Shown: positions 1-64,000 of the stretch, one piece after another
Layout: each line of letters starts with the position of its first letter
Numbering within the stretch: the stretch's first letter is position 1
Source of the DNA: Enchytraeus crypticus
Lineage: Eukaryota; Annelida; Clitellata; Enchytraeida; Enchytraeidae
Assembly (NCBI GenBank): GCA_905160935.1
Contig: CAJHZI010000642.1
Coordinates: 1,387,501-1,451,500, forward strand
DNA: 64,000 nucleotides
Reading direction: 5' to 3'
Notes under the pieces: model-generated
Told to the model about the DNA's origin: nothing
What the model saw: the letters and a program-made list of their open reading frames with translations, nothing else
Database searches by the model: none
Translations under genes and position numbers: made by a program

Positions 1-196
1 CGGTGCGAAACTGGTTCAGCAGAACCCAGTTACGACGTGAAAGTTCGAAACCAGCTGGTTTAGCTACAGGGTCTGGTATCAAATCGTGATTTTCCACAGC
101 AGACTTTTCCCACAATTTTCTCCAACGGATTTCGAGTGCGCACTCCTCGAGTGCTTGAAGCCATGTTGATGAAAGAAAACAGTAAAATTATGTTTA
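1..196 (-). pseudogene. Non-LTR retrotransposon ORF fragment, C-terminal region, cut by window edge
   Basis: Read on the minus strand from about 196 down to 1, one frame is open and gives WLQALEECALEIRWRKLW, then NHDLIPDPVAKPAGFELS and RRNWVLLNQFRTG. The sequence between a GF-L-RR-W-LLN-FRTG motif and the preceding LIPDP is typical of the segment after the reverse transcriptase in non-LTR (LINE) polyproteins of invertebrates. That assignment rests on remembered family motifs. The fragment has no start and is preceded by a TAA near 197, so it is a truncated relic here or continues outside the window. A related relic lies at 61172-61435. Confidence 0.55.
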
Positions 197-2340
197 ATAA
201 ATTGTGACTGACTTGTAACATTCACGAAACAGAGTAATCAGCATTCAGGGATCATGACTTTTGAGATTTTCTATAATGATAATTAATTTGTTAGTTACAA
301 ACAGCTACCAACTACAAAAGAAGCACAATATATGCATAGTTTCTATGAAAAATACTTGTGTATATTCTTTTGTCTTTTATTCATTGCTTTTTAAAACAAA
401 GCACCCGTTAAAATACATTTATTTTAAAACAGTTCACATCTATAAGCCCTTTTTATGTTGACCTACTGATCTCCTTCTCCGAGAGTATTTACCTTAAAGA
501 GGTTTCTTCTCTTCATCTAAAGTTATGCATTAACTAAAGTGACAATTAATTGTATCATTTTCAGTGTTATTGTATCCCTTACTCATAAATTAGTAGCCTA
601 ACTACCATGTTTATTATTCAACAGACAAAATTATGAGGAATCGTCATTGTTAATGAGTTAATGTTTGTTTCATAACTTTTAAACCCACTCCGTATGTATT
701 TCCGGACTTGAATGTAAACAAATAATAATTACAATAACTTTATTTAATAATTTATACTGAAATACCTCGCAGTCTACTTGATTTTAAAACATTTACTAAT
801 ACCGCTAGTTACTCGTGAAAGATCTGTACTCACTGTTGTAAAAATTATTTTAAGAGGTAGCCAACATTTAACGCGCAACCATAGAAAGTAACTCCAAAGT
901 ACTAATCACAAATTGTGCTCGAGATTCATGATTGATCCATGATTGCAGTCCATAATAGAAGTTAGAGCATAATTTTTTATAGGAGCCGCTGCAGTAGAAA
1001 AGCTATTTAAGAGTGGTTGGTGGAAAGCTTCATTCAAGCTATTGAGGCTCGCAGTGAACTTTTCAGATAAGTTCTCAAAGATGTTAATTATTTCTGCACA
1101 AGTTCAATTTAGCTTTGCCCAGGTACTCTGCAGACTCCTAATCAATTCTTCTTTCTGTAATTGACACAGAATTTCTCTACCATGATGATGACACCTAACT
1201 AAGAGAGTCGTGACTCCTGATGTCGAACAAAACAGCAGCATTTAATAGATGGCAGTGACTCCACTTAACCTTCCACAACTCTGAGTACTATCAATCAGAG
1301 TTCTTCTTATTTTGGATGAACATATAAATTAGTCATGCTGGACAGTAGTAACTGAGCGGATCCAGAATTTTTTCACGGGTTGGGCCAAAAAAATTTGTTG
1401 ACTTTTTTGACGGGAAACCGTTTCAGTAAGTGGAGACTGTCATGTTATGATTGAATATAAACGGTGAACTCTCCCCCCTCCCATATCCGTCACTTTCCAC
1501 AGATTAACTAAATGTTAAATTCTTAGTTTACAAAGTTTACAAAAATTGCATAGAATTATGGGGCCCTTTGGGTCCCCCACTGAACACTGAATGGCGAACA
1601 TTTTGTTTGCAGAACAAAATGACAAAAAAACTATATTATCTGAATTCCTATCGCTTTGGAAACAGTAATGTAAGGAATTGACTCGGGCACTTTGAAAAAA
1701 TACTGTTATTATTATTTGTCGTAGCTTATAAATTTATGAAAAAGGCACAATATATGTTCAGACTAGTGCAGATACTGAGAATTTCTTGTTTCTGCCAGTA
1801 ATGGTTACAACGAAAGAAAATGAACACTTTCTATATTAGCAACAGATTATGGCTCTCAGTAACATATTTTTGGAACATTTTGATGCTTTGCTTATAGTTT
1901 TTCTTGAAATACGTTAATTGAAATTGAAGTTATATAAAGCTGCAGCATTTTATTTCTATTTCTCATTCTGTTCTTTTTGCCTATTTAGTATGATATTTTG
2001 TGCAGTAAAATTTCGGAAACAAATAATTTATTTGTTTAGGATTATCTGTATCATTTCATATCATTTCAACTGTACTTAAATATCTATCTAATATGACACA
2101 ATATGTAATGAGTGAGCAATATATTTTAATTGATAAAGATGATTGTTAACGATTTAATTTGATTTTTTTACAGATAAAAAGCTTCAAATGTTTAGTATAC
2201 TATATAGAAAGGGTCATAGACTAATTGCTTTCTGTAACGCTTAACAATTGTTTTTTTAAGCAACAGTTACTGTTGTGCGAATATAAATCACAGCTGATTA
2301 GATAAAGGGGCTAGGTGTAAATATATTCAATGGCGTGACA
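197..2340. other. Upstream flank or intron, no gene recognised
   Basis: AT-rich sequence with no supported exon. About 1350-1410 resembles the 5-prime end of the GCGGATCCAG-type inverted-repeat element that is complete at 61445-61707. If the gene at 2341 has upstream exons (for example a CaMK-like domain), they would lie to the left of this window or be too short to recognise here. Confidence 0.4.
1350..1420 (+). mobile_element. Possible truncated GCGGATCCAG inverted-repeat element
   Basis: GAGCGGATCCAGAATTTTTT followed by an A/T-rich stretch matches the left end of the element at 61445-61707. No matching right end was found nearby, so this would be a one-ended remnant. Confidence 0.35.
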
Positions 2341-2367
2341 ATGGAAAATGGAAGTCTTTATGCTAAG
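2341..2367 (+). CDS. CASK: CASK exon 1 (candidate alternative first exon, 9 codons)
   Basis: ATG followed by ENGSLYAK and the donor AAG|gtaaga. The frame is open back to a TAG at 2299, and the exon ends in phase 0, matching the next exon. Joined, the protein begins MENGSLYAKVIQDLGEN, which aligns with the start of the second L27 of CASK (AKEVLEEI-like). No acceptor with a pyrimidine tract is visible upstream, so I favour a transcription start nearby. It could instead be the end of an internal exon of a longer CASK. Confidence 0.55.
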
Positions 2368-3093
2368 GTAAGACATCATGCAATATTATTCTATACTTTT
2401 GATACTATTGCCTATTTCATGTTTTAGGCACCCTACGGGGTTATAGTGGCATTAAGTTGTGTATAGAACTCAGAGTGACTATAATCACAATCATAGCATA
2501 CTAAGCTTAACTATAGTGGTTAACATAAATTACTTACTATACTTAGCTAATTACATGTATACTTTAATTGCATACTGGAATTAATTATATGCACTAATTA
2601 CATTTAAATTTGTCAATTATAATTATTTATCATGTAGAAATCAAGGTGATCACTTATCTGGAAAAGTCAGGCATTTGAAAGTAGTCAGGGAAACGTCAGG
2701 AAAAGTGAAACGAGTATCAGGGAAGGCACAATTTGAGCATGCTAAACCATTTCAGTTTAAAAGTTCATTTACTTTTGAAATTGAAAAATTACACAGGAGG
2801 CTATTTTAGTAATGAACAAAGAATAATCAGATATTAATGGCAACACTTCAAAACCTTCAAAATTTATTTGTTGAAATTAAATAGTGCTCAGTGTGTTTAA
2901 TGTCTAAAAAATGATATTATCATCAGATGCCGATGCTGCTATGGCAATAAACATGTTGAGGCACACTGGATAAGTCAAGGAAAAGTCAGGGAATGTGATG
3001 TGAAATATCAACATAATTGTTTATCGGTTGAATGTATTGTTGGAATCAGTTTTTACCAAATATTATTTTAATTGTTTTTTATAATTTTGTCAG

Positions 3094-3183
3094 GTGATAC
3101 AAGATTTAGGTGAAAACAGATGTATTTGGGAGTCAGAAGAATGTCAGAATCTTCTGCAAATAATCTATAATGTTCATTTTCAG
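3094..3183 (+). CDS. CASK: CASK exon 2: L27 domain helices
   Basis: Exon of exactly 30 codons between acceptor ttgtcag and donor CAG|gttaca, phase 0 at both ends. It encodes VIQDLGENRCIWESEECQ and then LLQIIYNVHFQ; the next exon continues GLLYAIDAIN. The spacing of hydrophobic residues and the HF-x-x-LL ending match the LIN-7-binding (second) L27 of CASK. The exon is short and divergent; its match to L27 and the compatible phases on both sides are the evidence. Confidence 0.65.
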
Positions 3184-3465
3184 GTTACAATTATTTACAT
3201 ATTAAGATTTATAGGTTATAAATAATAAATCTGGCAAAACTTGTTGGGGAATATTGTTTTTATAATTTTTTTCATTTTACCAAATGTTTTTGAAGAAAAA
3301 CCTTAACTTGATAGATAAATATGCTACTTTTAAGTTTTGTTCAAAGTGTGTTATCCAAATATTTCTATAGCATTGTGCTATGTTAAGCTAGTTGACTCTT
3401 ACAGTTTAATGCTCTGCCAATAATTGTCTATTAGAGCGTGACTAGTCATAAACTAGTGGCTTATT

Positions 3466-4091
3466 GGTATGATGCCTTCTCTTACCTCGTCACAAATCAC
3501 CTTCAAACGAGCAGGGTATGAAAAACAAACTTTCAAGTAGTTCAGTTAGATTTTCGAGGCTATCGAGAATCTCAATCAAGTTTATAAAAAATCAGTTTCT
3601 AATGAATAATGGCTACGACCTTCCTCTTGGATCATAATAGCTTCTCTTCATCCTAGACGATTGCTCCATGATGCAGCATTGAGATCAGAAGAGTTTCCTT
3701 GAAAGATTTCAATGCCTCAAAACTCAGTGCCACTAAATATCTCTCTCTATCAACAGTAGTTTAGTGGCATTTGCTGTCAAGCAAAGAGCTTTATCATCCA
3801 CTAAAGTGGCTTCTCCAGTGATTTGAACATTCCAGTGGTTTTACTAGAACAGAATCATTCGATAAGTATGAATTTGTCCTGAAGATAGGCACCATCCCAG
3901 CTTTTAAATTTTTCTATTATGACCTACATCATTTTAGATAGTAACCTTTATTCAGTCGAAATTTTGAAGAAAAGCTTGATTTGCTTCTAAAAAATAGGGG
4001 GAAAATCGAACTGAGCTGTTTGAAAATTTGCTTTTTTCATACCCTGCTCGTTTGAAGCGATTTATGACTTGGAACGGGCAGCATACAAACT
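3466..4091. mobile_element. Non-autonomous element with long terminal inverted repeats
   Basis: The left arm (about 3467-3555) and the reverse complement of the right arm (about 4002-4091) match imperfectly over roughly 85-90 bp, including a perfect 25-bp core (3501-3525) containing CAAACGAGCAGGGTATG. The interior has no coding potential. This is the layout of a MITE-like or foldback DNA element. No clear target duplication was identified, so the superfamily is not assigned. Confidence 0.7.
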
Positions 4092-4224
4092 TCTAATTGG
4101 TAACTCCGCTTTGAATGTCATTTTCATTGATATATGATAGTTGTTGTGCCTTTTGTTTTCTTTTTGTGACCTCCTAAGAAAAGGTTAAGGGCCACATTGT
4201 AGTTCCCAAATCGTGTTTCATAAT

Positions 4225-4560
4225 CCCTGTTTATATCTGAAACTTGCCTACACCCACTAGGGTTTTTGTGATTACAAATGCTTACCTCCACTAGGGTTCT
4301 GTGATTACAAATGCTTGCCCCCACTAGGGTGACTGTGTTTACAAATGTTTACCGCCACTAGGGTGACTGTGTTTACAAATGTTTACCCCCACTAGGGTTC
4401 TGTGATTACAAATGTTTACCCCCATTGGGGTCTGTGATTACAAATGTTTACCCCCACTAGGGTTCTGTGTGTGATTACAAATGTTTACTGCCACTAGGGT
4501 GACTGTGTTGACAAATGTTTACGGCCACTAGGGTGACTGTGATTACAAATGAAATTGTAA
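4225..4560. repeat. Minisatellite, about 31-33 bp unit
   Basis: About nine to ten imperfect copies of a unit around CCCCACTAGGGTTCTGTG followed by ATTACAAATGTTTA. The copies vary between GTTCTGTGATTAC and GTGACTGTGTTTAC. Confidence 0.85.
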
Positions 4561-4824
4561 TCTCTATTGGATTACTATGATTAATCTTGTTATACTCTTC
4601 TGGGGTTTAAACCCAGGTCTCTGGAAGCAGATTAACCGAAGCTATCTCTTAGACTACGGCTCCGCATACCAAAATACATTCTATACACAATTGTATTGGA
4701 CGCATAGGCTATTGCTTATAGTATAAAGCTGCTGCTTACATTGTTTCTAATCTATCTGATTAACTCAGCTCGCCATATTCCCTACAATCTCGCCATGTTC
4801 CCTGCAATCTTGTTAATTAACATC

Positions 4825-4885
4825 CTAGGGTAGAGAGGTAGGGTAGGGGGTAGGGTATAGGGGGTAGGAGGAGGGTAGAAGGGTA
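4825..4885 (+). repeat. G-rich tract with quadruplex potential
   Basis: Repeated GGTAGGGTAGGG-like runs give more than four G-runs of three or more on the + strand within about 50 bp. No telomeric repeat register is maintained. Confidence 0.6.
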
Positions 4886-6379
4886 TTTTATTTTTAGTTA
4901 TTTCATTTTATGCATTGAAAGTTACATGTACTGTGAGGGATATGTTGGGAAGCATTAAATATTTTAAATAATTGCATAATATATTTTTAGAACTGATTTT
5001 AACATGTGAGATAGTTTCAAGATGTCTATATAATAAATTGAAACCTAGTTCTTAATCTAACGTTCTCGTTCTTGTTTTTAGTATATGTGTATTACATTAA
5101 ATGCAGTATTACATTCTTTAATATTTGTGTTGAATGTTATTTCCGGCTCGCAGAAGACCAGACTCTATGTCAACTACACATATTGTAATAGGGCGACTAT
5201 GCAAGAACCGAGAAATGCAAAGGAAAGGCACCTCTGAAGCCAATTTTTCTTAAATAGTTTCCATGAAGTCATTTTGGATCTTTAATTTACTTTGAATGGT
5301 AAAGTTTTAATTAAAGCAATTGGTTCTTGTTGATTTTATTTTGATTGTATAGTTCAGTGAAATTGTCTATTTTATATCCCAAACTATTGTTGGGGATATA
5401 TTGTGAAACATACCCCCTCTCCCACTGAAGGTCATGATCGTAATCATAATCATAACAATCAAATTGAATTCTAAAGTTTCGCTTGGTGGGAGCAACTATC
5501 CTTATAATTCCTAATATTGGTTTTGCACTGCCTCCTCAAATTGTCTTCTTTGAATTTTAGTAACTTTTTCACCCAAAAGTTCGCTCAGTCTGTTTGTATA
5601 TATTGCTATTTCAGTCGTAGCAAATTGATTTTGGAATTATTCTCTTAAAACTCATATTTTCGGAAATTACTTATTTTGCTGAACAGTATTACAAAATTTG
5701 TAATTTCGTCTCCTGTACGACTTTTGTAGATACCAGGGAGTCAATTGTATTTCTTCTTCTCCTAATTACTTTAACTTACCTTGCTTTTAATAGAACTTCA
5801 AGATAATCATTTGTATTGTACATTTTCTACTTTCTCTTCTATTGTTTGAGCTTGGAACATTCTCAAGTCTTCACTCACTAGTTTTGAGAATATTTATTGA
5901 CGTCACAAATCTGGTCACGTGACAGAGATTGTGTGAGGGGGTTGAGTTTGATGTGTATGGGGGGAGGGGCGGGTGGTTTGATTGACGCGTGTAATTCTAC
6001 TAATGCAGACTTATGCGTGTGCAGTGGTTGAAGATTTGTCCGGAGCGACTGTGTTGCTCTTTCTCTCGTTACACAATGCCCAGAAATTGGATGGGCGAGT
6101 AACAGTTATTGAGAGTGTACTACAGATTTGATATTCCTGAAAAATCCTATGAAAATAGAAACTTTTACGAGTAGAGGGAGAGGGGCTTTAGTTAAAAGTT
6201 TAGCCGGTATGTATGGCAGCCCGTTGAAGTATAGATAATTGACCACCGACCTAAAGACTTAGTCTTGAAATGCTGAACATTTTTTAGTGTCATTGTGATA
6301 TCTTTAATGCGTTTTGTATGAATTCAGAAAATAATTGCACTTTGATTTTACTGGTTCCTTAACTGGATATAATGAGAAA

Positions 6380-6565
6380 GTCTACTCCAGCTGATAGTCT
6401 AATGTGATACTATAGCTGATAGTCTGATATGATACTATGGCTGATAGTCTAATATGATACTGCAGCTGATAGTCTAATATGATACTATAGCTGATAGTCT
6501 AATATGATGCCACAGTTGATAGGCTGCTCAATGTTATTTAAACTGTAGCTGATAGGCTGCAGCTC
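6380..6565. repeat. Minisatellite, 25-bp unit
   Basis: Five good copies of CTGATAGTCTAATATGATAC plus five bases, followed by two degraded copies with GATAGGCTGC. Confidence 0.8.
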
Positions 6566-6824
6566 AAAATTATTTAAAACTTTGAGATTGATTGTAGTGG
6601 AAAAGGAACTATTTTCGAATATTTTCGTAAGGAATTTGCTATAACGGAAAACTTAATATACATGTTTATAGATTCATTATTCAAATTTACTGTGTAATAG
6701 AAATTGAAATATGAAATGAGGGCACACTCTGACGTCAGAGTATATTTTATAGTATCGCCTCTCTGAGGGACCTCCATCCCTTCCCATTTGTAACCCCACT
6801 TAGCCTCTGACTCAGTACAAGCAA

Positions 6825-6968
6825 TCAATAAGAACTTAACGTCCGGTTTCTCGCCATAAGGCAATGTCAGGGACGTCTCTTGCAGACTGTACACAAACAG
6901 ACGCCAAAGCATCACACGATGACGACTGAGGACACAGAGACCACAGGAAAAAGCTAGTCCAAGATCCA
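6825..6968 (-). mobile_element. SINE-like copy, family with GGAACCGGACGTTAA tail
   Basis: Runs from CAATCAATAAG through AACGTCCGG, TCGCCATAAGGCAATGTC, AGGGACGTCTCTTGCAG and a region with CCAAAGC-TCACACGATG-CGACTGAG. The same blocks in the same order occur at 10222-10345 and 60238-60352, and in reverse orientation at 11655-11750, 47672-47738 and 58335-58410. The 131-aa ORF across this region is not a gene. Confidence 0.7.
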
Positions 6969-7534
6969 AGGCAAGCGGGTCAAAATTTAGACCTTCAAGC
7001 TGCTTTGCTTTCCTTTGTCAGCTGTAGTTTATTTGATTGACTCAAGAATAAAAGAATTCTGAAACGTCCGAATTCGGATTACGAGAATTACATATTAGCG
7101 TTTTTGTGCCTTTCACTCCCAATTTAATACTGGGTAATATAAATCTGACGTTAACACTGGTAGATAGGGCAAGACATCTACGTATGTAAAATCAATCTTG
7201 TTTAGAGTTAAGAATTAATAGTTTCTTTCCATATCTTCTGATTTCTGATGAATAAACATTAATTAGATTGAGAGAAAAAAATTATCAAAGTTTCAGGAAA
7301 ATTTCTGTGTGTTGAATTTTGGACATCTAAATAATTTTTGGATTCTACAGTACCTGATTTAGACACTGATTGAAAGCGGGGTTGAAGTGGAATGTGGAGA
7401 TGAATTGAGAATAATGTAGGCTGGTCAGATAGTTTGGTTGATATAAGAAGAGAGAGTGGACAGTGGAATGATTGATGACGTGGATACTGGGTGTCTGTAT
7501 TGTATAAAGAGACTCGAGTTGCGTTCTGTGCCCT

Positions 7535-7537
<3 letters not shown>

Positions 7538-7565
<28 letters not shown>

Positions 7566-7577
7566 TTCTATCGCTCT

Positions 7578-7642
<65 letters not shown>
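7538..7642. repeat. Compound (CT)n-(TA)n microsatellite
   Basis: A CT tract at about 7540-7570 is followed by about 30 TA units. It generates spurious low-complexity ORFs on both strands. Confidence 0.95.
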
Positions 7643-7643
<1 letters not shown>

Positions 7644-8484
7644 TATATACGCTACTATTGAGGAAACAGAGAAACGGTTTTCAGAAGAACTTGATGTATG
7701 GCTGGAAATATAGAAGAATAGATTGATTGACCTCAAAGATATGCACGAGGTTGAACGCAGTAGAAGAGGGTTTTAAACATTTATTGGATTTGTACAATTC
7801 AACTGTTGTTGAGGTTAAATGAGAATTAGTGGTGGGCTCTGTTAAGAAGACTGCCCCCTGGGGACGCGTTAACGCCCCTCCCATTCGAGTCTGTGTCGTA
7901 AATATTCATCGGCCCCCACTCTTGTCTCATTCCCTTCTTGTTTCTATCAATACCGGATGCAACCAATCACTGCTGGCTGTTTTCTGAGATACATGATAAA
8001 ATAAATTCGTTGTGATATTGGGAATTTTTACTAGCCATTTTAATTTTAATCGTCTAGATTATCTCTATCTCTTGTTCTAGAAATCTACAGTTTACAAATC
8101 AAACGCGGTACGTTTCCCTATGTTTTCCCAACTATTTAATATCTGTTAGTCTGAGACAAAGAGTCCACTTATGTTATTCAGTTTTACCTCCGCAGTCAAA
8201 ACTCTACTGTGGTCGCGTAGCTTATAAATGGTATTATAAAATGTTATATAAAGCAGTCTCTAAGACCGATTTCGGCCGTGACACTGCTTTATAAATATTT
8301 TTGTTAATAAAGGATGACTATTGCTGATTCTAAATAATAAATTGTACCTAAGAGCTGTAGATTAAAAATTTGCTGTAAAGTTGTATAATTGTAATTCGAT
8401 TTTAAATTTTTTAGACAAATGAATAATAAATTTAGTATAGTTTTAATTTCTCCCTTTTGTCTATTTTATCCCCAGTCTCGTTCT

Positions 8485-8494
8485 TCTTTCTATC

Positions 8495-8548
<54 letters not shown>
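8485..8548. repeat. (CT)n microsatellite
   Basis: Nearly pure TC repeat of about 60 bp with one interrupting GC. Confidence 0.95.
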
Positions 8549-9589
8549 ACTATTTCATCACTCTATTACTGTTGCGTTGCCCGATCTGAAAATATCGATT
8601 ATTTAATTAAGTTATAAAACTTTCAGTATATAAGATTCGCCAACTTGCTACTCAGGAGCGCTTGAAGACTTTAACTGTTGCTGATCCATAGTTTAAACTT
8701 TAAACTGGAGTAGTTTTACTCAACAACGAGCAGTAGTTGAAGACATTCAAAAGAAGGTCTGCGCGTCAGTAGTTTATCTTCGGTTTTGTTCCAGGAACTT
8801 CTGCTAAAGAAGTAGTTTAATGGCAGTTCTGGTCTGTTGCATAAAATTTAGTATACAAATATTTACATATAAAGTAAATTTTTAGCTATGAAAATTGAAT
8901 ATCTTCTTATTTACTGACATCTTCCTAGAAATCAGAGGAGAATTTAAATCTAAACAGCTCTGAGGTGCCCTTGTCTCGACTTCCTATCCAATGAGAATTT
9001 TACAATATATCCTTCTCTCTTCCCCATTTTAGAAGTTCTTATAATAGCATATTACTCTGTTCCTTTCGCATTTTTGCATAATGACCTACTAATCTTTTTC
9101 TTTCGTCTTTTGCCTATTTTATTATTCTCTGTCTCTCTCCCTTTCTCGCTCTCATTCTATTTTCTCTCATTCTCTTAGAGACCTAGTCTGTAAAGGCTAT
9201 TAAATATTAATCTATATATTAGCTATATTAGCCTGCTATATTAATCTTTCTTAATTTCACGCAAACGTGGAAAATTGAAAATAAAAGTAAAACATTAATA
9301 AACATTGCAATACCAAAGAAACAAAGAACAAGTAACTAAATTAATTCATTGAAAGAACTATATCTATGAATTAAATTGTACAAACTAATTTTATTTAATA
9401 TCTACAAATTTAGCAAAAATAGCCTATCTGTTTTTCAACATATAATTCTCCTGGATACTATGAATCTTATAAATACTCATACAAAACTGCAGATCATTTA
9501 TTTTAGATAGTCAAAAATATTTATTTTCAATAAAGCTTATTGGAAGTAAACTCCTGAACTTTTAATTTGGGATTTATTCGGAGTGCGAT

Positions 9590-9725
9590 GAGTAAACGGA
9601 CGTTAAACCTGTATTATTATTGTTATTAATATTATTTTATTTTTTTAAATTGCCCCGGTGTCAAGAACCTGAGGTTTTATATTACTACTGTTATTATTAT
9701 TATCATTATTATAATAAAATAAAAT
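9590..9725. repeat. ATT-rich tract with GACGTTAAA and CCCCGGTGTCAAGAACC motifs
   Basis: AACGGACGTTAAACC at about 9594 is the tail shared by several SINE-like families here. It is followed by ATT repeats, then CCCCGGTGTCAAGAACCTG, which recurs with ATT repeats at 48445-48475 and 48690-48740. Confidence 0.5.
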
Positions 9726-10221
9726 TGATACAGCGAATGATTCGAATACATGAATAGTATATATTTAAATCTGGTATCCTGCCTCGCTTAGAATATAATG
9801 CATTGCAAGCTGCATACACCGTACGTTTGACAAGTGTAATGGATACCTTACATCTATCTTCCTTAGCCCAAGCATTTACACCATTATCACTACATACATG
9901 TAAGCCTACATGTACATATACTTTGTTGTATTACTCTAGCTTCATGAAGCTATTTCTATGTTGATATCCCAAAACGGGCATACCTACATACAAAGTGCAA
10001 TCTAAACCTTTTCCTTCAGTTACTACAAAATTATTACATTCATTAACGTAAATTATTACCTATGTTTTATAGCGTAGACTATAGACAATAGAAAAAAATA
10101 AACAACTAAAATGGCAAAAAATCTCATAAATTAAATAAAAAATTAAATTAAAAATCTCAAAATGACCCTACATATTTTTGTGAATAGAGCTTTGATTATA
10201 TTGTAATATTTTTCAATCAAT

Positions 10222-10345
10222 CAATAAATTATGATTTAACGTCCGTTTCTTCGAAAAAACAATGTCAGGGACGTCTCAAGCAGAATCTGCACCAGCAGAC
10301 GTCAAAAGCACCGCACGATGGCGACTGAGTATGCAAAGACTTCAA
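10222..10345 (-). mobile_element. SINE-like copy, GACGTTAA-tail family
   Basis: CAATCAATCAATAAAT, then TTTAACGTCCGTTTCTTCG, AACAATGTCAGGGACGTCTC, GCACCAGCAGACG and CACCGCACGATGGCGACTG in the same order as the copies at 6825 and 60238. Confidence 0.65.
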
Positions 10346-10528
10346 GAGAAGCGAGATCAAGACTGTGTTTTTAAAAATCTGGATCAGTCCATTTTTAGCC
10401 GAATATAGATAGCTTACAATAATCCCAGTGTGGCACGTCGACTCTAATGCTAATATCATTGACTGCTCGCCTACTCCTGCTGACACGGGCTTCAAACGTC
10501 GTCAACACGCTGACACAACCCTCTATCT

Positions 10529-10790
10529 GGTCACAACTGTTTGTGTGACGTGCTTCCTCTGTCTCTGTCTGGTCACAACTGTTTGTGTGACATGCTTCCT
10601 CTGTCTCTATCTGGTCACAATTGTTTGTGTGACGTGCTTCCTCTGTCTCTGTCTGGTCACAACTGTTTGTGTGACAGTGACTGTTATTGCTTTGTCTGTT
10701 TCTGTCCGGTCACAACTGTTTGTGTGACAGTGACTGTTGTTGTTTTATTTGTTTCTATCCGGTCACAACTGTTTATGTTTAGCCACTGGC
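10529..10790. repeat. Minisatellite, 42-bp unit
   Basis: Copies of TGGTCACAACTGTTTGTGTG followed by ACGTGCTTCCTCTGTCTCTG start at 10529, 10571, 10613 and 10655, with longer diverged copies at about 10707 and 10758. The 99- and 102-aa ORFs here are repeat translations. Confidence 0.85.
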
Positions 10791-10984
10791 AAGTGGCTGT
10801 TGTTGCAGTATTTGTTACAATCCGTCAGAACTACAGTTGCTGTTTATAGCCGATCTTAAAGTGCTGTATCTGTTTCTATTGCTTGTGTGACAGTGGCTGT
10901 AAGTTGGCGCTTGTATCCGTGACGGTAGCTACATGTTTACGACAGTATCACTGTTTACTGTTTTATATATGTTGGTAACCTTGC

Positions 10985-11055
10985 AGTGTGTCTGTGTGTG
11001 TCTGTGTGTGCGTGCGTGCGTGTGTGGGTGTGAGTGTTGTGTGTGTGCGCGTGGA
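10985..11055. repeat. GT-rich microsatellite
   Basis: TGTGTCTGTGTG, CGTGCGTGCG and related alternating purine-pyrimidine sequence. Confidence 0.85.
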
Positions 11056-11104
11056 TAAAAATGTGTCAACTGCACATTTATAAGATTTTATCTGCTTTTC
11101 ATTA

Positions 11105-11235
11105 ATTCCCTTGTTCTTTGGACTGATTTTGTAATTTGCAACGTTCTTTGGACCTTCTCTTTTCTCACCGGCATGGTTTTGTCTCAGTAGTGTTCGGTGT
11201 TGTCTTTAATGACAGTAGCACTTCAATTCGTACTC
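11105..11235 (+). repeat. Interspersed repeat, TTTTGTCTCARTAGTG family
   Basis: TTTGGACCTTCTC, TTTTGTCTCAGTAGTGTTCG and TTGTCTTTAATGACAGTAGCA recur in order at 44075-44200, 44280-44430, 48310-48400 and 62685-62830, all in the + direction. No coding content. Confidence 0.65.
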
Positions 11236-11654
11236 CTGTACGCGCCAGTAGCAATGATATTATTACCAACAGTAGCGAATATAAATACTGGACATAAAAA
11301 CGCTACGGCTTTTGCTTCAACAACTGTGTAAGATCAATGGTCTCTGATGCTGAAAGAACTGCTGTTTTAAAGCCGAATTTAACGTCAGTATTTACTTCGA
11401 AGGAGCCTGTGCTTTAAGCCTCGCTTTAGGCGAGATCCACGCATCAATTAATTAGACTGAAGTTTATTAAATGGATTAAATGAATTGATTAGACACATTG
11501 ATATAGGCCACTTGCTCTGAAGACGTTAATCATAGTACGCATCATGTGTAGCAGTTCAAGTTATAAATTTTCTTCTTTCCTTGCAGTTTATTTTCGTTCC
11601 ATCGCTAGATTTTAGATTATCACAAGGGATAATGTATACTCAGTCATCATCCTG

Positions 11655-11750
11655 TCGTGCTTTGGCACCGGTTTGTGTAGAGTCTGCAAGAGACGTCCCT
11701 GACATTGCCTTATGGCGAGGAACCAGACGTTAAATTCTTATTGATTGATT
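11655..11750 (+). mobile_element. SINE-like copy, GACGTTAA-tail family
   Basis: GTCGTGCTTTGGCACCGG, CTGCAAGAGACGTCCCTGAC, CTTATGGCGAGGAACC, AGACGTTAAATT and ATTGATTGATT: the reverse complement of the copy at 6825-6968. The ATTGATTGATT end is a likely simple-repeat tail. Confidence 0.7.
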
Positions 11751-12019
11751 AATAATTAATTTTTTAATCGGATTAGTTTTGGCTTTACAGAACTCGACCT
11801 TGTCATTAACCATTGTTGCGCTCTGTTGTCACACTAAATTTATTTAACTCTTTTGCCGACATGACTGGTGCTGCAACTATTACTGCTTATTATTAACAAT
11901 TATCTCAAGACTTGCCTGGGACTCGAATCGCGTGTCTGCGACGTTAGTCGGAGTTGTTAGCTGCTGGTCTGTAACTATACTATCATTCAGTTGGCTGCCG
12001 CTACTGATATTCATTGCGT

Positions 12020-12610
12020 GGCAGCGGATATGGCTGCTCGACAGATTAATGCTGATATAACTACTTGAGAGAGCTGCTGCTGATATAGCTGTTCTAGAGA
12101 GTTGCTGCTGATATAGCTGCTTGAGAGAGCTGTTGCTGATATAGCTGCTCTAGTGATTGCTGCTGCTGATATAGCTGCTTGAGAGAGCTGCTTCTGATAT
12201 AGACGGCTGATATAACTGCTTGAGAGAGCTGCTGCTGATATAGACTGCTACTGATATAGCTGCTCGAGAAACTACTGCTTATACAGCTACTCGAGAGAAC
12301 TGCTGCTGAATGTAGCTGCTCGAGAGAGCTGTTGCTGTATGTAGCTGCTCGAGAGAGCTGCTGCTGTATGTAGCTGCTCGAGAGAGCTGCTACTATGTGT
12401 AGCTGCTCGTGAGAGCTGCAGCTGTATGTAGCTGCTCGTGAGAGCTGCAGCTGAATGTAGCTGATAAAGAAAGCGGCTGCTGTATGTAGCTGATCGAGAG
12501 AGCTGCTGCTGTATGTAGCTGCTAGAGACAGCTGCTGCTGTATGTAGCTGATCGAGAGAGCTGCTGCTGTATATAGCTGTTCGACAGAGCTGCTGCTGTA
12601 TGTAGCGGTC
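12020..12610. repeat. Minisatellite, about 29-33 bp unit
   Basis: Around 17 to 20 copies of a unit of the type GAGAGAGCTGCTGCTG plus TATGTAGCTGCTC. The first half has a related unit with GATATAGCTGC. The 109-aa ORF on the minus strand is a repeat translation. Confidence 0.85.
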
Positions 12611-12879
12611 GGGCATCAGAATGCTTTTATCGTAATTATAATTAAATGTGACCCAAGGCGCTTATGTCACTTTTATGCGATATTTCTATCCCGGCTTCTT
12701 CACATCCGTCAAACATTTCTTCTTGTGCTCTTGTCTCTCTCCTTCTCATTCTCTCTATCTTTCTCTCTCTCTCTGTATCTTTAAATATCTGTCACACTTT
12801 TTGTGTGTCTCTCTGACTATCTCCCTTTCTTTCTAAATCTCTATCACTTTGAGATGTAGCGTCAAGAAGTCTGTTGCTA

Positions 12880-13435
12880 TTAAAGCAGGTGTGGCAGATG
12901 TTGCATCCGATGTTTTGTTATATGCTCTGTCTGATGTTGTGCGTATATATTGTGTCAGATGTTGTATCTGCTGTTTTGTTATATGTTGTAGCGGATTTTG
13001 TGTCAGATGTTCTGTTATACGTTGTGTCAGATGTTTGACAGATTTTGTGTCAGATGTTCTGTTATACGTTGTGTCAGATGTTGTGTCAGATTTTGTGTCA
13101 GATGTTTTGTTATACGTTGTGTCAGATGTTGTGTCAGATTTTGTGTCAGATGTTTTGTTATACGTTGTGTCAGATGTTGTGTCAGATTTTGTGTCAGATG
13201 TTCTGTTATACGTTGTGTCAGGTGTTGTGTCAGATTTTGTGTCAGATGTTCTGTTATACGTTGTGTCAGGTGTTGTGTCAGATTTTGTGTCAGATGTTCT
13301 GTTATACGTTGTGTCAGATGTTGTGTCAGATTTTGTGTCAGATGTTTTGTTATACGTTGTGTCAGATGTTGTGTCGGATGTTGTGTCAGATGTTTTTTCA
13401 GATGTTTTGTCTGTTGTTTCGTCAGATGACGTCAA
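12880..13435. repeat. Satellite of 12-bp subunits in a 48-bp higher-order unit
   Basis: The basic 12-mer is GTTGTGTCAGAT. Groups of four form a 48-bp unit including TTTTGTGTCAGAT and GTTCTGTTATAC, repeated about eight times. Because 12 and 48 are multiples of three, frames on both strands stay open for up to 200 codons. The same 12-mer makes up the array at 30475-30945 in the opposite orientation. Confidence 0.9.
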
Positions 13436-13638
13436 TTAACCCACAAAAGCAACACTAAGTGAATTTTACGGCTCTATTTTCTACGAAGGGTGGAGCCTCT
13501 TGAGAATAAACTTCACGGCAGATGTGATTTGTTCTTAATATGGTACACAAGGAAATATTCAGTATGTTGAAATAAAGTAGCTATTGTGTTACCATAGTCA
13601 CAAATTATTCTGGTGCTAACTGTATATAGATGTATTAG

Positions 13639-13733
13639 TCTCTCGATTGTGTCTGATGTATGAGTCTATGAGATCAGTGGTATTTAGCGCTCACTATGTT
13701 TTCTGCACTGGTTCATCTGACTATCACCGCCTG
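13639..13733 (+). repeat. 94-bp dispersed repeat, copy 1
   Basis: CTCTCGATTGTGTCTGATG through CATCTGACTATCACCGCCTG is almost identical to 15436-15529, with one base difference noticed (TATCACC versus CATCACC). Confidence 0.85.
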
Positions 13734-13904
13734 ACGATAACTTTGTTATCGTCATGAAATTTTTTCTTGCGTTATTTGAGATTTTTGCGTCGTAAATGCA
13801 GTCACGTTCAAGTCTCATTTTCCTGTATGTTTTCTATTTAATTTATCTAATCATGGTAGCATGATTTATGGTATTTTAAGGTAGTATGGTTGTATGCATG
13901 TATC

Positions 13905-14065
13905 TTAGAAGGCAACAGATTACTAAGATCCAAACCAACGTCAGAAAGGGCATTCGGTTGGAGAGCGCGAAGGCTTCAGAAAGTGCTTCAAAATTTTCTA
14001 AAAACCCGACCCTAGCTAAAAAATGGGATTCAAGGGAAGATGATGATGATTATGATGATGATGAT
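13905..14065 (+). mobile_element. SINE-like copy with GAT-repeat tail
   Basis: ACTAAGATCCAAACCAACG, CAGAAAGGGCATTCGGTTGG, GGCTTCAGAAAGTGCTTC, GACCCTAGCTAAA and GGGATTCAAGGGAAGATG ending in a GAT repeat. The same blocks occur at 58140-58345 (+) and, reversed, at 20390-20640, 42722-43015 and 49615-49765. A tail-only copy at 23609-23675 has target-site duplications. Confidence 0.7.
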
Positions 14066-14185
14066 AGTACTATGCGCGGATCAGTATGTGCGGAGTTCAA
14101 ATTCTGGGCTCGCCAGTCACTGATATCGCTTTCAAGTGAGGAAACTGAAGTTAACATTAGCTATACCAGCTTTAGTGTGATTTCT
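14066..14185 (+). mobile_element. tRNA-like SINE copy, TTCGACCGC family
   Basis: GCGGATCAGTATGTGCGGAG, a B-box-like GTTCAAATTCTGGGCTCGCC, then CACTGATATCGCTTTC and GAGGAAACTGAAGTTAAC. It matches 15130-15250 and 33866-33992. It directly follows the GAT-tailed copy. Confidence 0.65.
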
Positions 14186-14469
14186 TTTTCATTCAGCAAT
14201 GAAGTTTCCCGCAGCTTTGACTTATCATACGCGATGATGCAATTCTAGTTTACTGAAAGAATCACGGCACACACAGCCAGGGATCTAGAAACACGCTGTG
14301 TGGAGCTCAAGTGGTAAGTATGCTCAGTGATCATAGGAGCTCTATACTGGACGCTACTGTCTCTTCATGTTGCCGATCTCTATCTCTCTATAACTGTGTC
14401 GCGTGTATCTATTGCGCGGCATGAGTGACATGTTGAGTTCAGTGCATACAGATCAGTAGCTTCTATATA

Positions 14470-14493
14470 AATATATATATATACAGTATATAT

Positions 14494-14536
<43 letters not shown>
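14470..14536. repeat. (TA)n microsatellite
   Basis: Interrupted TA repeat of about 65 bp. Confidence 0.95.
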
Positions 14537-14539
<3 letters not shown>

Positions 14540-15129
14540 TTTATTCTTTGCGTAGCATTTTCATGGATTTACAATAGATAATTTACTTAATATTTTATTT
14601 GGATTACAATCTCTATATTAATATCTGCGAAGTATGGTTGATGGACATTTAGCGTAAATGTACGAAGGTTCGTTATATTTTTTACACTAACACAGATCTT
14701 TAGTAATTAATTAACTATTTATTCATGTTTATTAATTGTCTGAAAACTAATCCTAGCGATGTTTCATTTCGAGGGAGGTGAGGGTTGGGGTCTGGGGTTC
14801 AACCCCCACTTTCACTTTCTTATATAGCATTCTGTTCTGTAGTAGCCCGAACACAATACGATAAACTTTACTTGTAAATTTAGCTTGCAATAAGATTTTT
14901 TTCCGATGGCGGATTTTAACATTCTTGTATAGTGTCGTCTGATTGAAAGTTGATTGAAAGCTATCGCGTTAATGTAGGTATAGAAAATATATACCGGTAG
15001 ATAATATCGGGCATTGTTTAAGAAATATATTATAGGAATATCATTTAATAAATACATTTTATTATAGGTATATGCAAATTATACAAACCCTATCTACTAT
15101 ATACTTATCTAACCGATATCGACATTGGC

Positions 15130-15250
15130 TGGTGGCGATGTCGGTAAGATATTCGACCGCAGATCAGTATTTGCGGGGTCAAATCATGAGCTCGCCCGTT
15201 ACTGACATCGTTTTCTAGTGATGAAACTGACGTTAACATTAGCATTGTAT
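15130..15250 (+). mobile_element. tRNA-like SINE copy, TTCGACCGC family
   Basis: GTCGGTAAGATATTCGACCG, GATCAGTATTTGCGGGGTC, AAATCATGAGCTCGCCCG and CTGACATCG, then GATGAAACTGACGTTAACA. The GGGGTCAAATC segment stands where a pol III B box would be. Confidence 0.65.
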
Positions 15251-15389
15251 ATCTAGAACCGTAAGGATAATAAAACATGAAGAATAAAGGATAATATTAT
15301 TTGAGGATATCCAGCATAGAGGATTTCAAGTGTGGGAGAAATTACTGTGTAGCTGCTACGGAAAGCTCTCGCTTTCTCCCTCCTCTCTC

Positions 15390-15401
15390 TATATCATATC
15401 C

Positions 15402-15441
<40 letters not shown>
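15390..15441. repeat. (CT)n microsatellite
   Basis: Pure TC repeat of about 40 bp abutting the second copy of the 94-bp repeat. Confidence 0.95.
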
Positions 15442-15443
<2 letters not shown>

Positions 15444-15529
15444 TGTGTCTGATGTATGAGTCTATGAGATCAGTGGTATTTAGCGCTCACTATGTTTTCT
15501 GCACTGGTTCATCTGACCATCACCGCCTG
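15436..15529 (+). repeat. 94-bp dispersed repeat, copy 2
   Basis: Near-identical to 13639-13733, 1.8 kb away. The high identity implies a recent duplication or a young interspersed element. Confidence 0.85.
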
Positions 15530-15819
15530 CTGTGACTTTTTAACTTCTTAATAGACTAGTGATTAACTGGATACGTGGATTGTGTGGTTATACAGAGTAA
15601 GTGGTTACAACTTCAAAGTGTTGATCGTTTTATTTTCGGTACCGGATCAGTAGACTCATGGTTCAAACCCTTACCGAGATGCTTTTAAGCTCTAAAAATA
15701 TCATTATAACTCGGCTTTTTTAATAGTGGGCACATGTTATAGATAGTGGTATAATGAAGATTATGTGGCATTGTTTGACTTAAAGTCACTTTCGTCATTC
15801 GATGAGGTCAAGACACGTC

Positions 15820-16180
15820 GGGTAGCTGAATTATTCGGGCTGATGAGAGCTGAAGGTGACTTGAATGAAGACTGATTCTTCTTGAAACTATGAAGTAAAT
15901 CAAGAAGAGCTGGATAGGACACATTCTAAGAGGAGAAAGTCAATTAAAAAAGGTCATAGAAGGCAGAAGGTCTATTAAAAGAGGTCATAGAAGGCAGAAT
16001 GGAAGGAAATAGAGGCAGAGGCAGGAACACATTTAGATAAGATTAGGAATGTTAGATAATTTAAAGATCCACTCATTTGTGGACATGAAGAGCAAAGCGG
16101 AAACAGGGAGGAGTGGAAGCGTTATATACCATGGACCTACCAGTAGGCAGTGCACTAAGAGATAAGGTACTTTTATAGTC
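15820..16180 (+). mobile_element. Decayed non-LTR retrotransposon 3-prime end
   Basis: Interrupted translations contain KSRRAG, LLKEVIEGRMEGNRGRGR and, near 16130, GGACCTACCAGTAGGCAGTG with CACTAAGAGA. The same peptide order and the same tail occur in the better-preserved copy at 37690-38130. Frameshifts and stops make it non-functional. Confidence 0.6.
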
Positions 16181-16369
16181 TTGCAAAGTGGATTAAGGTT
16201 ATTCTGTATATGGAAACAGTAAGATGTGTTCATAGTTATGAAATCATGAAGGTCAACTATACTACAGGTGTGTGTTTAAACAGTCTCCGCGAGAAACGAT
16301 GTCCGAAGTTACATGTAGTGTTTTTATGTTTACTGTCATGTAGAATTCTGCGATATAGTAAGGGAAAAT

Positions 16370-16925
16370 GTTTACGTCATTGATGTGTGTGATAAGACTA
16401 TAACGTCATTGCTATGTGTGATAAGACTATAGCGTCATTTATGTGTGTAATAGCGCTCTAGCGTCATTGAGGTGTTTGATAAGACTATAGCGTCATTGCT
16501 TTGTGTGATAAGACTATAGCGTCATTGCTTTGTGTGACTTGACTATAGCGTCATTGCTTTGTGTGCTAAGGCTATAGCGTCATTTCTTTGTGTGTTAAGA
16601 CTATAGCGTAATTTTGCTTTGTGTGATAAGACTATAGCGTCATTGATGTGTGTGATAAGACTATAGCATCATTGATGTGTGTGATAAGACTATAGCGTCA
16701 TTGCTTTGTGTGATAAGACTATAGCGTCATTGCTTTGGTGGTAAGAGTATAGCGTCATTGATGTGTGTGATAAGACTATAGCGTCATTGATGTGTGTGAT
16801 ATGACTATAGCGTCATTGATGTGTGTGATATGACTATAGCGTCATTGATGTGTGTGATAAGACTATAGCGTCATTGCTTTGTGTGATATGACTGTAGCGT
16901 CATTATTGTGTGTGATAAGACTTTA
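16370..16925. repeat. Minisatellite, 29-bp unit
   Basis: About 19 copies of TTGATGTGTGTGATAAGACT plus ATAGCGTCA, the last nine bases being the most constant part. Confidence 0.9.
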
Positions 16926-17159
16926 GGATAAATGTGTTCCTGGGCTCTTTAGTCAGCAAATGATGATCTTCTATAATGAGAGTTAACAATTCTTTTATAG
17001 TACAGCGTTGCATTTTGTTTGAGAGCGTGTGGATGATTTAGATTCTAGTTTTGATATAGTTCCTATTGGAGGATTTACAAAATATCGGATGTGACTGGGC
17101 GAGAACCAAACGCTGGATTCTTGCACTTCTGCGTGAAATTCTTCTGCTGAAGTAGCGGC

Positions 17160-17635
17160 TGATGCTACAACACTTTTAGTAGATTATAGAGCAGCCGATG
17201 CAATAGCTGATGCTACAACACTTTCTATAGAAGATAGAGCAGCTGATGCTGTAGCTGATGCTACAACTCTTGTAGTAGAAGATAGAGCAGCTGATGCTGT
17301 AGCTGATGCTACAGCTCTTACAGTAGAAGATAGAGCAGCTGATGCTGTAGCTGATGCTACAACTCTTATAGTAGAAGATAGAGCAGCTGATGCAATAGCT
17401 GATGCTACAACACTTTCTATAGAAGATAGAGCAGCTGATGCTGTAGCTGATGCTACAACTCTTACAGTAGAAGATAGAGCAGCTGATGCTGTAGCTGATG
17501 CTACAGCTCTTATAGTAGAAGATAGAGCAGCTGATGCTGTAGCTGATGCTACAACTCTTATAGTAGAAGATAGAGCAGGTGATGCTGTAGCTGATGTTAT
17601 AATTCTTTTAGTAAGTGACATAGCAGCAGCTGTGG
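17160..17635. repeat. Minisatellite, 48-bp unit
   Basis: About nine to ten copies of GCTGATGCTGTAGCTGATGC plus 28 bases ending GATAGAGCA. A multiple of three keeps the minus-strand frame open for 219 codons as a 16-aa repeat rich in A, S and V. I do not treat that ORF as a gene. Confidence 0.9.
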
Positions 17636-17649
17636 CATTTCTTGTAATA

Positions 17650-17820
17650 ACAGACAGAGCAGCTGATGTAGTATTTAAGTAATAACTGACACAGCAGCTG
17701 ATGTAGTATTTAAGTAATAACTGACACAGCAGCTGATGTAGTATTTGAGTAATAACTGACACAGCAGCTGATGTAGTATTTAAGTAATAACTGACACAGC
17801 AACTGATGTAGCTACTATTA
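17650..17820. repeat. Minisatellite, 35-bp unit
   Basis: Four to five copies of CAGCTGATGTAGTATTTAAG plus TAATAACTGACACAG, continuing the GCAGCTGATG theme of the preceding array. Confidence 0.85.
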
Positions 17821-18354
17821 AGACAGCTGGTGTCGCAGCTCATACAGCAGTTGAAAAAGCAGTTAATTCAGGAGCGAGTAAAAGAGAAAATTAAGCAGCT
17901 AACACTGCAGCTAGTACTGCTGCTCTGTGACTTATTCCGCTGCTATGTTTTCACTGAATTACGACTGCTGTTGTTGCTATTGTTGTTATTTTCTGACCTT
18001 TTGGCCCAGTTTTCGTAGTCGCATAAATTTATTAGATGCTCTGACAGGCAGCAACTCAAGAAACAAATCGAGTACTCAAACACGCAATTAGCTGTCGCGC
18101 ACCATGATGAGAACACCTTCGATCTAGCTGCATGACTGTTTTGTCGTAGGGCTAAACATCTTTCAGATCAATGGGCTAACTTATAGACATAGTATTATTT
18201 TTAGGATAATTTTCCTACCAGAGGAGCGTGTAGAATTTACTTTTACTGTATAATGCAGTCCTCTATTGGACAATTTACATATTTGCAGATCCCAGATCCC
18301 ATTTAGTGAAAAAGTGGAAGACAGTGGGAGAGACAGACAGGAATGTAAATTCCG

Positions 18355-18465
18355 AGAGAGAGAGAGAGAGAGCGAGAGAGAGAATAGAAAATGATTAAAA
18401 GAAATTCATGTGAAGAAAAAATTCATTAGAGTGATGAAGCTAAAGGAATAGCGAGAGAAAGAGCG

Positions 18466-18502
<37 letters not shown>
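18355..18502. repeat. Two (GA)n tracts
   Basis: GA repeats at about 18355-18382 and 18452-18500 separated by 70 bp of unique sequence. Confidence 0.9.
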
Positions 18503-19418
18503 GATGTGATCTGTTGGTCGAATGTCAATTCCTAAATGATTTAAATCAATCACTTGACGATTCGGGGTGCTGTTCATACCCCCCCCCCCTCTAAATGTCC
18601 CACCTCCTCCTCCTCGCACTCTCAGATCAGCTGCCAACGATATCTGAGATATATTTGATTGACAGTGCGATTAATCAATGTAACCACTGAGTGACCTTAA
18701 ATTTCATAAAATATTGACCTTGTATTGCCACTCATTAAAGTATTCTTTGATGCCAATCTTGATGACGGCCTCGAAAATGTAACTTGTAGATTATTATAGC
18801 AATCCTGGCAGCATTGACATTTATGACAATGCCGTGTTAAGATTTTATATGATACCGAATGGTGCATTATGTGATAGATCAAGCCACGCAAGATACCATA
18901 TAACTCATATGACATCTTATGACATGCATGTCATACTAGTTATCTATCGTACGTTGTCACCATGTGACTCGACATGACATCATATGTTGTAAATATAATT
19001 TAAGCGTTTTTATATGCTAATGTTTTTAAATTATTTTCTTAAATAGGTTTTAATGTGTTAAGGTATGCTTTTATGCTAATGTGTAGGGGTATATTGAAGC
19101 ATGCAATAATATGCATGTATTGAATGTCATGATTTGCAATAAGCTTTTAACTCCTTTTTATGATTTATTTAGGCTATATGTGTTCAGGGCACATGCTAGT
19201 GCTTTCGTAACCTTTGTGTCCGATTTCAATTCATCTTATGTATTTCTTGCATACGATAGTACCTGAAGTAAAATAAACATGATTCAATTCAATTTAATGA
19301 CCTCTTCAACATACCGAATGACGCCAATTAACGTCGTATACAGCACATTATGCCGTTTTTTAACATCTAACGATACCATATGTATTCAATGCATTGAAGA
19401 TTGCATAGTGCAGGTTTC

Positions 19419-19434
19419 GGGGGGGGGGGGGGGC
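19419..19434 (+). repeat. Poly-G run
   Basis: About 14 to 16 consecutive G upstream of the 5S-like segment. Confidence 0.9.
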
Positions 19435-19466
19435 TGCGCACATGGTTTAGAAAGCTCAATGAAGCA

Positions 19467-19547
19467 CTCTACTTCAGTGACGTAATGCAACGTCGGACCC
19501 GGTTAGCACTTGGATGGGTGGCTACCTTGGAAGGCCGAGTAGGTTTT
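19467..19547 (+). pseudogene. 5S rRNA-like segment (degenerate, 3-prime half)
   Basis: GTCGGACCCGGTTAGCACTT followed by GGATGGGTGGCTACC and GGAAGGCCGAGTAGG matches the well-known 3-prime half of eukaryotic 5S rRNA (GGTTAGTACTTGGATGGG, loop E to helix IV) with several changes. The preceding AATGCAACGTCGG corresponds loosely to the internal promoter region. The 5-prime half is not recognisable. It is either a 5S pseudogene or the head of a 5S-derived SINE. A run of about 16 G lies 50 bp upstream. Confidence 0.6.
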
Positions 19548-19855
19548 AACAAAAAACCAGGTGTATTGAATGATTTTCCTTACCCGCTGTGTTTACTGTA
19601 ATTCATGATATTGGTAATGATAAAAATGATATTATTAATGGTGATGTAATTGTTAATTGTAATGATATATAGATGCCTGTATTGGCCATTTATGAGCGAT
19701 ATGTAATGATATTGATTGCGATAAATATTAATTAATAATAAAGAAAATGATATTATTAAAACGTGTAGCTAAACAACTAAAGATGAAAATGCTTTGTTTT
19801 CTATGTTTAGTGAAGGTTTTTAGTGATTGAAACTGTCTAATAGGTTATAATTATT

Positions 19856-19859
<4 letters not shown>

Positions 19860-19902
<43 letters not shown>

Positions 19903-19981
19903 TCTCTCTCTTTCCCTCTCTCTCTCTCTTTCTCTATCTAATCTATCTCTGTCCTTTTTTTCTTTTTCCCTGTCATTTCTC

Positions 19982-20029
<48 letters not shown>

Positions 20030-20045
20030 TCTCTCTCTGTCTCGC
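19860..20045. repeat. (CT)n tract
   Basis: Two CT repeats of 40-60 bp separated by pyrimidine-rich sequence. The reverse strand gives a spurious RE-repeat ORF. Confidence 0.95.
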
Positions 20046-20389
20046 TCACCTTCTCTCTATATTTCTCGGTTCATCCTTCTAAGTCACTGCTCACGTCCTC
20101 TGGTTGTTCTGTCTCTTAGCCTCATTCTTAATCCAGGATGATATGAGATAATCCTGTTTCACAATCCCTCTCTCTGCATACATCTAACCGCTCTATAGTC
20201 CTACAAGCTCTTCCTCACGCCTCAGTGTTCGGTCTCGACTTGCATCATTGTCATCGCTCCGTGCTGTGCTCTCACACTTAGCGTTGCCAAGGCATGATAT
20301 TTATAGCTCCATCATCATCATCCTCATCATCATCATCATCATAAACTTCCCTCTTTAATCTCAGTTTAATTGCGGTCGAAATACGAATA

Positions 20390-20640
20390 CACTCTCATAC
20401 GAATACACTTCTCCACTCCTCTCTGTCCCATACCATATCATGACATCAGTCAATCCTCTATAATCTCTTCCATTCATTTTGGAAATTTTGTAGCAATTTT
20501 TGTAGCCTATGCGCTCGCCAACCGAATGCCCTTTCTGACGTTGGTTTGATTTTTAGTGCTTTAGTCGCCTTCTACGACACGTGCATTCATCAGTCGGTCT
20601 ATTCATCTAACTACCCGGGCACAACACGGAGAATGCCCCA
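20390..20640 (-). mobile_element. SINE-like copy of the GAT-tail family
   Basis: Reverse-strand copy with GGTCGAAATACGAATAC, CCATACCATATCATGAC, AACCGAATGCCCTTTCTGAC, GCCTTCTACGACACGTGCA and GGGCACAACACGG. It lines up with the long copy at 42722-43015. Confidence 0.65.
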
Positions 20641-20859
20641 TCAGCAATGAGCTATTTAATTCGGTTTAGAAAACTATGTTATTACACAATTTTGAAAGAT
20701 TAACTTCATTTCCTAAGTCTGCTGAAAGGAACAAACATACCGTTGACAACGGACTTTGCTATTTTTATTTTGCTTTATCTCTCATCTACACTTGTAACTG
20801 TGGTCTGATGATTTGAAAGTACGTGTAGTAGTGTTGTACAGCTTTCTTAATGTCGCGTC

Positions 20860-20915
20860 TTGGATGGGGAATCGGACGTTAAATCCTCGGTGATGGATAG
20901 ATTGATTTAATGCGT
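20860..20915 (+). mobile_element. SINE tail fragment with CGGACGTTAAATCC
   Basis: GGGGAATCGGACGTTAAATC followed by a GATAGATTGATT end resembles the tails at 58360-58410 and 11720-11750. Only the 3-prime part is present. Confidence 0.5.
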
Positions 20916-20994
20916 TATATTCAATACTTAATATTGGTCTGTTTTGATGAAAAAAAGGCACGGATAGCATTGCTTTGAGCATCTTTGAGTGATA

Positions 20995-21305
20995 GCGCCG
21001 TAGCATGTGTGATAGCATGCGTGATAGCTTGCGTGATAGCATTATGATAGCATGTACGATAGCGTGATAGCATGTGTGATAGCATGTTTGATAGTATGCG
21101 TAATAGCGTGATAGCATGTGTGATAACATGTGTGATAGCATGTATGATAGCATGCGTGATAGCGTGTGTGATAGCATTGTGATAGCATGATAGCATGCGT
21201 GATAGCGTGCGTGATAGCATGTGTGATAGCATGATAGCATGTGTGATAGTATGCGTAATAGCGTGATAGCATGTGTGATAGCATACGTGATAGCATGAGA
21301 GTATG
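20995..21305. repeat. Satellite, 12-bp unit
   Basis: About 25 copies of TGATAGCATGTG and variants (GCGTGATAGCAT). The ORFs of 84 to 152 aa on the minus strand are repeat translations. Confidence 0.9.
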
Positions 21306-21689
21306 CGTGTTGGTATTACGCTTTGCATCTCTATTGCGTGGAAGGTCCTTTCTCTAAATCCACATTGACTGATTTACTAATTGTGAGAGTCGATGGAATG
21401 GTGTGACGGTAGATTTCTGCTCTATAGTCCTCCGAGTAAGGATTGATGGAAGAAGAAATGAGGAATATAGCTACAGCGGCCTGCAGAGGTCGTAAGTGTA
21501 ATCGAATTTGAGCTTCGTTAGGTCGGTCAAGCTCTTATTCTTTCTTTGCCACTTTCTCTCTATCCTACGTATCGTTAAAGATCATTCTCTGTGTAGCTTT
21601 TTGTTTATCTGTCTCTGTTTATTCGTCATATTGTATTTCTCTCCTCATGTGTTCTCGACCTCTCACTTTTTCTCCCATTCTTTCTTTTC

Positions 21690-21701
21690 TTTCTATCTCG
21701 C

Positions 21702-21735
<34 letters not shown>

Positions 21736-21770
21736 ACTTTCCTTCTCTCCATCTCTTTCTCTCTGACTAT
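21690..21770. repeat. Pyrimidine-rich (CT)n tract
   Basis: TC repeat with T-rich interruptions. Confidence 0.9.
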
Positions 21771-22172
21771 ATCTGCCTCCCTATCATCAGACTTCTCACA
21801 TTTTCTTTTTTTTTCATTTGTCGCAGTAAGTGTCTATCTTACCAGTCCCATTCTTTCTCCACCTCCTCATTTTTAGTGTGCCTTACCAACCAGTCATTCA
21901 TTCAATCAAACAATCAATCTCATCCGTCATTCTTACATAACAGTGAATTCCCTCATTAGGAAGTACTGTGCTCTAGCAAACTGTGTTCTAGTAAAATCTA
22001 TAAAAGATGTAATTATTATATGATTCTTGTGGAAGACAGCCTGCTACTCCAGAGTCTGTCGTGTTGTCTATTTTATCGTGATTCTAAATGAGAATAGGAC
22101 TGAGGGCCTCTAATGATTTATTTATTATGTATTTATTTTGTGAAGTTATTGTAGTTTGTTTGCTTGTTTAAT

Positions 22173-22378
22173 CAAAGCGCTATTCTCTTACATTGATAAC
22201 ATGGGGTTATTACTGCGACAGTTGTTATTTTCTCTTATGTTATTCAAGTCTGTTTCTTGTTTAATAAAGCGCTAATCTCTTACATTGATAACATTGGGTT
22301 ATTACTGCGACAGTTGTTATTTTCTGTAATGTTATTCAAGTCTGTTTTTTGTTTAATCAAAGCTCTATTCTCTCAGAT
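22173..22378. repeat. Tandem duplication of about 100 bp
   Basis: CTCTTACATTGATAACATKG through GTTATTCAAGTCTGTTTYTT occurs twice in tandem, with the start of a third copy (AATCAAAGCTCTATTCTCT). Confidence 0.85.
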
Positions 22379-22519
22379 TAATTCCCTGCCTCTCCTTTCT
22401 CGTCCAGACTGAACGAGAGAGCTCGGTCAGGATGCAGTAAGGCGAAAAAGCCTTATTGCGAATCCTCAGCCTAATTGCACATACTAGTGGGGGGGTGTTC
22501 TTGAAATAATCGGTCTTAA

Positions 22520-22705
22520 TAATATAATAAAAATATAATATAACAATATAATAATAATAATATAATCTATAATATATATATATATATAAATATAATTAAA
22601 TAAATAAATAAATATATATATATATAATAATATAATATATATATATATATATAGTATATATATGTAATAATATAATATTAATATAATTTAATATTAATAA
22701 TATAA
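22520..22705. repeat. TA/AAT-rich low-complexity region
   Basis: Interrupted TA and TAA repeats over about 180 bp. Confidence 0.9.
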
Positions 22706-23588
22706 TATTATAATATCAGTATGTTGTCAATTAAGTGCTTAGGGTTAGCGCCATTAAGCATTCGATGACGGTGTAAGAATTAAGCAATTAATATACAAAA
22801 TTATGCTGTCCAATTGTAATGAGACTTTTTTCTCATTAGATCTCAGTTTTCTCTTTATTTAATTCGAATTGATTTACTCGTTAAGGAAGTGCCACTGGTA
22901 TATCTAATATACTGTATATTATTCTAGTGCTTCTTTCATAAATATTTCGTAATTAAACACAATGAAAACCGTGTATATAGTAAAAATCAGTTAAAAATGT
23001 TTGATTCTAAAATAGTAAGAAAATATATACTGTATATACTAAATTGAAATATCCAGCCCATTGAGTTGGGGTTAGTCTCTTCTTTTTCCTCACTAAAAAT
23101 TCTCACTATAAATGAACTAATCTGATCATCTGACTAAAACGGATTCTAAAATTCTTGCATATCTCGTCATTTTATGATTAGTTTTAACAGAAATTAATGA
23201 AAGGAAGTAGCTGTTATAAATTTGTCGTTTAAGTTTATCCAAAAATTATATCCAATGGGAGAATATCTTCAAGACTTCGGTTGAACTCTAATTGTTTTGT
23301 TTCACTCATCCAGTTTATAACTGGCAGCTCCCACATCCCCTCCTACTTTTCCAGTGTCAGTGTTTGACATCGGATGCGCTTCGAAATGAGATCCTACCGT
23401 GAAACCGGATATCTTCAATTTTCCTACTCAATCTCTGTGCAATATCTCTAGTTTCGTAGTAAATCTGCTATTGTATCTTTAGTTATACTATTAAATCTCG
23501 TTTTTTTATCCCTAGTTTCATGCTAAGTGTCTACGGATTTATCTTTGTTTTTCTTATTAAATATCTTACGCTGTATTTTATTACAGAT

Positions 23589-23695
23589 ATTTAGCATATT
23601 ATATTTGAGACAGTCTGTTCGTATCCCGACTCTAGTTAAACAGGGATTCAAGGGAAGATGATGATGATGATGATGATTTAGCATATTATATTTGA
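23589..23695 (+). mobile_element. 5-prime truncated GAT-tail SINE with 20-bp target-site duplication
   Basis: The insert at 23609-23675 carries GTTCGTATCCCGACTC, GGGATTCAAGGGAAGATG and a GAT tail. It is flanked by perfect 20-bp direct repeats ATTTAGCATATTATATTTGA at 23589-23608 and 23676-23695. That is the mark of target-primed reverse transcription. The right duplication ends 44 bp before the start of the Q-rich CASK exon. Confidence 0.85.
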
Positions 23696-23739
23696 ATATA
23701 TACCGTGAGATCTGTAATAATGTTGCATTAACGTTTCAG

Positions 23740-25128
23740 GGTCTGCTGTACGCTATTGATGCCATCAATTGTATGTCCGTTGATTCGCCTTCAAGTCAAC
23801 CTTCCTGCCACCATTGCCTTCATTGTGCCTTACACTCTGCTGCCAGTCAACTCGTAGACTCCACCCCAATAGCCTTACAGTCTCCTAATCGTCAAATCAC
23901 AAGCCCCGCCCTGTCTGATGGTATAAGTCAATCTCTAAACAACTCTTCAGCCTCTGAAGCTTGTGCCAATCAAACTGTAAGCTCCTCCTTCGTCACTTCT
24001 CAGGCAAGGGCTGATGACAGTCTCAGCTCAACCTCACCTATTTTGAATCCTGAAGTAATCAAATCGGTGAACTCTTCAGTCCTACCTGCCAATCATTCCA
24101 GTAACTCCTCCTTCTTGAGCCTGCCTCAGAAGAGAGTCCCGCCTCCTCCTCCCAGTCGCATTGATTCAAAGCTGGCTGACGTTGATCTTCTGTCTGACAG
24201 GACGGCAAGGCTTTCAGTAAGTACCAGCTGTGTCACAGAGTTAGGACATCAACAACAACAGCTTCCTCAGTCATGCCTTCGCCTGGAGCAGCAGCAGCTG
24301 AATCAGCAAGAATTTCATTTACAGCAACAGCAGAGGTTTAAACAAGAGCAGCCGCAGCTTTGTCAACATCAGGAACTGTTGCTGCACAATCACCCGGATC
24401 AATTTCATAAACAGCATCAGCAGCTGTCACAGAATCCTCAGCAGCTGCCACAGAATCTTCAGCAGCTGCCACAGAATCCCCAACAGCTGCCGCAGAATCT
24501 TCAGCAGCTGTCACAGAATCCTCAGCAACTGCAGCAGAAACCCCAGCCGTTGATGCATCATTCGCTACAGCTGCAACAGCAGCAGAACTTAAACGCAAGG
24601 GAGTATCAGCTACATAATCAGCAACAGCAGTATATCTGTCAACAACCGGTCAACCAGTTGCAGCAGTCTCCGCTACGTTTGCAGAGGGAATTTCTGCAGC
24701 AGCAGAAAGATCCCGTCCAGCTGCAGCAGCTGCAGCAGCAGCGGAAGAGTTTATCAGGGAATGAGTGCGAGAGAGAAGAAAGACACATGGATTCAAGATA
24801 CCAGAGCGGGTTGAGTGACTCGGATTCTGAGTCGCCCATAGAGCAACATTACAGAGGATCGCTCTATCGTAACTACACCACCCAAATAACTCGTAGGCTC
24901 GACGTAGAGGGCGAGAGTGGAGGTGGACAGAGATTTTTGATGAACGCCGAGCAGAGGTTTGAACCTATACCGGACGTAGATCACAGGCGAAGACTTACTC
25001 CAAATAACGGCAGCGCTGGATATAGTGGAGGTGGTACAACCGTTCTGCCACATTCTCAGATGGAATATACAAACTGTATGGACGCTGTGAGGCTTGTGCA
25101 CTTTCAGAAGATTGACGATGAAGCTCTG
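23740..25128 (+). CDS. CASK: CASK exon 3: end of L27, glutamine-rich linker, PDZ start
   Basis: A 1,389-bp exon (463 codons) between acceptor acgtttcag and donor CTG|gtaaga, phase 0 at both ends. It starts with GLLYAIDAIN (last L27 helix) and ends with DAVRLVHFQKIDDEAL, the conserved first PDZ strand of CASK and MPP1. Between them lies a Ser/Thr/Pro-rich part with PPPPPSR (a possible SH3 ligand), then about 150 residues rich in Q with repeated QQLPQN(L/P) heptads at about 24430-24540, then an acidic, arginine-rich part. The vertebrate counterpart linker is only tens of residues. Both edges fit CASK in frame, so the linker is very likely translated unless it is skipped as an intron. Confidence 0.82.
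24240..24760 (+). repeat. CAG/CAA-rich coding repeat
   Basis: Mixed CAG, CAA and CTG-like codons encode poly-Q runs and a 21-bp unit giving QQLPQNL/QQLPQNP about six times. Use of both glutamine codons and conserved frame suggests protein-level maintenance rather than a pure trinucleotide expansion. Confidence 0.8.
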
Positions 25129-25489
25129 GTAAGAAATAATCTTCTGCAGCTCACTGTGTTCTCTGTTTAAATCGATTGAGAGAATTTAGAGTTCTTTAGA
25201 ACTGAATAGTAGTTATGCCTCAAAAATTACTGTTAATTTAAATGTTTTATAACGCCCGGGATATTAAGAATAATAATTAATAAATATTGCTAGATTTCCA
25301 GTAATTCTTAGAGTTGTCAGATATTTATAAGAATTTTGTTATTAGAGTTTTATGTATAAATTAGTACTTCAATCGTCTCCCTTTACAAAATTCAAACGGA
25401 ATTTAACAAGAATTAAATTGAGATATCACCGTGTTGTGTCCTGTCCACTGGAGAATAGACCTATTGTAAACAGCATCTGATGTAAAAGG

Positions 25490-25685
25490 CAACTCAACAA
25501 GAACTTTGGAAGGCAAAAGGAAACCATCTCAAAAGTCACATTTTTCTCAAGCTGTGGGCTACATTGGAGTGTGGGTATAGCCTTTGCTGAAGGGGTTTAA
25601 GCGTTGCGTGTATTAGTGAAAGAAGAATATGAGTAAAGATATGTACCTTGGACCTACAACACTAGAACACTAGAGAGAGACAGAG
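25490..25685 (+). mobile_element. SINE-like copy with LINE-type tail
   Basis: GGCAACTCAACAAGAACTTT, AAGGAAACCATCTC, GCCTTTGCTGAAGGGG and TATGTACCTTGGACCTACAA ending in GAGAGAGACAGAG. It matches 46475-46830 (reversed), 51440-51645, 39915-40030 and 34585-34735. Confidence 0.6.
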
Positions 25686-26027
25686 GTTGATAATTCTGTT
25701 TGGACATCGCAGCTCAACTACGATTGCCTCTCAGAATGATAACTGAAGAAGTCATTAAGAAGGGTGGCTGAGGTAAACATTAATTAATTGATATAAATAT
25801 ATTAGGAAATGGGACAAGCGCTGGTTAGTATAGCTTCTAATTAATGAAAAATGGTTTACCTGTGGTTATTTACTTCCCTAGGTAAACTTGGATTCAAGGG
25901 AAGAAAATGATGATGTTTACTTGTGGTGTACTTGAAATTATGATAAAATAAAGATTTGAGAAGAGAGTTATTGTCAGAGAAAGAGAGTTTAGAGATGTTG
26001 AGTGCTTTGAGGACGCAGTCCTGTGTA

Positions 26028-26160
26028 CACATATATGTTTATATGTGTTTATAAGTGTTTAAATGTGTTTATTAGTGTTTATGTGTTACCAGGGTATTAC
26101 ACTACGAGTAAACGAGGACAATATGTGCATTGTGGCTAGAAGACTCATGTTGGTGCTTAC
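26028..26160 (+). pseudogene. Decayed duplicate of CASK PDZ exon 4 with its acceptor
   Basis: TTATGTGTTACCAG followed by GGTATTACACTACGAG at 26093 repeats the true intron end and exon start at 26232, 139 bp downstream. It encodes [16 protein letters not shown] and then diverges into a read-through open frame without a matching donor. A TGTTTATA-type repeat lies upstream of both copies. It could act as a decoy or alternative acceptor. Confidence 0.8.
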
Positions 26161-26231
26161 TTTGTGTTTATATATGTTTATATGTGTTTATATATGTCTA
26201 TATGTGTTTATTTGTGTTTATGTGTTATCAG

Positions 26232-26310
26232 GGTATTACACTACGAGTAAACGAGGACAATCAGTGCATTGTGGCGAGGATCATGCACGGTGGAATGATA
26301 CATCGACATG
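26232..26310 (+). CDS. CASK: CASK exon 4: PDZ domain, carboxylate-binding loop
   Basis: [20 protein letters not shown] then GMIHRHG, ending in phase 1 before CATG|gtttga. The GITL segment is the PDZ carboxylate-binding loop (GLGF equivalent) of CASK and MPP1 (known family feature). The IMHGGMIHR sequence is characteristic of these two proteins. Confidence 0.93.
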
Positions 26311-26539
26311 GTTTGATCTGAGACTTCCTTACACTCGTCGTCTTGTCTAGTTCATCTCCCAATATCTATAAATTTTTATATTAAATTGAGATCGCTATGC
26401 TGGCTCGCTAGGAGCCACGATCATGATGTACGCTGATTGTTCAATGAGCTGCAGATATTAACTTTATTTTATACAGTTTTAGGTTGTAATAACTCCAGTT
26501 TTAAATCGGCGCATAGTTTAAGTTTTGATGATTTAATAA

Positions 26540-26627
26540 CTAATTAGTAAGTGATATGAAGGAAAATGCTGGGGATAGAAATATGTGGAGGAATTATTTG
26601 GCTTGGGCCTACCCATAGGCAGTGCAC

Positions 26628-26680
<53 letters not shown>
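26540..26680 (+). mobile_element. LINE 3-prime tail copy followed by (GA)n
   Basis: AAAATGCTGGGGATAGAAAT, ATGTGGAGGAATTATTTGG, GGCCTACCCATAGGCAGTG and CACTAAGAGAGA continuing as about 22 GA units. Its first part translates as DRNMWRNY, matching DRNIWRSY of the element at 37690-38130. The GA repeat looks like the simple 3-prime tail. Confidence 0.65.
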
Positions 26681-26681
<1 letters not shown>

Positions 26682-26857
26682 TAAGTTTAGATTTTCAGAA
26701 TGTTATGGAATATTAATTTGGTAGAGTTTGAACTTATTGATTAGCGTGAGTTGTAAAGGAGGGTCTGATGCTTCCTCACTTCGCATAGTTTCTGATGCGA
26801 TGATCTACGTTCTTCGTTGCTCATATATCACGACGGTGTTGTGTATTGTACTCACAG

Positions 26858-26997
26858 GGTTACTTCACGTGGGTGATGAGATTTGTGAATTAAATGACAG
26901 CAGTGTTAGGTGTTGTGTATTGTACAGGGTTACTCCACATGGGTGAAGAGATATGTGAATTAAATGGTAGCAGTGTTAGGTGTTGTGTGTTGTACAG
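26858..26997 (+). repeat. Two extra 70-bp copies of the PDZ exon 5 head with splice acceptor
   Basis: Units starting at 26858, 26928 and 26998 (the true exon) repeat every 70 bp: CACAG or TACAG, then GGTTACTTCACGTGGGTGAT, GAATTAAAT and AGCAGTGTTAG. They encode GLLHVGDEICELNDSSVR, GLLHMGEEICELNGSSVR and GLLHVGDEICELNGSSVR. Only the third continues with GLSADVLQKTL and a donor. Confidence 0.9.
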
Positions 26998-27083
26998 GGT
27001 TACTTCACGTGGGTGATGAGATTTGTGAATTAAACGGGAGCAGTGTTAGGGGTCTATCAGCTGATGTGTTGCAGAAGACTCTG
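26998..27083 (+). CDS. CASK: CASK exon 5: PDZ middle part
   Basis: GLLHVGDEICELNGSSVR plus GLSADVLQKTL, phase 1 in and phase 0 out at CTG|gtcagt. LHVGDEI-E-NG is the conserved PDZ segment. The third of three tandem acceptors was chosen because only it joins to the downstream exon in frame and gives a PDZ of normal length; one of the two upstream acceptors could be used in principle but would give a frameshift or an altered insert. Confidence 0.9.
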
Positions 27084-27512
27084 GTCAGTAGAATCTATAG
27101 AACTTTTTTGTCTTAAATTTGTAATGCCCGTAAGGATTAAATGGATTCTACATAGCAACTGATTAAATAAAGGCGTTAAGTAAGATTTGTTTGTTTAATT
27201 TCTTGCCTTGTATATCTATGATTTATTGAAGAGAATAATCGCATAGTCTACTTCATAAAGAATATACTCTGGAGCCACTGTCAAGCAACTTGATTAAGTA
27301 AAGGTCAACAGATTTACTGAAGCTAAAAGATGTGTTTATTTGAGATGTTTGGTCAGGAACACTTTAGTGTACGAAACTATTTTTGGCTTGTTTTGTCTCA
27401 CGTACAAGAATTAGATCCTCTAGCGATGAATTGTGTGCTTAGAATTGTGAAATTTTGACATCTGATGTTCAGTGATGAAACTAACAGGATATATTGTGTA
27501 TTTCTGCTACAG
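27084..27512 (+). other. CASK: CASK intron 5
   Basis: Begins GTCAGT, ends GCTACAG. Unique AT-rich sequence; no repeat or exon recognised. Confidence 0.7.
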
Positions 27513-27581
27513 AGAGATGCTAGAGGTAATGTTACATTAAAGATAATACCTAGTCATCGAAATCCACCATCTAAATGTGAG
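27513..27581 (+). CDS. CASK: CASK exon 6: PDZ end
   Basis: 23 codons, phase 0 on both sides: RDARGNVTLKIIPSHRN then PPSKCE, with donor GAG|gtttgt. RG-(I/V)T-KI-PS is the last PDZ strand in CASK. The variable linker that mammalian CASK has between this point and the SH3 (a known alternatively spliced part) is absent. Confidence 0.9.
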
Positions 27582-29244
27582 GTTTGTTGATTTACTCTAA
27601 AATTCTATAGATAATTAGTAATACAGCCTATCCTTATTCGTCATAATTCACATCTTCTATTCATTAAGCTACACTTATGAAAGTATACTATTATACGCAT
27701 TAATTATTTTACGCAGGATTAAACAATACTGTTTAATCCTGCTTGTAATATCAATGGGCGACTGAAACAAGTTTCACATGGAGAGAAGTAGAAAGTTATT
27801 TGGTGATCTATTTAGGATCACCTGGCCGTTCGGAACAGCTATGTCCTAACAACTGAGGTGGCTGTATTCACGTATCAAATCAATTTTTCTGTGATCAAAA
27901 CATTAAAATCTGAAATTTATAGTTGTTGAAAATAGAGCAAACGGAGATTTATAGGGTGGTAAAACATCTAGAATACATTTACTCCTTTTATTGTTGGATT
28001 TTTATATTTTTATTTTGTATTATTACACACATGACATACCGCATGTGCTACATAGTTTCCTTTCTTTGTTGCTCTTTGTAGTTTTCGTTATTTTCACCCT
28101 TTTCTTCTCTTATTAGTATCGTTATCGTTGCCTTTTGTTGGCGCTCCAATAGCAGCTGGCGCGGATTTAAGAATACCCTCCAATACCCTTGGGATAATTT
28201 ACATTCAAAGCCGTCGACAATCGGTTCTCTAGAGTGGTCGCTCACAATTTACTAACCGCGTGCAACGTGACTTTACTTCGTTCAATTGACGCGCAGCGTA
28301 ACCGAATGCACTAAATTCCCTCAAAAAAATTGCGAAATCCCCTCTTTGCTTATGAAATTTTGTGGCCTCTGAAATTGATGATCTAAACAGCTCGGTGTGT
28401 AGAGGATCGAGTAACCTTAAATTTTTAATGTCTGTTCCTGAGGTCGTGGAATCAATTCCGATGGAGCCAACAGATAGCAATATCTCGGACATTCATAGGA
28501 CAGGTATATTGGACAGTTGGCTTTAAACTGCCACATGGTTAAATACGTGATATTATATGTGATGGATATTGTCATGGATAATCATTCACTGTACTGTATA
28601 ATACGTGCTTTAACTTCTGGGTAAGTTATTTCTTAGCCTTCTAAAACAGCAGCCGATGTAAACATCTCATGTGAGAATTGGTTGTGTCTAGCTTCCTTAT
28701 TCCTAGCGGCATAACTCTGCCCAAATGAAAGAACTGCCACCCAAGCTACCCCCCACCCAATCTAAAGAAATTTGTATTGAATATTTAGACAAATCTATTA
28801 ATTCTTTACTAATATAATTTTTGCATACGAGAATAACGCATGCGTGGTCTCTGTACTGCTTTAAAATATTTTTATCATTGATGGGCATACGTCAGAGCCG
28901 TTAGGCCTGTATGTCCTTTTTTCACGTCGCTTTTGCATACTGTGTTGTATCTTAGTGCTTTCATGAAAATAAAGTATTTCTATCTATCTAATATCCACTT
29001 TTGCCTTATTCATTTTTATACTCTGTAGATATATGTGTACTCTGTAGAGTGTAGATATATTAATACTATGTAGATATATTAATACTATGTAGATATATTA
29101 ATACTATGTAGATATATTAATACTATGTAGATATATTAATACTATGTAGATATATTAATACTATGTAGATATATTACTACAATGTAGATATATTACTACA
29201 ATGTAGATATATTACTACTCTGTAGATATTTTACTACTCTGTAG
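27582..29244 (+). other. CASK: CASK intron 6
   Basis: Begins GTTTGT and ends in a 19-bp tandem array whose last unit is the acceptor. A 13-bp-stem hairpin lies at 27713-27742. Two overlapping minus-strand open frames at 28048-28492 (87 and 65 aa, in different frames) match nothing I know. Otherwise no recognisable content. Confidence 0.7.
29022..29244 (+). repeat. 19-bp tandem array ending at the SH3 exon acceptor
   Basis: TAGATATATTAATACTATG repeats so that TAG falls at 29052, 29071, 29090, 29109, 29128, 29147, 29166, 29185, 29204, 29223 and 29242: eleven copies at exactly 19 bp. The last TAG (29242-29244) is the splice acceptor. A diverged copy lies near 29026. Late copies carry ACTACTCTG, the true acceptor sequence. 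Confidence 0.92.
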
Positions 29245-29626
29245 ATATTTGTGAGGGCGCTGTTCACCTACGACCCCTCGGAGGATGATCTGATTCCATG
29301 CGCTCAGGCTGGAGTTGCCTTCTCCATCGGCGACATCCTTCAGGTCATCAGCAAGGACGATCACAACTGGTGGCAAGCCAGGAGGTGGGAGGCGCCTTGC
29401 TCCGAGAGTACCGCCAGAATTCCCGGGATGGAAAGTACAGGCAGAATTTCCGGGATGGAAAGTACAGGCAGAATTTCCGGGATGGAAAGTACAGGCAGAA
29501 TTCCCGGAATGGAAAGTACAGGCAGAATTCCCGGCGCTGAAAGTACAGCGGGTCTGATACCCAGCCCCGAGCTGCAAGAGTGGAGGGCAGCGTACTCAGC
29601 AGTGAAGCAGTCTAAGTGTAAATCTG
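29245..29626 (+). CDS. CASK: CASK exon 7: SH3 domain with in-frame minisatellite insertion
   Basis: Starts [19 protein letters not shown] after CTCTGTAG and continues [18 protein letters not shown], the SH3 core with DDHNWWQ of CASK. After SESTARIPG come four repeats of MESTGRI(S/P)G, then [17 protein letters not shown], the last SH3 strand. The 27-bp repeat thus inserts about 45 residues before the terminal strand, apparently copied from the host segment STAGLIPS. The exon ends in phase 1 at TCTG|gtaagt. The insert would enlarge a loop rather than break the fold, if translated. Confidence 0.9.
29400..29545 (+). repeat. 27-bp coding minisatellite
   Basis: Five copies of GGAAAGTACAGGCAGAATTT plus CCGGGAT with few differences. 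The length is a multiple of three and none of the three forward frames has a stop, which shows as three parallel ORFs. Confidence 0.9.
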
Positions 29627-29725
29627 GTAAGTGGCTAAGAAGTTCAACAGGGGCATGAAAGCGTTTTTAATTTTCATGGCAAATATTTGTAATTTTCTAA
29701 GTTTTCTTTCTTTCAAATATAGACA

Positions 29726-29794
<69 letters not shown>

Positions 29795-30030
29795 TTTTTT
29801 GCTTATATTACGCTTCATATTAACTCTGGATAATAGGTGTTCAACTAGAAAGAACGAGTCCTCTTCTCTTTAATGGCCTATTGTTCGTGTATTTATTAAT
29901 GATTGGATTGTTAAAATGTTTGTGTGTATTTTGCATTCTTTTTGCTTGATTGTATGCATTTTATGTGACGTTTTTCTTCTCTTCTTCTTCTTCTTCTTCA
30001 TCTTAAATTATTGGCACATTGTGTGTGCAG
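29627..30030 (+). other. CASK: CASK intron 7 with (TA)n
   Basis: GTAAGT to GTGCAG, containing a TA repeat at about 29730-29790 and a TTC/CTT tract next to the acceptor. No other feature. Confidence 0.75.
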
Positions 30031-30201
30031 TGCACTGCGCGTGGTTTGGACGTAGGAAGAAGCGAGACAGTAGGGTGGGAGTGGGTGTAGGAGGGGGGTG
30101 TGGTGGTGGTGCTGGTGGGGGTGTGGATGATCTGGACGTGGTCAGCTATGAGGAGGTCGTCAGGCTGCCAGGGTTCATGAGGAAGACTCTTGTACTACTA
30201 G
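30031..30201 (+). CDS. CASK: CASK exon 8: hook (basic cluster, glycine-rich) and GUK start
   Basis: Reads HCAWFGRRKKRDSRVG, then a glycine run (GVGVGGGCGGGAGGGVD), then DLDVVSYEEVVRLPGF and MRKTLVLLG. In vertebrate CASK the basic CTWFGKKKK hook (protein 4.1 binding) is followed by about a dozen conserved residues before the DLVTYEEV segment; here glycine replaces most of them. The exon ends in phase 1 at CTAG followed by gcaagt, a GC donor. GGT codon completion with the next exon (G|GT) supports that exact boundary. Confidence 0.88.
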
Positions 30202-30264
30202 GCAAGTCTCATCAACTGAGCTGCTCAGTTGTTGTTGTCTCTCTCTCTCTCTCTCTCGTTCTCT

Positions 30265-30310
30265 CTCTCATTTCACTGCCCACTGGCAGCTTCATGGTAC
30301 ATAACGCTTC
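30265..30310 (-). mobile_element. LINE/SINE tail fragment
   Basis: CACTGCCCACTGGCAGCTTC followed by ATGGTACATA is the reverse complement of the shared tail (TATGTACC-GGACCTGCCAGTGGGCAGTG). Only about 40 bp remain. Confidence 0.5.
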
Positions 30311-30474
30311 CACTCTTCTCTGTCTTCTGTTTTCCTCTTCATGTCCACATACGAGACTACGAGTGGATCTTCAAATCATCTAACATGATATACCATTAAT
30401 CTTTTTGTTGTTGCATAAGTTCTTTAATCAGGTTTAACTAATAGAAGTGTAAATCTGACAGACCAAGAAACAGA

Positions 30475-30945
30475 TAAATCATCCGACATAATATCTGACT
30501 CAACATCTGACACAGCATCTGACACAACATCTGACACAACATCTGACACAACATCTGACACAACATCTGACACAACATCTGAAACAACATCTCACATAAC
30601 ATCTCACACAACATCTCGCACAACTTCTGACACAAAATCTGACACAACATCTGACACAACAGCTGACGCAACATCTGACACAACATCTGACACAAAATCT
30701 GACACAACGTCTCTCACAAACAGCTGACGCTACATCTGACACAACATCTACACAACATCTGACACAACATCTGACACAACATCTGACACAGGTAGCACAA
30801 CGTCTTAAAAGTATCTGACACGACATCTGACACAACATCTGAGGTTGTCAAATCATCTATACAACATTTGACGTCTGGCACCATATCTGATGCAACTTCG
30901 GAAGCAACATCTGACACAACATTTGACATAAAAGTCCGACATCAA
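30475..30945. repeat. Satellite of 12-bp unit ATCTGACACAAC
   Basis: About 30 copies of ATCTGACACAAC with scattered variants. The unit is the exact reverse complement of GTTGTGTCAGAT, the subunit of the array at 12880-13435. ORFs across it are repeat translations. Confidence 0.9.
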
Positions 30946-31215
30946 ATCTGACATAGCAACATAAACTTGTGTTAGCCCAAGGCTAACGTTAATTTTGTCT
31001 TACAAAAGGATGACAATGGCTACAGAACTTCGCATACCATTTTTTAAAATTCCCTTTTATTTTATACACTCGAAGTTAATATTTATTATAAGTGTTTTAT
31101 AAGAATATAATAAATTTACTCAGCTGTATAAAGTGTTGGTTTGAAAGTTGTATAATTTACTTATTTATCTAAAGCGAGAATTGTGCGAAGACTAATGATG
31201 TGATATGATGTGCAG

Positions 31216-31296
31216 GTGCGCATGGTGTTGGACGACGACACATAAAGAACACACTGATTCATCTTCATCCTAAGAGATTCGCCTATCCCATTCCAC
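31216..31296 (+). CDS. CASK: CASK exon 9: degenerate P-loop of GUK domain
   Basis: [20 protein letters not shown] and FAYPIP, phase 1 in and out (CCAC|gtacgt). GAHGVGRR replaces GxxGxGK: the catalytic lysine is missing, as in other CASK/MPP proteins. Confidence 0.93.
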
Positions 31297-32267
31297 GTAC
31301 GTTGTTCATTTTATTGTATTATTTTATTTTGTTTGTCGTTCTCACGTCACGTCATATCATCTTTTGGCATGCATATATAGAAATATATATCTAAGTATAC
31401 ATCTAAAATCATGTGTAATTACATATATTATGTCTCTAATTAATTATCAATTGAATGATCCGTAGAATTAAACTCGAGTTTTAATTTCGTTTAAATTCTG
31501 GCAGCTTCAGGTTTGAACCTACAAACTGAATATATGCGTCTGCTGTTATTTCCCTGTATTTGTTTGGGAAAGCTCGAGTTTTTTGGCCGAAACTTTGCGT
31601 TTTCTATTGATAAGTGCAGATACAGTGCTATGCAGATGTCATGTCTGATTGACTGATTGATTGATTTGTATGCACTGCACTTTAGTTGTGTATAATGTAT
31701 ATAATTTAGGGTGAACGCTTGTTTACTGTGTATTTATTTGTAGATGTTCTTCATTAGGTGTAGTTTTGTGACATGTATTTCACTAGATGCAATATATTGG
31801 TATATATGTAAATGTATTTCATTGTTGCCAAATTGTAAATTTGTGCATAAATATTAAATATGTTATTATAATCAGTATGTATTTATTTACTATTTTGGAA
31901 TTTAGTACAAAACGTATTTGGTTTCTATGTATATGACTGGATGCATAAATATGAGCTTCTGTTAGTAGATATAATTTCTCTTAAATATCTGTGGAATATC
32001 GTTGTTTGCACATATATTGCGTTAAAGACAAAACACACTACTCCAGCCTTATGTCAATATCATCATCATCATCCTCCCTTGAATCCCAGTTTGACCAGGG
32101 TCTGGATACAAATAGTCTGTCTCAAATTCTCTCTGTCCTACACCACATCACCATCCAAACCCCTATTTGAGACTTCCATTACGTCAATATACAATAGTAA
32201 TATGTAGTTGTCTGTATAATACTATAAACACAGCTAAATGTCCTGCCATTTATTGACCTATGATTAG
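31297..32267 (+). other. CASK: CASK intron 9
   Basis: Contains a reverse GAT-tail SINE fragment (about 32050-32175: CATCATCATCATCC, CCAGTTTGACCAGGGTC, TACACCACATCACCATC). The rest is AT-rich unique sequence. Confidence 0.7.
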
Positions 32268-32470
32268 ATACAACGAGACAGCCGGTCCCGGGTGAAGAAG
32301 CGGGCAGACAGTTCCAGTTTGTGACGCACGAGCAGATGATGGCTGACATAGCGGCAGGTAAATACCTCGAGTACGGCACGCACGATGACGTCATGTACGG
32401 CACTAAGATAGACACTATTCGAGCGATCCACGCTAGCGGCCTTATAGCCATACTGGATGTGGAGCCACAG
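32268..32470 (+). CDS. CASK: CASK exon 10: GUK nucleotide-binding-like region
   Basis: Encodes [58 protein letters not shown] and IAILDVEPQ. (H)TTR-P, EYG and MYGT and LD-EPQ are conserved GUK landmarks. Phase 1 in, phase 0 out at CAG|gtaagt. Confidence 0.95.
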
Positions 32471-33865
32471 GTAAGTGTGCTGCTGTGGATGCATTTCCAT
32501 TTGTCTGCCTGATAGATAATTAATAAGAATCATGTTAGCTCTATTATGTATATGTTTTTGTTTATGTGCACTTTGCTTAATTGTAAAGCAGCATACAGTG
32601 TTGTTGTGAACATTTAAGCGCGATTATTAGTAAAGCAATTGCTTTCGTCCTTGGCGAATAAGGGTGATTAGTAGCAAAGTAAGTATTGTTAGTCATGCTA
32701 ATCATAATCATAATAATCACCATCAGTTCCTTGCGTTCTGTTACATAGGCAACATTCCTCCATTATTTTCTGGCTTCAGCAACCCTCACAGCATCGTTCC
32801 ATGAAATGTTCAAAGTTTTCAAATCTTTGTTGATCGTGTTGAATCTAGTACCTCTAGATATTCCTCTTTTCCTTTTTCCATAATAATAATAGTACACTTT
32901 CATTAACTGTAGTGAGTTGTTTATTTAATTGATGTAGAAAATGTTGCACTGGCTAGTAGCTACTAATCCTATTTCGGCCTAATAGTGAGGCAATTGTTGT
33001 TATACTTACATGTAACTACATTTATAATTAACCAGTTAATGTATTTACCGAGAGAATTGTCTGAGTAATAAATATTGAAGCAGCCTTATGTTTTTCTGCT
33101 AGTGAAGAAACATAGCTGAAGCATATTATAACTATTACAACACATTATGACTACTTTCAAGTCAGATTTCATTTGAATTTTAGTACCAGTTATGAAGAAT
33201 AGTCGATCCTATTTTAAAAGAAGCAAATTGAGAAAGTTATTATTTACATATTTGATTACCTTAACTCAACGTTGGCCTTTGTGTATTGGTTTCTATTATT
33301 GTAGCTTGCCATACTAGATTTTCTTTTTATTTCTATTATATTGCTTTTTGACTTCATCAGCTACTGGGTACTGAAAAAGATGTAAGTAGTTATACTATGA
33401 AACCAGTGATTGTTGTGCTAGGCAATTTTAAACTGTTCGTATCGTTTATTTAATTGTAGATGGACATGTATGTAGCAATATATTTTTATATTTTAATATG
33501 CAAGTTTGACTATTCAATTTGTTATGTAATTAATTGATTGATTTATTAATTAAAGTTCAAGGTATTCATTTGTTCTCCTTTCGCTTTGCGTTAAAAGTGT
33601 TTTGTCCTTCATTGTAGCTTTTGTTAGTTTGTAATTAAATATAATTAAATATTATTATATTCTCATTCATCAATACTACGTAGTACATTATTTTTCTATT
33701 ATTTGTTATGTTTTTGTTATATATTTCTAGTTTTTGTTTAATATATCTGTGAGTATTCAGTTGGGGTTGATGTAGCTTTTAAGAAACTGTATTGTTGCTA
33801 CATCAGTTAACGTATATTTTTAAATATTTCTTGCACAATATTACTATATTATTATATAGTAATAA

Positions 33866-33992
33866 TATAGGAAGTCGGTAAGATATTCGACCGCGTATCA
33901 GTATGTGTGGGGTGCAAATCCTGGGCTCGCCCGTCACTGACATCGCTTTCGAGTGAGGAAACTGACGTTAACCTTAGCTTTACCAGCTTTAT
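33866..33992 (+). mobile_element. tRNA-like SINE copy, TTCGACCGC family
   Basis: The best preserved of three copies: GTCGGTAAGATATTCGACCG, GTGTGGGGTGCAAATCCTGG, GCTCGCCCGTCACTGACATC, GAGTGAGGAAACTGACGTTA. The GGTGCAAATCC segment fits a degenerate B box. Confidence 0.7.
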
Positions 33993-34289
33993 ATGAGACA
34001 TGTTTTGGCGGTTGAACAGCACGTGCTATAATTTTGATTGAAGAAGAACATGAAATGAAAGGTCGAGATTAGGGGTGTTACATGATTTTTTGCATATTTG
34101 GTGGTAGAAGTAAGCAAACCAGAGAAGTGAGAAAGTGGAAAAACCGATAGAATGAAATAAGTTTTTGTTAATGTCACTTTATAGTAATGATTTTAACACC
34201 ATGCACTGCTACTACGATTCGTTCAAACCTGACTATTTTATTAGAGAAATGAAAATAATATGCTCTCATACTCGTAAGTTGGATTTTAT

Positions 34290-34425
34290 TCCGGTTGGAT
34301 GTTCATATAGACTGCACGTTTACCTAAGTGCTGGAGACCCCATCGGTTCGAATCCCAGCCGGACCGTCTCTGGCAGTATCTCTTGTGACACGGAAACAGA
34401 CGTTAAGTTTTGTTTAACTTGATAG
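34290..34425 (+). mobile_element. tRNA-derived SINE copy with B box and GACGTTAA tail
   Basis: AAGTGCTGGAGACCCC, then GGTTCGAATCCCAGCCGG (canonical pol III B box) and TGACACGGAAACAGACGTTA. Upstream, TTTACC may be a remnant of the A box. No complete tRNA cloverleaf can be drawn. Confidence 0.65.
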
Positions 34426-34584
34426 GCTAAGAAGTTGTTGCCTACGCTAAGACCGCTTGTCTAAACGTAGTTTAGAGATAAGCTAAACTGTATGGCTTCT
34501 GGAATGATTTGTCTTTGGCTGCCTCATTATATACGTTAGTCTACTCTTTGTTGCATTTCTGCTTATATTTAGCCTGATTGTAGC

Positions 34585-34735
34585 TATAAAGCTTGGAAAA
34601 GGCATAGCCATTGTTGAAGGGATTGGCTGATTGGTGTATGGTGTGCTCTTTATAGGGCTTGAAAACGTCTCCGTGTAACAGAATATACTTTGAACCGTCC
34701 ACTTAGCAGTACTCACAGAGAGAAAGATAAGAAGA
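34585..34735 (+). mobile_element. SINE-like copy with LINE-type tail (degenerate)
   Basis: TTGGAAAAGGCATAGCC, TGAAGGGATTGGCTGATTG, TATACTTTGAACCGTCCACTT and AGAGAGAAAGA follow the order of the copies at 25490 and 51440. Confidence 0.5.
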
Positions 34736-35243
34736 GGGAAAAGGAGAGCGAGAGGGAATAGTAGCCAATTTGCATAACATTTAGTGAATATGCAATGCAA
34801 AATGAGTGATTTAGAGTAGGAAAACTATTCATGTTTGTATTGTAAAGTAAATTATGTAGCTTTGCCATATTTTCAAGTGTAGTTAAGAACTACAAAGGAT
34901 AGTAAATAATTATTTAATAAGTAATTATTTTAAAATAGAATAAAATAGTAATTTTTGTAAACAATACTGAAAAATCATGATTGCGAGACTAGATTGCCAC
35001 AGTCTAACTATTTATATCCTCATTCTAATCATTCATTTTATAACTCATCTTTTTTTGGCTTACAAATGTGGAATAGTATACCTAATTCTGTAAGAACTGA
35101 TGTAAGTGTGTACATTTATATAACTCACTCTAAATCTTACTTATTCACAAACTGTTAGTGTATATGTAAATAATTTCTACCCAATACTTTTACGGTGGAT
35201 AGCTAGATAGGACACTGCTATCACTGTTGAACGCTTGTATAGC

Positions 35244-35246
<3 letters not shown>

Positions 35247-35280
<34 letters not shown>

Positions 35281-35345
35281 GGTTTAACGTCCGTTTCCTC
35301 ATCCAGGGATGATATCAGGAACGTCCCCACAGCACACAGCACTAC
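35247..35345 (-). mobile_element. (AAT)n plus GACGTTAA-tail SINE fragment
   Basis: About ten AAT units, then GGTTTAACGTCCGTTTCCTC and GGAACGTCCCCACAGC, the reverse-strand tail region of the GACGTTAA families. Confidence 0.5.
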
Positions 35346-35560
35346 TGATCTATTCACCCAGACCAATCTGCAAAAGAAATATGCAAAAGATATGCAGTAC
35401 GTATTTTGACTGTTTCACTTTTTACTGTTATTATGCACTATGCATTCATTTTGTTTGTTGCCATATATTAAAGTTATTTAGTTGAGTTAAAACACTGTTT
35501 TTACTTAAACTGGGAGTCAAGATCTTTTACCGTACTGAACTCTATGCTGTTTGCTAATAG

Positions 35561-35641
35561 GCTCTCAAGCTACTGAGGACTGCTGAATTCGCTCCTATAG
35601 TTGTGTTCATTGCTGCACCTAAAGTGTCTGCTTTCATTGAG
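35561..35641 (+). CDS. CASK: CASK exon 11: GUK core
   Basis: ALKLLRTAEFAPIVVFIAA plus PKVSAFIE, 27 codons, phase 0 at both ends (GAG|gtttga). LRTAEFAP-VVFIAAP is diagnostic of CASK. Confidence 0.95.
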
Positions 35642-36272
35642 GTTTGACTTTAGAAATACTTTAATTAAAAAATGTGATTTATTTAATATTGAAATAAAAA
35701 AAATATCTCAACGGTACAGCCGCTTATGGTTAGTAATGGAATGCCTTCGGCGACATGCTCAAAAATAGCCCCCATATGAATTTCATTCCAAATGATGACC
35801 CTTTTAGCTTTTTATTTTTATTTGTACTGTAAATTAGCAATAAGTCGTAAGATTTAAGTTCATTTTCATTCATTATATAACTACAGAACTTCAACGTTAT
35901 GGCTTATAATAGTTGTTATCCAAAATGTTGAAGTCTTTTGTTAGTTCATTGTTGTTTTGTTCTTTGTTTTGTTCTTGATTTGTTGTTTGATCACTTGGTA
36001 CACACACTCTTAGCCTTTACTAACATAAACAACGGAGCATGCATATTGTGCAGCCATGTTAGGTCAATAATTTTATAAAGAAATTTTTTTCCGAAATTTA
36101 ATCTTCAATATAATTCAATGTTCTTTTTAGCATAATGTATGAAGGAGCATTTATATTGAACGTTAAATTTCGGAAAATGTTTTACTTTATCATGACCTAA
36201 CGATGGCTGTTCACTATAAATGTTCCACTATTTTGTTGGTGGAGTCTATATGTGTGTACTGTGTGTGCGTAG
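35642..36272 (+). other. CASK: CASK intron 11
   Basis: GTTTGA to TGCGTAG. AT-rich and without recognised repeats, though two short segments (about 36010-36110 and 36130-36230) look like loosely inverted versions of each other around TTCCGAAATTTAA and TTAAATTTCGGAAAA. Confidence 0.6.
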
Positions 36273-36449
36273 GACGAAGCTCTACTGAGGCTATCAGAGG
36301 AGAGTGAGCTGCTGGAGAAAACTCATGGTCATCAGTTTGATATGAAGATCATCAATGAAGACATCGATGAAACAATCCGTGTACTAGAACATGGCATAGA
36401 CACTATCTGCACAACACCCCAGTGGGTGCCGATTAGCTGGGTCTATTAG
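36273..36449 (+). CDS. CASK: CASK exon 12: GUK C-terminus with stop
   Basis: DEALLRLSEESELLEKTHGH, QFDMKIINEDIDETIRVL, then TTPQWVPISWVY and TAG. The D-II-N--IDET sequence and QWVP(V/I)SWVY end are family hallmarks. Phase 0 in; 58 codons plus stop. Confidence 0.96.
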   Translation, partial: DEALLRLSEESELLEKTHGHQFDMKIINEDIDETIRVLEHGIDTICTTPQWVPISWVY

Positions 36450-36595
36450 ACTCTACACAACACAAAGTGGGTGCCGATTAGCTGAGTCTATTAAACTCTA
36501 CACAACACCTCCATGGGTGCCGATTAGCTGGGTCTATTAGCTATTAGTCTATTATCTGGGTGTATACACAACACCTAGTGGGTGTTATCTAGATG
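36450..36595 (+). repeat. Tandem copies of the CASK coding end after the stop
   Basis: CACAACACC-like sequence plus GTGGGTGCCGATTAGCTG and GTCTATTA recur at about 46 and 45 bp spacing (GGGTGCC core at about 36424, 36470 and 36515), with a degraded fourth copy near 36566-36590. One copy again reads WVPISWVY stop. They lie in the 3-prime untranslated region. Confidence 0.88.
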
Positions 36596-37690
36596 GTGCA
36601 GTAGATTTATGCACAGTGTCACAGTACTTGTCGATTTGCGGGGCCTCTTAACAGTTTATGGACAACATCTCAAGGGGGTCCTGATGCCTGATTTTACGGT
36701 TCTGCATTGAACATCATCCATGGTTTCATTTAACTGTGCTATCAAGTTTCTTTCTGTACACCACAACACCGGGTGCTGGTCAACTGACTGGTCAACTGTG
36801 GAATTAGGAATCTTTAGAAAAATGCATGGAATGGATTTTTTGCTTGAACACAATACCTTAAATGACTTAAAAATCGTAGAAACAATGTGCGAGACATTGC
36901 AGCAAATAATTTCTTCCGTAGAGTTTCTTCGAAGAAATTAAATGTTGCAGCAATATTGCGCGGGAGACGCTAAGGTTAACCTCGTATCAAAGTAATGATT
37001 TATGATAGTCATAACTCTAATCATAGGTTTTCTCTTTAATAGTATTCCGCACTCATCTTTAGCTATTTAGCGAGTATTACTCTCTTATGCATATATCTTA
37101 TTCATACTTCTCTTATTTGCACTTATCTTCAGCTAATTTGTAATTATTACAATTCTTTTATGCACTTATCTTATATTTCTCTTATTCTTCGGCTAATTAG
37201 CAAGTATTAACATTCTCTTGTGCACTTATCTTATTCGTACTCATCTTTAGCTAATTAGCAGGTATTATAATTCTCTTATTTCATTTTTGACTATTTATTT
37301 AAAAGTAGAAAATTGGAGCTAATTAACAAGCATATAATTTCTAATGCAAGTTTCTCATTTTAAATTCTGGCGATTGCGAAGAAAAAAATATTGCCAAATA
37401 TTTTCCATTTGTTATTTATAGTGTTGCTGTTAAGTTTAACATTTTAAAGTTATATAATGTAAACAAATATAATTATAACTATAGTGTAAAAATATTCTAA
37501 CTAGTAATTAGATTCTTTTTCTTGTAATCTTTTAAAAGCTAATAAAGCTTTGGTTCACGTCACTCCAGTGGGACAGGTGTAATTTAAAAGACGTTGCTAA
37601 TGGCTTCCTGCTTATCGGGCACCGTGCAGCGGTTATCATTCACTCCTTAGCCTTCCAACTGGTTCTAGAAGGCTATAAATTATACAGGAA
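36596..37690 (+). other. Presumed CASK 3-prime UTR and flank
   Basis: No coding sequence recognised. Several imperfect repeats of CTCTTATGCACTTATCTTA with TTAGCTAATTAGC occur at 37050-37275. A candidate poly(A) signal AATAAA is at 37541-37546. Confidence 0.45.
37541..37546 (+). terminator. Candidate poly(A) signal for CASK
   Basis: AATAAA about 1.1 kb after the stop. Chosen only by position; other hexamer variants are possible. Confidence 0.3.
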
Positions 37691-38130
37691 GGCTTTTTAA
37701 GGAAAGCTATAGGAGAGATTTTAGTTTGGACCATTCTACACTGTACGGTTGTGAAACATGGATGTTAAGAAAGGAGGTTACTAGAAAACTAGAAGCATTC
37801 TAGATGTGGCTATGGAGAAGATCAATTGGTCTGAAAAATTACAAACAAAAAAGTGCTAAAGAGGGTTGGCATAAAGAAATAATTGAAAGATATCATATGG
37901 AATAGAAAGAAGAACTGGACGGGTACTGAGATGGAATGGTTTGCTGAAAGTGGTAATTGAGGGTAGATTGGAAGGAAAAAGGGATAGAGGAAGACCGAGA
38001 CTTTGGATGCTGGATGATTTGATAATTCATATGTTGAACTAAAGAGAAAGGCAGATGATAGAAATATATGGAGGAGCTATATGCCATATGGGACCTGCCA
38101 GTAGGCAGCGCACTAAGAGAGTGAGATATT
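37690..38130 (+). mobile_element. Non-LTR retrotransposon 3-prime end (decayed ORF2 end plus tail)
   Basis: With stops and frameshifts, translations give YGCETWMLRKEVTRKLEAF, MWLWRRSIGLKNYKQ, LRWNGLLKVVIEGRLEGKR, DRGRPRLWMLDDLI and ADDRNIWRSYM. YGCE-W, EGKR-RGRPR--W-DD and DR--WR are typical of the region after reverse transcriptase in RTE/CR1-like elements (family knowledge). It ends GGACCTGCCAGTAGGCAGCG and CACTAAGAGAGTGAG, the tail shared with SINE-like copies in this window. Confidence 0.75.
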
Positions 38131-39714
38131 AGTGACAGGAGCAGTTGTGCCCCGATTGGTGCATATGTCGTAAAAAGTGTATTGTGTTCTATAGTCAGAT
38201 AAACGAGTGAAAACGTTATATTGGTTCTGTTATATGCTGTAGCGTTTTATCACATTTAGGAGATTTATTTCAGTGTTTGACATTTTAGCTTTCAACCTGT
38301 GTTTCTCCAAAAAAACTGGCTTTACTTTAATGTTAGACACCTTAAGATTGTCATTTGAACAGGTTTTCTCGTGCTTTTTTAAGCAATTATACTGATTTAC
38401 AAAGTTGCACTAATGCAGTATGTCTGTAGAAACAGTATGGTGTATTAGTTACTATAGACAGTATAGTGACAGCAAGTTATTTGAAGGAAATGTAGTGTAT
38501 GTGCTTATGGTTTTTGTATACAGATTTTAGTGTAAGATATACAAGTTATGTATTTATACATCTATTTGTGTGTAGGAATAATTTTATAAACCTAAGGATA
38601 ATGTTATTTGAAGTATTGATAATATCATTATTTTACAGCATAGGTATGTATTGGAAGTATTGCGTATCTTGTTATGTATCCTTTTCCATATGGCGCATAT
38701 TGTATGTTATGGTTTGACATTGGCGAGTAACTAAATATAGTGTGATACCTTTTTATATTTGTATTATTGTTATTTATTTTCTACTGTTTTTTTCTTTTTC
38801 ATTAATTAATGTTGCACGTTGATATTATTTTTTGTTACAATTAACCCGTGAATCTCCCTTTAATGTATCGTCAAAGAATATGAGTTCTATTTCAATTAGA
38901 CTCTTTATAGGCTTTTAGTGGGGTTAACTGAGTACGCTTATCTTGTGATGTGCTTTTGTGAAGAATCTGTGAGTGCACTTTCTTATGTACAATTTCTTGC
39001 AACCTATTTACATTAATTTCAGCGTATTGCTTCAAAAATAAAATGATTTTTATTTCAGTTTTCAGCGGCTTCTCCAACTTTTTAAACGAAATGTTGCGTC
39101 TTCACTAATTGCTTTCTACCAGTCAGCTTTTTGCAAGAGCATAGAAGACCTGCTTGTAGTACAAACCAAATCTATTCCTAATTATATTAAATTAACTCTA
39201 AAGGGACTTAAATTTCAAAGTGTTACAAAATGTTCACGCTTATATGAATATTTAAAAAATTCTTATTTTCCTTAGCAATGAATTCATCGATTAGTTCGAT
39301 GCACGTCGTGTTTCGATTGCTAAAATTATTGATGTCGCTGACGTTAGAGATTGTTGTCTTGAGTCAATTGCTAATCAGAGAATATAATCTAATATAGACT
39401 AATATAATAGTGTTGTGGTCGCTTATCTCGGCTGATGGTTTAGTTTCTAAGTTGTTGCTGTGCGTACCTTTCAATGTATCAGTTGATTGATAAGACTTAT
39501 CTTTAATCGAAAGCTATTTTATTATAGACTGATAGTATCTGGACTGATTCAGTTTTATTTTTTCTCTCGGAATGCTTGATTGACATCTGTGGGCTTATTA
39601 GCTTATTATAGGATCTAGTAATGCAGAATATTAGCAGAACTCATTCATAAAGAAATCTGTTTAGATATAAGAACTATAGCATAACTTCAAGCATATGTGC
39701 TAGATCATATACTG
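38131..39714. other. Intergenic, no recognised feature
   Basis: AT-rich sequence with short ORFs lacking any family resemblance (for example 72 aa at 38499 and 61 aa at 38892, reverse). Confidence 0.5.
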
Positions 39715-39732
39715 TATATATATACGTATATA

Positions 39733-39794
<62 letters not shown>

Positions 39795-39807
39795 GTATAT
39801 ATATACA

Positions 39808-39846
<39 letters not shown>

Positions 39847-39853
39847 TATATGT

Positions 39854-39896
<43 letters not shown>
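39715..39896. repeat. (TA)n microsatellite cluster
   Basis: Three TA tracts of 30-60 bp separated by ACACATG or AAATATATG. The SINE-like copy at 39915 directly follows. Confidence 0.95.
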
Positions 39897-39897
<1 letters not shown>

Positions 39898-39914
39898 CCT
39901 ATATATTATATAGA

Positions 39915-40030
39915 CCTGTTGTGAAGGGATTAACTTGTTGATATATGGAGGGCCTAAAGGGACGCGCCAGCAGACTATAAGTAGTATTATGTATCAGGGT
40001 CGGGCCACTTGGCAGAACATTAGTGAGAGG
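39915..40030 (+). mobile_element. SINE-like copy with LINE-type tail
   Basis: TGTGAAGGGATTAACTTGTT, GGGACGCGCCAGCAGACTAT, TATGTATCAGGGTCGGGCC and ACTTGGCAGAACATTAGTGA. It matches 51530-51645 and the reverse of 46480-46590. Confidence 0.65.
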
Positions 40031-40199
40031 AAGATATTAACCATAAAGTCATCATTGAAGTCTATTTCCGAAGAAACTGCCAAAGAAGAAACACAAGGAC
40101 CCGATCATTGTTGCGTTAGAAATTGCATCGATAGTGGGCTTAAAAAGTATGCTACCATACAAATAAAACTTAATGGACTAAAGTATCTTATTAATTAGC

Positions 40200-41055
40200 A
40201 GCTTTGATTTCTAATTATTTTCTTAGGTTATTGTCATTACTGAATTGTTGTTGTTGATTGTTATTCAATGCTACGGTTGTATACTGTTATGTATTTGTGT
40301 TGTTTTTTAATTTTTTATGATTATAGATTGAACAAATGATATCAAGAACAAGATATTTAAAATATACGAGGATCCGAAGGAGTGCATTTGTTCCTAGTCT
40401 TAGAAAATGTTTTACAAGATAAGTATCCTGTTCTCTAAGCTTTAATGTGAAGTATAACACGTCGATAAAGATGGCATTGAAAGCTAGGTTAATGGTCTGA
40501 ATTGTTCGGGCAAACCTGTAATGTATTTACTTGTGTCTTAGTATATAATATGCGCCCTTGGCAGGGGAACGCACCTCAGAAAAATGAGAGCTAGTGGAAC
40601 CGTGGGTGACGCAGAACCTCTGCGTCACCCACGCCGCCTTAACCACTGAGTATATCAAATTAGGCTTATTGAGTGCCACTATGACGGAGTTTCATATCAG
40701 CGATTGAAAGAAATGATTTTGTCTAAAGTCTGTAACTGAAATGACTCTGTCTAAAGTCTGTAACTGAAAGAGCCTAGAGCAGCGAGAAACTACTATTTTC
40801 TTCCTCTGTTTAGAGAATGCTGTAATCTCGAATGCAATGACCTTTTTCGAAAGCTTGTGTATTTTTCTTTATACCTGGATTAATATCTTAATCTCATGTA
40901 GTACCTATGGAGTCCATGGTGTTTAATGCTGTTACCTTTTACACTAAATGTTTTTTTTACAACTATTTATATTAGTGTGTTTATTTACTATCCCAGATTA
41001 GGTTGAACATAATGATGCGCATTTTATGTGCCTACGTTCGTGCATGACATCGAAA
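40200..41055. other. Intergenic; perfect hairpin at 40602-40632
   Basis: No gene seen. GTGGGTGACGCAGA, loop ACC, TCTGCGTCACCCAC forms a perfect 14-bp stem at 40602-40632, which is much more GC-rich than its surroundings. Confidence 0.6.
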
Positions 41056-41059
41056 ATTC

Positions 41060-41558
41060 TAGTCATATAATAGTCATATCACAGTCATGTAATGTCATAG
41101 TCATATCATAGTCATATCATAGTCATATCATAGTCATGTAATGTCATAGTCATATCACAGTCATGTAATGTCATAGTCATATCATAGTCATATCACAGTC
41201 ATGTAATGTCATAGTCATATCATAGTCATGTAATGTCATAGTCATATCATATCATAGTCATATATAATGTCCTAGTCATATCATAGTCATATCATAGTCA
41301 TATCATAGTCATATCATAGTCATGTAATGTCATAGTCATATCATAGTCATATATAATGTCCTAGTCATATATAATGTCCTAGTCATATCAAAGTCATATC
41401 ATAGTCATGTAATGCCCTAGTCATATCATAGTCATATATAATGTCCTAGTCATATCGTAGTCATATCATAGTCATATATAATGTCCTAGTCATATCATAG
41501 TCATATCATAGTCGTATATAATGTCCTAGTCATGTCATGTATGCCATGACTAGGACAT
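41060..41558. repeat. Satellite with TAGTCATATCA unit, ending in a hairpin
   Basis: About 40 copies of an 11-bp TAGTCATATCA unit mixed with TAGTCATGTAATGTCA and TAGTCATATATAATGTCC variants. The final copy is inverted (ATGTCCTAGTCATG at 41521-41534 against CATGACTAGGACAT at 41545-41558). Confidence 0.9.
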
Positions 41559-41914
41559 ATTTTCATCATATTTTCTCGTGATCTTTGTTTACTGGTCGTA
41601 CCATAATTATAATTAAGAAGTACAAAATTTTATCTTACCATTGAATTCCAGACTTGAACGTTTCATGGATATTTTCGTAATATTCGTGCGGTGTATAGCT
41701 AATATGTCTGCGTATATCCGTGCGGTATATAGCTAATATGTCTGCGTATATCGCTGTAATGCTCAGTAGTTCTGCGGAATCTGATTGGGTTGACAATATT
41801 CTGCATTTGTTGCTCTTCGTGTTCACCAATGCAAGGTAATTAATAGTCTGATCTTTGAGACTAGTTTTTGATTGGTGTACTAGTCTAGTCACTGATTATT
41901 AAATAGTCACTAGA

Positions 41915-42250
41915 GTTAACTGCATCAGGTAACCTAACATAACTGCATTAAGTAGGAACGTAATTGCACCTAACTGCTTTAAGTAGGAATCGAACTGCAC
42001 CTAATTGCATTAAGTAGGAACCTAACTGCACCTAAATGCATTAAGTAGGAACCTAACTGCACCTAAATGCATTAAGTAGGAACCTAACTGCACCTAAATG
42101 CATTAAGTACGAACCTAACTACACCTAAATGCATTAGGTAGGAACCTAACTACACCTAAATGCATTAAGTAGGAACCTAACTACACCTAAATGCATTAAG
42201 TGGGAACCTAACTGCATTAAGTAGGAACCTAACTGTATTAATTAAGTAGG
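41915..42250. repeat. Minisatellite, 31-bp unit
   Basis: About ten copies of ACCTAACTGCACCTAAATGC plus ATTAAGTAGGA. Confidence 0.9.
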
Positions 42251-42721
42251 AAATTTTTCGACGTAATTTGACAATCAGCTGGCACTTGGATTAGTTTTGC
42301 TTTTCAATACATACTTTGGTGCACCTCGAATCTCTCTTAGCATTATTAAACAATGCACAGTTTTCTTGCTTTTATTCTAAGCTGTGTCATCATGCGCGTT
42401 TGTTTTTGATCTGTTGCTACTATTTTATTTTAATATTTGATAATAAATTCACTCAATTTGGTCTCGGTCTCTTTTAATTTACTATTTAGTCTCTATTATT
42501 TATGCGGTATGACGTACTCGAAAGTCCATGCTAAATGTTAAAAAGAGTACCTACAATATCTCAGCTTGTTTCTAACGTCTTCTATTCAGCTGTGACATCA
42601 TCTATCTAAAGTTAAATTATTAAGTTAAAGGATAAATGAGACGTAGAAGCAGTGCGTTAAAGAATGTTAATCGGTGAATCTAAAATCCAGATAAACGGTC
42701 GCCTCATTAGGGCCTAAGTAC

Positions 42722-43015
42722 TCGTCATCATCATCATCATCTTCTTCTTCTTCCTTTGAGTACCAGTTTAACTAGAGTCGGGATACGAATAGACTATCTC
42801 AAATCCTCTCTGCCCTACATCATATCATCAATCAATCCCCTATTTGTGACTTTTCCATTCGTTTAAATTTGTGTAGCAATTTCTGGAGCCTAGGCGCTCA
42901 CCAACCGAATGCCCTTTCTGAATTTGGTATGGATCTTAGTGCCTTAGTTGCCTTCTATGACACGTGCAGTGACCGGTTAGTCAATTCTTAAAACAATCCG
43001 GACACAACACGGGCC
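42722..43015 (-). mobile_element. SINE-like copy of the GAT-tail family (longest)
   Basis: On the minus strand the order is CCCGTGTTGTGTCCGG, AAGGCAACTAAGGCACTAAG, ATCCATACCAAATTCAGAAA, GGCATTCGGTTGGTGAGCGC, CCCTATTTG-type middle, ATTCGTATCCCGACTCTAG, AACTGGTACTCAAAGGAAG, then GAT repeats. It defines the fullest version seen here; about 290 bp. Confidence 0.75.
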
Positions 43016-43161
43016 TAAGTACTAAATGTCCACAATTTACTAAGCACTTGATTATCCAGCTCCTTATGCAGAGCGAAAAAAGAGGTTACAAAAAGCTTAA
43101 ACATAATTAAAGTTTAATTTAAATTATTTTCATCAATAACAGCTTAAAAAAGTAAAAAAAG

Positions 43162-43402
43162 TAAACGCGCATTATAGTGAATAATCCACTATGTTGATCT
43201 CTATCACTTTTTAGTACCACATGTTTAAACCGTTAGGCAATTTGAACCATTATCCGTATAACCAGTCCAGTGAATGTCCGAGATTTTACTCTCAGATCAG
43301 CGCGGACGGGATTCGAACTTACGATGGTTCAATTCACCTCAGGATATGTCATTTAAAACTTCATGGCGTTAATCCTACGATATTAAGACATTCCAAAGAG
43401 TG
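43162..43402 (-). mobile_element. tRNA-derived SINE copy (AATAGCGCAATGG family)
   Basis: Reverse-strand copy: CGCGCATTATAGTGAATAAT, CCACATGTTTAAACCGTTAG, CAGTGAATGTCCGAGATTTT, ACTCTCAGATCAGCGCGG, GGGATTCGAACTTACGATGG. The tRNA-like head seen at 60353 is degraded here. The short ORF in it is not a gene. Confidence 0.75.
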
Positions 43403-44074
43403 CCACTGTCGTCAATAACAACATTGCTCGAGCTCTATGGAGCCAAATCAAGTTGACGAGCAAATAAGGTCCAAAAATGATGCAGAGACCAGGTAACGAA
43501 TTAAAGAAAGGATGGTTTACTTGTTGGTCGCAACTCAAGGACACTGGATGGGAAATAGACATCGAAAAACGAAGGTCTTACTGCTATGGCGCTGTTCATC
43601 GGAGAGCAAAGGCTGACGTGATTGAAAAGGAAGAGTTCTGAAGAGTGGATAGAAGAAAATTCAATATTTGCGGCGCAACAGGGTTCGAGTTAATGAGTAT
43701 TTCCATCTCTCTCCTTCCCCCCATTCAGTCTTCCGACCTCCCCCCTCCCCCCACTTAGGGTCGGTTTAAATTCAAAGGCACTATATGGGGATCGACTTTT
43801 AACTTCCCACTTTAATGAATGGTGGCAGGACGGGGGAGGGGGGGGGGGCGGGTCGATATACACATGTAACATATAAAAATTATTTAAATAATTAATAAAA
43901 TTATTTAATTAATTACTTAATTGTCAAATAGAACTTTGCCTCTTTACCTTTCTTTGAAATCTGAGAATAATTGTCGTATTTTTCATTTTTGTGCCATTTA
44001 ATTAATGAAAAAAGTGTGACTTTGTCATTTATATAGTAACACTCTTACAATTCGAATGAAACTTTGGATTGAAT
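43403..44074. other. Intergenic, no recognised gene
   Basis: Contains C-rich and G-rich runs near 43730-43755 and 43835-43853. The stretch 43470-43640 reads partly open with basic peptides but matches no family I know. Confidence 0.45.
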
Positions 44075-44430
44075 TTCTGGATTTTGGAATTTGCACCGTT
44101 TTTGGACCTTCTTTTTTTGCTCGCCGGCTTGATTTTGTCTCAATAGTGCTCGATGTTGTCATTGATGACTGTAGCACTCTAATTGTTGTTATTATTGTAA
44201 TTATTGAAACAAAATAACTATTTTATTTTATATTCGGGAGAATGTGAAACTTCTTTCATTTTGCGAAATTTACTGTGCAAAGTAGATATCCTTTTCTTGA
44301 ATTCTCTTTTGTCTTTGGACTGATTTTTAAAATTGTCACAGTTGTGGACCTTCCTTTTGCTCACTGGAGTAGATTTGTCTCAATAGTATTCGATGTTGTC
44401 CTGGACGACAGTAACACTCTAACTGTTGTT
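44075..44430 (+). repeat. Two tandem copies of the TTTTGTCTCAATAGTG repeat upstream of FAM161
   Basis: Copies at about 44075-44200 and 44280-44430 share TTTGCACCGTTTTTGGACC or equivalent, CTCGCCGGCTTGATTTTG, TCTCAATAGTGCTCGATG and ACTCTAATTGTTGTTAT. The second ends about 28 bp before the first FAM161 ATG, so it must overlap the promoter or 5-prime UTR. Confidence 0.7.
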
Positions 44431-44457
44431 ATGTTATTTTAAGTGTAAAACCAACAT

Positions 44458-45168
44458 ATGGCAGCATTGTTTACAGCGTCTTGTTGCCAAGGCAACAATA
44501 CAAACATGGCGGCGCATAACTTTGCTGCATTTGCTAACACTCTCGTGACTCCTGCTCCTCCATACACCTCCGGTGGTCGTGCAGGCCTCGCTGGCTCTAC
44601 CGGTCGTGCGCCCGGCTCGTCCCGTCCGCGAGGTCCTAGTTCTATAGCCGGTGATAAAGTCTCGAGGGAGAATTTCTACGGAGAAAATAGTGGTAGGCGA
44701 TCGGTGCAGTCTATGTTTGACGATTCGATGCGCAGGTCTACCTTGTCCCCTACTGAACCTACTTATATCGGTGAGATCCCCGAACAGAAGAAGCCTTACA
44801 TTATTATGAAAAATCATCCAGTTTTCCCAGACGGGGTTCGACCATTCAGGAATTCGTTTTCTCCAACTAGTTATATTCGATCAGGATTTGCATTGAAATC
44901 TCCTAAAAGTTCCCCACCTACGTCGCCTAACAGAACAAGATCACCATCCCCTTCCATGGGCAGAAGAAGTCCGACAACTAGTTCTGCCAGGATATCTCCA
45001 GATCCTTCTAGATATTCTCCAGATTCACCCTTGATGCATTCTAGTAGAGAGCAAATTGTACCTAAACGTTCTCCAGTGGAAAGATTTGCAGCTCAGTCTA
45101 AAAATGGTGGCGTGTATGGTGGTCATGATGAATCAATTGATGAAGATTATTACCAGGAGCTTCTTAAA
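44458..45168 (+). CDS. FAM161A: FAM161 exon 1: disordered N-terminus
   Basis: Starts at ATG 44458 (in-frame TAA at 44446) or at 44506, where AACATGGCGG is the better Kozak context (MAAHNFAAFANTL). The 237 codons are rich in S, P and R: PAPPYTSGGRAGL, KPYIIMKNHPVFPDG, SPKSSPPTSPNRTRSPSPS, ending DEDYYQELLK|gtaagc, phase 0. Low-complexity and probably disordered; NRTRSPSPS-type clusters look like proline-directed phosphorylation sites (inference). Confidence 0.85.
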
Positions 45169-45456
45169 GTAAGCTATATCTAACCATTAAGTCTCATTAT
45201 TTAGATTAAAATTACTGGTAAATTTAATTAATTATTAATGTCAAATAAAGTAAAAGTAAATAGTAAATAGTACTTGTCACTTATTATAGTTTATATCATT
45301 CGATACTGGTTGAAACTGCATTCATATTGAAGGTTGACTTTTGCTGTTTATCCTAATAATCATGAATAAACCAATTAAAAATTGTTTTTGTTCTTACTTT
45401 GGATTGCAATTGGATAAGGGCTATGATACCTTTAATATATATATTATATGTATATA

Positions 45457-46271
45457 CACTGTGTTTTTTATAACTGATACCCCAAATTATTTTTACAATA
45501 AAGTTGAAAGAAGTTAACCGATGTTCTTGGTATTTACCGAACTTGACCAGTAGCCAATTCTACAAAATATTGAGAAATTTCATTTTAATATCTTTCATAA
45601 CGTGAAAGGTATACTTTTGCGAATAGGATTGGGGTCAGATAAGAAAGTTCCAGTACAGGATTATGGGTGTGTTACTTTTAACGTAAAATTATTTATTTAA
45701 AAATAAAAGCGAACACGTAATGTAGAATTTCTGCTAAAGCTTTTTTGAAGAACAATCACTTCTTAGCAAAACTACGTAAATTGCGTGCTGATATGTTCTT
45801 AATTGACAAAGTTATTGAACTTTTAATGCATGCATTGCATGTCTGGGTACACCTGTTATCACCGCAGCCACTGCAGAGATGTCCACTAGCTCCACTGTTA
45901 AAATGACTTATTCGTTTATTCTCTTCAAGCAATGCATGCATTAAAAGTATTTTACGTCGTTTTGAAAAGAAATGATTGCTCTTCAAAATAGCATTAGCAG
46001 AAATTTTATTTTACATGTTCGCTATTATTTGCAAAGAAATAATTTTACGCTAAATGTAGCACTCCCGTAATCCTGTACTGAAAATTTCTTATCTGACCCC
46101 ACTCCTATTCGCCAAACTATAACTTTCACGTTGTTAAAGATATTAAAATGACATTTGTCCATGTTTTGTAGAATTGGCTGCTGGTCACGTACTGTAAATA
46201 TCAAGAACATCGGTTAACTTCTTACGACTTTATTGTTAAAATAATTTGGGGTATCAGTTATAAAAAACACA

Positions 46272-46274
<3 letters not shown>
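45457..46274. mobile_element. Foldback element with about 380-bp inverted arms, TA-flanked
   Basis: The left arm (45457-45838) and the right arm (45929-46274, reverse complement) match closely from CACTGTGTTTTTTATAACTG to TTTTAATGCATGCATTGC, around a GC-richer loop of 90 bp (45839-45928). The left arm has an extra 37-40 bp near its inner end. TA lies directly outside both ends (in TA repeats), consistent with TA target use by Tc1/mariner-type transposases; no transposase is encoded. Several apparent ORFs inside are not genes. Confidence 0.88.
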
Positions 46275-46308
<34 letters not shown>

Positions 46309-46460
46309 ATATATATAATATATAATATACTTGAATAACTGTATATATAGCCGCCAATCCTTCGTTGTCGCGACCCCATGCCCAATAGACTCTAATGAAC
46401 AAATAGCTATATATATAATTATATATATATATATATATAAATACATAATCTATATATATA
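46270..46460. repeat. (TA)n tracts
   Basis: TA repeats at about 46275-46306 and 46410-46438 and AT-rich sequence around them. Confidence 0.9.
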
Positions 46461-46474
46461 CTTTACTATCTTCT

Positions 46475-46830
46475 TCAGTGCACTGCCTAGTGGCAGGTTC
46501 AGGGTACATATTCATACTCAAAGTCTCTTTTCTCGCTCCATAAGAGCACTCCTTAGATCAACAAGTTAATCCCTTCACAAAGTCTATGCCTTATCCATAT
46601 CTTATGTAGCCGGTAGCTTGGGAAAAGTATGGCTTCTGAGGCGATTTCTCGTTGCCTTCCTCAGTTAGATGGATTAATTACCATTTAATCCTGGGAGAAA
46701 ATATTTTATGGTGAGGTGTGTCCCCTCTTGCCAGCCATCCTCAGCTCCTGCCTTTAGTCGCATGTACATGCGGCAGATTGTTTGCGGTTGCCCTATTCTG
46801 CAGTGGTCCATCTACACCCGAGCACAACAT
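46475..46830 (-). mobile_element. SINE-like element with LINE-type tail (longest copy)
   Basis: On the minus strand: CCATGTTGTGCTCGGGTG, GAGGAAGGCAACGAGAAATC, GCCTCAGAAGCCATAC, AAGGCATAGACTTTGTGAAG, GGATTAACTTGTTGATC, GGAGTGCTCTTATGGAGCG, ATATGTACCCTGAACCTGCC and ACTAGGCAGTGCACTGA. It gives the order of blocks found singly at 25490, 34585, 39915 and 51440. The last block is the tail of the LINE fragment at 37690-38130. Confidence 0.7.
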
Positions 46831-46949
46831 GGGTAACTTTACTATATACTATAAATATTGACATTCTGTGCCACTGTGTTTTGATTATATTTCCTTATGT
46901 AAGTCATTGATACTCTCATTTCATATTTCAATAAATTTCTGATATGCAG

Positions 46950-47274
46950 ATGAAGGAGGAGCATAAACGAACTCTACTCATGTGCGAGAGCCTATACAAA
47001 GACAAGATTCAGGAGCTTGAGCATGCAATAAGCCGGTCTAAATCTGGTCAACTCATGCAAGCTTCACACTCTAACAGCAATATTCTAGAAGTACATGGTA
47101 GCAAACTTACTGGTTCGATGAGATCCAATAGAAAGCAGCCTGGAGATAAACTGGAGCAGGATGACCCAGTTATCGATGGGAATTATCTTGAGGTTGTTCA
47201 GAATCTCGTTACTACTCCCGTTATGAACGACTCTGAAAGAAGAAAGTTTTCCACTCAGCATAAGCCTCCTTCAG
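46950..47274 (+). CDS. FAM161A: FAM161 exon 2
   Basis: MKEEHKRTLLMCESLYKDK, IQELEHAISRSKSGQ: a heptad-patterned coiled coil of about 35 residues, then a polar region ending HKPPS; phase 0 in, phase 1 out (TCAG|gtacgt). The (K/E)EH---L-ML-SLY segment resembles the N-terminal FAM161A coiled coil. Confidence 0.85.
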
Positions 47275-47783
47275 GTACGTTTATTTGGTGAGGATAAGCC
47301 TCCTTTTAAGAATATTTTATAGGTGGTGGAAGGTACTTCAGTGCTATCCATTTTGAATTCAGTGAAAGGGAATTGTAATTTTTGGTAGCTTACTAAATAT
47401 TTTCTAAATTTGTCGTCTTTTACTCTTAAAATTAAGTGATTATCTTTGTCTTTTTTGATAACATCTAACTAATTTCCCTCTAAATTTATTGCTCTATTGC
47501 TGAAAGGGGTAATATTTGTGGGGCAATTGGCACTTACTAGAGGCAACCTTGATTAACATATTAAACAAGGCGGTGTTGGACAGATTGTTTGAACTTATTG
47601 CTCACTTATATCTCTAAGTGCACTGCCCAGGGGCAGATCCAGAAATTTTCTAAAGGGGGGCCAAATGCAAAGTGCTTCCCTGACATTGCCTTATGGCGAG
47701 GAACCAGACGTTACATTCTAATTGATTGATTGAGACTACAATTGTGTGATTACATTTCATGCATTGCTATATTTTGCATGTAG
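47275..47783 (+). other. FAM161A: FAM161 intron 2
   Basis: Contains a one-ended GGGGCAGATCCAG element piece (47625-47668) immediately followed by a GACGTTAA-family SINE tail (47672-47738). Confidence 0.75.
47625..47738 (+). mobile_element. Nested remnants: GATCCAG element end, then SINE tail
   Basis: AGTGCACTGCCCAGGGGCAG and ATCCAGAAATTTTC (left end of the 61445 element type), then CCCTGACATTGCCTTATGGC, GAGGAACCAGACGTTACATT and ATTGATTGATTGAG. The tails abut with few intervening bases. Confidence 0.55.
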
Positions 47784-48206
47784 GTAAGCTAGCCAAACCT
47801 ACTCAAACAATGAAGGAGACCTGGGCCACAGTCCTCTATCCTCCAGATGGCTCTAGACTCTCCTATGCCGGGGTAGCTGGCTCCGAGGGTGTGTCAAACA
47901 AGAGAAGCGTTGCCGTGGGTAACGACTATCACCCACATCAACGGTCGTCAAGCGTCGTGGAGCTGCAGAGGTCGAGCGAGCAGTGGGAAACGAGAACCGT
48001 TGACAATGATTCGCCATGGCAACGTGGTGGTAGCGTTAGCGACAGTGAGGGGGATGTTACGGGTAGGGCTGGTAGCGAGAGAGAGGTGGGGGGAGAGAGT
48101 GAGATGAGGGCGAGAGCTATGCGAGAGATAGAGAACATGTGGAGAGATTTCACGGTTGATTATGGGAGACATAGTGCGCAGTTTGGAAACGTCAGGAGAA
48201 AGAAAG
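47784..48206 (+). CDS. FAM161A: FAM161 exon 3
   Basis: GKLAKPTQTMKETWATVLYP, serine-rich middle, then MRARAMREIENMWRDFTV and DYGRH; phase 1 in and out (AAAG|gtaggg). The IENMW-DF segment precedes the FAM161 domain in known proteins (family resemblance). The GRAGSEREVGGESEMRAR part is low complexity. Confidence 0.85.
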
Positions 48207-48642
48207 GTAGGGTTTAAGTTAATAATTGTAATTGTAGGTATTTTAAACTTGCAGACGATTATAATTTCAAAGTCAGCTATCTTAATAATTGATCGATTGA
48301 GCTTTTAAACTTTTTTTCTTTTTGAACTTTTTTAGCTCACCGGCTTATATTTGTCTCAATAGTGCTCGATGTTGTCATTGATATTAGTAACACTTTAATT
48401 GTTATTATTATTATTATTTCTATTTTAATTGCTACTTTTTTTACCCTGGGTGCAAAGAACCCGAGGTTTGATAAAAACGATTCAAGCAATATGTGCTGAA
48501 TTGCTTCCAGTCTACTGGAGACCATCTAACTGCTTAAAAGAATTGCTGAGCAGACTGCATTAAATATTTGCAAAGTTATGAAAGCCTTTATTATTATTAT
48601 TATTATTATTATTTATTATTGTTATTATTGTATTATTATTAA

Positions 48643-48682
<40 letters not shown>

Positions 48683-49247
48683 TTTTTTTAATTTTACCCC
48701 GGTGTAAAGAACCTGGGGTTTGATAAAAACGATTCTTATTATTATTATTATTATCATTGTGGACTTCCAGTATCCATAACTTAACATAGTAGACCTATAG
48801 CAGCCATAGCGGATGACAAAAATATGCAGATAACTTTAAAAGATAGGGCCTATAGCTATGTATAGTTCTGAGGAAAAAATAAATGGAGAACCTGAATAAA
48901 TCAAGAATAACGTTATAATATGCAAGAGTTAAATAACTCTGTGAGTATGCATTATCAGATTAAATTCATCAAAATTAAATATAGCCTATATAAAACATCA
49001 CAAGAAGTATATGCATACTATAGTATCACTTAACAATGTGCAATTAGTCAATATTATAGAGAAAGTGAAGATAACGCCAAAAGAGAGTTTAATGGTCGGA
49101 AGGAGCAAGTACCATGAGTACAAAAATTATGATTTGTTAAAAAATATTGATTTACTATTATGATTATTATTATTATTTATTGATTATGATTGATTAAATT
49201 ATGAATTTACCGCTATCTCATTACATGCTCATTACCTGTGCTCATAG
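48207..49247 (+). other. FAM161A: FAM161 intron 3
   Basis: A copy of the TTTTGTCTCAATAGTG repeat (48310-48400), two copies of CCCNGGTGYAAAGAACC-GAGGTTTGATAAAAACG (48445-48475 and 48690-48740), and a long ATT repeat (48590-48680). Confidence 0.75.
48310..48745. repeat. Interspersed repeat cluster with (ATT)n
   Basis: GGCTTATATTTGTCTCAAT, AGTGCTCGATGTTGTCATTG, ATT tract, CTGGGTGCAAAGAACCCG, AGGTTTGATAAAAACGATTC, ATT tract of about 90 bp, then CCCCGGTGTAAAGAACCTG and again GGTTTGATAAAAACGATTC. Confidence 0.8.
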
Positions 49248-49455
49248 CTTCAACGACAGCAGCAGTCCCTGGCACTAGAACACGCTGGGGAGGTTTTGCC
49301 ACTGAACCAATGGGGAGGAGCCAGTCTATGACACACCTCCAGGCTGCAGGAAGCCCCGCCGATCATCAGGAGACAGACAGGAGCCGCACCGTGTCGTGGA
49401 AGAATAGGATCACAATACCGGAACCATTTCAAATGACTCTAAGAGAAAACAGCAG
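49248..49455 (+). CDS. FAM161A: FAM161 exon 4: start of the conserved domain
   Basis: ASTTAAVPGTRTRWGGFA, then SWKNRITIPEPFQMTLREN. (V/I)PEPF-MT-RE is the first FAM161 hallmark. Phase 1 in, phase 2 out (AGCAG|gtgaat). Confidence 0.93.
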
Positions 49456-49614
49456 GTGAATCATCTAGTTCTTGAATCTAAACTATTGTGTGTTGAGTAT
49501 AATAATTCGAGATTTATGCGAATAGTGTTAGATGGTTCAGATATTTTTCTTTGAACGTAAGTTAACTTTCGTGTGTTTTCGTGGTTGAAATTTAACAAAA
49601 AATTCCAGTCATCC

Positions 49615-49765
49615 TTTTAAATTATCTCCATCATCGTGGGATACGAATAGACTTTCATTTTTTCATTCGTTTTAGAAAATTTTGTTGCAATTTCTAAAGC
49701 ATAGGCACTCACCGACCGAATGCTCTTTCTGATGTTGGTTTGGATCTTATTGCCTAGTTTTTAGG
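49615..49765 (-). mobile_element. SINE-like copy of the GAT-tail family (partial)
   Basis: GTGGGATACGAATAGAC, GACCGAATGCTCTTTCTGAT and GTTGGTTTGGATCTTATTGC align to 42800-42960. Confidence 0.6.
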
Positions 49766-49857
49766 CCGGTATCCATTTAAATTTATTAACTAAATAAATC
49801 ACTGTTATTGAGCAGACGTTCATTGACTGAATCCCCATTTGTCACTCCGTGCAGGTG

Positions 49858-50112
49858 CGCTGCAATTATACACGCATTATAGTGAAATGATCAACCATTT
49901 TGATATCTATCACTTTTAATACCACGTGTTTAAACCGTTAGGCAATTTAGACCATTTTCCGTATAACCAGTCTATTGAATGTCCGAGATTTTACTCTCAC
50001 ATCAGCGCGGCTGGGATTCGAACCCACGAGGGTTCAGTTCACCTCAAGGTCTGTCATTTAAAACGTCATGACGCTATGTACATCTCTAACCATTACGCTA
50101 TCGAGACATTCA
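49858..50112 (-). mobile_element. tRNA-derived SINE copy (AATAGCGCAATGG family)
   Basis: CACGCATTATAGTGAAATGA, CCACGTGTTTAAACCGTTAG, GAATGTCCGAGATTTTACTC, TCAGCGCGGCTGGGATTCGA, ACCCACGAGGGTTCAG and TTACGCTATCGAGACATTC. The last parts are the reverse complement of the tRNA-like head. Confidence 0.8.
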
Positions 50113-50156
50113 AACATTAAATTAAACATTTTATATTAAACATATATTTCGTGCAG

Positions 50157-50342
50157 ACCTAGGACGCCGCACAAGACGCGCGCGATGCAGGACGTGGAGG
50201 AGCGGCGTGCGGCGCGTCAGAGAGCCTACGAGCTCGAGTGTGAGAAGAAGTTCAAGGCCACGCCTCCTCCTGCCCACATCTACGTGCCGCTCTTTGATGA
50301 ACTGATGGAAGAACAAGAGCGAAGGAGAAGTGAAACACGCAG
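50157..50342 (+). CDS. FAM161A: FAM161 exon 5: FKATPPP motif
   Basis: MQDVEERRAARQRAYELECE, KKFKATPPPAHIYVPLFDEL, MEEQERRRSETR. FKA-P-P-H---PL-(D/E)---EE is the strongest FAM161 signature. Phase 2 in and out (GCAG|gtatga). GC-rich compared with its surroundings. Confidence 0.95.
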
Positions 50343-51024
50343 GTATGAACTATGGCTGTATGCAGTAGTAGTTCAGATCTACAGCATAGTGAATGACAGT
50401 GTGCATATATAGATGCATTTAGCTTTTAGAGAGACAGTTCTGATTATTATTGTAGATAATATCTACTTCGTCTTCACGTGCCCTTACGGGATTGGACTCG
50501 ACGAGAGTCGATTTAGCTGATTTCTTGAGATATGTTGTAGAATTTGGTGCTTAGCTAATTATATTTTATCATACTAAGGACAACACAAATTAAATTAAAT
50601 TTTTTTCGATGTCTCTCGCTAAAATTAGTTAAGCTAATATGTATTGAAAAGTATAACCATATTTTTTATTGATGTAAATTTTAATTGATTTGATTAGTTT
50701 TTTTATTTAGAAAATTTTGGTAACTGAGGGTTGTGCTAATCGAAACGCCACGGTAAGGTTACCTAATGTTCAAATAAAATTTATTTAACAGAAAATTTCA
50801 GAGGCTAACCTATCCTCGCCCTCCCTCCTCCCCTCTGTCAAACCTGTTCTGCTATTGATATTATGGCTGTTTGTTATTGCCATTATGTTAGGAATTATAG
50901 ATTATTTGATCTGAAACGCCTTTTTAAAGTATAGAGATACATTTGCATGATATACTCTATTAAGCATTAAATATTTTAATTCAGGTTTTTTCAGTGATTA
51001 TTAATTTTGTTGCTACTTAACTAG
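50343..51024 (+). other. FAM161A: FAM161 intron 5
   Basis: GTATGA to ACTAG. Unique AT-rich sequence, nothing recognised. Confidence 0.7.
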
Positions 51025-51169
51025 GAAAGCGGCAGAAATGCTTTTAGCCACTCAGAAACCTTTTCAAATGTCAAAGAGGGATGAGCAAGAGCTGGAGAAG
51101 AAGAAGAAAGAAGCTCCAGTGATTCGTAAAAGCATCGAGGCCACTGAATCTGCTAGGACTCTGTTCAGG
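51025..51169 (+). CDS. FAM161A: FAM161 exon 6
   Basis: KAAEMLLATQKPFQMSKRDE, QELEKKKKEAPVIRKSIEA, TESARTLFR; phase 2 in, phase 0 out. ELLA-Q-PF-- -(R/K)-E is a conserved block directly after FKA-P-P. Confidence 0.95.
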
Positions 51170-51439
51170 GTATATAATTCTAAATCTCGATACCAATTCT
51201 GCTTTCTCTCTCATGTTTTATCTCTATCTCCATTTCTCGCTCTTAAATGAATTAAATGTTTACTGAGTCTCTAGTGGTGCGCTAATTAGTGTGCCTCTGA
51301 TTTGCAGTCCTATCAGTCATTTAAGTAAATACATATGAAATCTTCAATGACCTTTATAATATGTTTTATAATATTAAAGTATGTTCTTTTTGGTTTTTTA
51401 TCTGGGCCACTGAAGATTTATAGAACAATCGTAAACTGC

Positions 51440-51645
51440 ACGTGTTGGAAGAGGCACTAAGCAAGAACCGAGAAAGCACCTCAGAAAGGAAACCACCTCA
51501 GAGACCATTATTCCCAATTAAGGCATAACTTTATGAAGGGATAAGCTCTTTGATCGATGCTATTCTCTTTATGGAGCGTGCCAGCAGACTACGAATAGTA
51601 ATAGGTACCTTGGACCTGCCACTTGGCAAAACAGAGAGGAAAAGT
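51440..51645 (+). mobile_element. SINE-like copy with LINE-type tail
   Basis: GTTGGAAGAGGCACTAAGC, AAGAACCGAGAAAGCACCTC, AGAAAGGAAACCACCTCAG, AAGGCATAACTTTATGAAGG, GTACCTTGGACCTGCCACTT and GGCAAAACAGAGAGG. Similar block at 5200-5250. Confidence 0.65.
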
Positions 51646-51776
51646 ATGTTCTAGACGACATGGCAAACCTTTATGAAAATTATGGCAGTTGTACTTCTAT
51701 TTTACTTTTCTAATCATCACTTTGTTGATATGTTCAAACTATAGATTTTTATGCAATTAGCGCAATCAAATACAAA

Positions 51777-51777
<1 letters not shown>

Positions 51778-51852
<75 letters not shown>

Positions 51853-51872
51853 TCTATATATATATATATTAT
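51778..51872. repeat. (TA)n microsatellite
   Basis: Two or three TA tracts with AATA and CATC interruptions. Confidence 0.95.
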
Positions 51873-52002
51873 TTTTAGTGGATTATCTAGTCTTTACTGG
51901 TTGTGTTTGAATGGACACAAGACTGGCAAATAGTTTTTGCAACCTAGGATGAATATCTTGTTTAATTCTTCTTAATGAACTGCTGTATTTGTGAACTCAT
52001 AG

Positions 52003-52172
52003 GCTAAGCCATTTCCGGAGCACCTGTTTCAGGGACTAGTGACGAGGAGCAGTTCCAGGGCACAAGCAAAGAAAGAGCCACGTTCTGCCTCTCTGCCTCG
52101 ATCAATGGAGGGGCGTGGTTATGGTTCTACCCCTGGACCTGTGAAAAAAGTACAACATAAGCAGGATTACAG
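52003..52172 (+). CDS. FAM161A: FAM161 exon 7
   Basis: AKPFPEHLFQGLVTRSSSRA, QAKKEPRSASLPRSMEG, KKVQHKQDYR; phase 0 in, phase 2 out (ACAG|gtgtga). FKA-PFP-H-(F) repeats the style of exon 5 and is conserved in the family. Confidence 0.92.
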
Positions 52173-52599
52173 GTGTGACTGTCTGCACATTGATGTGTAG
52201 TGTATTGTATTCATCTTATGCATATTCTATTCTATATGAATACTGTGTAATTGTATTTATTAGTATTGTTTTTGGATCAACGAACCTGTGTCATTTAGGA
52301 TATCATATTTATTTCTTTTCAACACATGTCTTTTCAGATCGTTTTGGTAAAGTAATATTATTATTTATTATAATATTTTTATTAAAGTAGTATTGGTAGT
52401 ATTGTTGGTAGTAGTTGTGTCGTCAACTTTCAAAGCAGCTATTGCTCTACATGTCTTCTATCTAGTGAAGATCTAAATGGCATTGTTTAAAGTCTTATAA
52501 CTTACTTTTAATACGTGAGATGGGATGGCAGATAGGATGTAGTTAAGAGAGTTTGGAGGAAGAGATGGCGGTTAAGATAGAGAGAGCTAGACCACAACT

Positions 52600-52870
52600 G
52601 AAGAGGGATGCGGACGTTAAATTAAGTATTACTAAAATAACCTAATAGGGGATTGATTGACTGACGATACAGTGTGCGACAGATAGAAATGGAAAAGGTC
52701 TATTCGTATCCAGGCCATAGTTGAACTGTGATTCAAGAACAGAAGAAGATGATTATGATGATGCTGATGGTGGTGCTGGTAGTGATTGTGATGGTGGCGG
52801 CGATGGTGATGGTGCTGGTGATGATGATGATAATGATGATGATGATGATAATGATGATGATGATATTCAG
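52600..52870 (+). mobile_element. SINE tail fragments with GAT repeats
   Basis: GATGCGGACGTTAAATTAAG (52606-52625), GGGGATTGATTGACTGACG, TATTCGTATCCAGGCCATAG, TGATTCAAGAACAGAAG and about 100 bp of GAT/GGT repeats, i.e. both tail types in succession. Confidence 0.55.
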
Positions 52871-53029
52871 GTTATAAGCAATTACAACATACCGTGAACC
52901 AGTTTTTGTTTATGAGGCTGAGTTATCTTAAAAGTTGAAGTCTGGTACTTTTGGAGTTCGATTCAAATGTTTTCAGACAGAACTGTTTTTATCGGCACTA
53001 TTAAGAGGATATGTATTTGTTGTAGTTGT

Positions 53030-53480
53030 GTCGATTGGGTGACATGGTATAGTGACATGATAGAGTGACATGATGAGTGACATGATGGGGTGACACGATG
53101 GGTGACATGATGGAGTGACATGATGGGTGACATGAAGGAGGGACATGATGGGTGACATGAAGGAGTGACATGATGGGGTGACACGATGGGTGACACGATG
53201 GGTGACACGATGGGTGACACGATGGGTGACACGATGGGGTGACACGATGGGGTGACGTGATGGGGTGACGTGATGGGTGACGTGACGGGTGACACGATGG
53301 GTGACACGATGGGTGACACGATGGGTGACACGATGGGGTGACACGATGGGGTGACGTGATGGGGTGACGTGGTGGACACGATGGGTGACACGATGGGATG
53401 ACATGATGGGTGACAGGATGGGTGACATGATGGGTTGACATGAATGATGGGGTGACATGATGGGTGACATGATGATAAAT
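53030..53480. repeat. Satellite, 12-13 bp unit
   Basis: About 35 copies of GATGGGTGACAC or GATGGGGTGACA. The 146 to 176-aa ORFs on the minus strand are repeat translations. Confidence 0.92.
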
Positions 53481-53674
53481 GATGGGGTGACACTATTTCA
53501 CAACAGGCATCAGCTGATGATGACTTCTCATTAATTAGCTTTTTTCTATTTCACTCGCTCATTAGACTAAAATTTAACAGTTTTTGCAAAATGCAGAACA
53601 GCACTATTTTAAGCTAAAAATTACCAAGCTATAAAGTGTGCTCAGTTGTATCCTCTATTGATGTTTGTTTACAG

Positions 53675-54198
53675 TTTTCAGCCGAAGATAAACCGGTCTA
53701 TACCGGATCTGGACGAGCAGTATCGAAAGTTTGTGCAGTCTGTAGAGGCTGGTAGGAAACACTCTCAACCCAAGTCAACGAGATGTCAGCCCTTCAACCT
53801 CTCTGACTCTCAGCGTCCCTCCAGTGTCCGCAGTGCAGGCAGCTCAGCTCGTCGTCGTCATCGAGTGACCTACCGAGAGCCTGATGTCACTATCCACTAC
53901 CACACTGCCGAGCCCAGGAGAAGTAGCGGTAGCGGCGTGAAAAAAACCTCGTTGAGTGGTAGCAGCGTGAAGAAAATCACTGTGAACGGTAGCAGCGTGA
54001 AGAAAACCGCTGTGAGTGGTAACACGTGGAGTGGTGGTGTCAATAGAACATCACACGGCGGTAGGAGTGGAGTAGGGAGGAGAGGAGGAAGTAGGTCAGA
54101 CAGTGAGTCACGCAGCAGGTCAAGCAGTAGGACAGGCAGTAGGACAGGCAGTAGACCAGTTAGCAGGACTGTTAGCAGGCCACACAGTGCTATGGCAG
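53675..54198 (+). CDS. FAM161A: FAM161 exon 8: INRSIPD motif, KK octapeptides, SR-rich end
   Basis: SFQPKINRSIPDLDEQYRKF VQSVEAG is the conserved P-IN-SVPDF-LH-KF block of the family. Then come repeats of (G)SSVKK(T/I)(A/T)V(S/N)G at about 53935-54030, and a DSESRSRSSSRTGSRTGSRP tail. Phase 2 in, phase 1 out (GCAG|gtaatt). The second half looks like recent low-complexity growth. Confidence 0.93.
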
Positions 54199-54600
54199 GT
54201 AATTATACTTAATACAGCAATTTATGTCTTCTTCTTTACAGTATATTTGTCAGAATTTAGTTGTGTTAACTATTCTACATATACAAATATAAATAATGTG
54301 ATTACTGTAATAGACTTTAGCTCTAAAATGTATTTCTCTTTTTAATTTTATAAATAGGGAATAGGAATTTTATTAGAATGTTGAGGCAGTAGGACAGGGA
54401 GTAGACCAGTTAGCAGGATTGTTAGCAGGCCACACAGTGCTATGGCAGGTAATTATTACTTAATACAGCAATTTATGTCTTCTGCTTTACAGTATTTGTC
54501 AAAATTTTGTAATGTTAACTATTTGACATCTACAGATATAAACAATGTGGTTACTGTAATAGACTTTAGCTCTAAAATGTATTTCTCTTTTTTAATTTTA
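54134..54600 (+). repeat. Tandem duplication of exon 8 end, donor and intron start (offset 250 bp)
   Basis: 54134-54350 and 54384-54600 are near-identical: GGCAGTAGGACAGG, GTAGACCAGTTAGCAGGA, GCTATGGCAGGTAATTA, ACAGCAATTTATGTCTTC, TTTAGCTCTAAAATGTATTT. The second copy has a GGCAGGTAATTA donor but no clear acceptor in correct phase, so it reads as intronic. Confidence 0.92.
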
Positions 54601-54744
54601 TTCCTGTTACTCCTTTTGCCTTTTTCATGCTTCTTATGCAAATAGGAAATCTTAGAATTCAATGCTGTTGATCGATTGACTGATCTAAGGAGGTACTGAT
54701 AGATCGATAGATGCTTGATCTATTGATTGATTGATTTACCCTAG

Positions 54745-54826
54745 GCACAGGTGTATGGACTCACTCACAGGACAGTCTACCTGCTCGTATGACGAGGGCG
54801 GCTCAGCAGAGAACTCTCTCTAATCA
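54745..54826 (+). CDS. FAM161A: FAM161 exon 9 (short)
   Basis: GTGVWTHSQDSLPARMTRAA then QQRTLSN(Q), phase 1 in, phase 2 out at ATCA|gtacgt. The (TR)A-QQR-L segment leads into the coiled coil of exon 10. A near copy of the donor side lies at 54987-55010. Confidence 0.8.
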
Positions 54827-54895
54827 GTACGTTCTCTCTCTCCTCTCTCTCTCTCTCCTCTCTCTCTCTCTTTCTCTCTCTCTCTCTGTCTCTCC

Positions 54896-54950
<55 letters not shown>

Positions 54951-55015
54951 GTCTCTCCCTCTCTCTGTCTCTCTCTCTCTCTCTCTCAGAGAACTCTCTC
55001 TAATCAGTGCGCTCT

Positions 55016-55047
<32 letters not shown>

Positions 55048-55064
55048 CCTCTCTCGATTCTCTA

Positions 55065-55143
<79 letters not shown>

Positions 55144-55295
55144 CAAGAGACAACGATAACTGATAACCATGAAGAGGAAAAGGACGAAATAACGAAAACT
55201 ACATAAACAGCAACCATAAGAAAGGAAACTCTACTGCATATGCGTATGACATGTGCGTAACTGTACGGAATAAAAATTTAAAAAAATATATACCC

Positions 55296-55341
<46 letters not shown>

Positions 55342-55516
55342 CATTAGATATATAACAAAGACAACGTTTACTAATAATCATGCAAGGGAAAAGAATGAAA
55401 TAATGAAATCTACAAAAACAGCAACCATAAGAAAGGAAACTTAACTGCACATGCGTATAACTTGTGTGTACAGAATAACATTTTTGAAAGGATATACTTC
55501 ATTCTCTTTCTCTCTT

Positions 55517-55559
<43 letters not shown>

Positions 55560-55741
55560 GTATACAGTGTAGTATGTGGTACAAGACATGTAACTGACCA
55601 TTTGTCATCCGATAATGATGGGCGTGTAAAGTGGTCGTTAGAATATTAAACTTCACCTTGTATGTTATGTTACTGTTGGAATATTTAACTTTACTAAAAT
55701 AGTATTATTATTGGAATATTAAATAGTTTTATTGTGCGTAG
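54827..55741 (+). other. FAM161A: FAM161 intron 9, mostly microsatellite
   Basis: CT tracts at 54836-54990 and 55011-55060, TA tract at 55070-55142, CT tracts at 55299-55337 and 55500-55558. The segments 55185-55290 and 55365-55490 are similar copies (CAGCAACCATAAGAAAGGAA, ATGCGTATRACWTGTG), i.e. a duplication of about 190 bp. Confidence 0.85.
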
Positions 55742-55906
55742 GTTGAAGAAGCAGAGGCAGTTAGAGAAGGAGGTTTACGAGGCTCGGTACAGGTCAGAGG
55801 CTGAGAGGAGGGACGATGCTATAAAGAGACTGATTCAGGAGAAAGCTGCTCTCAGTGGCTCGAACACTGGCAGGAGTGACCTCGATAACAGACTTAGACA
55901 AAAACT
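55742..55906 (+). CDS. FAM161A: FAM161 exon 10: coiled coil
   Basis: LKKQRQLEKEVYEARYRSEA, ERRDDAIKRLIQEKAALS, DLDNRLRQK; phase 2 in, phase 2 out. The donor AAAACT|gttagc is weak; it was chosen because CT plus A of the next exon (CTA) restores the frame into EEDRRRMRSY. Immediately after the donor begins an ATC repeat. Confidence 0.8.
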
Positions 55907-55914
55907 GTTAGCAT

Positions 55915-56148
55915 CATTGTATCATCATCATCATTGTATTATCATCTTCTATTATCATCATTATCATGGTATTATCATCTATTATCATCATCGTCATCAT
56001 CATTGTATTATCATCATCTATTATCATCAGTGTATTATCATCATCTATTATCATCAGTGTATTTTCATCATCTATTATCATCAGTGTATTTTCATCATCT
56101 ATTATCATCAGTGTATTTTCATCATCATTGTATTTATCATCATCTGCA
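55915..56148. repeat. (ATC)n microsatellite beside a splice donor
   Basis: TATTATCATCATCTATTATC repeats over 230 bp; gives spurious low-complexity ORFs on both strands. Confidence 0.95.
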
Positions 56149-56606
56149 TCATTTTGTCTAAACGACTACTCTCATGTTCTTTAAATAGACAGATCCCGAG
56201 GTTCAATCTGCTCATCTGCTCGTGTATTGAAGAGCATTGCTTCGATCAACCAGTTGAATCCATCGCATAGTGTTATTTATTAGTGTTAATTATTAGTGGT
56301 ATTTATTATTGTTATCTATTAGTGTTTTTTTACTCTTAATTAATTCTTCTGCTCAAGAATTTTTGGCTTTTGAGGTAGTTTCCTAGTTTTTCATCAGCTC
56401 CTGTTTAGTCTCCCTTTGGGAGTTTTGACGTCACTCGCGCACAAGCATTTAATGCATTTTATCTTTCTATTCTTATTTTGTGACCTAATGAATGACCTGA
56501 GAGTGCTATGTGTCTACAATATATGTATGTACGTGTGTTTGTATGAATGCGTATGTGTATGCTAGTATGTGTATGTACGTGTGTTTGTATGTGTGCAAAT
56601 GTGTAG
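56149..56606 (+). other. FAM161A: FAM161 intron 10, remainder
   Basis: A GGCTTTTGAGGTAGTTTC-like fragment near 56365-56410 may be a reverse piece of the LINE-tail SINE. Otherwise GT-rich sequence before the acceptor. Confidence 0.5.
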
Positions 56607-56706
56607 AGAAGAAGATAGACGGCGCATGCGCAGTTACAAGCAGCAGTTGAACGAGATGAACAAGAGACTACAGAACAGACCTCTGCTCATTGAACAAACC
56701 GCTCAG
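56607..56706 (+). CDS. FAM161A: FAM161 exon 11
   Basis: EEDRRRMRSYKQQLNEMNKR then LQNRPLLIEQTAQ, phase 2 in, phase 0 out at CTCAG|gtctct. (M)--R---RPLL-EQ-(A/S)Q is the family block preceding the NAK motif. Confidence 0.94.
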
Positions 56707-57097
56707 GTCTCTCTCTCATCTAATATCTACATGTATATTATCTTATCTTTAATCTTTAATTTATAGGTATTATCTTAATATCTATGAAATCTTATTAATG
56801 CTACTTCATGCTAATTATCAGAGTTTGGCGACAAGCCAACAAGTATTTATTGTAAATCATTGTCAATTAATTTAGGAGTATATTTTTGCTAATATACTAA
56901 TATAGGTATAGATATTTGCTAATGATAGGGAGGTTATAAAAGGAGGGAACGGTGGGTAAGAGAGTTAGCAGAAGATAAGACTGAGATGCTGAAAATGCTT
57001 TAATTCCTGTAGACGCTGTAGAGGTTAGGCATACTTGTATGTGGAAGAGTTTTAAATCATGTCATTGTTGTTGTTTTTTTTCATTGTTGTTCTTTAT

Positions 57098-57151
57098 TTT
57101 GCGTAACGTTAAATTTGATTAACGCTAAACAGAATGCAGAGAAATGCTGGA
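57098..57151 (+). pseudogene. Decayed partial duplicate of FAM161 exon 12 start
   Basis: TTTTGCGTAACG at 57098-57109 and AACGCTAAACAGAATGCAGA from 57121 repeat the true acceptor and exon start (57270-57306). 24 of 30 bases agree by eye at 57121-57150. Translation NAKQNAEKCW parallels NAKQSAEKRY. A 10-bp interruption and no donor make it non-functional. Confidence 0.75.
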
Positions 57152-57272
57152 TGATGTTTTCATGGTGGTTGTTGTCTTTCTTGGTTGCTGTAACGTCACC
57201 CTAGAAAGAGCGCTAAGAAGCACTGCGTGTTGTTGTCATGGATCATGAAGCGTGTTGTTGTTGTTTTTGCAG

Positions 57273-57484
57273 CGTAACGCTAAACAGAGCGCAGAAAAAC
57301 GCTACATGGAGACTCTGAGTAAGTCAGGTCTGGACATAGAGTATCTGAAGCGTCAGAGTGAGGGGGCGGGGCCTAGTGACGTGGCTCGTGACGTCACGTA
57401 TGACGTTGATGAGCACAACGAGACTTTCAGTGTTGGGGACGACTCTGACCGCGAGGCGGCGTCCAGTCGTCGTAGTGCTGCCAG
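57273..57484 (+). CDS. FAM161A: FAM161 exon 12: NAKQSAEKRYMETL motif
   Basis: RNAKQSAEKRYMETLSKSGL then DIEYLKRQSEGAG is the most conserved end of the FAM161 domain. A polar acidic tail (VGDDSDREAASSRRSAAR) follows; phase 0 in, phase 2 out (CCAG|gtgggt). Confidence 0.95.
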
Positions 57485-58479
57485 GTGGGTAGTTACTGTA
57501 TCCAATCAATCACTCTATTGATTAGATATAGAGCAAGGAGAATATTATCATCATCATCATCATCATCTTCTTCTTCTTCTTCTTCATCGTATTATAGGCC
57601 TATTCAACATCATCACAGAGTATATATTATCAATTAATTGATAAGCGTACATCTAACCTATTGAAATTGAGACGACGATTCTACAGCAATAATTAGTGTT
57701 CACGTTGACTTGATTGATGCATTGGCATGATTCAGTCTGCGTATGTAGACGTACTGATAGTTTTTTAATGTTAACAAGAGGCGATACGATTGTGTAGGTG
57801 AACGAGTCAAACAAAAGCACTATACATCGTCGCGCATGCCCAATTCAATGCGCTTCTATGAACTATTACTAGATGTACAATAAGCTGATTGCAAGATTCT
57901 TTTAATCTTGTGGACGATTATGAACTAACAGTTCTAACATTTCTGACGTGCAATATGTGGAGACCATGGAGAACGTGTAGTGAAGGCTTCAAGTCTCTAA
58001 TCCTTGGAACACACTGATTAGATGGTAAATGAATTATGACGTCACTGATTCTATCGGTAATCAGTCAAGTAGAACCGGTTAGAACTAGTTCGACTCGTAT
58101 CTACATATGAATATTTAAATGTGCATTTTATATTAGTTTACTCGTGTGGTGTCCGGTTTGGTGAAGAGTTTACCTTAGATTGCACCTGTCGTAAAAGCGA
58201 TAGAGCAGTAAGATCCAAACAAACGTCACTACAGACATACTATTGGTGAACGCATAGGCTTCAGAAATTGCTACAAAATTTTCTAAAAACCGACACTAGC
58301 TAAACTGAGATTCAAGGGATGATGATGATGATAACAATAATACAGACATTGCTTTATGGCGAGGAACCGGACGTTAAATTGATTGATAGATTGATTGATT
58401 GATTAATTGACAATAGTTTCTAGTTTCTTATTTTACATCCGTATCCTGAAGTGCATTGTCTAATACTGTGTGCTGTTAG
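57485..58479 (+). other. FAM161A: FAM161 intron 12
   Basis: CAT/CTT repeats (57545-57590), a GAT-family SINE (58140-58345) followed directly by a GACGTTAA SINE tail (58335-58410). 57600-58130 has no recognised feature. Confidence 0.75.
58140..58410 (+). mobile_element. GAT-tail SINE followed by GACGTTAA SINE tail
   Basis: GTGTGGTGTCCGG, ACCTGTCGTAAAAGCGATAG, AGATCCAAACAAACGTC, CTTCAGAAATTGCTACAAAA, GAGATTCAAGGGATGATG, GAT repeat; then ACATTGCTTTATGGCGAGG, AACCGGACGTTAAATTG and ATTGATTGATTGATTAATTG. Confidence 0.7.
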
Positions 58480-58717
58480 GTCAGGACATTCAACCTCGGC
58501 TGGGTCGAGACCTGAGTCTAGGAGATCTAGGTCTGGTTCAAGGTCACCAGGGTCGGGTTCTCCAGGAAGGAGATCTGGGTCAAGGTCACCGCGGTCAAGG
58601 TCAGCGTCACCAGGCGATGAGTCGGGGAGGGGTGGCAGTTATTCGGAGGATTTTGAAGGGGGCGACCTATCCAACCATAGTGACTATAAAGTGTTGTCAG
58701 AGCCTCTGAATGCTTGA
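58480..58717 (+). CDS. FAM161A: FAM161 exon 13: SR-rich C-terminus with stop
   Basis: SGHSTSAGSRPESRRSRSGS, RSPGSGSPGRRSGSRSPRS, then YSEDFEGGDLSNHSDY and end LNA-TGA. YS(E/D)DFE is shared with FAM161A C-termini. Phase 2 in. The serine-arginine stretch is an imperfect repeat of GSRSP. Confidence 0.92.
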
Positions 58718-60237
58718 ATCATGGGTGATTCATATCCTTCGAATTCTTATTGCGAAATCTTATCTGCAAATTCTTATTCAATCAATAAGAATTCGCTCGA
58801 ATTGAATGGCTTGTAGGTAGAAAACTTGCCTTCAAGATATATGAAGTGCCAACCGAACGTTTCCCTTTAGAATGCGCGTAGAATTTTGTAGAGATCAGCT
58901 TAAGCTGTTTGCGAGGAACACATTGGTAGAAAATAAGGTAGTTAAATTTTTCAAATTTTTTATACATCCTCTAGTGTTCGGGCCTGCTCTCCTTCCATTC
59001 AACGTCTCTGTTTACCACCAGAAAGGAAGTGCCAAATATTCCAGCGTTACCGCTTCAAATTTCAAAATTAAACTAATACGATCCTCGAAAACTGCCTAAG
59101 TGCATTTCTATACTATGGAAACGGGTTAATTTAAAGTTGCGGGCTCTTGCTCAATAGTTTCGTAGTTAAAATTCCTGATTTGTTGATTGTTAAGAGGAAT
59201 GCACTAATAAAACATTAACTATTGTTGTTGTTAGAAAATATTTTTCATATTCTAAATTGTGAATCTGTGATACCCACTGACTGCTGAACAATTAATTAAT
59301 TAATTATCTTCTCTGGTTTATTGTTAGCGCTATATTCATGACATGTTGAAATTGTCTGGGTTTTTTTCCTACTCGGGTTAGCAATCATGTAAGACGTCGT
59401 AGGCTATGTTGTTGTAAGAGCTCAATCATAGTTGATACTCTGATCAGTTTAAACGATTAGGCCTATGATATGTCTCCAGTAGCTATATTTATTTATTTAT
59501 AGGATTTAGTATCACATCCTAGCTTTTAAACGTAGTTTTGGTGTAATGTAGTTTCCATTCTGTTGTTGTGTTAGTGTTTTGGCTACAGTTCATTTTTTCG
59601 CAGCATTGATAACGTTGTTGTTCATGCATTTCTATATGAAGAAGTCATTATGGATATGAATGATGAATTCAATATACTGTATAAATGATGAATTCAATAT
59701 ACTGAGCTTTTTGAGAAGTAAAAGCAGTGGCAATATATGCCTCGCCTGTCGTGGAACTCTAGTTGCGTAGTTAAATGATGCTGTAATTTCTGAAATTCTT
59801 TCGAAAAACGAAAGTGACTTAAAATTAACTTTAGCCCCCGTTGTATCAATCATGTATACCTAGAAAACTTGTACAGCGTGGGCTGTGTCAATTTAAATGT
59901 ATTTATTGTAATAGAAAATTTGAAGAGTTTTCTTGATTATACATTTAATGACTCGCATACGGTAGGACAGTAGGCTATTTTTTCACTGAAACTAAATAAG
60001 TTATAGACATGGATATAATGAATAGTTTATAATTATTGCTATCTGGAAATTCTGAACGGGAACACAAATATTAGCTCAGGATCTCACTCTTCTTTGTGAT
60101 GTGAACGTTAAGTCGTCAGATCTCTATGTGCGCATAAACTTTATGTTTTAAGATTTTCACTTCTTTCAAACATGTCTGGATTTTGGTAGAGCTATATTGA
60201 TGGGAGAGTAACGTTAACATTTTAGGGCTGTGTGACC
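58718..60237 (+). other. Presumed FAM161 3-prime UTR and flank
   Basis: No gene recognised. A 24-bp direct repeat (ATGATGAATTCAATATACTG) lies at 59660-59706. Candidate poly(A) signal AATAAA at 59206-59211. Confidence 0.5.
59206..59211 (+). terminator. Candidate poly(A) signal for FAM161
   Basis: AATAAA about 490 bp after the stop codon, chosen by position only. Confidence 0.35.
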
Positions 60238-60352
60238 ATATCAATCAGTAATCAATCAATAAGAATTTACCGTCCGGTTCCTCGCTATAAAGCAATATCA
60301 GGGACGTCTCTTGCAGAAACTACACAAACAGGTGCCAAAGCACCACACGTAT
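60238..60352 (-). mobile_element. SINE-like copy, GACGTTAA-tail family
   Basis: CAATCAGTAATCAATCAATA, ATTTACCGTCCGGTTCCTCG, TATCAGGGACGTCTCTTGCA and GGTGCCAAAGCACCACACG. It directly abuts the next SINE. Confidence 0.7.
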
Positions 60353-60600
60353 AGATGTCTCAATAGCGCAATGGTTAAGGGTGTAGATAACGTCATGAAG
60401 TTTTAAATGACAGACCCAGAGGTGAATCGAACTCTCGTGGGTTCGATTCCCAAACGCGCTGATCTGAGAGTAAAATCTCGGACATTCACTGGACTGGCTA
60501 CACGGAAAATGGACTAAATTGCCTAACGGATATAACATGTGGTATTAAAAGTGATAGATATCAACATAGTTGATCATTTCACTATAATGTGTTATTATTG
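60353..60600 (+). mobile_element. tRNA-derived SINE, best copy with A and B boxes
   Basis: Head: GTCTCAATAGCGCAATGGTT resembles a pol III A box (TAGCGCAATGG); GTGGGTTCGATTCCCAAACG is a clear B box. About 90 bp separate them, longer than in a normal tRNA, so this is not a functional tRNA gene. Body: CTGATCTGAGAGTAAAATCT, CGGACATTCACTGGAC, GCCTAACGG, ending TGATCATTTCACTATAATG. The same body is seen reversed at 43162-43402, 49858-50112 and 62918-63157. ORFs in it are spurious. Confidence 0.85.
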
Positions 60601-61171
60601 TGTCATTGTTTGTGTAGTTCTACTTCGAAATTAGTACATGCTTTTAAGTGTGAACTTATCTTCTTTGTTTATTTATCTTGTCTCATTGAAAGCTTGTGAT
60701 AGAATTAAACTAAAATGAAAGATTCGTGACTCCTATTAATCATGTGCATATCAGAATAGATTGACTAAGGAAATATCTCATCCGTTTTTAAGACAAGAAG
60801 AAATTACTAAAGTGTCAGTGTAGTGCAGTTTTCTATTAGTTATGCTAGACTCGTACATTATATATTAGTTATATATACATTATATATTAGTTATGCTAGA
60901 CTCGTACTCGGACTCAGTGAGTGAGCAAGTTTAGCAATTTATAATCTGTATACAGCCTATTGAAGAATATATTTTTATATAAAACCTAAAAGTTGTTATT
61001 TCAGAGAGGATGGACTCTTAATTCACTTACTTTCGGTAACTCTCGGATCTCCTTGAAGCTACATCGAGCTCAACAATCCTTATAAAACGTTACTTAATTC
61101 TGTTTGATTTCAGACCGTTCTCCAAGGAGACTCATATTGGCCGCAAAGAAATAACGTTCAAACCATTATAG
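60601..61171. other. Intergenic, no recognised feature
   Basis: AT-rich. TATGCTAGACTCGTAC is repeated at about 60840 and 60892 around TATATTAGTTATAT. Confidence 0.45.
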
Positions 61172-61435
61172 AGGGTCCGTGAGAATCAAGCCCTTCCTCT
61201 ATCTCGAGATCTTTCAAATCCTCCATCGAAACGGCTCAAATATCTGCATCCTGTTTGGGAGATGCAGCAGCGGCGTGACCCTTGGGCGTCTATATCTCAG
61301 TGGAGGTTAGAGTGGTCAGGCGCTGAAGTAAGAAACCATCATCTAATTCAGGATCCATCTCAAGCGCTTTCAGGAATGAATAGCCGTAGAGGAAGTTGGT
61401 TCCAACTGAATCTTTTCTGTACGGGTAATGGTTGA
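61172..61435 (+). pseudogene. Non-LTR retrotransposon ORF fragment, C-terminal region
   Basis: One frame open from after a TAG (61169) to TGA (61433-61435), 88 codons: LPLSRDLSNPPSKRLKYLH, PVWEMQQRRDPWASISQWRL, EWSGAEVRNHHLIQDPSQAL, SGMNSRRGSWFQLNLFCTGN. WRLEWSGAEVRNHHLIQDPS parallels the minus-strand fragment at 1-196 (IRWRKLWEKSAVENHDLIPD). Degenerate FRTG (FCTG) and no downstream zinc-binding part: a dead relic. Confidence 0.55.
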
Positions 61436-61444
61436 TGTTTAGAA

Positions 61445-61707
61445 AGCAGGGGCGGATCCAGAAATTTTTTCGGGGAAGGGAGCAGAAAATATTTTCACGA
61501 CCTTTTTTTAATCATGCACCAATTTTGTTAGCTTTTGAATGCCTGAAATGATTGACTATGATCGCCGCCCCTTGGACCCTAACAGACCACTGGTAAACGT
61601 CATTTAAATTCCTTTCATTTAATATATAACACAATTTTGAAATTGACAAAATTGCACTAAGATTTCAGGGGAGCCGTGGCCCTTTCCTCCCTGGATCCGC
61701 TACTAGA
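61445..61707. mobile_element. MITE-like element with GCGGATCCAG inverted ends
   Basis: AGGGGCGGATCCAGAAATTT at the left and CCCTGGATCCGCTACTAG at the right are inverted repeats of about 14-16 bp. The interior (about 230 bp) is non-coding. Flanks show AGAAA-like sequence on both sides but a target duplication is not certain. One-ended relatives at 1350 and 47625. Confidence 0.7.
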
Positions 61708-62684
61708 GAAAATGAGTTCCGCTTTGGTAGGCTATTCGTGATTCATCACATTGTGACTACGGTCAATCTCAAACCAAGAAACATTGACCTATCGTTGAGG
61801 AGTGCCCTCTAACCTGTTTGCCGTGTGGTCTGTCTACTTTAAGTTGCCTTACAAGTGAAGCAGTTACCTGGATTAACGCATTCGCTAAATAAATAAACTT
61901 TAGGAGTTTAAGGGTAAAGCCCTATATGGTCAAAGACTATCATCAGGCGGTCTCAGATTATCTTCAGCAGCATCTTCAAGCTTAGTTAACAGACTTGCTA
62001 ATTAAGCCAGATTGTTACAGTGAAAACGATTGCTGAAGACTCGTCTATTTAAGACAGAAGAGCAATTAGGCCTCAGTTCATGAAACTTAAAATCCAAAAC
62101 AATACCTGGTCTAATATTGCCTCTAGAATCGTTAGCCTACGTATTGCAAATGCTTAATGTTCTTAAACTGAAAGCACAAAATCAGTTGTGAAAATCAAAA
62201 CATTCTTACTCAGAAAGTACACGTGTAAATCATATTTTTTCAGTAAAACTGCTATAATATTGTAGACATTTATGCTCACTGTGAATCACATAGTTAATTA
62301 TAGCTAAACAAAAAGGTTTCATAGATTGTAGCTTCGTGTTAAACAAAATAACTACATGTGCCAAATAAAAATAAATTCGGAATAAAACATAAATGAACTC
62401 AATGAAAGTCTAAGTTTGATTTAAGGTCTCAGCATTGAGAGCCCTATTGCTGCGCCACTTATAAATCCTAGTTATTTTTAATGGTTAGGCGAATTATGAT
62501 AATTCTCTTAAGTCTTAACCATTTTATGAATAGGACTATGTAGAATTTTTGCAATTCTACCTAGCTTTCTGTCATGAATTTAATTAGAACTACGATTAGT
62601 ACAGTCAAAGATATTTAAACAGGTTTTTCTTTATTCAAAGAGTACAGTTCAATGTACTCTTTGTACCTCCTTTCTTTAAACCCT
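61708..62684. other. Intergenic, no recognised feature
   Basis: AT-rich, many stops in all frames. AGAGTACA-GTTCAATGTACTCT at 62640-62662 forms a short palindrome. Confidence 0.45.
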
Positions 62685-62830
62685 TTATCTTTGAACTGAT
62701 TTTCTGGCTTTTGGCATTTACACCGTTTTTTGACCTTTTTTGCTGTTTTTGACCCTTTTTTGCTCGCCGACTTGATTTTGTCGCAATAGTGTTCGATGTT
62801 GTCATTGATGTTGTTGAGTATTCTTACCCA
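62685..62830 (+). repeat. Interspersed repeat, TTTTGTCTCARTAGTG family
   Basis: TTTGAACTGATTTTCTGGC, TTTTGACCTTTTTTGCTG, CTCGCCGACTTGATTTTGTC and GCAATAGTGTTCGATG, TTGTCATTGATG. Same order as at 44075. Confidence 0.7.
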
Positions 62831-62917
62831 GTGAGGTCATGTAAAATACTGATATGGCTCCACAGGCGATGCTGCCCATCCCATTTGTTTACATATTGTA
62901 TTAAACATAAAAAAGTA

Positions 62918-63157
62918 AACACGCATTATAGTGAAATGATCAACTATGGTGATATCTATCACTTTTAATACCACACGTTTAAACCGTTAGGCAATTTAGT
63001 TCATTTTCCGTATAACCGTCCAGTGGATGTCCGAGATTTTACTCTCAGATCAGCGCGGCTGGGATTCGATCCCACGAAGGTTCAATGCACATCACGAGGA
63101 TCTGTCATTTAAAACTTCATGACGTTATCCCTACCGGCCCTACGCTATTGAGACATT
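62918..63157 (-). mobile_element. tRNA-derived SINE copy (AATAGCGCAATGG family)
   Basis: ACACGCATTATAGTGAAATG, CACACGTTTAAACCGTTAGG, CAGTGGATGTCCGAGATTTT, CAGATCAGCGCGGCTGGG, ATTCGATCCCACGAAGG and CTACGCTATTGAGACATTTT. A further short fragment lies at about 63270-63335. Confidence 0.8.
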
Positions 63158-63194
63158 TTAATATACATAGTATATTATTTATTATAATAAGTAA

Positions 63195-63248
63195 TAAAAT
63201 ATATATTGTAATATATAGATATATATAGTATATATATATATATATAAT
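63195..63248. repeat. (TA)n microsatellite
   Basis: Interrupted TA repeat following the SINE copy. Confidence 0.9.
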
Positions 63249-63639
63249 ATTCAGGCACATTGATCATAATCCTAAGATATGGTGATACCTATCACTTGTT
63301 AATACCATATGTTAAACCTTTGGACAGTTATTTACTCACTATTTGTTGAATTTTTAGACTCTACAGTAAAAGTAAAAATAGTAGTTAATGACAAAAAAGT
63401 ATTTAAGTTTTCATAATATTTTGCTACATCGAAAAGTGTTAAACACCACTTGGCCATATAATGCAAGGCTGAATTATGCATTTTAGACCTGTATGATATC
63501 TAATAATTGTTACTACTTATCTTTTTAATAGGTCTACTTTGCGTCCAGATATTTGCTCCTATTCTTCCATTTTCACTATGTATGGCAGTCTGAAAATACA
63601 TCTGTTCTACAATTTAGTAAAATAAGATAGAAGAGCATA

Positions 63640-63790
63640 GAATTGATTATAGGTCTTATGTCATGGATCTGTCATTAGGCAGTACACTGAGAGAGGGAGA
63701 GAGCGAGAGTCATGGATCTGCCATTATGGATATATATCATGGATCTGCCATTAGGCAGTACACTGAGAAAGGGAGAGGAAGATTATCTGT
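63640..63790 (+). repeat. Triplicated LINE/SINE tail piece
   Basis: CATGGATCTGYCATTAGGCA and GTACACTGAGAGAGGGAGAG occur at about 63661 and 63735 with a partial copy between (CATGGATCTGCCATTATGG). These are variants of the GGACCTGCCAGTAGGCAGTG tail. Confidence 0.65.
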
Positions 63791-64000
63791 ACCGTTCCTG
63801 TCTCCTAGCGTAGCCCCTTAATCATTCCACGAATATTAAACAGTAGCAGGGAAGAAACTAAGTTTACTTTATTACAAAGCTTATTAAAGAATAATATTCG
63901 TGTTGGCTCTTGTGAGAAGAATTTTGCTATTTTTAAAGTCTATTCCGATGTTTGCTAATATTCTGAGGTATATTCTTGTAGGATTATTTCTGATCATGTT

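Follow-up and report, generated by a model that had tools for sequence, protein, structure and literature searches.

The question raised by this locus is why the edges of exons in two adjacent genes should so often be caught up in tandem duplications. The stretch of DNA analyzed (the window; 64,000 nt from Enchytraeus crypticus) contains both genes, and all positions below refer to its forward (+) strand. The first, at 23740..36449, is a CASK-type MAGUK gene with a large exon, whose start is approximate, and with PDZ, SH3, and guanylate-kinase exons. Pfam SH3 and Guanylate_kin matches were above the cut-off, a weak PDZ match was below it, and the top PDB match of the guanylate-kinase exon was CASK (1kgd_A, E 1.4e-24). 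The second, at 44449..57485, is a FAM161A/B-type gene with exons F1-F12, of which F1 and the F10 donor are uncertain. Pfam FAM161A_B was matched on two of its exons, on one above and on the other slightly below the cut-off. Exon borders in both genes were read by eye, in CASK from AG/GT and frame, and CASK exons E3-E12 are numbered as in the original prediction. As set out below, tandem duplications may preferentially arise or be retained at exon edges.

The original prediction listed eight duplications in the two genes, and all eight could be read in the sequence. At CASK exon 4 there are two copies of the acceptor and exon start: the intact exon (26232-26310) and a degenerate partial copy at 26093..26160 (AG at 26091-26092), whose junction lies 139 bp upstream and is 95% identical at 22 flanking sites. 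This duplication was detected by self-comparison, since TRF reported only the adjoining 10-bp satellite. At exon 5 (intact exon 26998-27083), a TRF array of 70 bp x 3.0 (26835..27050) crosses the junction, and its unit comprises the intron end, the acceptor, and the first ~53 bp of the exon. The acceptor of exon 7 lies in a TRF array of 19 bp x 10.5 (29050..29248) that reaches just 4 bp into the exon, which starts at 29245; AG was kept in 9/9 upstream copies found. The interior of this exon, which encodes SH3, contains a coding minisatellite of 27 bp x 5.3 (29407..29548; TRF), whose period is a multiple of three and which is in frame within an open frame at 29245-29658. No second genomic place for the SH3 exon was found in the assembly by a search that skips simple repeats. 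Lastly, an array of 45 bp x 3.0 at the coding end (36406..36540; TRF and sequence) repeats the last codons and the stop (36447-36449), with the additional copies 3' of the stop. Four copies had been claimed here; the array is present, but TRF gives 3.0 copies, and a fourth would be a degenerate one.

Similar arrangements are found in the FAM161 gene. A TRF array of 249 bp x 1.9 (54134..54601) crosses the exon 8 donor at 54199, and the end of exon 9 with its GT has a second copy at 54988..55008, 180 bp downstream of the intact donor (54827), with a (TC)n array between the two donor copies. Upstream of exon 12, whose intact form starts at 57273, a diverged copy of the exon start is present at 57101..57150. 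The two copies are 155-171 bp apart, and the upstream one contains an insertion and has lost its acceptor AG. By TRF, the arrays are head-to-tail copies of 10-100 bp units, as in minisatellite (VNTR) arrays, with a few longer units of up to 249 bp. The duplications had been described as usually starting at or near a splice site; the starts lie not at the site itself but within the exon, at a depth of 2 to 94 bp. Duplicated mutually exclusive exons were considered and rejected, as the copies at exons 4 and 5 and those in the sample arrays inspected, all read by eye, hold only one exon edge.

The original prediction had further argued that chance placement should not give so many exon-edge hits. 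As worded, this argument fails because tandem repeats are so dense in the window that random positions score about the same as junctions. The exon-edge 24-mer was repeated outward at 5/39 window junctions; random positions gave 9.5-10.7%, and 2/39 junctions are crossed by TRF arrays with a unit of at least 10. (Exon F1, the acceptor of E3, and the donor of F10 are outside these 39; positions 56606, 31298, and 57484 were used one base off, with no expected effect on the result.) The window shows no enrichment in raw coverage because 17% of it is tandem repeat (TRF arrays, 16.6%). A wider sample was drawn from 101 other exon loci of four hand-chosen families (kinesin, kinase, tyrosine phosphatase, and guanylate kinase) with 135 junctions predicted from sequence. 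Tandem repeat makes up 13% of the genome sample, and arrays with a unit of at least 10 cover 11% of junctions, 10% of intron far from exons (480+ bp), and 17-18% of intron near them (30-240 bp). In a dot-plot test, 16/134 sampled junctions were positive vs. 9.0% of pseudo-junctions overall and 15.7% of those at 100 bp; this count includes, as dot-plot positives, L003, L019, L020, and L101, four loci that are not among the 15 array junctions given below. The window's 5/39 is about the same as this 16/134 by nearly the same test, and the phenomenon is therefore not peculiar to the two adjacent genes.

The proposed enrichment at exon edges does stand, however, when events are counted outside both genes. 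An array was counted if its unit was at least 20 bp and it started in the last 45 bp of an exon and ran into the intron. Such array ends were found at 14/135 junctions, where 2.44 were expected from intron density (P 3e-7). With raw HMM match ends, which require no splice calls, 22 array ends were found vs. 5.65 expected. A birth-unit model requiring 5 nt or more on both sides gave 13 observed vs. 1.8 expected (ratio 7.2), and 10 vs. 1.8 in the strict count (ratio 5.5; bootstrap 95% CI 2.4-10.7), strict counts excluding the doubtful junctions L022 and L040 as well as L068, a paralog of L067. Replication on 18 further exons from one family, taken in list order and bringing the total to 119 exons, gave 4/32 edges vs. 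0.58 expected (P 0.003), or 3/32 vs. 0.40 when at least 5 exonic bases were required (P 0.008). These 32 edges were judged by eye and omit the left ends of L108, L109, L120, and L121, where the exon continues. Counted per bp in this genome sample, array ends lie 3.5x to 9x above the intron background, and the excess was replicated. Junctions lying in arrays with a unit of at least 10 numbered 15/135 (donors 9/70, acceptors 6/65), such that roughly every ninth exon border sampled begins a short tandem repeat built from its own sequence, with an array length of about 45-500 bp and a copy spacing of 17-250 bp. The arrays at 13 of these 15 junctions were also read by eye. Three cases are shallow, L072 and L103 with 3 exonic bases and L106 with 2, and are possibly chance extensions.

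The units at different loci are unrelated, and their origins therefore look independent. An all-against-all blastn comparison of 20 arrays (excluding L022, L040, L072, L103, and L117) found no shared unit family, except for the paralogs L067/L068 and one 21-bp simple run. In three tyrosine phosphatase loci, L073, L075, and L117, the profile matches end at the same position (177-178, an 'HC' donor), and between their arrays there was no mutual alignment longer than 15 bp (E 0.17 or worse). A mobile or satellite unit common to the splice sites is not supported either, given this lack of relatedness. GC bias of exon edges as a cause was likewise unsupported, since arrays within introns have a higher AT content than the introns themselves.

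Judged by reading frame and location, the additional partial copies fall in the existing intron. The distance between copies is divisible by three in 5/20 junction arrays (L117 included, the FAM161 exon 12 copy not), which reveals no frame constraint, and the extra copies are therefore probably spliced out, as judged from the sequence. For comparison, units of 3n were found in 5/5 separate arrays that lie within coding exons of the window, and clearly so in 1/3 of those inside sampled exon cores.

The explanation tentatively preferred, at somewhat below an even chance, is that junction-straddling duplications are silent and originate more frequently at exon borders than in introns. In this account, the genome has a high density of private tandem duplications. 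Where a duplication spans from an exon into the adjoining intron, a single complete exon with one functional splice site would remain, which would make the duplication silent, while partial extra copies would land in the intron and, to judge from phase and position, be spliced out with it, so that any unit length would be tolerated. Straddling duplications would arise at exon borders at several times the per-bp rate of duplications in introns and, once born, would expand outward as arrays. Short direct repeats common to the exon end and the intron start would likely be the places where slippage or template switching gives birth to a duplication. With a slightly less than even chance, exon-intron borders would themselves be hotspots at which tandem duplications are born in this annelid, with about a tenth of splice junctions copied, some many times, independently and recurrently even at homologous paralog junctions. 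The spliceosome would then have to pick the whole-exon junction among near-identical tandem decoys.

No birth bias would be needed if duplications occur everywhere in this repeat-rich genome, selection simply tolerates those that straddle a junction, and the excess reflects the way arrays or ends are counted. The resemblance of junction coverage to intron coverage and the abundance of tandem repeat (13% of the sample, 17% of the window) agree with this, but the replicated 3.5-9x event counts do not, making it rather unlikely. Coverage is also, by reasoning, the wrong yardstick because an array born in an intron should not acquire exon sequence; the junction excess accordingly rests on arrays being born, and not overwritten, at the junction. 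A slightly less likely account, which the data separate only in part from a hotspot, is persistence. Arrays in contact with a conserved exon edge would be longer-lived, since selection would remove deletions that extend into the exon and keep one copy constant, and introns turn over fast. Tandem coverage about 2x higher within 240 bp of exons than beyond 480 bp (CI of the difference 0.037-0.162) favours it. Against it, identity as a proxy for age does not differ between junction and intron arrays, the former being no more diverged (P 0.77; n=15, and the partial conservation of one copy hides age), and high-identity arrays (at least 88) are enriched too, with 7 at junctions vs. 1.1 expected.

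Selection for spare splice sites that rescue damaged acceptors or donors is very improbable. The splice dinucleotide was kept in 59/72 extra copies from sixteen arrays, compared with 68% expected from other sites, but in 40/46 vs. 82% expected in the ten clear arrays, so that retention exceeds expectation only slightly, and copies within one array are not independent. Moreover, decayed sites stand beside intact ones in L075, L090, L105, and L110, and donors and acceptors are hit alike, which lends little support to the repeated rescue of acceptors that had been envisaged. Least probable of all is an assembly artefact. For the published assembly, only 80.6% of PacBio reads mapped back, but 97.7% of Illumina reads did (PMC8460440, where study PRJEB41884 is given for reads and genome). 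Furthermore, most copies diverge from one another by several percent, the unit is particular to each array, arrays of about 45-500 bp are short for long reads, and the SH3 exon of CASK maps to a single location in the assembly.

Tandem alternative splice sites of the NAGNAG type also present several splice sites in a row; unlike these, the E. crypticus copies are spaced 17-250 bp apart and most contain exon sequence. In ATP2A1 and potato RdRp, a segment with splice signals was likewise duplicated in tandem, and the potato duplicate copies an upstream intron-exon structure (PMC4974935). E. crypticus differs from both in that the extra copies are partial, often many, and lie in the old intron, with no new intron or exon position seen. 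Intron sliding and exon duplication in Drosophila also involve short tandem duplications at proto-splice sites, by which the borders of exons are altered; 5/31 novel intron positions were ascribed there to tandem duplication within the reading frame (PMC2891723). The E. crypticus arrays instead are multi-copy and occur at roughly one in ten of the junctions sampled, and nothing indicates that a border moved. The metallothionein genes of earthworms, also clitellate annelids, contain intron minisatellites and duplicated exon pieces, including exon 4 duplications absent from the transcript. Their units are ~180 bp and lie inside intron 1, with no link to splice junctions described in the sections available (PMC12783039). 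A literature search by restricted terms over titles and abstract openings found no report of arrays anchored on splice junctions. If exon borders do seed tandem duplications, they would provide many natural, independent cases for the origin of introns and splice sites by tandem duplication, as well as natural cases for splice-site choice among near-identical tandem copies. Annotation pipelines may report false partial exons in such genomes.

All eight exon-edge tandem duplications listed for CASK and FAM161 by the original prediction were present in the sequence. Duplications in the window fall into two kinds: those straddling one exon edge (CASK exons 4, 5 and 7 and the coding end; FAM161 exons 8, 9 and 12), with unit lengths in any phase, and arrays wholly within coding exons (CASK E3, E7 and E8, and two in FAM161 exon 8), whose unit was a multiple of three in five of five. 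At the coding end of CASK, the final codons and the stop are repeated, and the additional copies lie past the first stop. An in-frame 9-residue repeat (29407-29548; 27 bp x 5.3) interrupts the CASK SH3 exon, with the NWWQ motif on one side and the GLIPSPELQ segment on the other; expansion within a folded domain is odd.

The window covers positions 1,387,501-1,451,500 of contig C547, in an assembly of 524 Mb and 802 contigs; for Enchytraeus crypticus the published figures are 525.2 Mb, 910 scaffolds and a GC content of 35.4% (PMC8460440). The first gene is a CASK-type MAGUK whose GK exon has CASK (1kgd_A, E 1.4e-24) as its top match; an SH3 match is present and the PDZ match is weak. The second gene is FAM161A/B-type. 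The CASK exon 8 donor at 30202 is apparently GC (AG/GCAAGT), not GT. The large CASK exon holds a 21-bp in-frame coding minisatellite rich in glutamine (24417-24579), and the intron upstream of FAM161 exon 8 a satellite of about 450 bp with a 12-bp unit (TGGGTGACATGA-type; 53033-53492).

By raw coverage, the window's exon-edge duplications are compatible with chance. TRF arrays make up 16.6% of the window and crossed 2 of the 39 junctions tested, and the exon-edge 24-mer was repeated outward within 300 bp at 5/39 junctions versus 9.5-10.7% of random positions. The claim that such duplications exceed chance therefore fails on the window alone, because random positions score about the same as junctions.

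The genome was searched for exons of five families, giving among the matches listed 128 kinesin, 137 protein kinase, 150 tyrosine phosphatase, 26 guanylate kinase and 77 UCH; for the larger families these are the best-scored candidates only. Part of the matches were fetched (45 kinesin, 30 kinase, 38 phosphatase, 8 guanylate kinase, 0 UCH), and the window's own CASK (L006), L041, and L009 with L010 (mitochondrial or mitochondrial-like) were left out of the counts. The first sample comprised 101 usable loci with 135 of 202 possible junctions callable (65 acceptors, 70 donors); junctions were predicted from sequence, the families were author-chosen and the sample is small. Arrays with a unit of at least 10 bp included 15/135 junctions (11%). 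Thirteen of these were inspected, and in 11 the exon edge, splice site and part of the intron were plainly repeated outward, L022 and L040 being doubtful. Such junction arrays include a kinesin donor (L105, 43 bp x 5.6), L031 (44 bp x 9.2), a phosphatase 'HC' donor (L073, 43-bp copies), an acceptor (L090, 67 bp x 5.8) and two kinase acceptors (L048, L067). Junction arrays are therefore a property of the E. crypticus genome; the duplications in the two adjacent genes are real but not confined to them.

Growth of an array inserts copies without overwriting the exon, so an intron-born array should hold no exon sequence, and enrichment is therefore fairly judged by the number of array ends per bp. 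Counted in this way exon edges were enriched, as they were not by raw coverage: exon-side ends in the final 45 bp of exon numbered 14 versus 2.44 expected for units of at least 20 bp (5.7x, P 3e-7), 14 versus 3.98 for at least 10 bp (P 7e-5) and 12 versus 1.36 for at least 30 bp. Raw HMM match ends in place of splice calls gave 30 versus 8.6 expected over 175 edges (units of at least 10 bp). A birth-unit model, requiring the founding unit to extend at least 5 nt into both exon and intron, gave 13 (10 without L022, L040 and the L067 paralog L068) versus 1.8 expected; bootstrapping over loci gave intervals of 3.7-12.4 for the ratio, or 2.4-10.7 for the strict count.

In a replication set of 18 further phosphatase exons, taken nearly in list order with 150-bp flanks and the test fixed beforehand, junction arrays occurred at 4/32 usable edges versus 0.58 expected (P 0.003), namely the acceptors of L106, L110 and L113 and the donor of L117. 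The exonic part of the L106 array is just 2 bases; requiring at least 5 leaves 3 versus 0.40 expected (P 0.008). Pooled, the samples gave 18/167 edges versus 3.0 expected, or 15 once L022, L040 and L068 are left out.

Part of this signal reflects a broad zone around exons, since in the 101-locus sample the density of tandem repeats within 240 bp of exons was roughly double that beyond 480 bp. Tandem coverage at junctions was no higher than in nearby intron, and array ends were likewise elevated 0-60 bp outside the junction, with 13 in 8.1 kb for units of at least 10 bp. Counting repeats of every period, these loci had about 23-25% coverage between 30 and 240 bp from an exon edge and 13% farther out than 480 bp. 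Arrays abutting an exon without entering it also occur: at L122 (10-163), satellites stop at or just short of a phosphatase acceptor and hold no exon sequence.

Array units were unrelated among 20 loci compared, paralogs excepted, and three phosphatase loci carry mutually unrelated arrays at one shared profile position. Both splice-site types are affected (donors 9/70, acceptors 6/65). Exon borders may be a mutational hotspot for array birth, a tentative reading, put at a little below an even chance; arrays would arise by slippage or template switching between short direct repeats in the exon end and intron start, and the additional partial copies would be removed by splicing. That arrays at exon borders are simply tolerated seems unlikely. 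No frame constraint was found on junction arrays (copy spacing a multiple of three in 5/20), and the splice dinucleotide was kept in 59/72 extra copies (68% expected) and, in ten clear arrays, in 40/46 (82% expected), the copies being non-independent in both counts. Longer persistence at exon borders is more doubtful again, and no age difference between junction and intron arrays was found (P 0.77). Hotspot, persistence and tolerance are partly entangled.

New introns and shifted exon borders are known to arise by tandem duplication (PMC4974935, PMC2891723). The earthworm metallothionein genes are similar in their intron minisatellites and duplicated exon pieces, the latter described as missing from transcripts (PMC12783039). 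In the literature searched, no report was found of splice junctions anchoring multi-copy arrays this often. Among the kinesin loci, two adjoining motor matches (L011 and L012, C252:65170-68659) are unbroken, with long open frames of 848 and 521 aa, and are possibly retrogenes.
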